NCBI GenBank assembly: GCA_035235625.1
Contig: CP141141.1
Location: forward strand, 40,509,719 to 40,573,718
From: Saururus chinensis
Taxonomy: Eukaryota; Streptophyta; Magnoliopsida; Piperales; Saururaceae
Length of the DNA: 64,000 nucleotides
Reading direction: 5' to 3'
The notes beneath the pieces are model-generated. The model was not told the origin of the DNA. It was given only the letters and a program-made list of their open reading frames with translations, and did not search any database. This document shows positions 1-64,000 of this stretch, piece after piece (positions within the stretch are counted from its first letter, which is position 1; every line of letters begins with the position of its first letter). The position numbers and the translations under genes were made by a program.

Positions 1-839
1 GGCTAGTTAGTAGCCAATCCGACCATAATTTGAGGAAGAGGAGGTGGAGGTAGAGGAAGATGAAACACTTGAGGAGGAAAGGGAGGGAAAAGAAACAAGG
101 GAGGAGGAGGATAACAAGAAAAGGGAAAAGGGGAAGGAGGAGGCAGAGAGTTGAAGGCAAAGAAAAATTGGAGCATGACAAAAAATGAAGGTCTATTATC
201 TATGAGACAGCATCATTAAAAAAATGAATGTAAATAAAATTATGAAGTCTCAAAGTTTGTTTTAATTATTACCTACTAATTTATCACATAGTAGAATCCA
301 GGTCGCCTGAGTTGGCCGGTGCCAAAGAAGAAAGAGAGGAGAAGGTGGGATAAAATAAAATAAAAAAAATTTTAAGGCAGGGGGATGAGTGATAGATTGG
401 AGTTGGTAGGGCTCTAAGTAAATAGGAAATGAGGGACATGGACAAAAACTGATGTGTGAATAGCCACGTTCTTCAGAAAATTTCACACAATCGTAGTGAT
501 TGTTTAAGGTTTTCTGCACCAAGATTTACATTTCTTTTGATGAATAAGTTAGTCCTCAGGAGCTTACGGCCAACTCCACTCTCACTTTCTGTCGACCCCA
601 GTAGCCTCTAGACTTTTCTCTGCCGAAGTGACTCTAGCTAACTTCCCACCCACTCTGCATTTCTATGGAACTAATTCAAATCCAAAGTGACAAAAAACAT
701 GTATGTTATAGTCCCATTCTTCATATTTTCATTACCATTTTGGGAGTGTGTTTGATATAATCTGTTTACAAAGTTCACAGAGAAAAGCAACTTAAACAAT
801 ACGCTACTGTAACTAAGCTTTTGGCCATCCCCTTGTTAC
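1..839. other. Intergenic, purine-rich low-complexity stretch
   Basis: The first 170 bases are nearly pure A/G on the plus strand (runs of gagga and ggagg). They resemble the purine-rich inner part of the fold-back element at 51906-52864, so this may be a piece of a related element cut by the window edge. The rest (to 839) is AT-rich and lies downstream of the receptor-kinase stop codon. The small open frame at 262-522 has no recognisable domain and I do not consider it a gene. Confidence 0.4.
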
Positions 840-3800
840 TTAATCCTGTAGATGCTGTACTGCCTTAGATAAAGTGGCTGTCTGAAATAGCTTTGTCAAT
901 GGTGGTCCTCTTGACAGCTCCTTACACACTTGCAACATGGTAGGCCGGAACTCAGGGTTTTCCTGCAAGCAATTTTGAGCTACCTTGACCACCACAGATA
1001 CGGAGTTTGCAACCACATTTGCAGGAGCTCCTAAACGCTGGTCTAGCAAATCTTCCCAGAAACCTTCTTGGCCACCTGGGACCGCCAGCGTCTCAGACAG
1101 AAGCTGGCCGGGATGCCTTCCCAAAAGAATTTCAAGTGAAACAACTCCAAAGCTATACACATCGCACTTCTCGTTCACTCTCATTGTGTATGCAAGCTCT
1201 GCAATCAAGCCAGAAGTCAAGCACCAACTCCTATATTATCATTAATAACTAAAATGTGTAGTTAAATCAGTGAAATACTGCATGTTTATTATTTCCTCAT
1301 TTAGAGGGCTGAAGCGGTATTTTTGTGTTTTCTTATAGTGCAATAGCTGACCATATGCCTGACTCTGTATAGGTCAAAAAATGCTTAGATGATGACAATG
1401 ATCGTAATGCTATTTGATGATGAGATGATGATGATGGATTATCTCATGAACATATAATCACAGGCTGTGATAAAAAATTACCTGGAGCAACATATCCGTA
1501 GGTTCCTGCAAATGACGTCCAATTCGAGGAATCTGGCATGAGCAGCCTAGCAGTACCAAAATCCGAGACACCAACTTCATAATCTGAATCCAGTAAAACG
1601 TTGCCGCTTGAGACGTCTCGATGAATTATCGCCGGCATGCAGTCATGATGCATGTACGACAAAGCGTGTGCCACGCCTTTGACAGCATTCACCCTCTTCT
1701 CCCAATCAAACTCTGACGCCAGCTTGTCATTGCACAAGATGCTGGCTAAGCTCCCCCTCTCCATGTACTTGTACACCAGAAATGTGGATGAAGAATGGCA
1801 GCAGTACCCAAAGAACTTGACAATGTTGCGATGCCGGATTGCTGCCAATGTCATGATTTCATTCCTGAAGCTTCTTTGATCAACTGTTCCATCCTCTTCC
1901 TTTTGGTGAAGCTTCTTTACGGCCACAACTAGACCGGATGGAATCTGTGCCCTGTAAACTCTTCCGTAACCCCCAACTCCCACGCAGTATTTCTCATTAA
2001 AATTCTGTGTTGCGACAATAATGTCTGCATATGATATCTTCTCTTCACAATGCCATTCGCTGACCAGAGTCCCTGATATCATTTCATCTGGTTTTCTTTT
2101 TTTCTTGGAAGATCTCACGTATAGAACCACTGCTATGAACATAAGAAGCAACAATAATGCTAGCAGAAGGGGAACGACAACCCATAACACTTTTCTACGA
2201 GAGCCGCCAGAACTTTCTCGTGAAGGAGAAGGACAATCTGGGAGACCAGCTTTACCACACAAGCCTCTGTTACCAACAAATGACTGCAAAGTGGCTTGAC
2301 GAAAGGCTAGGGTGTTCGGCAGAGGACCTTCCAGTTCATTGTATGATATGTCTATCGTTGACAAGCTAGACATCCCTTCCAAAGAACCAATTACCCCGCC
2401 AGTGAGCAAATTGTGGGAAAGATTAAGATTTTCCAAATATCTCAGCTGCCCCAGCGGGGGAATATCTCCGGTGAGCCTGTTTTCACTGAGGTCTAGCAAA
2501 ATCTGAAGAGACTGCAATCTTCCAAGTTGAGATGGAATAGTTCCATTTAATGCATTATTGCTCAATTTCAAGGATAGAAGCTTGTAGCAGCCCTCTAATT
2601 CATTTGGTATCGGCCCTTTCAGATCATTTGAGGATAAGTCAATTCTTGCAAGATTCGACAGTGCGCCGATTTCAGGTGGTATGGAGCCAGAGATTCTGTT
2701 GTCACTCAAATTCAGATCAATTAGTAAACTCAAGCTCCCCAATTCCTTTGGTATCTTTCCTTCCAATTTGTTGGAAGAAAGGCCAAGTGCTTGTAGGTGA
2801 GCAAAATCCCCAAGTATGGGAGGCATTGGGCCGCTGATTTGGTTGACGGACAATTCTATTTTTATCAATTTGGAACAATTTTTCCAGTTCATGGGTATCT
2901 CTCCATACAATTTGTTGTGACTTAAATCAATGTACTCAAGATTCGGGCACACAGAAAAGAATTCTGATATATTTCCAGTTAACTGGTTTTGTTGGAGTCG
3001 AACCCACTTCAAGGTTGAGCAATTTTTCAAGCTTGAAGGTATTGGACCAGTGAACTTGTTGTTCAGTGCAGCAATTTCTTCAAGGTTTCCACCCTCACAA
3101 ATTCTCTGGGGCAGTTGCCCGGACAAATTATTCTCACTCACTATAAATACAGTTAGATATAGCAGATTGGACATTTCTTTTGGTATCGTACCAGTTAATC
3201 GATTTTGAAGCATACGAAGATCGGATAGGTTTGTCAAGTTACCGAAACTGGAGGGTATCGAACCAGTAAGATTGTTGACTGATAAGCTCAGTTCAACAAG
3301 TTGATTCATATTTCCAATTTGTGGAGGAATTGAACCTGTCAACTGATTTTCCAACAAGTATAAGACACGGAGCATGGTCAAATTTCCTAAACTTGGAGGA
3401 ATGAGGCCTGAAAGACTGTTGTAAGACAAATCAAGGTCAGTCAAATATAGCAAATTCCCAATTTCTGGAGGAATTGAGCCAGACAGACTGTTATTGTAAA
3501 GGTACAGAAGACCAAGATTTGTGAGGTTTCCAACAGAGGCTGGAATGGGGCCTGATAATTGGTTTCCCTCCATGTTCAAAATTTTTAGTTTGTTGCATCT
3601 ACCCAAACTTGGGGGAATTGCACCAGTAAGTTTGTTCTCGCTTAACCTTAATATTGAAAGATTTGTAAGATTTCCTATCTCTTGAGGTATCGAACCATTT
3701 AGCATGTTGTTAAAGAGACGACAGACTTGCAGATTCTTGAGCTGCCCAATCTCAGGTGGAATGTTTCCAACAAGAAAATTGCTTTGTAGCTGGATCGTTT

Positions 3801-4353
3801 CAAGCTGTCCCCACCTTGTGAAAAGATGAGGGGCTAGCTCTCCTGTAATGGAATTATTGGAAATGTCCAATTCCCCAAGTTTAGTGAGTTTGGACATGGA
3901 GGGTGGTAAAACTCCGGCAAGCTTATTGATAGACAGATCGATAGAGGCGAGTTCAGAGAAAGCAGAGAAGTTAAAGCTCTGGAGACTACCTTGTATCCCT
4001 GACCTGGTCAGGTTTATGGCCGACACTCTTCCTCCTCTATTGCACCTAATTCCATGCCAGTTACATGGGCTTGTGCTGCTGGTAGAATTATTAGGGAGCA
4101 AGGTCCATGAGTTCATAAGAGGATGTTCAGCTACAAGGCTGGCTTTCCACTTCACGAGGGCTCCTGCTTCTTCGTCACTCTGTTGGGAGTTCGCAATGGA
4201 AGCAAGAGTTACAAGCAAGAGAAGCAGAAAGGAAGCTTGCTGAAAGAGGAAGTTCTCTGACAGAAATGCCATGGCCATTGTTGACAAGCGGCCTCCGGAT
4301 CTTCCTAGTAGATTGAAATACCGTCTGGTGCATGATATCCCATCACTTGCCAT
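840..4353 (-). CDS. LRR receptor-like kinase, MIK2-like (subfamily XII type)
   Basis: Predicted plasma-membrane receptor kinase. Exon 1 is 4353-1482 and exon 2 is 1198-840; the 283-base intron starts GT at 1481 and ends AG at 1199. Joined, they give 3231 nt and 1076 aa, and restore the kinase motif GYVAPELAY across the junction. Order of parts: a hydrophobic signal segment, an LRRNT_2 domain beginning DEEAGALVKWKASL, about 22 leucine-rich repeats, a transmembrane helix near residues 720-746, then a Ser/Thr kinase. The kinase has the glycine loop GVGGYG near 792, catalytic Lys 813 (VAVKK), HRD at 911-913 and DFG at 931-933, so it looks active and is an RD kinase. The first ATG (4353) gives 25 residues before a second ATG (4278, MAMAFLSENF) that makes a more typical signal peptide, so the true start may be 4278. 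LRR order and intron position fit MDIS1-INTERACTING RECEPTOR LIKE KINASE 2-like proteins. The ligand cannot be told from sequence. Confidence 0.93.
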
Positions 4354-4835
4354 TGTAAGTTGTAATATGCAATTGACTGTGGTAACAACTGGGAATTTCT
4401 ACCCCTTCATTGTTGATTGATTCTTTTGGTATGTAAGAAGCTTCTTTTCCGCCAGCCATTCTTGACGAGGTTGTAACCTGTAGGTCAGCCATGGATAGTG
4501 ACTGGACTACTTAAGCGAAGAAAAACCGTCCCCAGGGAGTCATTTCACTGAAAATGATGGATATCAAATTGAACCCAGTTAGAGCATTTGCCTTTATGTC
4601 GGCCGTTGTGTTTTCCTCGCAAGATCACTGAAGTGATTTTCTCACATTCACATGAGAGATGATCACAACCAATTTTTTAGCATTTGCCTTCCAATATCTT
4701 CGTGTAAGTGATCAGATAAAATAATCTAATTCCATCTGCATTCTTCTGTTTCTAGATGCTTGACCCACCACCAAGCAATCATCTGGCAAAACTAGTGGAT
4801 GGAAAACTCCATTTTCAGCGTCAGTGTTATGGAAT
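4354..4835. other. Upstream region of the receptor kinase; matches 19830-19990
   Basis: This holds the presumed promoter and leader of the minus-strand kinase. The part from about 4740 to 4835 is recognisably related to 19900-19985: both contain ggcaaaactagtg followed by aactccattttc and tatggaattt. No gene is seen. Confidence 0.5.
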
Positions 4836-5560
4836 TTTACAAACGGGGGCTATTTGCACCTATTCTCCTCTCTCTCCTCTTTTTATGGTTTCCCCGACCT
4901 TATCTAGTAAACTTTATCGCTCATCCTTACATCTAAAAAAATATTCTACTTCTCATTATCTTACGTTGGCCAATGCCACCAGCCGCCTACGGCCCCCCTC
5001 CTCAGGCAGCCTACCCCGCCCACCTGCCTACCTCCTTGGCCGTGGGCCTGCGGCCAGGCTATCTAGTCGGAGTTAGCCTAGTCCTGGCCGCTGCCAAGCG
5101 GTCTCGCTGCAGCCTGCTTAATGCTAGCAGCAACAAGATCTAGTTGCGGTTGGTCGCGGCCAGGCTCAGATCTAGCTTTTTTGATAAGCAGGTGGCCATG
5201 GTAAAATCTAAAAGAGAAATAAGAGAAAAGGAAGGGGGAGAAGAGGTCATCGTTGGAGTTAAAAAATGTTATTTTGAGAAAAAAAAGAATAGGGTTCATA
5301 TTTAGAGAAATATGAAGAAAATAGTAGTGAAAACATAAAAAATGAAATTAAAAAACATATTTTTACTTTAGTTACTTTGGGAGGAGTTTACTAGGGTTTA
5401 AATAGCTTCATCCTTTAATTTATTAGTAATCCCTGCTATTCTTTTAAAGGGTGGTTACATTAACATCGATAAATTCCTACATATTTTTTTATTTATTTTT
5501 TATTAATGATTTTTTTTAGGCCAAAGAGTTTAGTGGGTCAAAATGCTGCGTTTTCTTTTT
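4836..5560. mobile_element. Unclassified insertion, absent from the paralogous segment
   Basis: Flanks at 4740-4835 and 5561-5840 match one continuous stretch at 19900-20660, but about 700 bases between them have no counterpart there. The extra DNA is C/T-rich on the left, GC-rich in the centre (4980-5170) and AT-rich on the right. I found no clear terminal repeats, so the class is unknown and the ends are approximate. Small frames inside (4756-5076, 5078-5299) match nothing I recognise. Confidence 0.4.
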
Positions 5561-5840
5561 TGACCTTTTGCTCAATCAACTGTTAATTAAACTTTGAATG
5601 AGAGAAAAAGTCGCTTTCTCGGACCGGTTTTGACCATAGTAGCGAACAGTAAGCGTACGCGTTGCTTTTGATGAAAGCTGAGTCGCCCCTTATTATCTGA
5701 CCCAGTTAGATGTGACATTGGAGCTTAGCGACATGGTTACGAGTACGTGAAGAAGAAAACCAGGTGGAAAAGGCCCACGGTCTAGTCTTTAACACTTTAA
5801 ATGATTCTCACCCTAACTTCATTGCAACACCCACTGTGAA
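5561..5840. repeat. Segment duplicated at 20005-20660
   Basis: The two copies share gctcaatcaactgtt, the run gatgtgacatTggagcttagcgaca (gatgtgacacGggagcttagcgaca in the other copy) and ggcc(c/t)acggtct, in the same order and spacing apart from small indels. This is a diverged duplication of non-coding DNA on the same strand. Confidence 0.6.
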
Positions 5841-6787
5841 TTTTCTTTCTACATAAATGAAACCCATATAAAAGAAAGAAAAAAAGAGTAATAGTACTAT
5901 ACTGACGTCAGGTTCCGTAAGTGATGAATTTACTTTATCTTCAAAAAACCGTTAATTAGTTTGGTCACAAAAATCGGCCCTATTAATCAATACTATTCGG
6001 TGGATGAATTGGGTTTATTACGTATAAATATTCAATATACTCCAATACCATTTTACGCCAAAAAATTTATATAAGTAGAAGAAAAACATGTTAGATGTCT
6101 CTCTCTTATATTGTCTTTTTTATATGAGCTAATTTTTCTATATAATATCTTGTATCCATATGATCTATTTTTTAATTGTAGACCGCCGGTAACTTCCTGT
6201 CAAAATTAAACTTGTAGCCTACTCGAAAACGCGCTACGCAAGTTGGAATATGACCAGAATGTCGGCATATCTTAGTTATATGAACTTTGATATGCAAACC
6301 AACAAAAGTGCCTATATCTTTCACACTTACATGTTACGGGAGTGAAGCTGAGACATAGAGAAATCATTGTCTTTGGGGATTACATGCTTATGGGATGAAT
6401 TTGAGGCTTTTTCTTTTCTTTTCTAAGAGCTCTTTAAAAGGGGTTTTCTTAAAGAAAGTAAAAGAGACTGTTTTGTTATTTAATTTTTTCTCACTTTGGT
6501 TGATTTGTTGTTATTGCTTATAGAGGTAGGTATTGCTGAACTACAAGGTTTTGTTGTTTCTTCTATATTTATTTTTCTATTACTTTTGGAACATTGTGCG
6601 TATTGTTTGTATTAATGGGGCTTGTGATGTTTACCCATAATAGAATAGCTATTAGTCTATGATCAGGTTTGATAGGACCCCCTAAAACCCTGACAAGATA
6701 TGCAATATGTGAAACCCAAGAGGATTTTGGCATGTTTGCTTGATTGAGGTATTTAATTAAGTGGGAGCAATAGTAGACGATATCGAA
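5841..6787. other. AT-rich DNA before the copia remnant
   Basis: No gene is seen. The right half may include the untranslated leader or 5' LTR of the copia element whose gag-like frame starts at 6788, but I could not locate a primer binding site or LTR ends. Confidence 0.3.
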
Positions 6788-8473
6788 ATGCAGATAGAGA
6801 AGTTGAATGACAATAATTTTGTTTTGTGAAAGATCCAAATTGAAGAATATCTAAGACAAAAGAATTTGTGGAGACTATTGACAGGGAAGAGGCTTGCAAA
6901 CATAACAAAGGACAATCGGAAGGAATTGAACTTGAAGGCACATGGTGTGATCTAATTACCATTGCATCCTTCCATCATATTTAATGTATCTTGGGTGAAC
7001 ATGAGGCATAGTTAATAGCAAACTTAACAAATATGCATGAAAAGCCTTCGGCCACAGGCAAGGTTTCTCTTTTATGTCAGTTATTCAATAAGAATATATC
7101 TGGAGGAGAAAGTTTTATTAAGCACATTCGAGAATTCAATAAATTGTTCGAACAAGGAAAACTTGAAGGGTCCAAAAAATAAGAAATATTAGAAGTGTAG
7201 ATAGAAAGGACACTTTAAGAAAAACTACAAGGCCTCTAAGTGGTTAGATGATTCTAATAATGAGAGTGCATGTATTATTGTAGCATAACATTTGGATTTA
7301 GATAATGTTTATGTTTTGACTTGTGATTAAAAAGAAGATACATAGATCATTGACTCATGTGCTTCCTTTCACTATACTCATTTTTCTAGAAATTTACACA
7401 ATTACATTAGAGGTGATTATAGTAAGGTTTATTTGGGAAATAATGAGCCTTGTGAGATTGTTGGAAAAAAAATTTGAACTTGAGGTTCACAAATGGATAT
7501 GTTTTGAACTTGTATGAGGCATGACACATATAGTTCAACTCGAAACCTTGGGTCAGTGAGTCAATTGGTGGATGCAGGTTATGTGACCACTCTTTACCAT
7601 GATTCCTGAAAAATGACAAAAGGCACATTAGTGGTGGCTTGGGGGAAAAGGAATCGGACACTTCATATGATAGAGAAGATATGCACCAGGGATGTAATAT
7701 TGTCAGTGGTTGATGCCAAGTTGTGAAATTACCAACTAGGTTATATAAGTGAGAAGGGCATCAAATCATGTTATCCAAAGAAAGACTTGAAGGGTCGAAG
7801 TCCGTTGACATAGACTTTTGTGAGCATTGCCAATGGGAAACAAAAGAAAGTATGTTTCTCCAAAGGAGCACATGCATACAAGCCCTAAAGTTGGTTCATG
7901 CAAATGTGTGGGGACTAGCAAATGTTTCTCCAAAGGAGCACACACATGCAAGCCCCAGAGTTGGTTCATGCAAATGTGTGGGGGCTAGCAAATGTGACTT
8001 TCATGGGCAGTGCATCTTACTTTATGACCTTCATTGATGATACTACTCGTAAATTATGAGTTTATTTCTTAAAGGATAAATTTGAAGTATTTGATGTTTT
8101 TTAGAAGTGGAAAAGCCTCGTAGAGAATGGTACATGTTCAAAGTTGCATTGTCTCAGGTTGGACAACGGTGGTAAATATTGTAGTGCAGAGTTTGACTAG
8201 TTTTGCACTGAGGATGGGATTTGACTTTAGAAGACTATTACGTGGACACCTCAACAAAAAAGGGTGGCAAAGCACATGAACCGTTCTAATACAAGAGAGG
8301 GCCAAGAGCATGAGGCTACATGTAGGATGCCTAACCAGTTTTGGGCAAAGACAATGCAAATGGCAATTTACCTAATCAATAGAAGTCTCTCAATGTCATT
8401 GGAGCATTATATCTTATTGTAGGTTTGGAGAGGTAAAAAAATAACTTTTTTCCCATCTTAGAGTTTTTGGTTG
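6788..8473 (+). pseudogene. Ty1/copia polyprotein remnant, gag to integrase
   Basis: A degenerate copia polyprotein read across frameshifts and stops. A gag start (ATG 6788, MQIEKLNDNNF) is broken early by TGA in place of a Trp codon. A zinc-knuckle relic follows near 7184-7230, with GHFKK still legible. The protease region near 7345 reads IIDSCASFH, so the usual DSGA is DSCA. Then come GYISEKG-like and DFCEHC integrase zinc-finger motifs, an integrase core with LDNGGKY near 8160-8180, and the HLRVFG motif at 8452-8470. It is a non-functional retrotransposon. The reading frame is interrupted at 8473 by a solo LTR and resumes at 12479. A 70-base tandem duplication in the integrase region (7854-7993) is an extra lesion. 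Confidence 0.85.
7854..7993 (+). repeat. 70-bp tandem duplication inside copia integrase
   Basis: Two copies with period 70, each starting gtttctccaaaggagcaca and ending ctagcaaat. Reading frames are not preserved, so this arose after the element decayed or helped to inactivate it. Confidence 0.8.
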
Positions 8474-9688
8474 TGTAACAACCTAGAAAATGTATACAGT
8501 TTTGAAAATATTTTTTCCCCATAACGAGTTTTGAGGCTCAACAACTAATTTACTTAAATGTAAATCATTTTGAGCTTTATTCTTTTAAAAAAACTCTTAA
8601 GTCTTTAATAGGGTTCTGATAGCCGAACGTATCGATTTCAAGAATCCATAAATCAAATGTCGGGATAGTATGCTCCACTCTAAAAGAGTGAGATAACATA
8701 CCCATGTGGGGTCTTATTTTGTAGGGCTCATCGATATAAGTTCAATGGTACCAAGAACAAGTGAATTTAAGTTCTGGGTAAAGAGTTATTGTTGTTTGAA
8801 TTTTTAAAATCGAATTTCATTTAAAAAATAAAGAAATTATTTTTTTAAAAGGGGTGAAGTCAAACTGACATCAATGCATCAGACAATGTACAATATCTCA
8901 GTCGATATGACAAAAAGATGATCACCGCATGGTGTGTGGCCCTCATTGTGTGTAGCATGCTGATGTGCATCGCATGTTGCACATCAAGAGGCTTTTTCCC
9001 TATAAAAGGGGGGCGGTTTCCATTTTTTTTCACACCCAACTTGTTTCATGGGTGATTACCCTACTCCAAACCTTCTTTTCTATGTTTTAAACCTGCTTTA
9101 GCCTATTCAAAAAGCAAATGTAACTAAATCGAGGGTACTCTATATTGTGGGAGGGTCAATTTTGAGAGATAACTATCCTAGAGATATAAAAGTCTCAGAG
9201 TGAGGGGAGGTTTTGTTCATTGCCTCTAAGCCTCAAAGAGTGAAAGTTCTAAGGTTAGAAGAGACTCTACCTATCACCTCTGGGCCTCATAGAAAGAAAG
9301 TCCAGGGGAGAGCGAAGACTTTGTCCACTACATCAAGGCCTCAAAGAGAGAAAGTCCTTATTTGAATTGGAGGTTGTATATGTCACTACTTCCAAAAAAT
9401 CTCAAGGGCATAAGGGTAAGCGGTATTAGCTTCTAATTTCATATAGGACTAGACCATGCTTTCTATAACTTTTTGGTATCCTAAAAGTCTATTTTGAAAA
9501 GAAAAACCTTGCCAATGTAGTTAGCTTATGGGCTATCCCTTATCATTTTCAAACAAGTAATGATGTCGTAAGAATAACATCTTGTTATACTTCATAATGG
9601 GATTTTGTTGTAATACAAATTTTTGAATATTATTATATCATATGAATGATATTTTGAATGTTTTGGATGATTGAATTTGGAAGGTAGT

Positions 9689-11814
9689 TGTAACACCCTG
9701 ACCCTAATTAAGGAATCATCATCTGTCTGCGAGAGGTATAATGTTCATCTACGCACTACGGAACTTCAAAGCTTCCAAGCATGTAGACTTGAGTTATAAC
9801 ATTTATATTCACACAATGAAGCTTTGAAGTTCATCACGTGTAAATCAGAATAAAACTTATAATTATAGTTAATTTGGATCGGGCCAACATTGTCTTGCCG
9901 TTGGTTGCCTACGTACATATTCGATAACATTTACAATATTATTCCAATATAATCGGATCAGAACGTAGTTCTGCCTAACGACTTTACATACATCAGGCAT
10001 CACAAAATCGTATATGTTAAAATATGTATATACTTATATTCAAATACATCATTTGGAGTTAGATTTAAATCTCATAAGTCATAGAAGTCAAACAGAGATC
10101 TCATAAATCATAGTCGTTGGTGTCAGATGGAATTCTCATAAATTATCGGAGTTAAACGAAAGCTAACAAATTAACAGAATTACATATTTTTCTTTATCAC
10201 AGAGCATAGCATAACATAATAGAGTAGATTGGATCACATCGGACACATTAGATCATAATAAAGTGTATTAGATTATAACGGAGTATATCATATCAAAGCA
10301 TTTTAGGTACTTCAGATCATATCGAATAAAGCAAAGCAATTCAAAACAAAACATATCATATCATAATAAATCATACATCTTAATTAGTATATTATTATTA
10401 CTAATTAAGATGTGCAAATATATGTCATTTAACATCCTAAGTTAACTACTTATGATGCATACGTATTCTTAAACCCATATTAAAATAGAAGGTCAGAAAT
10501 ACTTACTCCTAGGGAACACCGAAAGTGGCGGCGTTTAGAGTTGTTTGTTTCTTTAGAGAGTCCTTTTAGGTCTAGAGATGGTGGGCAAAATCTCTTTTAG
10601 CACTGGAATGTCTTTCTCACTGCATCGTAAGGTAGTGGATAGAATCTCTCTTTAACTCAGGACACCATGCGCTTCCCATGACCTTTGGTGGTAGACATAG
10701 CATCCCCTTACTTTGAGACACCTTTTGCTTTTTGTGCCTGAAGGTGACAGACAGAACATCTCCATATTCGGAGATGTTTTTTCTCTTTCTATGCTTGTAA
10801 ACTACGGACAGAATCTCCTCTTGTTCAAGGCCACTTTTCCTTTCTCCAACGCTCGAGGATGATGAGCAGAACCTCGTCTTACTTTAGGATGTTTCTCCCT
10901 TATATGGTTGCCAAATTGAAAAATAGACTCCTCCATTGCACAGAACACGCTCAATTTAGTTAAGAACGCCTCTTGAATGTGCTAAATCGGACTCAGAACT
11001 ATTAAAAACGGAGAAAACGAAGTTCTCTGGTGCTTGAGGATGATGTGTAGAGTCTCTTCTTATTTTGGGACGTTTCCTCCTCATGCAATCTCCAACTCAA
11101 AAAAAGAACCCCTCAACTACGTAGATCACGCTTGATTTAGTCAAGAATGGCTCTTGAACGGACTTAATTGGACTCAGAACGATCAGAAATGAAGAAAACG
11201 AAGTCCTCTGGTGCTCAAGGACGACTTGCAAAGTCTCTTCTTATTTTGGGATGTTTCCTCCTCATACGGTCTCCAACTCAAAATAAGGACTCCTCCATTA
11301 CACAGAGCACGCTCAATTTAGTCAAGAATGCCTCTTGAATGGACTTAATCGGACTCAAAACAATTAGAAACAGAGAAAATGAAGTTCTACTCAAGAAAAA
11401 TCCTTAAAACAGCCTTAAATAGGCTTCGGCGCCACGAAAACCTTGGCGACACTCGCAGATCTGCTTTTTTAAAATCTTATCTTCAAACACACGTATCTTT
11501 TTACCCTGAATTCAAATTTACACATTCTTAGTACCGTTGGACTTGTATCAACGAGACCTTTAATACTAGCCCACTTAAAGCAGTATATCCTGCTCTTTCT
11601 AAGTGGGTCTCGCCTATATTGCACGCTTCTTGAGGACATAACTTTCGATTTTAACCTCCGTTTTGCGCATTCTTTGATTCATTGCACTTGTTTCTTTGAA
11701 CTCTACACATATACAGAGGTTTCAACCTCTGAAAGCCACTAGAATTGATCAAAAAATTAACTAATTACCTCTAACCCATTTGGTAAGATGTAATCAGAAA
11801 AGCATGGCGTTACA
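9689..11814 (-). mobile_element. Solo LTR B (2126 bp), nested in LTR A
   Basis: The ends are TGTAACACCC and GGCGTTACA, with a perfect 5-bp target duplication GTAGT at 9684-9688 and 11815-11819. A TATA-like CTATTTAAGG is on the minus strand near 11420, so the LTR is read leftward. It is related along its length to LTR I (37176-39243). It carries three 181-bp tandem repeats and the conserved module at 9883-9985. No protein is encoded. Confidence 0.92.
10851..11393 (-). repeat. Three 181-bp tandem repeats in LTR B
   Basis: Copies start at 10851, 11032 and 11213. Each begins gct(c/t)(g/a)agga and ends near gaagt(t/c)ct(c/a). The homologous stretch in LTR I (about 38430-38620) is a single copy. 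The array lies just downstream of the minus-strand TATA region. Shorter repeats of about 65-70 bp with the motif gacagaatctcc run through 10560-10850. Confidence 0.85.
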
Positions 11815-12478
11815 GTAGTTCTTCGATACACAAACTAAGAACTAACAGAGTTATGACTCATAGATACTACCTATTAAGGCATATCGTGCACTCATGCATT
11901 GAGATATCATGCAAAACTATCATTCTAATCTAGTTGCCCCACAAGCATATATGTGTGTTGCTTTAGTATTGACATCATTCTAGGAATTGATGATTTATCT
12001 AATTGTCAAAAATAAATTACTTTCAAATTCTGTGTTAGTTGGCATCGATATTTTGATTTCTTTTAAGTCAAACTTTCAAATATCAATTATATGAAATTTT
12101 GAAAAAATGTTTTGTGCACCTTTAATTATTATTCATGGTATAACCTATTAGTATACTTTAATTATACCTACTTAATATAAATTTACTTACTCACCCCAAG
12201 ATGATGTAGATGTGAACTCATTGATGGAATTTTGTGAAGATAGTATGTAGATATTCAAGGACCTTCACTTTGGATTTTGATAAGTTTCTTTTATGCTCAA
12301 TATATGTACATTTGTGATGGCTTTATAATGTGGAATGTTGAGCCATGTTTTCTAACTTTTGTAATTATGTATATTAATCAAAGTTTGCTCGTTTGTTCAT
12401 GGTTGTTCTTGGCCTTTTTAAAATATAGATTAATGAGATTCCCACTTTTAATTTCATATAAAATGCCAGGTCATCACA

Positions 12479-12556
12479 GATTGTTCTTCTTATGTCCTCA
12501 CCAATCTAAATCAAAGGTCCAAACTTGATACAAAATCTATCAAATGCACATTTTTT
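12479..12556 (+). pseudogene. Ty1/copia polyprotein remnant, continued
   Basis: Only 78 bases, but they read DCSSYVLTNLNQRSKLDTKS and onward to KCTFF. This is the stretch after the integrase in copia polyproteins, where the family has roughly YVHVPKxxRSKLDxKxxKCIFIGY. It continues the frame left at 8473. The reverse transcriptase that should follow was not found in the window. Confidence 0.8.
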
Positions 12557-15500
12557 CACGACTCATATTTTTAAAACTCTTTTTATCATGAACAATAAAT
12601 CACAAAGAATTTTGTTTTTTTATGTGCAAAAGAATACCTCAAATGTTATTCCAACAAGATTGGATCTAAACATAGTTCTACCTAGCAACTAACACTAACT
12701 CATAAAGCATTTCATCATATATTCAATGCTTAAGTATTTTCAACTAGCCTATATTTTATGTAAGTCTTTAAATTGTTCCACTTGTTCTAATTAATAATTA
12801 ATAGCAAACAATGTCAATTATTATCTCACAACTCTTATTTAATAATTAGAAACCCTATCTAATCCCTTAAACAGACAGATATATCATATGTCAATTAAAA
12901 TAATACATAATACTAACCACCCTCATTGTTCTGAACAAACTCTAGGTTTAACAAAATATAACTCTTGATGAAAGTCAATACACTACAATTGTAGTGTAAG
13001 GAAAAAATATAATATAAATATGTACCAACTCATAAATGACTCGACTCTCAAAAATATCCTTAAATACCCAACTCCAACATTGGAGTAAGACTACTTAAAC
13101 AACATTTTAACCCAAATCCCCAAAAATCTCATTACCCTACTACAAATTTGGAGTAGATCCCAATTGTGCTCATGAACACAGATTAGCGAGAATCACAAGC
13201 CTTCTACGATGCTCATAAAACTCTATTTTACGTACATACTATATATAGTCTTGTGAAGACCTGCAAGAAACCTACGGTAAAGACTTTTCTAGGTCAATAC
13301 CTAAACTGTCATGGATATGAAGAAAGTGTATAAGTATTACAATTTTCACCCTCCTTGACTTGGGGAGAAATGTCCTTCAATGACAACAAATAAAATAACC
13401 CATAATAGCCTAAGGTTCACATGACCACTAAATCCAAAAAATATTTGAGACTTAGATTCAATTTATTTTACCCAGTCAAGTATTTGTCCAACTGATTAGG
13501 TCCTCTTCACATTGTGAATCATCCTAATAAACAACTTGTCAAATGAGCTATGACTCAAAAATCACCCCAAACCCTATTAGTCTCCCTCATACTAGACTAA
13601 ACTCTCATAGCTGTCCTCGGTTCATTAACTAAGGTAAGTTTCTATGTCAGAGCTCTTGTTCACTCTATGAGCCGGTCTCATACCCCATTAAAGATATTTT
13701 AGTATTTATCATAATTAGGTGTTCTCCTCCCAATCTAACGATAACCAATATCTCTTGATTAATCATCATTAATCTTAGTTTAAAAATATATTATTAATAC
13801 ATCAATAATAAAAGCATACATAAGAGTAAATAAATATAAATAACATAAGCTAACACAAGTCTATTAGTAATAAAAAGAGTTACATGGCTAGGGCTAACCC
13901 AATTCATGCCAAAGATGATAAATGTCTCTTATGTATTACGCAAGGTACATATATACTACATTCACAGTCTTGTGTACTGTGTTGGAGACACATGTACCAA
14001 GCTACTTGAAACCTAGGTAATCAAGATTCTTCCCTTCGTTTCGCGTGACACTATGATATGTAAAGATCTTTGTGTTACTTATTGATCACATCCTTTCCAT
14101 TTAAAGGCATTTACTATTATTATAGGGTGCCCTCACTCTCCTCCGGTTAGGATATTTGTTCATATGAAAATGGATAGATTGCCTATAAGGGCATTTAGGT
14201 AACTCTCCCACATGGGTACAACTATCTCCTTTGGGTCATTATAGTTACTCTTGACCCTACATGGGAAATAGTTAATTACCTATTTACTGAGATATTTCCT
14301 ATAACCTCCATGATTTTTCTACAACCTTTCCTAATATTTTTTCGTTCATTTTTCGATGAGAAATATCTGATGCTATGGTGTATTTATTTTTCCTATTTTT
14401 ACCTAGTATTTATACTAATAGAGTTGGGTGTGAGGCCCAGTTGCAGGCGTTAGGCCTCAACGTGCCATGGATATTTATGGCGTGAATAAAAAATAAAGGG
14501 TGGAAAAGAAAATTGTGAGAGAAAGAGAGGAGAAAAAAAGAAAAAGAGAAAAAAATCGGAAAATAGATGGGCTCAAGCAAGCCCATTCTAGAAACTATGG
14601 GAAAACAGACCCCATTCTAGTCTCCCTCCACTAGCCTGCTGCTTACCGCAGTTGACTCCATCTCAGCCTGGCAATGGTAGGTGACCGCCATTTATCATCG
14701 AATGCTCCTTTGCCGCCAAGAGGTAGCTCATTTCCCCCCTTTTTTCTTCCTTTTTTTATCTCTGCTAATGGATGTTGATCGGGCTCTTGGCCACTGTCGG
14801 GGGCTTCTGGCTATCATCAGGGCTTCGCCCTAGCCAGTGTTGACTAGGGCCAGTGCCATCAAGCTTCACTAAACCTTTCCTCCACCCCAATCCTCTCCTC
14901 CCCTCTGCCGCTCTATTTTTTTGCATGAGCCGTCTACCTCTAGGTTTGCTTTTGCCACCATCTACGGTGGGTAAATGTGGCTGGCTAGACCCAGCCTGCC
15001 TACCTCAATTCAGCTACGTTGGGGGAGCCACTGTGCCTGACCTTGCTTACCCTCTCTGCCCTCCCTTGCTCATTTTCCCTACCTCCCAAGCCAACGACCC
15101 ATCTATTTGGGTCTTTGGCTACCGCCACTACTGGCCGATAGGGGCTAGCCTGCCACTAGGGGCTTCGCCTTGGCCTGACAATGATGGCAAGGCCATCCTA
15201 ACCTAGCCCTCAGCTATTTGCCTTGCCAGTACATTTGCACATTGACCCCCCCTCCCCCCCCCCCTCTTGCCCATTTTACTCTGTTGGCAACCTACAACCT
15301 CTAGCAAGATTCTATTTGGCCAGCCTCGGCCCTACGATGGAGGAGTTCACCTCCATAGGCCTTGGCTCGGTGACAGCCTCACGGCCTTTACCCTGCCTTT
15401 ACTCTACCTCAAACCTTCCCTTTGCCCTCTACCGTGCAAGATGCACAACTGTCTGCACCGATTGTTTTGGTTGTAGATGGCAATTGACAATGTTTTTGTC

Positions 15501-16130
15501 TGCACTTGCTACCACATTTTGGCCTTAGCTTTGTCGCCCTTGTGGGCTTAGAGATGCCTCAAAACCCACTGATAGCCTATTTTTCCTCGAGCGGCCCACT
15601 TTGCCGCATTTACATGTGGTCGCACATGCAATCTAAGGTTTAGGCATCATTTTTGTGTTGCCTGACAATTGGATGGTTCCGCCACTAACTAAATTTGACC
15701 CTCAAAGTCCTCTTCCACCTCTCCTCTGTCCTTGAGCGCATACCACTCCCTCCGCCCTTTTTATGGGCCCTCGACGACTAACTATTGCTATCATTGGGTG
15801 TTTTTCACTACTGATTTTACCACCTTGCGGCTAGTTGAGTGCCTCTTAGTCACCAGCGGCCAACTTCTATTTAGACCACCCTTAACTTTTGGTCGCACCG
15901 CCACTCCTTGTTTGCACAACCTTACTCCTGATCACTGTAGTGCACCGCTGTGGATTGTAGATTTTTCCACACATACTTATGTCACCCATCTTATCTTGAT
16001 TACTTCTGGCACTTCTTAAACCTCGAGACAATAGCTCTCTCAACCAAGCGATGCATTTGGCCACCAACTCTGCTACCGATACCACCATCATCATGTGCTC
16101 ACCATCAAACATCTGGATTTTGAGGTAGGG
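12557..16130 (-). mobile_element. Decayed LTR of the D/E family in the copia remnant
   Basis: From 12557 (cacgactcatatttttaaaa) to about 14345 this aligns in order with 24370-26280 of LTR E. Shared landmarks are an 'aacaagat(c/t)ggatc' block at 12645, 'ccacttgt(t)c(t)aatta', 'atgtctctt', and the end of the gtgacactatgac(c)tgt block. The terminal TGT is mutated. A GC- and C-rich section at 14640-15960 sits where LTR E has its GC-rich section. The frames at 14853-15206, 15223-15528 and 15732-16019 fall here and are compositional, not genes. The right end is not defined. Confidence 0.6.
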
Positions 16131-18280
16131 GACTTTGAACTCACAATTTCATGATTGCATACTTCAAATGTGTAGCAGCATGCAAGGATTGTATGATTTA
16201 ATGCATTTGAGTGTTTATCCGATTACATGATGTAGGAGGGAAAGACAATAAATTATGGTATGTTTGAAAATGCATAGGACATGCATGTAAGCTATGAGTA
16301 GATTTGATGTATGTGAAATATGTATTATAGTGATGGCTAGCAAGTATATATGTTAGTATGTGATATGTTGAATTCGGGTATGTGATACATAAGTAAGATG
16401 AATATGTGTATGTGTGTGGGGCAAATGTATGGGCGATAGATAGTAAGATATGGCAAATAGTTTTATATGAATTTTGATGTGGATTGGAATTAACATGACA
16501 GAAGAGGAAGGACGTAAGTTTGACAAGTGAGGATTGGAGTGGATTAGTTTGGTTTGGATTTGAGTGTATATTGGGGGTTCAGTAAATAATTAGACTTAGG
16601 ATTTGGAGCTTTATGAGTGATTGTCATATAGTAAGAGTGCAGCAAAATTATATAATCATAACATACATATTATGAAGTGAAAAGTAAGAATAATAAGTAA
16701 GGTATTAATAAGAGGTTCATAACATGAATGAGATTAAGTGACTTAGTTTGAGGATTTTCGAGTAAGATGATTTTGTCTATAAGGTGAAAGGTGAAGACTA
16801 TATGAATATGTAAGGATATGTTTTGTGGTGAGTAATGATTATAAGATGGATGGTTACGTGAAGTATGCTACCCTGACAAACTAGGGTTTCAAAATGGGCT
16901 CAACTTTGGATTAGTTAATGGAAGACTATAAGACATAAGATTTTGATGGCATAATTATACCTACATAAATTATTCAATTCAAACTCGAATCATAAACAAA
17001 GCTAATATGATATTATTATGAGTTTAAGGCATGAGAGTTTCGATGAATTGAGTTATGTGTTTGAGCTAGCCGATAATGAGTCTACTGAGTATTTTTCATG
17101 TCTTTCCATAATGTTTAACTGCAGAATGTTATCTTGGTGTTATATCTAAACCCAGACATCTGATGCTCTACTGAGAGCGATGTATGTTTCTGCCCTTAGT
17201 CGGCATTGTATGATTCTGCCCATATGTGGCACTGTAAGATTTGGCCTAAGAGTGGCCCCGTATAATTTCCACCCTTAGTTGGCAATTTATGGTCCTTTGT
17301 TGCACTATATGGTCCTTAGAGTGTGGGTGTTTGTGGACTCAGTTAAGTAGTATCATTAATCTACTCTTACCTGTTTGATCTTGTGCCCCATGAGCATATA
17401 TATGTCTTGCCTTCAGAAAAGTCTATGACATCTAGTTACTCCCATGAGGTTAAGGTGATGCCTCAATGGCATTCCTGTCCATTTCGACATTAGAATTTAT
17501 TATTTGTAATAAGCTTCAGTGATCAATAATACATATACGACTATATAAGTAAGTATATAAGTTTCTAAATAATTTTGTAAAATCATGAGGAAGACTGTAA
17601 GTGTAAGATTCTAAGAATACTTTTCATAGCAAAACGGAAAGTGTAAGATTCCGAGTAAGACTGTAAGAGTAAGTTTCATAGTAAGACTAAGAGTGATACC
17701 TTGTTTGTCGATTTCATTAAACATGAGGAATTGATAATTAATTATTAATTTTTGAGGAAAATAGTCAAAATGCAAAAGTGAAGCTCCTTATGTGGTTAGA
17801 GCTTGAATAAATAAGCGTAACAAGTTGAAGAACACAAGAAATGGAAGTTAGGAGTAAAAGTTATGACCTTATAAAGCATGTTTCATAGGTAGGATCCACT
17901 TAAAAAAAGTGGGACAACTTACCTTGAGTAGTATAGTTTCATATGGCTTGTCGATACAAGCTCAACGGTACCAAGAACGTACAAATCTAAGTCTGGGGTA
18001 GAAAGATACGGACATATAAAGATAAAAATAAAATATATAAATAAAAAAGAAAAAGCTGCACATGCATTATGTGCAAGTGTCACGCTCTGGTGCAATGAGC
18101 AAGGCACTACCATTTGGCAGTGTTGCTGCCTATATTAGTTTACTAACTCATATTTTAAATAAAGAAAAGAATATTATATTTATGATTTTCTACGAGTTCT
18201 TAATGATATTGAAAATGTATTTATATATATACACACACATATGTGTGTGTGTGTAAGAGAGAGATAGAGAAAGAAATGGA
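16131..18280. other. Unresolved repeat-derived DNA with LTR pieces
   Basis: No gene. Near 17379 the motif ttgtgccccatgagcatat resembles 39543-39560 of LTR G. At 17945-17980 the block gtcgatacaagctcaacgg followed by taccaagaacg matches the U3 motif of LTRs A and G. This suggests one or two fragmented plus-strand LTRs whose ends I cannot place. At 17580-17700 short degenerate repeats of gtaaga and gtgtaagatt occur. Confidence 0.45.
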
Positions 18281-18289
18281 TGGCGCATA

Positions 18290-19104
18290 TGCTAGCACAC
18301 GTTAATATCAACGGCCCGTTCCTTACGTTGGGTTCATTGTGAGTAAAAAGCATTAAAAATTCTTCTCTTTAAAAGAAGAAACAATGAGACCTTGGTTCAA
18401 CATCACCATGTGTCTTCATTATAAAAGAGTTTTTCATGTTCTTCGCTCACAATGAGCCTAGCGTAGACTATGCATAAAAACACTTTATACATAAAATTAA
18501 CGACACATATACTAGTATATATTAGTGTAAGTACTACTAACGCTAATATATGTTAGCATATATACAGTTAAACTCGTGGAAGAAAAGCTCTTATGTATAA
18601 CTTATGCTTATGCTTGTTGTCAATGAAGGGCCGAAAAACCCCTTCTCGTTACCCCGGCAACCTAATAAGTAATAACGTCTAGAAGAATTAGTATGGAGTC
18701 AAGGGAAAGCTTCGTGTCGGCCAGAGCCAAAACTAAGAACAGCCAAGTTATTTTATATGATTTCACATATATCTCCATCAATCACATCAACTTTACAGCC
18801 TTGCAAGTGAAAAGGGTCTTCCCTCGTGACTCCAAAATGAACTTCGAGGAAACATACCATCCTATTCCTATTGGATTCTCCCTGAACAAATTTTCAACAC
18901 GGAGATGAATGCCTCTGTGAAAGACGAAAGACGGAGCAATATTCTATCCAACTGTTCCATATGCCTTAAATCCATCAACGTCGCATTCCTTTGGAGACAC
19001 AATTCTACATTAGCTACTAGAATTTGTACTATATGGAAGCTGGCATGTATATATAACTCAAGTGGCTGGCTCAACTTTCATTTGTATTTGAGATTAGCAG
19101 AGAT
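18290..19104 (+). repeat. Upstream segment of peptide gene 1, paralogous to 46230-46966
   Basis: In the same order both copies contain an aatgagacc block, tacta(a)cgctaa, gaagggaaagct(t/a)c, cacatcaatcacat and the cattcctattgg stretch before the gene. The duplication that made the two peptide genes therefore included about 0.8 kb of upstream DNA. Several short inverted MITE-like pieces sit inside (cacttttatac... and gttagcatat...). Confidence 0.65.
19048..19056 (+). promoter_or_regulatory. TATA box of peptide gene 1
   Basis: TATATATAA lies 49 bases before the ATG. It is followed by aagtggctggctcaa and ctttcatttgtatttgaga, which is conserved in the second gene after its own TATA box (46909-46917). 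The short leader is therefore shared by both paralogues. Confidence 0.6.
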
Positions 19105-19590
19105 ATGGGACGATCCTTTACCCTTGCAATCCTTTTCATTACACTGCTTTTTGCACCTCCTATAACCCAAGGTAGATAAGTTTATGAGTATGTCGTTTTC
19201 CAGTATTTTGATTTTTTTTTACAAGCAGCCATGTTATATCTCATGCAGGACTAGGGTGGAGTGGGAAGAAGTACAGGAGAGAACTAGCCTCTTTAGACAC
19301 ATCAGAGGTAAATTTCAATCTTCAGCCATTTTCCTTTGGAGGTATTTCGCATCTTGTGGCTCTCATCTATTCTAGCTCTAAATTGTAGTCATCATGGGTG
19401 GTCTTAGGTGGAGTATGAGGAAGGAAAGGTTGAGAGGATACTTGATGATTACGATTCACCCACACATAGCAGGAACAAAAGAGAAACGCCACCGGGGCCG
19501 CCGCCTGACACCCCTCCAGAGCCCCTCTCTGATTCCGATAATTCTCCTGATCCCGCTACCCCACCGGAGGCGGAGGCACCTCCTGAATGA
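19105..19590 (+). CDS. Small secreted peptide precursor 1, possible sulfopeptide
   Basis: Exons are 19105-19171, 19249-19307 and 19408-19590, with GT-AG introns of 77 and 100 bases. Together they give 309 nt and 102 aa. Residues 1-22 are a clean signal peptide (MGRSFTLAILFITLLFAPPI then TQ). Next come GLGWSGKKYRRELASLDTSE and a Glu-rich stretch EYEEGKVERIL. Then follows DDYDSPTHSRNKRE, and a Pro/Glu-rich tail full of PPGPPP and PPEP to the stop. The DY preceded by acid fits tyrosylprotein sulfotransferase sites. The pattern D-Y-x-x-P-x4-N-x-R recalls PSY or RGF/GOLVEN peptides but matches neither consensus exactly. The family is not recognised with certainty. The paralogue at 46967 keeps every splice site and the frame, which is the best evidence that this is a gene. 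The mature peptide could equally be the Pro-rich tail. Confidence 0.72.
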
Positions 19591-19705
19591 ACTAGGATGC
19601 TCTCCCTTGTTGATACAAATAATTAAAGGTCGAATGTCTCATTAAGTAATACATTATCTCCAGTGTAATGCATATAGACATGTGTAACAACAGGAAGTGG
19701 TTTGG

Positions 19706-19800
19706 ACTTTCTGATACATGGTTAGATTGCAGCATATATATTATTTGTACTTTCTGATACATGGATAGATTGCAGCATATATATTATTTGTACTTTCTAA
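19706..19800 (+). repeat. 43-bp tandem repeat downstream of peptide gene 1
   Basis: Starts at 19706, 19749 and (partial) 19792. Each unit begins actttct(g/a)atac and ends attatttgt. It lies just after the gene, in the probable 3' region. Confidence 0.75.
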
Positions 19801-19829
19801 TACTTGCAGATAAGAATAAAAAAGGTCGA

Positions 19830-20660
19830 TATTGTCTACATGAGCAACTCCATTTTCTGCATGCAGTGTTATTTATGTGTTTGCTGTCTCTGACTCTCTA
19901 TAATCCGGCTTATCTGGATCATCAGGCAAAACTAGTGCACAGACAACTCCATTTTCTGCTTGATGTATTATGGAATTTGTCAAGTTTAATTTATTAAATC
20001 CCCTTGATTTTTCTTTATGGCTCAATCAACTGTTCAAACCTTGGATGAGGAAGAAACTCGTTTTCCCGAGCTGTTTTCACCACCATGAGATATTTATGAA
20101 GCACGACGAATCTGTAAGTAGCCAACAATACTCGTACGCCTTAACCAAAAAACAAATAATTGTACGCGTCTACTTTTGATGCAAATCTGACTCAGTCAGA
20201 TGTGACACGGGAGCTTAGCGACACGCTTTTTAAGGATTATGAGTTGAGTGATGCGACGCGCCTCGCAGGACAATGTTTCCTGACCATCGATATTTTATAT
20301 TGATAGCGGATATATTAAGTACATATTAATTTAGTAATATTTATATTAATATATGCGTCATTAATTTTGTAAATGAATAGTTCCTGTACATACATACCGT
20401 AAGTTGAGTTTATTATCAAAGTATAAAAAATGCTTCTATCAAAGAATATATAGCAATCTAAGATTATTGGTAAATTTTTTTTTCTTACTAATATGTATTT
20501 TTTTTAAATTATTTCGTGATTTTGTTTCCCATTTGATTTAATAAAAAAGAGTTATCTCTTGATAAAAAAAAATATAGTAGTCGGGAAAGGCCTACGGTCT
20601 TGTGTTCACACCTCAAATGTTTTCTCACCCAAACTTTATTTTAACATTAGCACAGTATCA
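19830..20660. repeat. Segment paralogous to 4740-5840
   Basis: A same-strand copy of the DNA upstream of the receptor kinase, lacking the 700-base insertion found there. After 20270 it becomes very AT-rich. No gene is seen; the frames at 19761-20179 are unsupported. Confidence 0.55.
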
Positions 20661-21662
20661 CTGATACTAATATATGCATCATTGATCTTAGAAATAAATA
20701 GTCCCTATATATTCTTTATGTTAGGCTCATGGTAAAGAAGCATGAAAAACCCTTCTTAGCTATAGGGTGACAAGGAGGGGCACCCTCTAAAAACCTTGTA
20801 TTAATATATAAGTATAGTTATAATATTACTCCTTCTCTTGGGTGGAAGAATTTGGTAACAATAACTTTATATAATATACCAATTCCAATATTACGATGCT
20901 AGTCATTAACGAACAATGTCAACAATGTACCACCAGAGTGATTAAAAAAACAACCATATCATGACAGGGTTAAGTAGGTAGGCCCGTTCTATATAAAGTT
21001 AGTGGTATTTTTACTAAAGACAAGCAAGCAATAAAAAATAAATTATTCCCTTAAAAGATAATAGTATAAAAAATTACAAAGAAGTTCAAACCCTTATATC
21101 CTACTCCAGTCATAATTTATTCTCTCAAACGCTAAACTCCGTTCCTACTTGTTCTCACAAGCATCAAAGGCCTAAAGCAAAGTGGGTCACTCGTCGTCTT
21201 CAATCCTCGTCTTCACTAGTCCTAAAGTAAAAAAACTAAATTTAAAGGGAAGGTTGTACCTTGGGGGCAATCCTAAAGACAAGATTTATCTGTTTGTCTA
21301 TTCATTAGCTTCCTCAGTTCATTCTTATTGTATAATGACAATGTCTGCCCCTGTCACATTATCTCTATCATTTGATTATTTTGATTAAGGTAAAGTATGT
21401 TGTAAATATAATTCATTAATTTAATAGCTTTTGTATTCAAAGTCTCTAGCTTTCTTAATAACAAACTTCTCATGTCCTTGACGTTTTGAAGGTTATTTAT
21501 TTATGAATTTACAACTTAATTTTTCTCTCATTACTAAAAAACCTTATTCAATTTATTATGCATTATAAAAAATGATAAGAGTTATCACTAATTTAACTTG
21601 TCTATTACTTAAATTAGTATTTTTATTTAGAATAAAATATTAATTATATTTATGCCTATTAG
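20661..21662. other. AT-rich intergenic DNA
   Basis: No gene is seen. Short MITE-like words (ataggctcatgg, tactaatatatgc) repeat those of 18400-18560. The frame at 21182-21388 has no recognisable domain. Confidence 0.4.
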
Positions 21663-23637
21663 TATGACACCTTGTATTTTCAAAAAGAAAATTAATTCCT
21701 TTTATTTCTTTAAAAATGCTCCTTTTTGTTCATTAGCAAGTCATCTACACTTCAGTGACCTACTAATGAAATAGTGTAATGTTATTATCGCCAAGCATTG
21801 ATATGTCTATAGCTTACCGATAATAACTGCATACATCGGTTATTTTAGAAAATGAGCTAGTTTTACACTTTCAAGACTCCTAAAGTAGTTATCCTAGTAT
21901 AAAAGAGAGTGAAACTAGGAATTTGGGAGAGAACGGAAGTCTTAGAAGGGTCCTAGCACCGGTGTGAGTGACCGGAAGGAGACTTCATATCAAAATAGGA
22001 GAAATCTCACTTCGATATAGGTCGGATTGCAATCTACTCTTTGAAATAGAGAAAAGCATTTGTAGATTTTTTATTTTCTTCAAGTTCTCGATGATCTTAA
22101 ATGTGTGCATGTGATTTTTAAGTTACGCCATGCATGATTATGCTTTAATGGTAAGTTCAAATTACAATAGGTTTAATGCTCAATTTATGACCCAAAGGGT
22201 TTGGAACTTTGGTTTAAAATGATTTCCATGAGTTTTTACGAAAGAAAATGTGTTTAGAAAGGATGTGGGGTTACTAATGCATCAATGTTTGCACCGGTAA
22301 AAGGATGAAGATGGATAGTACCTTTGTAGGCATACAGAACCAAGCATATTGGCTAGTCATCAGCAGTGTGGCCGACGCATTAGTGTGTTGTTGGTGGGTA
22401 GGCAATCCCAGCCAATCCACTGTTGGTGAAGGTTCGATACGTCAATATGATTACCCATGGTCATCGATGTCCTGGTCGACACGTCAATGAGGTTACCGAT
22501 AGTACCTAAAGATAAAATATTTTTGTTGTGATTTTTAGCACTGGTTAAGTTATATAGAAATTATATATAATTACATGACTTACAAAGGATTTTGGTTGCA
22601 TGTTGGATGATGAATAAGCATGTATTAAGTAAGGATTAGTAAATCCAATACATATGTATGAGACCTTTGGGATGTGATAATTGGTCACCCAAAACTAATG
22701 CATTCGAGAATTAAGTACAAGAGAATCCTAGTGTGATTATTCAGTCATTTAGCCATGTAGAATGAAAGGGTATGGTATAAAACATCACAAGGGTGAAAGT
22801 TATATAGACTCCCCTAGCATGGGAGTTGGGTTTGAATGGACTATAGTATAAAAAAGATGAATGCTTCTGCGCAGAGCAATAGTAGGGAACACAACCACTA
22901 AGGACCATGAGCCATGAAGTGGGCCTTTGCTTCGTGGCGTGGATAGGGTGGGGCAGGCTTTAGGCAATGACTGAAATTGAGTTTGGGGTAGTTCAATATC
23001 TAGTTAAGTGGGAACTCCTAAATGAGGCTATTGTGTCTAGTGGACCATGAAGTGGAGTTCCTTGTTGTAAGTATGTATAATTCGGAAAGATATCTATGAA
23101 TCTAGTTTTCATGAATTCCTAATAGTTTTGGTAATAACCTTTTTTTTTATATGTTGTCAGTTTATATTGGTTTTAATTAGATTGCAATTTTACTAAATAT
23201 ACTCATATACTTAGCATCCTTTGTGGTACAGGTTCAAAATGTAGAAGATTATTTATAGGTATTGGGAAGGTTATAGTTGTGGAGGAGACCCTACCTTTTC
23301 AATTTGTTGATTCATCATCTTCCTATTGGTTTACTTTTAGGCACGGGAGTGTCATTTGTCATTTTTATTAGCTTGTGCATATGTAAGTGACATGTGCATT
23401 GTTGTAGATCCTATAAATATTATAAAATATTTAGATAGTTAGAGGTTTACTTATGGTATTATCACAACCAATGTTTGTTAAAGATATGACTCTCATGTCC
23501 CCAGTTTATCTTTTCAATGCTTTATAACCTCAGTAAATAGTTTTATCCACTACACATTATGAAGGGTAGCATGACATAAATTTTCATTTGGAGGATAAAG
23601 ATTTTATAAAAGGCTATTTAAATTTGTGGGCGTGACA
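21663..23637 (+). mobile_element. Solo LTR C (1975 bp)
   Basis: It starts TATGACACCTTG (the usual TGT has become TAT) and ends GGGCGTGACA. A perfect 5-bp target duplication ATTAG lies at 21658-21662 and 23638-23642. The plus-strand TATA box AGTATAAAAGAG is near 21897. No open frame of note is inside; 22305-22490 is not a gene. Confidence 0.85.
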
Positions 23638-24276
23638 ATTAGTGAAGTTGACAATTAAGCTATTATACAATGCTTCTAAAAAATGACGATATGAGAGCTC
23701 TTCATGGACAATTTTAAAATGTTATCTATTATAATAAAAAAATTATAATTTTTGCACAAAAAAATTAAAAATTAAAAAGTAACATTTTTTGCCCTTCCAA
23801 GGCAAAAATCATGGCTCCACTGCTCCATGCAACCTAGTTTTTTCAATATCTAGCTTGTAACTTTTCATTCTTTTTTTTATTAGTAAGAAGTATATTAAAC
23901 ACAAAAGGGGAAATGCAAGAGTTAATGAAGACTAATTATACAGCTTCTAACTATGAGATAAAAAAAGGAAAATCATCTAAAAAAATAGAGTTCTAGGAAG
24001 TGATCAAGATGATGACGTAAATAGCAAACTTTTGTGAAGACTTGAAAGCTTATGTTTCCATTTCATTCACAAGGTATAAGTAGTGTTTACAGAGTACAAC
24101 TATAGGGATTGAAATCCCTTCTGTTATGGGTATAAGTTTAGTAAGTTACAACAATCAAGGAATCTATATTTGACTAGAATCACAACAAATTTGCCAGTGT
24201 ATCTTTGTCCATATCCTTGCTTGTGGTGATATCACTCATAACTTCTACTTCACAACACTTGAATAAGGTGATTTTA
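23638..24276. other. Intergenic; possible truncated copia LTR
   Basis: AT-rich DNA with no gene. The stretch 24020-24240 (ttcattcacaaggtataag..., ttgccagtgtat) has the look of a copia-type LTR end but I found no pair or target duplication. Confidence 0.3.
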
Positions 24277-24366
24277 TGTAATATCCCAAATTTTTCTAGC
24301 TTTCAAAAATTAAATACATGGAAATTAGGTTGTTTGATCTTTTGCCCTTCTTAATAGAATAACTTC

Positions 24367-27300
24367 TGTGACGACCCAGATTTTTAAAACCATTTTTAAA
24401 TAACATGAACGGTAAGTAGCGATAAATTTTTTTTTCTTTAAACACAAAACAAACCATTCAATTAAATATCCAGGTCATGATAATTGGGGTTCACAAATAC
24501 GAATATTAAATTGTATAATATTATTATGCGTCAGAAAAATTTATAAAGAATAGCTCATCCATCTAAGTACAAGTCCGTCATCCGTCTGAAAATAAATAAC
24601 AAGTTGACTCTCATGCTCAAGGTACATTTACGTACCAGAGTTGCAAACACGTAGAAACTTCATTCTATACGCGTCAATCTTGGTCTCACTTGTTGTCACC
24701 TGGAAAACCTGCAACAAAGCAAACCAAACAACAACCATAACCACAATAGAGCATCTCCGCCTTTAGGAGAAGAGCTTCCAAAGGGCAAAAGGTTTTATTA
24801 ATATTATTCAGATCGGGCCAACATCACCCGATGTTAGTTGCCTACGTACTCATCAGACAACATCTCCAATGTTTCCAACAAGATCGGATCCAGACGTAGT
24901 TCTGCCTAGAAACTACTCTATCCTAATAAGCATAGCACCACACATGCAATGCTTAAGTATATTTAACCTACATTTTAGTAAGTCATTTAATCGTTCCACT
25001 TGTCCAATTAACAAGCAATATCAAACAATGTTATTAATTATCTCACAACTCTTGTTCAATAATTAATATTATAAAATCTATAACTTGGAAATGTCTCGCC
25101 CCTCGAGAAATCCCCAAACAAAGTACTCCAACCTTATATTAGACTGCTTAACAGCAACTTGACCCAAATCCCCAGGGCTCTCAATAGCTTGCTATGAATC
25201 TGGGGAAAAGTATCCCAACTGTGCTCATGGACACAGATTGGTAAGAAGCACCAGCCTTCCATGATGCTCATACAACTCCGCTTTTCGTACGTACTAAATA
25301 GTCCTGGGAAGTCCTGCGGGAGACCCGCGGTAAAGACCCTCTGGTCAATACCTAAACCATCGTGGTGATGAAGAAGCATATCGCAATCTCCAGCATTATC
25401 CATATAAGCCTCAGGTCCTCATGACCATTGACTCAGCCAAACATCTGAAATTAGACTAGATTATTTCCATCCAGTCAAAGTATTCACTCAACCATTTGGG
25501 TCATTTTCACCTTGTGAATCGACCCAATAAATAACTCATCTATTGAGCTATGACTCAAAGAACATCCCATAACCATCCTCGGTTCATTAACCAAGTTAAA
25601 AATTCTATGTCAGGGCCCCATTCAAATCCATGAACCGTTCCCAAACCCTATTGAGGGTATTTTAGTCTTTATCTTGATTAGATGTTCTCCCTCCACACCA
25701 ACAGCAACCCATGTCTCTTGATTAATCTTCATTAATCTTAAGTTACTGATATGAATCAATGCATCAATATCAAAAGCATGCATCAACATAAATAACATCC
25801 AATCATACAAATGCATAAATAACAAACGAAGGCCCCTTGCACTCATGTACAAGACTAGGGCTTAATGTATTCAAACCCAAGAGTGTAAACAAATCTCACT
25901 CAACACGTGAATTACGTATATAATACTCTAGCTGATCAATGTATACAATTGCAGACACGTGTAAATCACTGCCTTACACCCTTATAATTAAGGTTATTCC
26001 CCTTATTTCCCGTGACACTATGACCTGTCAAGGTCTTGTGTCTTTTACTAGTCACAACCCTTCCTTTTAAAGTCATTTAACATCATTCTAGGGCACCCTA
26101 ACGCTTGATTCACTAGGTCATCCGTTTCGACAGAAATAGAATATATTGCCCCTAAGGGCGTTAGGGTAATTTTACCGCTTAGGGTATGATACCCTCCCTT
26201 GGTCATTCTAGTTATTTTACTGCCCCTCTATTGATTTAAGTCATTGACCTCTCACAAAGCTCCACTCTCAGACCGACTCACGCTTCCATTTACACGAATG
26301 TGGGCGGGTCCACTCTAAGGGGTAATTTTGTCATTTAGTTTAAAGCCTTAATGAAATCTAATGGGTCCAAAATTCAATGCAAGGGTACTACTGGGCTTCA
26401 TAGCCTCTGTGTAATTTTCCTGGCATATGACGGGGTCGTGAACCCCTTGAACCGACCAAGGTTTTGACAAATGGTTTACTATAAACCCTAAGGGCAAAAG
26501 GGTCCATTAACTACTCACTGGGATTTTTCAACACTAACAATTTTGGCCTATAATTAGATTACCCATTAAACTCTCACTGAGAATTTTCCTAATTTTTAGA
26601 TCCACTCATAGGCCCCTAAACCAAAGCCTCGAATTCGGGTAAGTTAATAGTAAATGATAATTAACTAACGGGGGTAAAAAGGTCATTTTACAATCTCTGG
26701 GATTTTTCCCCAAGCTAAAACTTGGTCAGAATAATCCCAAACCTCTCCAGGTCCAATAGTAATTTTTTAGGAATTTTTTGACACAATTAAACCCACGAAC
26801 CGGACCCGGTTCACTCCCCTCCTCAATTATCCCTTTTTTAAAAAAACAATCGACCCGGCCCGGGTCTTGAACCACCTGGTTCAGGTCAACCAACCCAAAC
26901 CCGAGCAGACGACCTGCAGCGGGTCATCTTCCCCGCATCCGGTGAGGACTCCCAGTCGGCGGCTCCCGGGTTGCCACGGCGGGGCGACGGCCAGGATCGC
27001 CTCCAGGCGGCGATCCTTTCCAGCCTAGCCCGGCTTCCGCTGATGGCCGGCCAGAGCCTCTGCAACAACAAAACATCCGACACGGCCGCCATAGACTTAG
27101 CCTCAGGTGGTGCTGCTCCTGGTGGCCACGGCGGGGTGGGAGGCTAGCCTCACTGGATCGCCGCCAGGCGGCGATCCTGTTGAGCCAGGCTCCGCTGTCG
27201 CCCGGTGGCCGGCCGGAGCCGAAAAGATCCCTTCCTCTTTCTTTTTTTTAAACAACCGGCGGCCTGCACAGTGGCAGGCGAATCTACCGCCGCTAAAGCC

Positions 27301-28001
27301 GCCGGAGCCAGGGCTTCCACGGCCATGGCCGCCACAGCTAGGCCACCGCGGCCCCAATCCGAGGGTTGATCCGACGACAGGAAATCAATTACAGTTCACT
27401 AAATTACATTAATAGTAATTGCAGAGATCAATATAAATTTTCATAAAATTAATTAACATCTCTACGGTTCTCAATTCGAAATCTTACCTCTCAAGTCGAG
27501 TTGTTTGTCAATCCACCGCCGCCAACACTTCACCGGAGTCTTGCCGGAAAATTCCATCATCGCCTCTTTCTCGTTAGCTCCCCATTCTCCGCTCTATCTC
27601 CGCCAAAAGACCCCCAAAAAAGCCCTAATTAATTCTATTTACAGGCATGGGATTAGGACTCCTAATCCTATGAGAAATTAGGCCCCAAAAACCCAATTTC
27701 GGAATAGTAAATAATCAGGCCCTTATCGCAACTTAAACAGACAATTCACGCGTTTAATTCGCGTAAATGGGTCCTGCACGTTGTAGCCAACTTCAAACGG
27801 TCGTATCTCCCTCATCCGGACTCCAAATCACGCGTTCTTGGTGGCATTTCGAAGCTCTTTCTGTCTATTTTCCATCCATATATTATTCAGCCACCAATTA
27901 TACCTGATTATTAATTTATTCTCACGGGAAAATCAAGGGCTCGTACACCCTAATTTCCCCGTGTACGACTTCAGGAATTTAGAAAATTCCCAAACGTTAC
28001 A
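24367..28001 (-). mobile_element. Solo LTR E (3635 bp), nested in LTR D
   Basis: The ends are TGTGACGACCC and AACGTTACA, with a perfect 5-bp target duplication ACTTC at 24362-24366 and 28002-28006. The probable TATA is on the minus strand near 27640 (CTGTAAATAGAA). The conserved module is at 24811-24910. The GC-rich part 26880-27360 produces several overlapping frames on both strands (26886-27092, 27103-27412) that are compositional rather than coding. Confidence 0.92.
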
Positions 28002-28301
28002 ACTTCCTCCCTAGATAAAATTTGTGGATGAAGCCTATGTTTTTAGAAAGTAGACAGAAAGAGTTTTAAATGTCACCAAGAACGAGCAAATCGGAGTCCG
28101 GATGAGGGAGATACAACTGTTCGAAGTTGAACATATTGTATAGGGCTTGTTTAACCGATTTTAACATGTAATTAGGTCGTTTAAGTCATTTGTGGGCCCA
28201 ATTAATTAGAGCTCCAAAAAAAATTTTAAGGGCCTAATTAGGTGGCCTAATGGAGGGAAAGTGGCCCAATTTCTAGGAGGATTAGAAACCCTAATCCCTA
28301 T

Positions 28302-31300
28302 TGTCACACCCCGGCATTGCCCGACCCGGGCCGAACCCGGTCTAGGGGCTGGTCAAGTGCACGGGGGCGACAAGGGGAATTGAAAATTAGTTTAGCGGAA
28401 GACTTAGCCCTAATCGCGGGCAATCTAATAAAATTATGGAGTATGCACACCACTTTGAGCAAAAGTAAATAAGTAGAAATCAAAAGAGCTACTTTAACTC
28501 TAAGATAAACAAAAGTCTCAAACCCACATGCTAAGTTAAACCATAGCCCTCTCTAGGCTCCAAAATAGGTCTTAAGCAACACAAGGTATAATGTCACATA
28601 AACCAATTTAAGAACCACACACAAAGGTTCTAATCATCAAAGCATAAACAAGGAAACAAGTCACATAGGGGTCTCCACGATCACTCCCAAATCGTCTCCG
28701 ACCTTTCCTAAAAGAGGAGATATTGTCCATCTGCGTGTCACACCATGTAGCCCCAAAGATAAAACACAAGACAGAGGGGTGAGTTTAACAAACTCAGCAA
28801 TGGTTTTTAATATAACTATAATCATCGGAAACACGACGGTATAGTAATATAACAATTCATATCAAAGATTGACAAGATGTATCATTTTCTGATCACACAT
28901 ACACATCACCTAAACCTGTATCATAGTGTATAATTCACATGGTGTCATTCACATCATATAAACCTGCATTAGATGTATCTCTAACATACATTTCAGATCA
29001 TGCATCAACATCATATCAACCTGCATGAGATGTATCTCTAACATACATTTCAGATCATGCATCACATCATATCAACCTGCATGAGATGTATCTCTAACAT
29101 ACATTTCAGATCATTCATCAACATCATATAAAGAATGCCTCTATCAAGGAGTAATCACAATTTAGTATCACACAAACGGGAACACAAACAAGGCTACGAA
29201 GGCGTGTCATGGTCCAAATTCTACACAAGAATATAAGATCGGGGTTATCAATCCCTAAAGTTGTTCGCCCTGGACGATCCTGGCCAAGATGTCTCATTCT
29301 CACACAGAAAATCTAGAACAGGGGTGTTCGTCTTGGGACATCTCCTGCGATGGGGAAGAGCCCGAGTTTCCACACAAGAAACCCTAGAACACATGGTAGC
29401 CGGTGCACAGAGCATACCATACTGGATTCTCAGGGTCCAGAAGACAATCATAATAATCTCAATTCGCAAGACAAGTACACGACTCGTCCCCACATAATTT
29501 CCATTTAACTAGACTCAACCCGGGGAGTACACATGTTCCACAAAGGAACTCAAATCAAAACATGTCCTTTCGGACCAATCAAGTTTTGAATTAAGCCACA
29601 ACCAATTAATCTGGCATGTAATTTCACCTCATTGCATCAAATCAATCAAATTCGATTAATCTCGATAAAGCCTCAATTGGAAATCCATTTTCATAATGCA
29701 TGCAACATGGTACATACGTGGGCAAAGCATACATGAATCCTAATTCATGATAAGTGCTCACATCAGCCCCTCATGCATCATTCATAATCATAATATCAAT
29801 CCTCATCATCATCATTAAACCCCACATGTGTGTGTCTGTACATGGTAGAAGCACTTTACTCAATGTATATCAACATGCTTGTAATTTAACTCACCATCAT
29901 ACTACACATGTGCATTAATATCTAATCATGAATTCGAGCGAAAATCATAGGAGAAGAACCATTAAAAGCATGTCTCAAGTCCAAGCCTATCCACAAACTA
30001 AACATACGTAAGATTCATTCACTTCATACTTGAGTCAAGACATAACACTAACATTCACACATCATTTAACCACATCCTATCATGACATAACAGTCCATTA
30101 GTATATTGTAGCTCTATTAAAATATATTTAACCATAGAGAATCAACCATTCATAACTTCAAGATGACAATTCCAACATCATATATCCAACCACAAGTCAT
30201 TCCACATAACTCTAAATATACACCACAACTTCATAACCTCAATGGTATAACCTTCCAGTAGCTTACTATAGCTCAAAACACTCCACATACATATGAAAAT
30301 GATATATCAAAGTAGAGACACCGAAATAAACATCATGCAAATGAAAGAGAATCTGTTGTGTAGCCGTTCGAACGCCCAGTAGGGCCGTTCGATCAGCTAA
30401 ACGTGAAAATTCTAAAAAAACAGTGTTGTCATTCGAACGCTCAGGAGGGCCGTTCAAACGCCAACACGGCAGAATCGACCTTCTTCTTTATTTCAAATTT
30501 TCAAACCGAAACTCCATTGATAAAACTTAAAATCTCCATCTAACAACCCAAATGCCATTAAAATTCCACCATAACTTCCAGAAAGCTAATCTACACCATA
30601 ACAAGATAAAACCCTAAGAAATTGGGATTAAAGATTACCATTTATTAATATTGTCATTAAAGCACTAAGTCAAGTAAATCCACTTCAAATAAACCACAAA
30701 ATCGAGATTTTTACCATAGGAAGACAGAAATTTCGAAAGTCCATTACCTTATCCCTTGATTAGGCTTGGATTTGACGGTCACCCTTCTTGAAAACCTTAC
30801 AAAGACATAGAGTTTAAATTAAACTCCATTAAAACCGATTTAACATAGAAAACCTTAATGAAAAACTTAGATCTAGAGCTTGTTAAACATAAAAAATAGA
30901 TTTTTAGATCCAGGGTTTGAAGTAAAGATGCAAATTAGTAGTTTTGATGTTTAAAAATGAATCAAAATAAATGGGAAATGATAGATTTAGAAAGGATTAG
31001 GAGAAAATCTAGGTTTTAAGGCTTAATTAAAAGAATCATACCTTAAGCTCCTTCTAATCTAGGCCTAATTGGGGAATTAGGCCTAACCTCCATTTCCCAA
31101 CCTATTCTCAAAAATGGAAATAGCTCAGATCATTCTATTTATAGTAGGGTTTGGGGTGTGCATAAGTAATTAGTGGGGTATGAATAGAGAAATGGGCTAA
31201 AAATGGATATTTTGGCTATTTGAGCACTAATTAAACCTGGGAAAATTATAAAAAATTTTATGAAGGCTTGTGTTGATGTCTGGGTTAATTTTATTTAAAA

Positions 31301-31564
31301 ACCCAAATTTCGACGGTGGGGCCCACAAGGGTCCCACCAAACCCTAATTTTCGGAAAATTAGTGAACAATCAGAAAAATCCCAAAAATTTAGATTTGACT
31401 CAAAATCACTTAAAACTAATAATTGTAAAGTTAATTTTGATTAAAACCATAAGAAACACCATTTATTTGCGAAACCACCGAATTTAATAAGAAATTGAGT
31501 TAACCACGCAATAACCGATAATTAAAAAGAAACGAAAACTGGTTTAGAAATGAGAGTCCTTACA
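28302..31564 (-). mobile_element. Solo LTR F (3263 bp), nested in LTR D
   Basis: The ends are TGTCACACCCCGG and GAGTCCTTACA. Flanks are CCTAT (28297-28301) and CTTAT (31565-31569), a target duplication with one change. The minus-strand TATA (ACTATAAATAGAATG) is near 31140. It belongs to a family different from D/E but related to the outer LTR H around 35.7-42.3 kb, sharing clusters of the palindrome TTCGAA. It encodes no protein. Confidence 0.85.
28951..29120. repeat. 56-57 bp tandem repeat in LTR F
   Basis: Three copies start at 28951, 29008 and 29064. Each reads acatcatat(a/c)aacctgcat followed by agatgtatctctaacatac and atttcagatcat. Confidence 0.9.
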
Positions 31565-32040
31565 CTTATGATTATAAAAGAGATGACTAGGGCTCAATTA
31601 AGGGGGATTTTGGACTGATGGAGGAGAGAAGGTGGTCGGCGAAGCTCTGGCGAGACTCTAACAAGGATCTGGTGGCAGTGGATCGACAACAAACCAGCGA
31701 TTAAGGATTGATCTTTACCGTTATCTTCAAGTATAGATTAATGAAGGTTTTATTAATTAAATCTGTATGTAGCTTAATTTTTGCATGAATAGTAATTGCA
31801 GAAACTACTGTTGTTTCTCTTCTCTGGCCAGATCGGCTACTCATCAACCGTCGGCCAGCCTACAGGTTTCTTTTCCCGGCTAGAAACTCTCGCCGCCGGG
31901 TAAGTATGTCAAGGCGACCCACCGACGGCAAGTTTTGCCGCCGTGCGAGTCAGGGTAAATAAAAAAAAAAGAGAGAGAGAGAAAGAGGGCGGGGCTGCGT
32001 AGGCACGGCCGCGCTCGCCTTGGCTGCGGCTGCCTAGACT

Positions 32041-32130
32041 GCGCCGGCCCCGAATGCGGCGGCCTAGGCTGCTGCAGCCCTGGCTATGGCTGTCTGGGCT
32101 GCGCCGGCCCCGGATGCGGTGGCCTCCCAT
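32041..32130. repeat. 60-bp GC-rich tandem repeat in LTR D
   Basis: The unit starting gcgccggccccg at 32041 recurs at 32101 with few changes. It lies in the GC-rich leader-like part of the LTR and explains the Arg/Ser-rich frame on the minus strand. Confidence 0.7.
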
Positions 32131-34645
32131 GCTTGCCATCAGCGGCGGCGACTTCTACTACCGCCTCACATTTACATAAAAACAAAGAAGGGGGGCGTTT
32201 TGGCCGCCGGCTAGCCACGAGGCGGCGGCGGGACCGATCCTATCGGTTCTCCCGTACGCCAATGGTTCGGAATCATTTGGGCCTCCCTACCTCCATCGCG
32301 AGATGAGCAGCGCCGCCAGAGGCCGCCAATCATGGGGAAGACCCCTAAACCCTGAAACGGGTCGTCAGGCCTTGGACCAGGTAGGGGTGTCCGATTCGGT
32401 TCAAGTAAAATAAAAATAAAAACAAAACCAAACTGAACCCGGTCTAGTTCAGTAGGTTGTAGATGTGAATTAAATTTGAAAACAATTACATATAGCCATG
32501 AGCGTATGCCGAGTGCCCTGACCGAGTTTTCAGATTGATGAAAAATCTCAGAGGCTTTGAAATGACTAATTTGCCCTTATAAGTTGATATGTAGCATAAT
32601 AATTAATAACCAAACTTTGGGGCTCTGGTTCAAGGCCCTATGAATGGATTTAAAAATTGAGAAAAATCTCAGTGATATTTTAATATGTATACTAAATTTG
32701 GACTTAGCCATAAGCTAGGTAAAAATCTTAGTAAGTAGATATTTGATTACTTTACCCCTAGGGTTAAGGTGAGATAGTTAATTGAACCGGGGTCGGTTCA
32801 AGAGGTTTACGACCCCGTTAAACTGCAAGAAAATTGTCTCGGCTTCATAACATCAAGGTGTAACCTTGGGATTAATTTTGTACCCATCAAGGTTTAGGAA
32901 GGCCCTAAACAAAAAGATAGAAATACCCTTATGTGTAAACCGGCCTGCATTCGTGTGAATGGAATTAATGGGCCAATGTGATACTAAAACCTTTTGAGAG
33001 CTTAAAGGCTTACCCGAGAGCAAAGTGGACCATATCCAATGTTGGGTAATTACTTTAATGCCCTTAGGTGCATTATGATCAGTTTTTAAAGAGATTTAAT
33101 AAGCTAACCCAAGGAGGGTTAGGCACATGAGCTCGAACAATTTAATATCATTATTGAATTTGATTATTTATATTATGATCTTCTTGGACATGTGTGGTTC
33201 TGATGGTTTATGTTGTTCTTTGTTTCGATATTTTGTCATTGTTGTTGTGATAAGAGTTTATTATCTACTTAAGATTATTGAAAGATAAATCAATGGGGTT
33301 TGATAGCTTTGGATTGGGTGAGAACACCTAATCAAGATAAAGACTAATATACCTCTGAGGGGTCTGGGACTAGTTCATAGAGTGAACAAAGCCTTTGACC
33401 TGACGATTTGCCTTGGTTGATGAACCGATGGCAGTCTCGAGTTTTAAACCCTAGTCTAGAAGGGACTAATAGGGTTTGGGATAGTCATTTGAAATCCTAG
33501 CTTATAGATGAGCATGATAGGGTTCAGAATAGTTTCCAAAGTTTTTAGCTCTATTGAGGAGCCGCTGATTTGACCGTGTAGTTGCATCTCCCCATTGGAG
33601 GGAGCTCTATGTGAGTCGGGCTCATGACAGATCTATTGAGGATCTTTTAGTGTACAAGCATTTGGATTAGCTGGCATTCCTGCTTTGTTGGCTTTTCCCG
33701 CCACTTATGTTCAAGTGCAATTGTGGGTCACACCCTTTCACTCCGGTCAGGTCCTTCATGGGCTAGGAGGGGTGATGGTACTTCATGGAGGATTCCAGGG
33801 GCCTGGTGGATTCTAGGGTGTTTCATCATGATTTACCTTCGAGGGTGGTCTATGGTGAGTTATCATTTGTCACTTAGGATGACATCTGATGAGTCTGTCT
33901 GTCATTGGGATTAGACGGGGATATTAATTATCGAACAATGGTTCAAGAAATAATTAATAACATTGTTTGATATTGTGTATTTAATTAGAACAAGTGGAAC
34001 GATTAAATGACTTGCATAAAATGTAAGTTGATTTAAAATACTTAAGCATTGCATGTGTGATGTTATGCTTCTTAGTATAGTGTAGTATTAGGCAGAACTA
34101 CGTCTGGATCCGATCTTGTTGGAGATGTTGTCTGATGAGTACGTAGGCAACTAACATCGGGTGATGTTGACCTGATCCAAAAAACATTAAATATTACTTT
34201 TGTTCTTTTGAAACACTCCGCCAAGGGGAGGAGATGCTTGGTTGTTGTTTGGTCTTGTTTGATTGCAGATTCTTTAGAAAAAAGTCTTTGCAAGATCAGG
34301 ACATTGGTGGGTGTTGAAGGACGACATTGCACTAGTGGGACATAGTCTCTTGCTTATGCAATCATGTAAGTAATTATAATTACTGGTGTGAGATCCAACT
34401 ATATTTGGTTGTTTATTTTCAGACAGATAATAGACTTGTACTTAGAGGGTTAACCTGATGTTTATCAAATTTTGACATGTGTAATAATATCATGTGTTTT
34501 GATATTCGTATTTGTAAACCCCAGTTATCATGACCTGGATATTTAATCGGATGATTTGTTTTGTGTTTAAGAAATAAAAAAAAATTATCGTGATTTATCG
34601 TGTGTCTTTCATTTAAAAAGGGTTTTGAAAATCTGGGTCGTGACA

Positions 34646-35334
34646 CTTTATGAGTCAACTCTCCCTTTACATTAGACAACTGCACTGAGAAAAATATTGA
34701 GAATGATTCCAAGTACAAATGGTGGTGACTAAGAACAAAGATATGTCTTCAATGAAACAACCGGTTTGGAAGACCTAACTTCTCATTTTCTTCAAAGTAA
34801 AAAAATAAAAGAATCATTCTCTTCTTCCTTATTCGTTTGTTTTTTGCTGCATGATTTAATTTCTCTTGGTAAAGTATTGTGGTTACTCTAAGTAACAAAA
34901 TTCAAGGATTTCATCATTTCCAGTTTGAGCATCTCAATCATGATATCTCAATAACTAAAAGATGTATAGATAAACAACTGGCCAAGATGGATGTATCCAA
35001 TCAAACCAAAAGGTCATCCAATTTAACCCGTTTCCATCTAATTAACTTATTAGCTTAAAATGGATCATATGAACATCACCATTATATGCCTTATACCGGT
35101 AGAATGTGTCTATTCTCCCCAAAATATGCTTAAAGCCCCCATTGCTTGTACACCCAAAAACAAAATCAACAATGAACTCATGTATACCCCTCCTCACACC
35201 ATATATATTTTTTAAGTTACCTTCTTCTCCAACTTTGGCGGTGACAGTGGCAAGGACTACAGTGGCAACCCTACTCTCTTCTCCCCTCCTCATTTTTTCT
35301 GATTGGATCTGGCCTTTCATGCAGCCAGCTATTG
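34646..35334. other. Intergenic DNA next to LTR D
   Basis: AT-rich to 35090, then a mixed stretch with small frames on both strands (35042-35371, 35106-35393). These may be part of the decayed DTW gene next to it, but they match nothing I can name. Confidence 0.35.
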
Positions 35335-35540
35335 CTAGTTGTGGCCACAACCTGATCTGGCACTGGTGCAACTCTGCACCAATTCGTTGTTAAAGATGCT
35401 CCCACCCTCGATTGACACATCAAACCTCAATGACACATGAACCGCAAACGCGCCAAGAAAGTCCATGCTTACTCTCACCATCTCCCTCGTGTGGTTCCAA
35501 GTCCCATCAAACACAATCAAATTAGGCATTTATTCCTCTC
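35335..35540 (-). pseudogene. Fragment of a DTW-domain protein (tRNA modification family)
   Basis: On the minus strand the frame reads NLIVFDGTWNHTREM, then a hydrophobic stretch FLGAFAVHVSL and EGGSIFNNELV. The D-G-T-W core followed by a basic/Met position is the signature of the DTW domain. DTW proteins are tRNA-uridine aminocarboxypropyltransferases, which put the acp3 group on tRNA uridine. Only about 60 residues remain, with no start, no C-terminal part and no flanking exons, so this is a gene relic or captured piece. It lies between two LTR blocks. The identification rests on the core motif only. Confidence 0.5.
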
Positions 35541-36377
35541 CGACATACCCTAAGGGGAATTGATGAAGTATAGTGGGTGGGTGTAGGGGAAATGGTGAGG
35601 AATGGAAGGGAAGAGGTAGAGGGTGTGGGGGGAAGGGGAGGGAAGACAGGTTGAGAGCAAGTCAAGGAGGGTGGAGGACTCATGGCGACGTCTAGCAATG
35701 GTCTAGTTGCAATGGAGGCATAAGGAGAGGATAGGGGTGGCGGAAAGCCATTGGCAGAGCTCGTTGGGGTGGTGAAGGATGAGGAGTTGGGTGACTATGT
35801 GAGGGGCTCCGGTAAGATCTCTAATTTATTTTTCTTTTTAATTATGTGAATTTGTTTGTTTATAGGTTTAATTTAATTTTTGGGGAATGGGTTAGTTTAA
35901 TTATAAATTTCTTAAGGTTTAATTTTATTTTAAAAGTATTAGTATCAAGCTTGATTTACCCAATTTTCTACCATGAGACCCACGTCCGTGTGGGATAACG
36001 TGCTACCCATTTTGGTTGTCAACCTTCTTTTGATTTATCTAACTGGGATTAGGTGTGATTAAATTCGTTTTTGAGTTAAGAGTGTACTTAAATTGTAACT
36101 TAGGGCCTTTCTACCTATTTTCTAGCCCAACAATTCAATTCTTAGTCTATAAGTAAGACTATAAAAAGAAAAACCCTAGCCATTTGTCAAATGGGGAAGG
36201 GCCGAAAATAAAATAAAGACTAAACTCTACCCCCATTTCCCAAAGGAGAAACCCTTTGTAAGGTAAGACTTTCCCCCTTAATCACCACTTAATCTTTCAA
36301 TTTTTTTCTTAATCATTTCAATCATCACTTCTCCTATTTAGATTCTTAGTTTTCTTCCATTAAAATCATATTTTTAA
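35541..36377 (+). mobile_element. Left part of an outer LTR (H), start not located
   Basis: A plus-strand TATA (GACTATAAAAAG) at about 36149-36160 is followed by a leader-like stretch. The DNA continues on the far side of LTR G at 40098. Similarity to LTR F in the opposite orientation supports an LTR, but I could not find its TG end or target duplication. No gene is seen; 35590-35800 is G-rich low-complexity. Confidence 0.5.
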
Positions 36378-37569
36378 TGTGACAACCCAAATTTTTTGTA
36401 CGTTTATAATAATGTAATTTTAATATATTGATAGAGTACTATTTTAGATTTGTTACATAAAGAGTTATTGTAAAACTCTAAAAACCGAATATAAAGGTTT
36501 TTGAATCATTTGAATTGGAGGTAGTGGCCGTATGTAGAGATCGTGAGAGCGTGCATCATAAGCGGGCTTACGGTAAAACCTACCCATGAGCGATCTTGTT
36601 TCGAATGGCTCGTCGATACGAGTTCATTGGTACCAAGAATGTATAATTCCGAAATATAGGTAAAAAGTTACAGCTATTTAAAGTTTTGAAAAAAGGAAAG
36701 AAAAAAATGATATTTTATTAACCAAAATTTAACCGCACGACATCGCGCGGTTCGCCCGTGTGGTGCACCATGCGGTGCACAGAATTGCGTGGCCCGCAAT
36801 GCGGGCCACGCACCGGCCACGGGACTGCGCAACACGCGGAACCTGCATGCCGATTTCTGCGTTACCGTGCGGTAACCGCGCGACATGCGCGGTTCCACGT
36901 GGTGGAACCACGCAGTGCACGGTGCCACCGCACGACGCGTGGTGGACACGCATCGCGCGTCGAGCGTTCCACCTCTCCTATAAATACTCTTCAGAATTCA
37001 CTTTTACTATTCACTTTCACCACAGTTAAAACTTCCAACCCGTCATTCTGAGCCGTTTTAAATCCAAATCGACCCGTTCAAAAGGCGTTTCTAATTAAAT
37101 CGAAGGTGTCGGACGCTGTGACGGGGCTGGATTTTCTATACAAGCTCTTTACAGCCACGAACTTTACACCCTAATTGTGGCGCCCCGGGACGGTAACGGA
37201 CCCGGGCTGGGGGTTCCGAAAGTCGACGAAAACCAAACCCAGAACCCGAGAGCGTCCGTCTCTGAGTGCGAGAGTCTTCTCCTTCCTCTACGCGCTACGG
37301 AACTTTAGCGCCCCGTTGCGCGTAGGCAAAAACTGGCCTAATTATATAACTAATTTGGACCGGGCCAACGTCGCATTGTCGTTGGTTGCCTACGTACATA
37401 TCGGATAACATCCACGATGTTACTCCGATACGATCGGATCCGGACGTAGTTCTGCCTATTGGCTACTACATACAACTTGCACACCAAAAACACATACGTA
37501 TAAAGTACGTATCTCCGAATATTTAATCGGAGGTATACGAAAACCCGATAAAACACCGACAACACACAT

Positions 37570-37836
37570 CTCGCTCTATCATAGAGACGAGCACCACACG
37601 ACCACCACAACATGCCTCGCTCTATTCCAGAGCGGATACATCACATTCACACGTCTCGCTCCATCACTGAGCCGAGACCGAACACACACCACACGTCTCG
37701 CTCTACCGTAGAGTGAGACAACACACATCATAGCATAAAAGCACACATCGATCATGGCATATAAGCACACATCGATCATGGCATATAAGCCGACATACAC
37801 ACACACAACACGTCTCGCTCTAAGCTAGAGCGAGAT
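37570..37836. repeat. Five short hairpins of the tctcgctcta type
   Basis: Imperfect palindromes at 37570-37590, 37615-37635, 37652-37678, 37695-37719 and 37812-37836. Each has a (t/c)ctcgctc(t/c)a left arm and a tagag(c/t)gaga right arm around a 3-5 base loop. They sit in the 3' half of LTR I (read leftward). Confidence 0.75.
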
Positions 37837-38330
37837 AGCACACATTATAATATATGAACATAACATATCGGAACATAAAGGATCATAGCACTTCATGGCA
37901 TATGAGCACATATCATGGAAAACATATAGATCATAGCATAGCACACATCATCATCACTAGCATATACCATTCTATAATTAAAATAGGAGGTTAGGAAACG
38001 CTTACGCCCCTGATGTCTCACGAGGTGGCGTATTCGGGATGCTCGTTTCTGGGCGTCCTCCCCTTCAGATCTAGAGACAGCGGACAGAGCCTCCTCTAGC
38101 CTCCAAACGTTCATCGCCTTGCACCGAAAGACGATCGACCGACCGACCGATTCTCCCCTTTCCCGGAGACTTCTCGTTTTCTGCGCCCGTAGGCGGCGGA
38201 TAGAACCTCCCCTACTCGGGGTGTTCCTCACACATCGTGGCCCTTCGGTGGAGACGAAGTCTCCCCTACATCGGGCCACCTCTCTTGATCCGGCCCGGTA
38301 ACGGAGGACGGAGCCTCCTCTCTTTCCCGG

Positions 38331-38335
<5 letters not shown>

Positions 38336-38410
<75 letters not shown>
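38336..38410. repeat. (CT)n microsatellite
   Basis: About 36 uninterrupted CT units, then ccctttctttc. It is inside LTR I and accounts for the Arg-Glu and Ser-Leu repeats in overlapping frames. Confidence 0.97.
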
Positions 38411-38411
<1 letters not shown>

Positions 38412-38759
38412 TTCTTTCTCTTTCTCTCGGGGCAAGAGGGTAATAGACAAAGCCTCCTCTTGCCTGGGTCGTTCCTCCCTTCTAGGAGCACCAACTCGAG
38501 GAATGGACTATGCTATTGCGTAGATCACCCTCGAATTAGCTAGGAACGCCTCAAGAACGACTCGAATCGGACTTAAAATGAGTGAGAAACGAAGAACAGA
38601 AGTTTCTGAATGTCAGAGGGAACACAGAAACGTGGGAGAGGATTCAGGACCGTGGGAGAGAGTTCTCCGGAACCTTTAAACTGAAGACTCAGGACGTTAT
38701 TTATAGAAAAATTGGATAGACCTGAGGCTGACACGTGGCAGATAGGATTGACACGTGTC

Positions 38760-38877
38760 AGTCTTATCCGTTGCGTCAGCGATCTTATCCGCTTCGTCAG
38801 TAATCCTATCTGCTTCGTCAGCAATCCTATCCGCTTCGTCATCGATCTTATCCACTGCGTCATCGATCCTATCCAGA
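38760..38877 (-). repeat. 21-bp tandem repeat in the U3 of LTR I
   Basis: About five and a half units of (a/g)atcctatccgcttcgtca followed by two variable bases. The array lies directly upstream of the minus-strand TATA box near 38700, where enhancer repeats of LTR promoters usually sit. The phase of 21 keeps an open frame, which explains the Ile-Leu-Ser repeat frames. Confidence 0.88.
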
Positions 38878-40097
38878 ATGATATTATTTTATTCAAATAA
38901 TATCCAAAACTCAAAGCGCGATAACTTCCAACCTCTACGTTGGAATCGCACGCTCTTGTAACCGATGGACTCGTGTCGACGAGACCTTCGAAACAAGACC
39001 ACACATGGGTAGGTTATCCCGCACTTTTATGTGGGTCCTGCCCATATAGCACGCTTCCCGAGGTCATAGCTTTCTCTCCCGACCTCCATTTTGTGCGTTC
39101 TTTGAATTGCTACGCTCGTTACTCCGAGCTCTACCCATCTACAGGGGTTTCATCCCTTGAAACTCCCCGACACTTAATCAAACAATTACCGAATTACCCT
39201 TAACCCACCCGGGTTAAGCGTAACCGGAAAACGGGTCGTTACACTAATTCTACGGTAGGGGGTCTTAAACTCTAGCTTATGCTCTGCTTATATATTTTAC
39301 TTTTTATGGACCATTTTTATTCAATCGTGTGTCTTTCTTTACGTTTTCAAAAGAAATGTTTTACGTATATCATGTTTTATTTAATCAAAATTATGATGCG
39401 ATAAGTGTGTTTTCTGGATGGTTCTAGGGTTATACCTAGAACTATATTTTTTCTGGATACCTGCCGAAGAAATTATTAGTATTTGGCGCGTGCACATAGT
39501 TATGGAGTATCATGGGAAAACTCCTGCCTTCTGAGCTTCATGTTGCCCCGTGAGCATCGGAGGAACGATGTTCGGTATCACGGCTATGGATTTATCGTCA
39601 TCGGACGAACCGGTGTTTTCCCAGAATTATTTCTGAATATGTTCTGCAAAAATTATTATGATTTTTTACTTAGCATCAAATTAGATTTTAATTCCACCTA
39701 CTGAGTATAAAAATACTCACCCACCCTCAGACTCTGCAAGTAGTAAAATCAACCCGGAGGTGTCAACCGAAGAATTATCTATGTAGTTTCTTTTAAATAT
39801 CTCTGTAAAAATCTGACTTTTATAAAAGGCCGGTTAGGCCTGTATTTTGTAATTTAAATGTTCTACATACAGTGTATTTTGGACTAGGTCCTGATTTGCT
39901 ACTACGTTATATGTAATATTCTAGTTGTGCTTCAACTCCAAAGTATTATAAATTATTATGTTTTATATTTTTGTTATGTTTTCTTGGATTCGTACGGCGA
40001 GCCGTCATGTTCGGTTTCACGTACGATGTAACACGTGCTGAGCGGAATAATAATTACGCGAATTTATGGCGTAGATTATTTTCCGATGGTCGCCACA

Positions 40098-42320
40098 TTT
40101 AATTCCGATTTAAAACCCTAATTAGGTTATTTTCGTATTCAACCTAAGGAGGTTTTGAATCTATCATTTCCTAAATTGATTTAAGTCTATTAATTAGTTT
40201 TGATTAAAATTAACCAAAAGCCCTAATGTTTTGTAAGATTTCTTGAGGTTGAAGCTCATTCAAAGGATTCACAAGCTTGATAGGGGTAGGGGGGTTTTCT
40301 TTCTAAGAGGTTTTCATCATTCAAAAGTTATTATTGTGGGTTTCTTTGAACTTTTGATTCATCTTGATTTGTAATGGTGATTTATTAAAATATGTGTTTT
40401 ATGGTTGTTTTTGTATGTTTAAACATGAAAATTGTTAGATCTATCACGCTTTAGGCTCATGTAATCATTATATGAAGTTTCATGAAATTTTGGAAATTTT
40501 TATTGATTTTTGGAAGAATTCTAGTTCAGTTTCGTGAGGTAGAAGATGACTATTTTGACATTTCTGTTTTGACCATTCGATCGCCCTATGGGCTAATCGA
40601 ACAACCAGTCGTTCGAATGGGATGAGAGGTCGTTCGAACGGCCAGCAGTTCAAACGGGCCATCAAGTCATTCAAATGACCAAATAGTTCTTTATTTTGAA
40701 TTCACAACTATGTTTCAGATACTTTTACTTTGAGTTTTGCTCTCAAATTTTTTTTGGGAATATATAATCATGTCTAGATTATATTCCTATTTATTTAGAT
40801 TTTTTTGGAATAATATTTATTTATTATATTTTTGGAATGTGTTGTATAGTAAAACAATGCTTCATTTTTGTGTTTAGAAGCATGTTTAAGGATAAAAAGT
40901 TATAATTTTTAGTTCATTCTTTTTATGATGGATTGATATATATTTTATGAGCATGCTATAAAAAATTCAAGTTGTTTAGAGCACGATAAGATAATGGCAT
41001 AGTCATAAATTTGAAGGTCGACGATTTTGGCAAAACTTGAGAGTTTCATTAATTAAATGACAAAAATAATTGTTTGTACTTATTTTCATATGATATTTAT
41101 TTATGTGTTAATTAAGACTACGATGTAGGTCTCAGTCAATTTTTATAGTGATTGGATTTTATTTTTTATTTTTTTAAAATGTACAAGTTGCATGTTGTGA
41201 TTATGTTAAAACATCTACTTAAGCTAGTAGAAATGAGCATATGTGTAATTTTAAATGGGATTTTAATAATTTATTTATATTTACTCCATGATTTCAGTAG
41301 ATTATGACTGTGATGAATTATGAATACTTGCACATGTCACATTAATTATATATGAACCATGTTCAACATCTTTTAGCTTAAATATGAGCACGTGCATGTA
41401 TGTATATTTTTACTCATACTTATATGACTTTATTTGTTATAAATGGACCATATTTCATACATATTAGGAGTGATTAGAGTAGGTTTACCTATGCTTGCAT
41501 TTATTAAACATTGCTCACAAATGTATCATGTCGCATGCATCATGAGAATGACTTATAAGTAAAGATTACTCGTGTTTAACCGTAATTAATTAATTTGATG
41601 TCTTAGTATTCCAGATTAGCAGTAACAGAGGTTTATCGAATCAGTTTTACATCAATTGGATGGGGTTTTATGTTCATTTAAGGATGGGTTTCCTCCCCAG
41701 GTGAGAAGAGCATAATGTTATAATGAGTTACATCGATGAATATTCCTAGACATAAGAATTTAGGTTGGTTAGTCTGTGTGTACCTGCTTTTCAGGGGGTA
41801 CTTTCCTCGTTAGAACTTACCCAAACTTTCCTAATTTTTCTTTTTAAGAATTCAGACTTCTTTGTTAGAATTTTCAAGGTGAGCATGTCTGCTTGTGCTT
41901 CGGCCAAGATAAGCATAATTGTTTTCTTTATTGTGAGACATTCACCGGATTATTTATGCATATGTATGGATTATAATGCTTATTGACACAATTTATGTAG
42001 GGACAATAATACTTATGTTACACGTAATGTATATAAAATGATTACACTTGAACATGTAGGATAGAATATAGTTTGACACACTTGATTATGCAGGGTAAAT
42101 GTGAATGTTGATGATTGCTTCATACTTGATGTGAATGAACTATGAAACTTAAATAATTGTACAAGGTATGCATGTGGGTATACGGGTTAATATAGAGCTT
42201 ATGTATATAATTAATTATCATTGTGATCTTAAAGTAATATATTATAACTATGGCATGCAAAGGAAACTTTATTTACTATATTTTAAACTTTTAATTAATT
42301 TATTTTTTCTAATCTATATT
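40098..42320 (+). mobile_element. Right part of outer LTR H
   Basis: It continues the sequence broken at 36377 by LTR G. The stretch 40565-40680 carries several TTCGAA and TTCGAAC palindromes, as 30360-30465 does in LTR F on the other strand. A T-rich region follows, with no gene. The right end is not seen and may have been removed by the Pack-MULE that starts at about 42321. The frame at 41765-41986 has no support. Confidence 0.5.
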
Positions 42321-42899
42321 TAGGGAAAATTATTTAAATAAAAAAAATTATTTATCAATTTGGACCACTTTATAAAATATTTTTCAAAGTGGTGTTTTTT
42401 TTTGTCACGCAGGCACAAGCCAAGCAGTTGACGCTTACATGACTTTTTTTTAAAAAAAAAAATTTAATAATTTCATCCTTTAGAAGGACAAAATTAGGTT
42501 TAAGTTGATTTCGTCCTTCTAAATGACGAAATGGGTTTAACGTTATAAAACTTAACCCAGTTTCATCATTTAGAAGGAGTCCTTCTAAACGACGAAATCA
42601 CCCTAAAACCGACGTCGTCTCAACTTTGATGCTTTCCATGCAGAAGCATTTCTCGATGCATGCAATCGTCTTACTCATAAAACCAACGGAGGGAATATGG
42701 TTTTGAGCAAATACAATATATACCGTCTGCCATCAACGGGTTGCGAAACATCGCGAGTGGATTTAATCATTTTGGAGGAAAATTTGACAACGGAGCTCGA
42801 CATGGACGGAGGACCACCTTTTGGAGCCCTTTACAGAAGAGCGAAGCAAAACCCGAACATCAATTTGACGGCAGAAGAGAACGAGAGACAGGGAAAGAA

Positions 42900-43170
42900 A
42901 GATGGAGGAGAGTTCTTCAAACTAGAGGAAATCCGTGGACAACAACCTCAAGAGGCTCCACTCCCTCCTCTTCGGGGCCGACATCGCCCTCGAGAAGGGC
43001 GACTTCTCCTCCCCCCAAAACCTCAACCTCCGCCTCCTCGGCTTTCTCGACTCTCGCTACCAAACCGAAGTCGATGTCGCCTACGTCCAACCCATTCGCG
43101 CGCAAGTCCTCAGCACGGGTTGGCCAACGACGTCTTCATCAAGTACGATGGCCAGCCCTTCCTGGCCCAG
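42900..43170 (+). pseudogene. Captured exon chimera, left arm
   Basis: Read in the frame at 42935 it gives NLKRLHSLLFGADIALEKGD and onward to GFLDSRYQTEVDVAYVQPI. This looks like conserved host coding sequence, but I cannot name its gene. It then switches to [17 protein letters not shown] (alpha-glucosidase family) in another frame. It ends exactly at CAG followed by GT at 43171, as at an exon border. The mirror copy is in the right arm. Confidence 0.6.
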
Positions 43171-43281
43171 GTTTTTTCCACGCTAATAGCTTGTGCTTCT
43201 CTCACTCCCGAGTCCGGACAGAAGGGGGGAGGAAGAACTTTTGTTTTGCTTCAGAGTTGCTTCACTTTTGCTGCAGGAAAT

Positions 43282-43510
43282 TTATTTTGGCGGAGAGGAT
43301 TTCCAGCTCGGTCCCACGAACACAGCCTTGGTAGGAAGATGCCAGACCCGAGCCAGGGGGGTCTTTCCCGCGGCGCACGTGAAGTTGTCCAACCACGTGG
43401 TGTCCACCGTGAAATTGGTTTCTGGTGCGCGGTAGTTGGCTCGCAAGTTTTCAGCGCCCTCGAGCGTCAAGTCAGTGACGAGGTCACCAAAAAGCAACGT
43501 ATCCGATGAG
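43282..43510 (-). pseudogene. Captured coding-like piece, unrecognised
   Basis: The minus frame reads LLFGDLVTDLTLEGAENLRA and then NYRAPETNFTVDTTW, with coding-like composition and no stop. I do not recognise the family. It lies between the arms of the Pack-MULE, so it is most likely another captured fragment. Confidence 0.4.
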
Positions 43511-43975
43511 GAACTGGCAAGAGCCGCTTTCCCGGAGGGGAGTAGACAAGGGCTTGTCGATCATCTTTCTGAGCGACGATGAGGAACTCGCTCCAGTAGT
43601 GGCTGTCAGGAGCTTGCATGGCGTGATGAACAGGTCTTAAGAGGAAAGCACCTGCTTGTAGAGGGAAGAGCGGGGGCTGAGCTCTTCAGACCCACCCCAT
43701 CATTTAATAGCTTCATCCTTCCAATGGCATGCCAACACCAGCCATGTGCCAGCAGCCAGCTTAAGCTTAGCCATGGCCGTCCCCCCACCTCCTTTCTTTA
43801 TTGCTCGTCGTCCCTACCACGTTTGTTGCTGTTATGGGCTTACCGCCAGCTTTTGCCCCCCCAAAAGGAATGAAAACGAGAAAAAGGGTGGCAGATGTTT
43901 CGACCTTGCTCGTTTGTTCTCACTCAATACTCCTTCATTGCCATCCAGCTCTCTATTAAACAATCACGGTTGCAG

Positions 43976-44149
43976 ATCTCCATCCCCCGGCCTTGGAGGG
44001 AGATGGCCCACCTTCATGCGTTTGGACTTCCGCCCAGCACCGGCGAGGCGCTTCATCGAGTGCGGACCAACCTTGCTTACTTCCGGATGAACTATGCTAT
44101 CGTCGTCCTGGTCGTCGTCTTCCTCAGCCTGTTGTGGCACCCCATCTCC
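43976..44149 (+). pseudogene. Captured fragment of a PRA1-family protein
   Basis: The plus frame gives ISIPRPWREM, then RVRTNLAYFRMNYAIVVLVV and FLSLLWHPIS. The RPW, R-x-R-x-N-L-x-Y-F-R-x-N-Y and SLLWHP pattern is characteristic of plant PRA1 proteins, which are small four-helix membrane proteins of the secretory path that bind prenylated Rabs. Only the part up to the first hydrophobic pair remains, and it then runs into unrelated sequence at 44150. Confidence 0.75.
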
Positions 44150-44210
44150 AGTACACTGGAGGTGTACTGCTCCATGGAACCAATGGCATCCCCCATACCC
44201 TCGCCTTCCT

Positions 44211-44470
44211 CTACTCCGGCAGTAGTGCAATCCCCAGAGTGCCAATGAACCACAGTACGTTGGACAGCATGTCCATGCTGGTGAAGAAGGCAATGAAGCA
44301 ACTGCAGATGGTGATGAGCAGTGTGGCATTCACGGGCGTGCTGGTCTTGGGGTGCACCAGGGCGAACACCGGCAGGATCATGTGGGCGCCGTGCAATCTG
44401 GGCCATGTACCTGGCCTGACCCAGCGCCCCAACCAGCATGCCAATCGTCATGCCCTTGAGCGAGGGATTT
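44211..44470 (-). pseudogene. Captured fragment of a cationic amino acid transporter
   Basis: Read on the minus strand with one frameshift: LKGMTIGMLVGALGQARYMA, then PVFALVHPKTSTPVNATLLI and TICSCFIAFFTSMDMLSNVL. VHPKT-x-TPV-x-AT followed by a helix is typical of CAT-type transporters of the amino acid-polyamine-organocation superfamily. It is truncated at both ends and frameshifted, so not functional. Confidence 0.75.
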
Positions 44471-45059
44471 GCGCTTATGCTTCTGCCACTCTCTTGCTTT
44501 GTGGTTCTGAAACTAGTACAACACATTCTTCCTTTCAATCTTCCCGTACTTCCCCAGCTGGGCTGTGATCTGGTTGATATGCTGAGCGGTGGGAGTTCTC
44601 ATCCCTTCTCAGTATAGCATCTCCAGGATCTGTAGCTGCTCCTGGGCCGGGTTCCACCTTGTTCCTCCAGCTTGAACCACAATCTGCATGAATTATGTTC
44701 GTGTCTTTCAAGCACTTTCAGACAAAACTAATCAAACTAGAGGAGAGACAAGACCACGGTAACCGTGCTGCTGCTCAGCTTGGGTGCATGTTGGGGCAGT
44801 CTCTTGCATCCCAAAGCTAAACACTGCTCCTGCTGATCCCAGTTATCCACACGTACAAAATAGTCAATCTTCATGGCTGCATGCCTCACAATGAAGAGGA
44901 TGGTGATTAACTGATGAGGATTTAGCAGCTGAAGTACCTGGGGCAGGGGTGCGCATCTTCGCTCCGGAAACACAGAACAGAACAGCCAGTTAAACTAATT
45001 GCATCAAGGCAGCAGTCCCATGGCTTCCCAGTGCTGGGGCAAGGGTGGTTGGTGGGGAG

Positions 45060-45268
45060 CTAGCATTTACCAATGCAGAAATTGGAGACCTCGTTCATGT
45101 CGATCCAAAGACCGTCGATGGGGATGAGCCCATGAAAGTGCTTGATCTCGTCGGCCCACCAAGAGACGGTGCGTGGGTTGAGGTAGTCCGGGAAGTAGAC
45201 GGGTCCGGACCAGACCTGGGCCAGGAAGGGCTGGCCGTCGTACTTGATGAAGACGTCGTTGGCCAGCC
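45060..45268 (-). pseudogene. Captured exon of a GH31 alpha-glucosidase or alpha-xylosidase
   Basis: The frame reads [20 protein letters not shown], then [20 protein letters not shown] and [24 protein letters not shown] holds the nucleophile Asp of glycoside hydrolase family 31. This is about 70 residues of an 850-residue family, in the right arm of the Pack-MULE. The first 17 residues also occur in the left arm; the rest do not. Confidence 0.88.
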
Positions 45269-46056
45269 TGCGCTGAGGACTTGCGCACAAATGGGTTGGA
45301 TGTAGGCGACATCGACATCGGTTTGGCAGCGGGAGTCAAGAAAGCCGACGAGGCGGAGGTTGAGGTTTTGGGGGGAGGAGAAGTCGCCCTTCTGGAGGGC
45401 GATGTCGGCCCTGAAGAGGAGGGAGTGGAGCCTCTTGAGGTTGTCGTCCACGGATTTCCTCAAGTTTAAAGAACTCTCCTCCATCTTTCTTTCCCTGTCT
45501 CTCATTCTCTTCCATCGTCAAATTGATGACCAGGTTTTGCTTCGCTCTTCTGTAAAGGACTCCAAACGGTGGTCCTCCATCCATGTCGAGCTCTGTCGTC
45601 AAATTTTCCTCCAAAATGATTAAATCCACTTGCGATGTTTCGCAACCCGTTGATGGCGGACGGTATATATTGTATTTGCTCAAAATCATATTCCTTCCGT
45701 TGGTTTTACGAGTAAGACGATTGCATCCATCGAGAAAAGCTTCTGCATTGGAAAGCATCAAAGTTGAGACGATGTCGGTTTTAGGGTGATTTTGTCGTTT
45801 AGAACGTGATTTTGTCCTTCTAAACAACGAAATCGGGTTAAGTTTTATAACATTAAACCGATTTTGTCATTTAGAAGATTTAAAAAAAAAGTCACGCAAG
45901 CGCCAGCCACTTTGCTGGCACTTGCATGGCAAAAAGGAACACTACTTTAGGAAATATTTCTCAAAATGGTCCAAATTGATAAATAAATTTATTATTATTA
46001 TTATTATTTAAATAATTTTTTTATATATTTATATTCATAATATATATATGAAAAAA

Positions 46057-46244
46057 GTTAATATCAGACCTGGCTCACGCGCGCTGGTGTGTGCCCGGAC
46101 TGATTGGGCCGTCGGATTTACATCTGATGGCCTATCAAACTCACGGGTTTAAATGCCCCGTGAGAATGATGGCCGTCGAATGTTAATCCGACGGCCCAAT
46201 TAGCTCGAGCGCATGTCGTGCGCGTAAGCCCGGGCTGATATTAA
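46057..46244. mobile_element. MITE with terminal repeats GTTAATATCAG
   Basis: Left end GTTAATATCAGACCTGGCT and right end CCCGGGCTGATATTAAC are inverted copies, and the inner part is also nearly palindromic (gggccgtcggatttacatc against gttaatccgacggccc). The length is 188 bp. Target duplication is unclear. A related end (acgttaatatcaacggcccg) occurs at 18300-18320. Confidence 0.75.
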
Positions 46245-46870
46245 CGGGACTCTATAAATATATATAATATTATAATATAAAGTATGATAATACATAATCT
46301 TTATAAAGGAACTTTGTGACACAAAATAGCCTCGGAGGCGAAATCCTCTCGAGAAAAAATAATGAGACCACCATTCAACATTATCATCTTTATTAGGGAA
46401 GAATTTTTTATACTTTATTTTGACAATGAGCATAAGTATAAAAAACGTATAAAAGTCATTCATATGTGGTACTAACGCTAACGATATTGATCTCAAATAT
46501 TAAAGGTTCTCGTGTATTTCTTATGCTGGGGCTCATTTTCATAGTGCACCATTAAACGTTTCCCTTTCGTTAGTTACAGCCTATAATTTTAAGTAGAATG
46601 GGTCTAACACGGGGTCGAAGGGAAAGCTACCCGCCAGAAACTATGACGCTAAAAATGGGTCTCACATACATCACATCAATCACATTAATTTTGCAGGTGA
46701 AACAAGGAGGTAGGTGCACCATCCGCGGGGTGGTCAAGCCCCATTAAATATGCGTACATATCTGCTGACTTCACTCGCGAGTCCTCCTGCAAAATGATTT
46801 CCCTCGCAACTCCAAGACGAACTTCCTGGAAACATACCATCCGATTCCTATTGGTTTTCTGAATAAAATG
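46245..46870 (+). repeat. Upstream segment of peptide gene 2
   Basis: Collinear with 18290-19040, the paralogous upstream region of gene 1, although diverged. It holds short MITE-like inverted pieces and no gene. Confidence 0.55.
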
Positions 46871-46909
46871 GAGCGAAGCCATGGGACGATCTTTTACCCT
46901 CATAATCCT
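46871..46909 (+). repeat. 39-bp copy of the gene 2 start region, in its promoter
   Basis: The sequence gagcgaagccatgggacgat plus 19 more bases is identical to 46957-46995, the start of the coding sequence of peptide gene 2. The copy ends exactly where the TATA box begins (46909-46917). Confidence 0.9.
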
Positions 46910-46917
46910 ATATAAAG
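46909..46917 (+). promoter_or_regulatory. TATA box of peptide gene 2
   Basis: TATATAAAG lies 50 bases before the ATG, at the same distance as in gene 1, and is followed by the conserved leader gttaagtggctcgttcaag. Confidence 0.6.
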
Positions 46918-46966
46918 AGTTAAGTGGCTCGTTCAAGTTTCATTTGTATTTGAGATGAGCGAAGCC

Positions 46967-47429
46967 ATGGGACGATCTTTTACCCTCATAATCCTTTTCG
47001 TTACGGTGCTTTTTGCTCCCGTTATATCCCAAGGTAGATGAGTTTATGAGTACGTCGTTTTCCTATATTGATTTTTTTTTTAACAAGCAGCCATGTTATA
47101 TCTCATGCAGGACTAGGGTGGAGTGGGAAGAAGTACAGTAGAGAAGTAGCGTCTTTAGATACCTCAGAGGTAAATTTCAATCTTCAACCATTTTCCTTTG
47201 GAGGCCTTTCGCATCTCTAGCTCTGAATTCAAATCATAATGGGTCTTCTTAGGAGGAGTACCAGGAAGGAAAGGTTGCAAGAATACTTGGTGACTACAAT
47301 CCACCCAGACCCAGCTGGAACCAGAGATCAGCACCGCTGCCGCCTGACACCCCTCCGGTGCCCCCTTCTGATTCCAATTACTCTCTCCATCCCGCTTCCC
47401 CAAGGGAGGCAGAGGCACCTCTTGAATGA
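46967..47429 (+). CDS. Small secreted peptide precursor 2, paralogue of gene 1
   Basis: Exons are 46967-47033, 47111-47169 and 47253-47429, with the same exon lengths (67 and 59) and phases as gene 1. Together they give 303 nt and 100 aa. The signal peptide is MGRSFTLIILFVTVLFAPVI, then SQ; next GLGWSGKKYSREVASLDTSE and EEYQEGKVARIL. The candidate core is GDYNPPRPSWNQRSAP, followed by a Pro-rich tail (LPPDTPPVPPSDS). The D-Y-x-x-P-x4-N-x-R pattern is kept although the residues between have changed. An in-frame ATG four codons upstream (46955) is possible, but gene 1 has none there, so 46967 is preferred. The ends of exon 3 differ from gene 1 by a net two codons. Function is inferred only: an extracellular signalling peptide or wall peptide. 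Confidence 0.72.
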
Positions 47430-47490
47430 ACTAGGATGCTCTCTTTTGTTGCTGCAAATAAAGGTGGAATGTCTCGTTAAGAAATATATA

Positions 47491-47594
47491 CTTCCTGTGT
47501 CTCACATTAATAGCTCCATTTAATTTTTTTTAAAATAAATTATTTTTAATTTATTGAAAAAAATTAAATAAAGCTATTAATGTGGGAGAGGGAG
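47491..47594. mobile_element. Stowaway-like MITE (104 bp)
   Basis: CTTCCTGTGTCTCACATTAA at the left and the inverted TTAATGTGGGAGAGGGAG at the right, flanked by TA on both sides (47489-47490, 47595-47596). It lies just 3' of peptide gene 2. Confidence 0.88.
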
Positions 47595-47678
47595 TAAATA
47601 ATATCCTTAATTTGATGTATATGTGTGTAATAACAAGAAGTACATTAGACTCTCTGATACTTAATATATTATAATATA

Positions 47679-47876
47679 TTCCCTCCGTCCCATATTAATA
47701 GTTATTTTTAGAAAATTAATAATTTTTATTGAATATTGAACCCACATGTAAGAGAAGGAAAAATAAATTTATGATACTCTTTTTTACGTACCAAATTAAT
47801 TAAATTAAATAAAATAAAATTATTAATATAGAATAAATATTTTTTTCAAATGGAGTTATTAATTTAAGACAGGGAA
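47679..47876. mobile_element. Stowaway-like MITE (198 bp)
   Basis: It starts TTCCCTCCGTCCCATATTAA and ends in the inverted form TTAATTTAAGACAGGGAA, with TA on each side. Confidence 0.82.
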
Positions 47877-48094
47877 TATATCTCATTTGTACTTTTTAAT
47901 ACTTGCTGATAAGAAGAAAGGTCTATGTTTTGAAGTAATAAGATATTATGTTGAAGTGTAATAGATCAGATATGTATGATATGGCAACATATGTGATATG
48001 ATTATAATTAGTTACTGCAACATGGGAAGAAGTCTCAGCATTCTTTTTAAAAGAAATGAAGGAAACTTAGCCATCCCTTCTATTGACCAATCTT

Positions 48095-49886
48095 TTAAGA
48101 ATGTAAAGGGGTCATACTTAAGAAATAAATTAACAGAGCAGATAAAAGTGCGGAAATTATGTGATGGAACCGAAACATTATTGCCGAATTGCATGGAGTA
48201 TCAGTCCCACTAAAGCATCCTCTCTTCTGCTTGAGTCCTTTACCACCTTCAAGAACAAAGGTAGAGTTCTTCTGTCCACTGCTAAACAAAACACACCAAA
48301 GGAAAGAGCCCTTGTGTCCGCCTTTGAATGCGACTCCAACCTCAGTAAATTGCTTACTATGGATCACAGAGAGGGTTTTGTTATCTGGAACAAGGATACC
48401 AGAGAAGACCTGAACTGGTTGTAGATACTTAGAGTGGCATCTCAGAAGTCGACCTGATATAACATCCACAGTTGGCAGTTCTACACCGCAGTTTGGAGCA
48501 AAAATTTCAGTATCATCATCCTCTGGAGGTTGGCAAGTTATAGCATCCGAGCCACTGCAATTTCCTTCACATTTCTGTATGTACTGCAAAGCCATGCACC
48601 CGAGACCAGGGTTATTATATAGTTTCGGTAGTTTGTGAGCCGTTCTGTTCTCGTTAATGGCGTCAACTAGCTCATCAGCTGGGTTTCCTAAAAGAACACA
48701 TATACAGTAATTAACAGAACAGTGCTGATCACTTGCAGAAAAAAATGAAAAGTCTATAATCATTTGGTAATTAGCATCGGATTATACATCCCATGAAGTA
48801 TGGGAAAATGCCAAATGATTGTAAATGTGTTTTTTTATAAAAAAATTTACAATTTGTGGACTATCGGTGTGCATATTACATTACGAGATCATAGAAGTTT
48901 GCACAAGTCCCTATCTGTTTTATAGAAGAAAATCTTCTGAGAACAATTATATGGGACAATAAAATACTACTCCTATATGCCAGTTGAACCCTCCTTCGAC
49001 TCGTTAGACCTTTATTCATCCTGAATTTCTTATCACCCCATCCTGTTGATGGATAGAAAATCAATAGAAGAAAGTTATGACAACTTGCCAAAACCTTCAT
49101 CAGATAAAACACAAAAAAAATTTCATTAAAGGCTGCAACTAAATGCTCATTATAGAGATATATTCAATCGATAAACCTCATGTTATCAACTTCTAATCCC
49201 TAACTTCTAAAACATTAGGAAAAATACACTAATTGTTAATCTCTAAACCAATTCGCTACACTAAATAATTCACAGAGGGGGTAGGGGAGGAAGATGATGA
49301 GCTAAAAGCAGAGTTATCTGTAAAATTGATAGTCAACTGGATAAAATGGTCAAATACGAATGAGAATTGAGATGTTTACAATAGATAAAATATAATCTCA
49401 TCATTGTGGTTATGGCATTGGAAGACACTTTGTAGAACATTTACCGAATTTCTAAAGGGTGTTCTTCAACTTCATAAATAGATAGTCGGAGCATTTACCA
49501 AATTTCTTACGGGCGTTCAACAACTTGTCAAAATAGATAGTAAAACAATAAAATGAACAAGTAATGGAGTGCCAAATTGTAGAAAAAAATTAATGAAGTG
49601 TCAGATATTTAATGAGGCAAGCAAAGAAACATGAAAATAGATACTTCCCTCCATGTGATAAAAATCATTACCGAAGAGTGAAGAAAAACCTCAGGAAAAA
49701 CAAGAAACAGTCTGTGTTTGATCCAAGTACAGAAAATAGCAGAAACTTAACACAGAATTATTTGAAATTTCATTTGCTACAAAAGAAAGAAGAGTGAATG
49801 TAAGTACCATGGATGTGAGCTGAATCTGCAGGCACCAACATCATAAGATACAGAAGGAAATGCTTGAAGGCCCAAAGAACTGACAT
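48095..49886 (-). CDS. GPI-anchored glycoprotein, At5g19250-like, function unknown
   Basis: Exon 1 is 49886-49808 and exon 2 is 48687-48095; the intron is 1120 bases with GT and AG ends. Joined they give 672 nt and 223 aa. Residues 1-24 form a signal peptide (MSVLWAFKHFLLYLMMLVPA, then DSA). The mature part starts HGNPADELVDAINENRTAHK and has conserved cysteines in GLGCMALQYIQKCEGNC. The C-terminus SGTDTPCNSAIMF plus a hydrophobic tail (ISALLSALLIYFLSM) fits a GPI attachment signal. The pattern matches plant proteins annotated as uncharacterised GPI-anchored protein At5g19230/At5g19250/At3g06035; their biochemical role is not known to me. Several N-x-S/T sites (NRT, NKT, NST) could be glycosylated. 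Inside the intron a stretch at 49438-49555 is an imperfect tandem repeat of about 60 bases. Confidence 0.88.
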
Positions 49887-50436
49887 TATAGACAAGGCCA
49901 CAAGAACATCAAATGACGGGTAGAACTACTGTGCCTCCGCTCACCAACAACTTTCTATGAAGAAAGTGGGCAAGAATTTGGAAAAAGTGCAATTAAGTGA
50001 TCAAGTTTACCTTGCTGCCTGTGTAAATTCATGACTAATATACGAGTCAGAGAAAATGGAAAGTGGAAGATAAGAGTGTAAAATCTATGTTGACGATTTA
50101 ATTAGATACACAAACCTCCATTTCAGGAACACTGTTTCTGTAGCTTCCACCAAACTAGTCCTTTTCTTTTTCGTTTGTTTTTTTCAATAAGCGCTTCCTT
50201 CGGCTAAGGCCTGAGAGTGCATGCCAGAGATAAAGTTCCGGCGCTTAAAAAGAAGAGAAGGGACAAAATAATTCAAAGCTGCAGACTTGCAGATGAAACC
50301 ATAGGGATGTGGGTCCCATCAGCCGTGTGGTGAGGCCCCTGTTGTATTATTTAACGAAATTTATTGCCGCCGAGAGGCTGTCGCTCATATTTTTGAATTA
50401 GAGTGGTAGATTGTGATAAGTCATATTATCATATTG
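49887..50436. other. Upstream region of the GPI protein gene
   Basis: Promoter and leader of the minus-strand gene are expected here. No other gene is seen, and I could not choose a TATA box with confidence. Confidence 0.35.
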
Positions 50437-51340
50437 TGGGGTTGTAAATAAATCGGCCCGACCCGGCCGGACCTAAAAATTAATTGGATTTAGCCTTAAA
50501 AAATAAGTTGTGAGTTGGACCGAGTTTTAAAAATAAAAGCATGTAAATTTTTGGGTTTAGCTGGGGCTTGAACTGTAAAAATTCGGCCCGGTCTACAATA
50601 AGTAAGGTTCATTGTATTGGCCGTTACTCAGCCCAACCAATTTTTTAACTCAACCTGCCTCTCTAAAATCTCATCTCCGGTCCCAACTCCCATCAAAAGG
50701 AAAAAGCCCTAACTCTTCAGCCTCCCCCTCATGCATTCAGTCGCTGGCTCAAGTCGTGGCTCTACTGGTGACAGAGGGAGTACATCAAGATGTGGCGTCA
50801 CTGGTGGTTCGTATTGAAGCAGGAGAAGGTCTTCTGGTTTAAAAACTTGCATGTCACCTGAGCATCCAGGCCCCGCAGTATCATCCCCCTCACCATCTGC
50901 CTCACAATTAAGGGTGCGAAGGATGTCCTCAACAAGCAATTCACTTTCAAGCTCTCCAACGGTTGCGAGACCATGTATTTCATTACTAACTCTGACAAAG
51001 AAAAAGAAGAGTGAATCAACTCCATTCGCCAATCTATTGTCCAGTAATCCCGATCTGTGATAAGACTCTGAAGTTGTTTATTATGATGTCAAGTGAAATA
51101 GATGACGAAATTGAGTGTTCAACAAGAGAGGACAAGACTAATTTTTACCATCGACAGTCACTTATTCTCCTGTTGGTGGTGTCAGTGAAGAAAGCTCATG
51201 GCCCGGCCAAGTTTGGCCTACATATCGGGCCAAGCCAATTTTTTATTTGGGAGGTTAGGGCTGGGTTGGGACTTTTATTTGTCATTCATATTTAGGGCTG
51301 GGCCCGGGCCTACCTCTAACTCGGCCAGCTTGCAGCCCTA
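50437..51340. mobile_element. hAT-like non-autonomous element with a coding-like piece
   Basis: The left end TGGGGTTGTAAATAAATCGG continues cccgacccggccggacc; the right end ...gggctgggcccgggcc ends TTGCAGCCCTA. This inverted pair is of the CAGGGTTGTAAA-type seen in many plant hAT elements. Inside, the minus frame 51032-50709 reads VSNEIHGLATVGELESELLV and EDILRTLNCEADGEGDDTAG, which looks like a broken host gene I do not recognise. A clean 8-bp target duplication was not found. Confidence 0.6.
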
Positions 51341-51905
51341 GTTGTGTGATAAGTGATGGCCAAATGGTGAAGACTAAAGGGCCCTAGTACATACGAAGCC
51401 TACTACGAAAAGAATAATATTTTCCCGTATTTTATGATGGGCTTGGTGACCAGCCTACATGGCTTAGGTACAAAAGGGGGATTCGGTCTTATACATACGT
51501 GATGAAGGTAATAAAAAAGAAGGAAGATATGTATTATGTTTACGTGGGCTTAGAAAAATAGGTCACACTATATGTTCTCTTACAAAAAAAGTACACTTTT
51601 ATGTAAACTATTACTTATACTATCTTTTTAAAAAAAAATATTAGTTTTTAGGTCCCACATTATTGTTCTATTTAATTTTTTAAAATAAATTAATTTTAAA
51701 AAACTAAATGAGGCTATTAATATAGGAGGAGGGAATTATGAAAGGATTAACCCAAAGACACAGCTATAAGGATAATTTCGGCCCGATTATATAGTATGAT
51801 TGGCATTACTCATTTAGGAAAATAAAACTCTTCCTTTATTTGAGCAATAGATCATGGTGTACCAAAACTATGATAAATTTTCTAAGAAAAATATATATTT
51901 TTTAA
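51341..51905. other. Intergenic, with a MITE-like piece at 51640-51736
   Basis: 51640-51736 has the paired ends gtcccacattattgttctat and ggctattaatataggaggag, so it is a diverged Stowaway-like element. Nothing else is seen. Confidence 0.5.
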
Positions 51906-52864
51906 GTAATTTTCTAAAATAGACTTAGGTCTAACAAAATACACAAAATGTGCATAGGTCTTGTGTATTTATCCAAATAGAATTGTGCACATGTATTGTC
52001 ACATAGGTAGTAGCAAAAGACTTAATTACTACACTCTTCTTCTAGTTCAAGTGTATTTACAAACCGAACTACCTCCCATCTCTTCTACTATTTAAAGTCT
52101 ATTTACAAACCAAACTACCTCCCCTCTGCCTTATGTTCCTTCTCCTACTCCAGCTTCAACTCTCATCACTCCACCTCCTCTACCTCCACTCCACCTCTAC
52201 CTTTTTTTTTTCTCCTCCTCATTTTCTCAATCTCCTCCTCTGCCTCATCCTCCTCTTTCCTCCCTTAACTTTAAACCATATGAAGAAACATAAGAGAAAA
52301 ACAAGGAAAATAAAGATAATTTACAATTTGCAATTGTCAAACTATCAATTGTAAATGTGACTTGTCATTAATAGATGTTTGAGGTTTGTTTATGGTGGTA
52401 AAAGCACAAATTCATGTAAAAATAAAACTCATTATTCTTTTTAAGTAGTTTAAGATATTCATAAGTTTATTTTTAAAATTGAATCTTATAAAGAATAAAC
52501 AACTTTTTAACTGGCTTGATGACTAGTTTGTAGTCATTTCCCACCATATTATAATAATGAAGATGAAGGGGAGAAGCCAGAGGCAAAGGTGATGCAGATG
52601 AGGAGGAAAGGAAAAGGAGATGGATAAAGAGGTGGAGGAGGAGACAAAGAAGGAGGAAGAGGTGGTGAAGTTGAAGTAAGAGACATATGGGAGGTAGTTT
52701 GATGGACAAATAGATTTGAAGTAGTATAAGAGGAGGGGTAATTAAGTTTTTTATTTTCACATGTATAGCAGTTCACATATGCACATCTACTTTTATGAAT
52801 ATGGAAAGATTGTGCACACATTTTGTGTATTTCGTTAGACCTTGACTCTACTTTGGTAAATTAC
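51906..52864. mobile_element. Fold-back DNA transposon, about 960 bp
   Basis: The left end gtaattttctaaaatagact plus taggtctaacaaaatacac is the inverted form of the right end (gtgtatttcgttagacctt ... ggtaaattac). The arms continue inward: ccaaactacctcccatctct at 52060 mirrors gggaggtagtttgatgg near 52690. A pyrimidine-rich core (52130-52265) mirrors a purine-rich core (52555-52660). All frames here (52133-52354, 52473-52821) are low-complexity reads of those cores. The window start (1-170) may hold part of a relative. Confidence 0.75.
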
Positions 52865-55800
52865 TCAATTTTCAACATTTTATAATTCAATGTTTGTACT
52901 AAATTCTAAAACTAATTGAATCAAGTGGACTCGATGTCTTAAAAGAGATAAAATAAAATCTTATTAAACTTTAAAAACATTATACCAAAATATGAAGTTT
53001 AGATTAAAAAAAAGGGTAAAAAGTATGTTGAACCCGTAAGTGTTGTTCTAAACTAAGAATCATGTAAAATCATAATCATCAATAGTTGTTACACATATAT
53101 AAAATTAGCCCTAACTTGATATAATTACTAACCTAACCCTATCACAGAAAGTGAATTGATAGAACTAAGAATTCTACTAATTTAAGATATTAAAATGAGG
53201 AAGAAACTTCTAATTGATCTGCATCAATTTGGAACCCTATAATTTGGATAATTGAAGAATGTCAATAATGCAAAGACAATCCCCTTAGATAGAACAGTAA
53301 TATACACCCAATAAATATGTCTAACAAAACCTTCTAATAGGGTTTTGGTTGGACAAAATATATGGGTCTTACATAAGGCACACTTGGGCCCAAATCTTAT
53401 GTCTAATTAAAACTGAATCAGGAGGTTTTGTTACAGATTCATTTGGTGATTGTCATTGTCCTCTTGGATAATAATCTTTTATAACTTACAAGTGACATGT
53501 CAAAAGAAGACTCTATAAAGGGCTTTTTATGGTTGCAACTACTTCATATATTTGTTCTTCATCATCTATAGTTGGAAAATAATACATCCAGGCATGATAT
53601 GCTGAACCTTGAGCAACTCCATTAAAAAAGGAAACTGATTTTGTGGAAACCACCTCATGATTAAGTAACAGATAAGTACTTGTATCTAACTTTTAATTTT
53701 AAAATATTTTTTTAACTAAGATTGTGAAAATAATAGTATCCACATATTATAGCTGATGGCCATATTATAATGTTCATACGGTTGAGCATTAGAGCCCTAA
53801 CTTATTGGGCATATTATGTCACTCACAAGTTACAAGAGAAAGATGTCAAAAACCTATTTTGTATTGCCAAGAAGCACTCTAAATGGAAGGCTCTGTTCAA
53901 TAGCAAATCCTATCCACATCAATTAATCTAATTATATTTACCCATTTTCTTTTTGTGAAGAGGTGAAAATGGGTTTGTACCATTCAAATAAATGAATTAA
54001 ACTAATTACAAAACTATTAATTATAACTATTAAACTACGAACATGTTTAAATGTAGCTAGTTCATTTATATGGGCAAATGATAGGCTTATTGTTCATCTT
54101 CAACTATAATAACTCATTTTAACAAAATGCCTATTTAATCCATCTAAAACCCTTTAAGAGAATCAATTATAGTAAAAAAAAAGTTTGACATGCCTCTGTT
54201 AATGGAAAGATTTATCATAAAAAAATCATCCAAAATGTTGAATTGAAGCATCACATTTTAAAAAAAAAATGTATGTACAATTGATTAAAGAGAAAACTGA
54301 ACTCTGAGTAGTTTCTCTACACTCAATGCAGCACAGGACAAAGGTGGCAACATAGTGTGGGGGTCAACTGACTCGTGAAGAGAGAAGAGTTTTTCATGCC
54401 TAGCATAGGAGCCCTTGATATTTGAAATCAACAGTGTACACACTAGCACAATTAGCGCTAATAATATGTTATGCTCATTGTCCGAGGGAAGCATTAAAAA
54501 CACTATTAGTGAAAAAATGAGGTCATGGTTGGTTGGCTGAAGGGTGGGCAAGGCCACCTCCCCCTCCCCTGCTCTGAAACCCTTCCCTGTGGTACTGTAA
54601 ATGTAGGAAAATGGTGGACGGGTGAAGAAGCCCAAGGGCTTCCGATGTTTGCATTGGACAACTCTCATACCCAAGCGTTGAGACACTCTGACTTGGTGAA
54701 CTCGTCGATTAATTAATACTCTCTCATCCTATATTAAGTGTCCTATTTAACATATTAAATAGGGGTTAGAGGGAGTACATGTGTATATAGGAGACCTTCC
54801 TAATTGTTTCACATTTAACATGCTTAACTTCATCCAAAATTTTACCCTAAACAATAGATAGATTAAATATTTGTTTTCAATAACCAGTCATAAGTCACAT
54901 GTAATATGGTTAGCATGTTATAATTTGCCCCTTTATTTACCTCTACAAGTAGGATAAGTAAAAAAATTATAAGAGAAAAAAAATTTATATATACACCAAT
55001 TTTTTGTTTTCATAAAAATGCACCTAAATTTCTGTATAAAAGGAAGGTTAATTCTTTTATTCACGCCCCACTTTTTTTGGCAATTACTCTAATATCATCC
55101 TACATTATTTTGTCTCTTATACCCCTTTAAGTTACCTATTTTTCAATTATCCTGGACCATGTACCCCTCTGGAACTTTTGTTCCTTGCCCTTCTTTCTTC
55201 AGCCACTAAAACTCTCCTTGTTCATCGACCAACTCTCCTTGCTCATCGACAACTTTAGCTACTTTCTTGAGTACAACTCTAGCTACCACGGACAACCTAG
55301 CAATGGAATATTCTCATGTCTTAAAATAAGTATTTTATTTTATTTTTCAAAATAAAATAATTTTAATTTAATTTAAAAAAGTAAATAAAATATTTATTTA
55401 AGTCGAAGAGGGAATAAGTAATAGAAACAGTAAGATAAATCAACTAGTTTTAAAAGGAAACTATACTTTGCAATCATTGACTGTACAACCACATTACAAA
55501 ATAAGAACGCCATTAAACTTATTTTGTAATAAGGTGATTAGAGAACCTTGAATGACACTTATAGATTAGAAATACACGTGATTAAGGCTATCTTGTTATA
55601 CACTGCCTACTTGTACAAAATAACACTTTCTCTATTCTATATTAATACCTCTATTTGACAAAAAAAATTTATATATTAATAATTTTATTTTATTTAATCT
55701 AAAGAGGTTAGGTACTTAAAATTATACATATAAAATGTAGGTTTTATTACTTAATAAAAATTATTATTATTTTTAATATAATTATTAATATAGGACAAAT

Positions 55801-56142
55801 GGAATAACACTGAAGTCACAAATAATTATAGGCTAATATGAACAATGTTAAATGTAGTGTTTAGAACTTGTATAGAAGTGAGAATTGTCAGATCATATAG
55901 GGCCCACATGATCTCATAGTTGCTGTTCATTTTGAGCATATTTACTTTTCTACTAAAATACTTAAATATTTATATAAAAAATAGTGATGTTTACGTAACA
56001 AAAACTCCCAAGTGAGTTTTGGTTGGACTTAACAAAAATGCCTCACACAAAATTTAGTTTATTTGGTCTCACTTATTCAGTCCAACCAAAACTAACTTAT
56101 ATTATATAAATATCATTTTTCTTTTATTAACTAGAGACCAGG
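52865..56142. other. Intergenic DNA with several small MITEs
   Basis: AT-rich DNA without a gene. Stowaway-like pieces: 54719-54775 (57 bp, TA flanks, ctctctcatcctatattaag against its inverse), 55313-55415 and 55627-55805. A palindrome with the arms agttttggttggact and agtccaaccaaaact lies at 56017-56092, just upstream of the chaperonin gene, and a similar word is at 53338-53352. The minus frame 54285-54686 has no domain and overlaps a repeated element, so I do not call it a gene. Confidence 0.5.
54719..54775. mobile_element. Very short Stowaway-like MITE (57 bp)
   Basis: CTCTCTCATCCTATATTAAG at the left, ggggttagagggag at the right, flanked by TA. It is nearly all terminal repeat. Confidence 0.7.
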
Positions 56143-56367
56143 GTGAGTAAATATTTTGGGAAATGCATGGTGTTCACTTTGAGATTTTGGGCTGTAAAAG
56201 CAGAATCAACTCATATTTTAGTCCCAAATACGGGCGAAACTTCTAGAACAGATTCGGCCGTTTATCGCCGTTTTATCCCCAAAGCCCTCACCCCCTGTTC
56301 CTCACCCCAGCCGGCCAGCAAACAGAATCCGGTAACATTTCCGGTGAGAACAGGTTATCTGCTATCC

Positions 56368-58999
56368 ATGGCCGCTTCATTCGTGACAATCTCGGGGCCC
56401 ACCTCCCTCATCTGTCCGGCTTCTTCTTCTCCATCCGTGCGACCCAAAACACAGAGGTTATCAGGTATCTACATCGCTGGCTTTGCTTTCCTTTTTTCAG
56501 TCAGTTTCCTCTACCTCACTTCTTCTTAGCTTTCTGCATCTGGGTTTCCCTCAGGTTTGGGCAGAAGGGCGTTGAGTATCAGCGCTGCCGTGAAGAAGTG
56601 GGAACCTTCAAAGGTTTTTGCTTGTCTACTTTCTTATAATTTTTCTTTTCTTTTTGCGTTAAGAAGTTTTGAATAAAAATTTGTCTTTGCAGGTTGCTCC
56701 TCAAGCCGATAGGGTATTGGTTCGTCTCGAAGAGCTGCCGCAGGTGGGGCATCTATGACATTTTGATAGTAATTTTGTTTGTTCCTTTTGTGCTATCGCA
56801 TTGTTGAGACCTGCATTCGTCCATTCTGCGAAAATTGGAATTGGTCCTGTGGTTATTTATGAATTATTATAGGGCATGCTGAAGAACTTTGAAATTTCAT
56901 TTTTTAATGATCCTACTGAATATGTCTAGGACTGATGTGTAGATATTTTAGTTAAAATAAGAGGCAAATTTGCTACTTCTTGCGATTCTTCTTCATGTTG
57001 TATAATTTAGGAGTTGTTGCAATGGCGACATACAAACTAACCCCTTTTTAAGTGAAAGCTCTTGATTTTGTTGGCTTTTTTTCGTTCTCATATTTGTACT
57101 TCTTATAATTGGACACTCTTTGGCTTTGATGTGGAGTACTGTTCTAAAACGGAATCAAATTTGGATTTTACTTCATCTAAAGAGACAGATTTCACAATTT
57201 CAAAATAGTCAGTTAGACTAACTGATTTAAGATTTGTAATTCTAAACTGTAACATTTGATTATTTCTATTTTAATTTTTCGTCAGTATTGGTTTTCTTAA
57301 ATTCTTTTCGAGGACAGTTGGCTGCATTTGAAATTTTATACAGCTAAGCCATCAAAACTGGTTTTCTGAAACCCAAGCCATAAGTGTTTATTGATAATGT
57401 ATTCTTGTGACGTTTTGGCACTTTAATGTGTCATTTCTAATTAGGAATTCCAAGTGGCCACATTGAGAGTAGCTAGTATTTTAGGAGAGTGCAACTACTC
57501 CTGTACTTGAAAGCAGAGTCAGACGAGAGTTTACAGTGTCTGTAAACATGCAGTGTTAATAAGGTGTTTTTTAGGTGACCTATATGTTATGGCTCTTTGT
57601 AATCTTGTCTTTTAATTTCATGTCATCATCTTATATGGCTTTGTCTTAAGTTCTGAACTAATAAAATGAAGTACCTATGAACCAGAAATCAGCCGGTGGA
57701 GTGTTACTGCCTAAATCAGCTGTTAAATTTGAGCGTTACTTAATGGGAGAGGTAGGTATATGGCATTTTCCTGTTATTTGCTAGACTTTTAGAATCACCA
57801 TTCTAACAAATTTTTTAAATTTCTTGCTGACAGGTTTTAGCGATTGGTGCTGAGGTAGGAGGAGTAGAAGCTGGGAAAAAGGTACAGAATTGGGAATGAA
57901 GAGACGTAATTATTTTTTAAAATCTATTCTAAGATCACATCAATTTTTTATAAAGGCATCAACTCGTCATATTTTATTTCTTAGAATCTTTGGAACTTCT
58001 AACAACTCATTGTTCAACGTAGTAAAAGTTTTCCCCATTGCTGGTTGACAACTGAAAAAAGAAAGATAAAATTGTAAAATAATACTGTCTTTATGGATCA
58101 AACAGAAAAGCGGAGGAACATCTGATTTGCTTGTATAGTTAGCAGAGTTGGGGGCCGGGGGAGGAACTGAAGGCAGTTGATAGAAGAAAAATAAGGAAGT
58201 TTAAGAGAATAAATATTGCACAATTGTTATTTTATGGATTGCTTCTTTTGAATTGCAGCACAATTAGGATTAGGAGTATGTTTGAAAGTAATGTTGGCAT
58301 TTTTTTTCCTTTACAAGAAGTGCATTCTCCTTATTTAGGATAGGCTGCTAGTTAATATAGTTTTCAATATGTGACATTGCTTGTTATATATTTTTTAGTA
58401 CTTCTGATCAGAAGTTGGTATTCGTTTGAAATAAAATTAACATGTTTTTGTTGTTGCAGGTTCTTTTTTCGGATATCAGTGCATATGAGGTGAGTGGGTT
58501 TGGCTTTTCTGTTTTCTCTCTTCTGTACATTTTGTGGGACCAGAATAATGTTGGGCCATAATTTTTTTTCCAAAATGGGAAGATATCTCAAATTTGATTG
58601 GTCTATTTGAAGATGTTTGTGCAAGGTTATATCTAACATGAGGTGACTGATTTGTTATACAAATCAGTTCTCGGTTGATGATTTTTAATAACTTTTGCAC
58701 TATATGAAGATAATGAACCAGGAAACTTGATCTGCATATTTATGTTATGTCAGTGATCAAGTGTGATACCATCCTGCCTAAAAACGAATCCTTGGAGCAG
58801 AGTAGATCTATGCCTTATAGTAGTAGAAAGGGCATCTTATGGCATCTTGTCCGAGATTTCCTAACTATTTCAGGGCGGATCTATCTTAACGTATTATGCT
58901 GTTATCTAAATATTTTACATTTTAATGCAGGTTGATTTGGGAACAGACGCAAGGCACTGCTTCTGCCGTGCTGGTGATCTGCTAGCAGTAGTTGAGTAG
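56368..58999 (+). CDS. CPN10: 10 kDa chaperonin, chloroplastic (CPN10-type GroES co-chaperonin)
   Basis: Seven exons, all with GT-AG borders: 56368-56464, 56555-56613, 56693-56743, 57686-57751, 57834-57881, 58460-58489 and 58931-58999. The sum is 420 nt and 139 aa. Residues 1 to about 45 are Ser/Thr-rich and basic with few acids (MAASFVTISGPTSLICPASS and onward), a plastid transit peptide. The GroES fold follows: VAPQADRVLVRLEEL, the mobile loop KSAGGVLLPKSA, then VLAIGAEVGGVEAGKKVLF, and the C-terminal strand CRAGDLLAVVE. It caps the plastid Cpn60 ring during protein folding. It is a single-domain form, unlike the double-domain Cpn20. Length and exon number fit the family. The start was chosen because it is the first ATG giving a transit peptide; an upstream open frame from 56143 runs into it in the same frame but looks like leader. 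Confidence 0.93.
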
Positions 59000-60324
59000 T
59001 TGCTGAGCCTCTCAATGGATCAAGAAGATGTGGACAAGGCTTCAATGCTAAGTAGAGAGTAGGGATTAGGCTGCTGCTCAACAATTTTTATCGCTACTAT
59101 AGTTTCTGCTTTGAATCATCTGTTCCTGGTGTCCCAATATATTTAAAGTATAATGAGCTGTTCTCATTTGAATTGTAAGCTGAAATTTATGAACTCTGTA
59201 GCTTTCTTTCTCAGCCTGTTAAGCGGTAGCAGGTAGCAATGCATAAGATTTTGTTGGATATTAGTTTGGCATGAAGGTTACTTGGGTACTAGTGCAAGCA
59301 AATTATGGCCATGTTTAGCAACACTTTAAAAATGCTCTTCTTAACACCCTTTCTATGAGGAGAATTATTTTTAAAGTAACTTTCCCTGTTTGTAAACGTG
59401 GCCTATGTAGGTTGTGTGGTAAATTAATCATGTTGGATTGGGTAAGTTTGCCAACCTCGGTATTGGATTCTCCTCCATGGCTAAGCGCCACGGCTAAGCA
59501 ATACGATGGTCGTACTTGCTCCTTCGACTGGGGATGGTATTTCCTCGTGTTAAGTGGTGTGCACATATCTGTTTGACCATAACTCGGCGGGGGTACTGGA
59601 TAACCTAGCCGAGGATACAAGGATAAAGACCTGTCAGTGCAACTAGGCCTTCCAGGAATGCTTACTCTGGTTGTAAATGTCTTACAATATGCAGTTATTT
59701 TGTACTCTCTATCTTAAATTAATAGCACTATTTAATATTTTAAAATAAATTAAAATTAATTTATTTTAAAAATCAAATAGAGATTTTAAAAATCAAATAA
59801 TAGAGCTATTAATGTTGGACGGAGTAAGATGTAATTTAACTATAGTTAAATTTCAATACACTCGTCGGAAATAACTTGCTAGAGTGTGACAAATGTTTTT
59901 AACATGTATTTGTCATGTTCGACATAAGAAACAAACTTTTTTTATGTAAAAAAATGATTATCATGTTCATTACTTATTAGATATGATTGAGCCGAAATTC
60001 TTCTCCATGTTCAGCTTTAATTTGAGAACGAAGGCTTCTAGATTGAACTCAATTTTAGCGTGCACATGATATCCAGTTGCAACCAAGTTAAACCAAGCTT
60101 TTATTGAAAATTTAATGAAAAGTGGAGTTAAAAACTTAAAACTCGTCAAAATGGAAGTACAATTTAATTTCAAATGTCAACTTGAAAACAAATAAATAAG
60201 AATTTTGTCGGACGCTCTGACAAGAGAAGACTCTGTTCGATGATGCTCTAAGCTCGAGACATTAGCCCTTATTCTCGAGTTGCTGCTTATTCAAGGAGAA
60301 AATGCCAACACAACTAGAACCATA
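59000..60324. other. Intergenic DNA with one MITE
   Basis: It holds the 3' ends of the chaperonin and peroxidase genes, which converge here. No gene is seen; frames at 59315-59620 have no known domain. Confidence 0.5.
59705..59824. mobile_element. Stowaway-like MITE (120 bp)
   Basis: CTCTCTATCTTAAATTAATA at the left and the inverse TATTAATGTTGGACGGAG at the right, with TA flanks. Confidence 0.82.
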
Positions 60325-61765
<1,441 letters not shown>

Positions 61766-61809
61766 CTTTGCGAGGGAGGGAGCTGGTGGAAGATGGCATT
61801 TCAGCATCT

Positions 61810-61818
61810 CTTTTTATA
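61810..61818 (-). promoter_or_regulatory. TATA box of the peroxidase gene
   Basis: On the minus strand TTATAAAAAG lies about 45-55 bases before the chosen ATG. The ATG at 61807 would fall only 3 bases after this box, so it cannot be in the transcript, which supports the start at 61765. Confidence 0.6.
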
Positions 61819-63839
61819 AGGGTGAAGAAACAGTATTAAATCCTTCAAGGTTTGAACTTCAGCTCGGAATCTCCCCTGAAAATGGGAGGCACGACTGGAC
61901 GTGGGATTAATGCATTTGAATGACAACCTGTATCGTCTTCTTATTCTATTGATGTGAAAGATGGAGCTGATTTTGCATGTGGAGATGATTAAAACACGCG
62001 GATAGAAGTCCGGATTAATAGCTGTACAAAAAAAAAAGTCCGGATTAATTAACTTTGAAATCCTATTTAATCAGGGGTGCATCTAGGACTGGCTGTAACT
62101 TTATTTACATGGGATTGCTGTAAGTCGGGTCTGGTTTTTATTAAGATGCGATCAGCATTTTTAGTACAGGAGCTTAAAAGTCAAAGGCTAGCATAAAACA
62201 CAAATTATCTCATTTTCATACGAGACGGAAAGTGGATCGTTACTGTTGGTTTTGGTTCGAACACTTTCATGCAAATCTGAGGACCAGCTGGACTTTAGGT
62301 CCATTTTAGTTTCACTAAGAAAAATGCTTTCTTGACTTGCATAACTCGATAGGATAAGTGGAGGGGGGACCATGGTAAGTGTTGAATCCGGTACCCAAGT
62401 TTCTCTCATATATCATTTTTGGGTGACGTTGGAGCCTCCCATCGAAGGTCACATAACCTTAGCCATGAAAACTAATCAGTCTAGACAAGTCCTTTCATTA
62501 ATTAGTAGTATTAACTTGACTAATCATTAATTATAAACGTGTCTGTTGAAGCCCATATACTTGCTAAGTTTAATAAGCATTCATATTTAACATAACATAC
62601 ACCCTTAAAGAAGTGATTAAGTAGACATACAGTCCAGGAATTCAGTTGACATGAAATATGAAAAATATTTTCAAAGACCACCATCATAACCTCGATGCAT
62701 GACCAATCGAACCTCCACATGTATGTTTGTGAAAGAGAGTCGAGAAATATGGTATCTGGCAAGTGCTATACATTTTGACTCCTTTAATATAACTGTTTTT
62801 TTTATTTCTATAGATAAGCCAGCGAAGAGAAGAAAGAATTGAGTAAGTTGTAATCAGTTGGTGAACCTTCTTCACCAGCATAGTTGGTCGTCGATCACCC
62901 GGAATTAACAACACACGTATTAGCATACGAGTGCTACACAAAATTTATTTTTTGTGGCGCTTTTGTGCTCTAATATGTGCGTTGTTGATTTCAAGTGATC
63001 AACTGCCAACAAACCTACGCTGGTGAAGGTTATCACGACTTGAATTGAGTAGCATTGAGGAGGAAACTGTCTTCACTTTGAAGCTTCTTTAAGAGTTCTC
63101 TTTACCTCCCATGCATGTTAGCCATCCTTATGGTAGGCGGGTGAAGAAGGATAGAAAGATTCATTGCTGTACCATTGCTAAAGAAAAGGGCACTATGCTT
63201 CAGAAGACATTTTAAGCGCATTGCACTAACTACCGTTCAGAGAATGACTTCACCACACCAAAATTTCCTATTCAGTTACTCCCTCCATCCTATTTTAATA
63301 GTCCTAGTTAGAAAACCAAAAGAACCTTTTTATTAAAGTGAGATGGTACTCCAAAAGAATAGAACCAGGGGTTATAAACGCTCAATGAAAATCACACGTT
63401 CGAATTGTTTCAGTTCCAGGGAATAGCATTTCAAACTGAGATTTTTTCATATAACGAATATGCAAATAATCTATTATCCTTGGATTTGTAAAAAATATTC
63501 TATAAAATTGGGGTTTACATGAAATTTTTTAAAAATTAGACCAAAATGCCCTTTCAACATAGGTTAAGGGTTAAAATAATGTATAAATAAATGCTTTAAG
63601 TGAAGACACGCCTCATTAACCCATGAATTAGGGGCAGGTTGGAGATCTAATTATTAAAAAATTTAATTAGGAAAGCTATTTAATGGTGAAGCCAGAGAGT
63701 GAGTTGTACTTGCATTTATTGTGTCTTTGTATTTTAAAAAGCAAATAAATACTCATTCTGTCCTATATTAATAATTATATTTAGAAAATAGTATTTTTTA
63801 TTAAATAATATAATTTAAAGAAATTTATTTAAATAATAA
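61819..63839. other. Intergenic DNA upstream of the peroxidase gene
   Basis: AT-rich; no gene seen. 63277-63320 begins ttactccctccatcctattt like a Stowaway end but has no clear partner. Another such end (ctcattctgtcctatattaa) is at 63752. The frames at 62188-62941 have no domain. Confidence 0.45.
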
Positions 63840-64000
63840 TTTTTAAAAAATTATTTACCAATTTAGACCACTTTGAGAAATGTTTTTTAAAGTGATATTT
63901 TTTGCCATGCAGGCGCCAGCCGAGCAACTGGCGCTTGCGTGATTTTTTTTTAATTTATTTTATAAAAATGACGAAATCAGTTGATTTCATCTTTTGGAAT
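63840..64000 (+). mobile_element. Second copy of the Pack-MULE terminus, cut by the window end
   Basis: It shares tttaaaaaattatttaccaa, ttagaccactttgagaaatg and gcaggcgccagcc with the termini at 42340 and 45900. It starts a left end here; the remainder lies beyond 64000, so its cargo is unknown. Confidence 0.7.

Follow-up and report, generated by a model that had tools for sequence, protein, structure and literature searches.

A putative family of fast-diverging DY propeptide genes in Saururus chinensis

The question raised by this locus is whether two small spliced genes of Saururus chinensis, here named A and B, encode secreted signalling peptides and, if so, whether these belong to the PSY, RGF/GOLVEN/CLEL or CIF groups. 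The analysed stretch, hereafter the window, comprises 64,000 nt of contig CP141141.1, and its relevant features are listed in Table 1.

Gene structure and copies in the host genome

The two three-exon genes described in the initial annotation were fully reproduced in exon sizes and product lengths, and their introns are GT-AG, of phases 1 and 0. Exon joins were reconstructed from the genomic sequence, yielding predicted spliced products of 102 aa for gene A (67+59+183 nt) and 100 aa for gene B (67+59+177 nt), with introns of 77 and 100 nt in A and of 77 and 83 nt in B. Both proteins carry a hydrophobic N-terminus, with a signal segment judged by eye, the block GLGWSGKKY, an acidic stretch, the motif D-Y-x2-P-x4-N-x-R and a Pro-rich tail.

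Table 1. Positions of the peptide genes, their TATA-like sites and the neighbouring receptor kinase gene within the window.
Feature	Positions	Strand	Description
Gene A, TATA-like site	19048..19056	+	TATATATAA; 57 nt 5' of ATG; consensus match only
Gene A, exon 1	19105..19171	+	67 nt; start codon, signal-peptide-like segment; ends in phase 1; splice reconstruction
Gene A, exon 2	19249..19307	+	59 nt; GLGWSGKKYRRELASLDTSE; starts in phase 1, ends in phase 0; changes most slowly
Gene A, exon 3	19408..19590	+	183 nt; core DYDSPTHSRNKR between acidic linker and acidic Pro-rich tail; stop
Gene B, TATA-like site	46909..46916	+	TATATAAA; 58 nt 5' of ATG; consensus match only
Gene B, exon 1	46967..47033	+	67 nt; start codon, signal-peptide-like segment
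Gene B, exon 2	47111..47169	+	59 nt; GLGWSGKKYSREVASLDTSE
Gene B, exon 3	47253..47429	+	177 nt; core DYNPPRPSWNQR between acidic linker and Pro-rich tail; stop
MIK2-like LRR receptor kinase, first coding exon	1447..4398	-	lies 14.7 kb ahead of gene A on the other strand
Probable last kinase exon, same receptor gene	840..1235	-	Pfam kinase match; exon join deduced

The annotation had been based on a pair of genes; behind this pair, the search of the host genome (516 Mb in 11 contigs) revealed at least eight copies, five on contig C2 and three on contig C9, which strengthens the case for small spliced genes of secreted type. An additional 104-bp family fragment was located at C2:40444689-40444792. 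The exon 1 type of gene A was retained across all paralogs, and a TATA-like site at -55 to -58 (consensus match only) was common to the eight copies. An open three-exon frame without internal stops was present in seven of them and five appeared to be intact, while the broken eighth copy (L008) has lost donor 2 and has had its exon 3 replaced. Among the seven open copies, 27 of 28 splice dinucleotides were canonical, the exception being donor 1 of L005 (GG), and both L005 and L006 carry ACG where the start codon is expected, an in-frame ATG lying four codons before it. Intron lengths ranged from 76 to 89 nt (intron 1) and from 83 to 101 nt (intron 2), and those of exon 3 (183, 174, 183, 174, 228, 258 and 177 nt) were all multiples of 3.

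The seven translated precursors measure 99-127 aa and have DY at residue 56, which falls in the second half of the intact copies (99-102 aa) but not in that of L005 and L006. Core residues DY, P5, S8 and R12 were kept in all seven, and N10 in six. The S-D-S of the acidic tail was likewise invariant (7/7), the C-terminal residue was E, P or Q, and the acidic Pro-rich tail spanned 31-36 residues in intact copies. In a neutral simulation, seven copies were all open in 1.9-2.0% of 4000 runs, and five intact copies in 5.1-5.9% of runs. Given the eight copies and the rarity of open frames under neutrality, the loci appear to be real beyond chance.

On account of the three conserved exons, the hydrophobic N-terminus, the seven open frames among eight copies and a PSY/CIF-like layout, we favor reading the family as one of propeptides, and its products are probably secreted signalling peptides. 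Genes A and B would be protein-coding members of a small family, amplified both tandemly and segmentally, in which the peptide core would diverge among copies on a stable scaffold formed by leader and exon 2. That this is a new, fast-evolving family of DY peptide precursors, with putative expression, sulfation and receptor, has in our estimate an even chance of being correct.

Relation to PSY, CIF and RGF peptides

The spacing around DY had been described as matching neither PSY nor RGF, and this held across the family: none of the seven translated copies fitted DYXXXX[AP]NXXHXP, the PSY motif as defined in PMC7913133 and PMC11641228, and none ended in N or in IPN/IPH. With respect to PSY, the family has two more residues between DY and N, and the His is missing. 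Nevertheless, its precursors resemble those of PSY in size, secreted type (by eye), DY and the N-x-R-x-x-P register, which has spacing identical to that in DYPGSGANNRHDP and is exactly the register picked by hhalign and local alignment. Two PSY genes of the host genome (L049 and L050) also share the family layout, that is, a signal exon ending in phase 1, a second exon of 56 and 59 nt (59 nt in the family) and a phase-0 DY exon, and L049 has G[KR] seven residues before DY.

These likenesses could reflect a divergent PSY lineage in which two residues were added between DY and N, the His was lost and N-x-R-x-x-P was kept, and which still uses PSY-type receptors, an explanation that we regard as unlikely. 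Apart from the absent motif, similarity to PSY was not above shuffling for precursor (z 1.0 and 0.7) or core (z 0.26), compared with z 16.6 for the PSY-PSY positive control and 0.04 and 0.53 for PSY-CIF, and hhalign assigned a probability of 0.2%; core comparisons with PSY, RGF and CIF peptides took in five of the seven copies. The layout is shared beyond PSY, since a CIF gene of the same genome (L051) has it too (phases 1/0, a 56-nt exon 2), and PSY membership based on exon layout was accordingly dropped. Gene models of L049, L050 and L051 were drawn by hand from genomic sequence. Moreover, the mature domain is reported as the conserved portion of PSY (PMC7913133), whereas the core is variable and the fastest part in this family, and three introns are reported for most PSY genes of tobacco and wheat (PMC12153210, PMC11641228), in contrast to the two found here. 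Searches of the host genome with the peptides PSY1, soybean XAP5 and PSY2 gave no match, an empty answer that proves no absence.

As in CIF/TWS1, DY is followed by P-[S/T], and the three-exon layout is that of L051; in contrast to CIF/TWS1, the DY core is not C-terminal and the IPN/IPH end is absent, and similarity to CIF was not above shuffling (z -0.08 for the precursor, -0.26 for the core). A further CIF match was found on contig C4, the layout comparison being drawn from L051 only. The DYxxP start is also found in several RGF/GOLVEN/CLEL members. The RGF domain, however, is described as sitting at the precursor C-terminus and ending in N (PMC11534595), while the family core is internal, and comparison of the core with RGF peptides gave z -1.08. 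The three-exon layout, which recurs in the host's own PSY and CIF genes, makes the earlier suggestion of a possible new sulfopeptide plausible, sulfation itself being predicted from DY only.

Database searches assigned the family no known domain. No Pfam family scored above cut-off, which says little because the canonical PSY proteins of the host genome also fell below every Pfam cut-off; a PARP match (E 0.0014) was discarded as weak and due to low-complexity Pro/acidic sequence. NCBIfam gave no match for the five intact copies, nor did PDB sequences for gene A, and short sequence strings of the family were not found in full-text literature, nor was the family mentioned in the literature retrieved on secreted or PSY peptides of Eucalyptus. 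A pattern scan of genome contigs for a bacterial mimic returned 18 matches, none of them a relative.

Rates of change across gene parts

Under a codon model with shared branch lengths, omega was 0.26-0.34 for exon 2 and 1.46-1.63 for the DY core (p 2.9e-4 for seven copies, 0.032 for five). With respect to introns, positions 1+2 of exon 2 changed at 0.33 times the rate (p 0.024, five intact copies), and those of the core at 2.3 times (p 0.003, seven copies), an excess of 1.67-fold (p 0.10) when restricted to the five intact copies. The view that selection maintains the structure while the signal changes thus agrees with one codon model and the intron-rate comparison, yet a second codon model showed no difference between gene parts (p 0.5), and whole-gene omega was not significantly below 1 (0.75, p 0.12 for seven copies; 0.82, p 0.39 for five). 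Third positions of the tail were also fast in seven copies (2.17-fold, p 0.005), suggesting that exon 3 as a whole may simply mutate faster. Introns 1 and 2 were more alike than synonymous sites (between A and B, intron K 0.087 and dS 0.37), a pattern suggestive of gene conversion or of uneven mutation.

The slow exon 2, together with a DY core that is the least similar part (mean pairwise difference 0.22), would also be expected if the function resided in the exon-2 block GLGWSGKKYRRELASLDTSE, or in the entire secreted protein with its acidic and Pro-rich character, and the DY stretch were a neutral unsulfated linker. This we likewise hold to be improbable: DY, P5, S8 and R12 are retained in every translated copy despite the fast core, and exon 2 has 20 residues, with p 0.07 for constraint in seven copies. 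Less probable still is a young, decaying or non-functional array, its copies carried along by tandem duplication and its frames merely unbroken so far. Whole-gene omega near 1, the broken L008, the lost donor 1 of L005 and the lack of the usual ATG in L005 and L006 are in line with decay, but seven of eight frames stay open with divergence reaching about 20%, rare in the neutral simulation, exon-3 length changes are all in frame and exon 2 is constrained. In the preferred reading of a new DY propeptide family, the putative signal region is one with its own spacing and quick variation between copies.

Neighbouring receptor kinases and meaning of the family

The MIK2-like kinase of the window is one of three full-length copies in the array on C2, where a MIK2-like kinase copy, full-length or not, lies 4-15 kb away from four of the five peptide copies. 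Tandem arrays, short fast-diverging Cys-free secreted propeptides, a MIK2-like kinase close by and S-D-S in the tail recall PROSCOOP, whose propeptides are described as having 72-117 aa and 2-3 exons (PMC6382344). Unlike SCOOP, however, the DY core has no SxS and S-D-S is confined to the acidic tail; the window kinase has E, Y, D, S and Y at SCOOP-pocket positions D246, N268, S292, H294 and H316 (0/5 kept), and a SCOOP/MIK2 pairing was rejected. An interleaved ligand-receptor array, in which lineage-specific DY propeptides were amplified with MIK2-like kinases as their receptors while the core diversified, is very improbable: gene A with the window kinase is the only pair intact on both sides, no kinase copy accompanies gene B or the three copies on C9 within the stretches read, and plain hitchhiking during tandem duplication explains the linkage. 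If true, it would give MIK2-like kinases a ligand outside Brassicales, where SCOOPs are unreported, these being described as restricted to Brassicaceae/Brassicales (PMC8448819, PMC11331138).

The gene models suggest that PSY and CIF genes have one common exon layout, which would provide a motif-free route to unrecognised sulfopeptide genes. If expressed and sulfated, the family described here would add another group to the DY peptides, one whose spacing would escape the published PSY, RGF and CIF motifs and whose signal part varies on a conserved precursor scaffold, contrary to the pattern described for PSY.

A gene family and its genomic setting

The three-exon structures proposed for genes A and B in the initial annotation were borne out (see table); the introns have GT-AG borders, the first in phase 1 and the second in phase 0. 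The two genes are members of a family rather than a pair. A DNA search of the host genome (516 Mb, 11 contigs) recovered at least eight copies, five on C2, the contig that carries the window at 40509719-40573718, and three on C9. A protein search at E values up to 10 gave 23 matches, of which 22 fell inside copies already listed, with one weak extra match on C1 (E = 5). Extended colinear stretches, for the most part 82-93% alike, paired L008 with L003, L002 with gene A (L001) and L004 with gene B (L007); the three C9 copies together form a segmental duplicate of part of the C2 cluster.

Peptide gene copies and other features (exons and window genes in window positions, copies in contig positions)
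Feature	Position	Strand	Basis
Gene A exons	19105-19171, 19249-19307, 19408-19590	+	splice reconstruction
Gene B exons	46967-47033, 47111-47169, 47253-47429	+	splice reconstruction
Window kinase (MIK2-like LRR receptor kinase, member of C2 array)	840-4398		
CAP-domain gene	48095-48781	-	Pfam
Peroxidase exon	60325-60759	-	Pfam
L005	C2 40402720		DNA search of genome
L006	C2 40445526		DNA search of genome
L003	C2 40471695		DNA search of genome
L001 (gene A)	C2 40528823		DNA search of genome
L007 (gene B)	C2 40556685		DNA search of genome
L008	C9 8683740		DNA search of genome
L002	C9 8688875		DNA search of genome
L004	C9 8715172		DNA search of genome
Family fragment, 104 bp	C2:40444689		DNA search of genome

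In gene B, about 40 nt including the start of exon 1 (46957-46999) were duplicated at 46870-46911, directly before the TATA-like site. Nested inverted repeats at 42326-46008 (arms of 547 nt, 93%, and 130 nt, 75%) surrounded gene-like open frames with no clear Pfam match; the structure is probably either a foldback or a piece of a captured gene.

Coding function and rates along the gene

Evidence for a coding function of the family was good but not overwhelming. The three-exon translation was open in seven of the eight copies, L008 being broken. In all seven, exons 1 and 2 measured 67 and 59 nt, and exon 3 ranged from 174 to 258 nt, always in steps of multiples of 3, unlike the introns, whose lengths were unconstrained. 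Splice dinucleotides were canonical in 27 of 28 cases, and a TATA-like site stood at a constant distance in all eight copies. Under neutral simulation, all seven frames stayed open in approximately 2% of runs, and those of the five intact-looking copies (L001, L002, L003, L004 and L007) in 5-6%. Both L005 and L006 lacked the usual ATG and had an alternative one four codons upstream; L005 also lacked donor 1, and the core of L006, which lacked its N, was exchanged for an in-frame Pro-Arg-rich, repeat-like expansion (DYNPPKPSMPRRSQPRRVPPRR...; 127 aa). The evidence fell short of overwhelming because overall omega was 0.75 for seven copies (p = 0.12 against 1) and 0.82 for five (p = 0.39). For the A/B pair, the counting method returned a ratio of 0.43 (dN 0.16, dS 0.37).

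The proposal of a conserved scaffold with a changing signal held under one treatment of branch lengths and not under another. With neutral branch lengths common to all parts, omega was 0.26 (seven copies) or 0.34 (five) for exon 2 and 1.46 or 1.63 for the DY core of exon 3 (D-Y-x2-P-x4-N-x-R), and the partitioned codon model fitted better (p = 2.9e-4 and 0.032, respectively); with branch lengths scaled per part, the contrast between exon 2 and the core was not significant (p = 0.5). Relative to introns, core positions 1+2 evolved at 2.3x the rate in seven copies (p = 0.003) and at 1.67x in five (p = 0.10), and those of exon 2 at 0.45x (p = 0.07) and 0.33x (p = 0.024). Tail third positions were fast too (2.17x, seven copies, p = 0.005), so mutation rate may explain part of the core excess. 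Counted from the D, core residues DY, P5, S8 and R12 were invariant in all seven copies, and N10 in six. Between A and B (18808-19666 vs. 46788-47495), introns 1 and 2 were 96% and 88% alike (intron K = 0.087), exon 1 82% and the DY core 70%; this likeness of the introns, exceeding that of exon 1 and core, suggests gene conversion in the middle of the two genes, or uneven mutation.

Comparison with PSY, CIF and RGF

As the initial annotation stated, the core spacing was unlike that of PSY and RGF, and the family did not match the strict PSY, RGF and CIF motifs. Sequence tests gave no link to these three groups, although such tests detect close kin only, since PSY and CIF were themselves unlinked (z = 0.04 and 0.53) while a PSY-PSY control reached 16.6. 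Judged by the features tested, the family appears to lie outside PSY, RGF and CIF.

Searches that used a PSY peptide described from soybean (PMC9369194) and a soybean CIF-type peptide identified, in the same genome, at least two canonical PSY genes, L049 (E = 1.2e-4) and L050 (E = 0.053), both on C1, and two CIF matches, one of which (L051, C10) provided a gene structure. In these three models, hand-drawn with the sought pattern already in mind, the exon for the signal peptide closed in phase 1 and was followed by an exon of 56, 59 and 56 nt (L049, L050 and L051, respectively) and a phase-0 DY exon; compared with these hand-drawn models, the family showed identical phases and an exon 2 of 59 nt. 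These PSY and CIF genes had one common three-exon layout, yet no significant sequence similarity, and this layout may reflect a common origin of DY peptides. Some such agreement may arise by chance. Tobacco and wheat PSY genes are described as having mostly three introns (PMC12153210, PMC11641228).

Kinase array and candidate perception

The C2 peptide genes were interleaved with a tandem array of LRR receptor kinase (C2:40396105-40514116), with a full-length first exon in three copies and partial or broken copies in at least four places; no kinase copy was found within the 60 kb examined on C9. An opposite-strand kinase copy lay 3.7 kb from L005, 12.8 kb from L006, 11.9 kb from L003 and 14.7 kb from gene A. 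As the copy adjoining L003 was broken, and L005 and L006 are doubtful, gene A is the only intact peptide gene whose neighbouring kinase copy has a full-length exon. The kinase ectodomain aligned end to end with Arabidopsis MIK2 in one stretch (E = 8.7e-152), and summed repeat matches put GSO1 first. A SCOOP-type peptide/kinase pair was not supported, even though S-D-S is invariant in the family's peptide tail: the MIK2 residues described as holding the SCOOP SxS motif (D246, N268, S292, H294 and H316; PMC11331138) were replaced in the window kinase by E, Y, D, S and Y.

The family is real, small, fast-evolving and of the secreted-propeptide type, and its gene layout most likely places it in the wider DY sulfopeptide class. 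Its propeptides would be secreted, sulfated by TPST, released by proteolysis in front of the DY, and perceived through an LRR receptor kinase.
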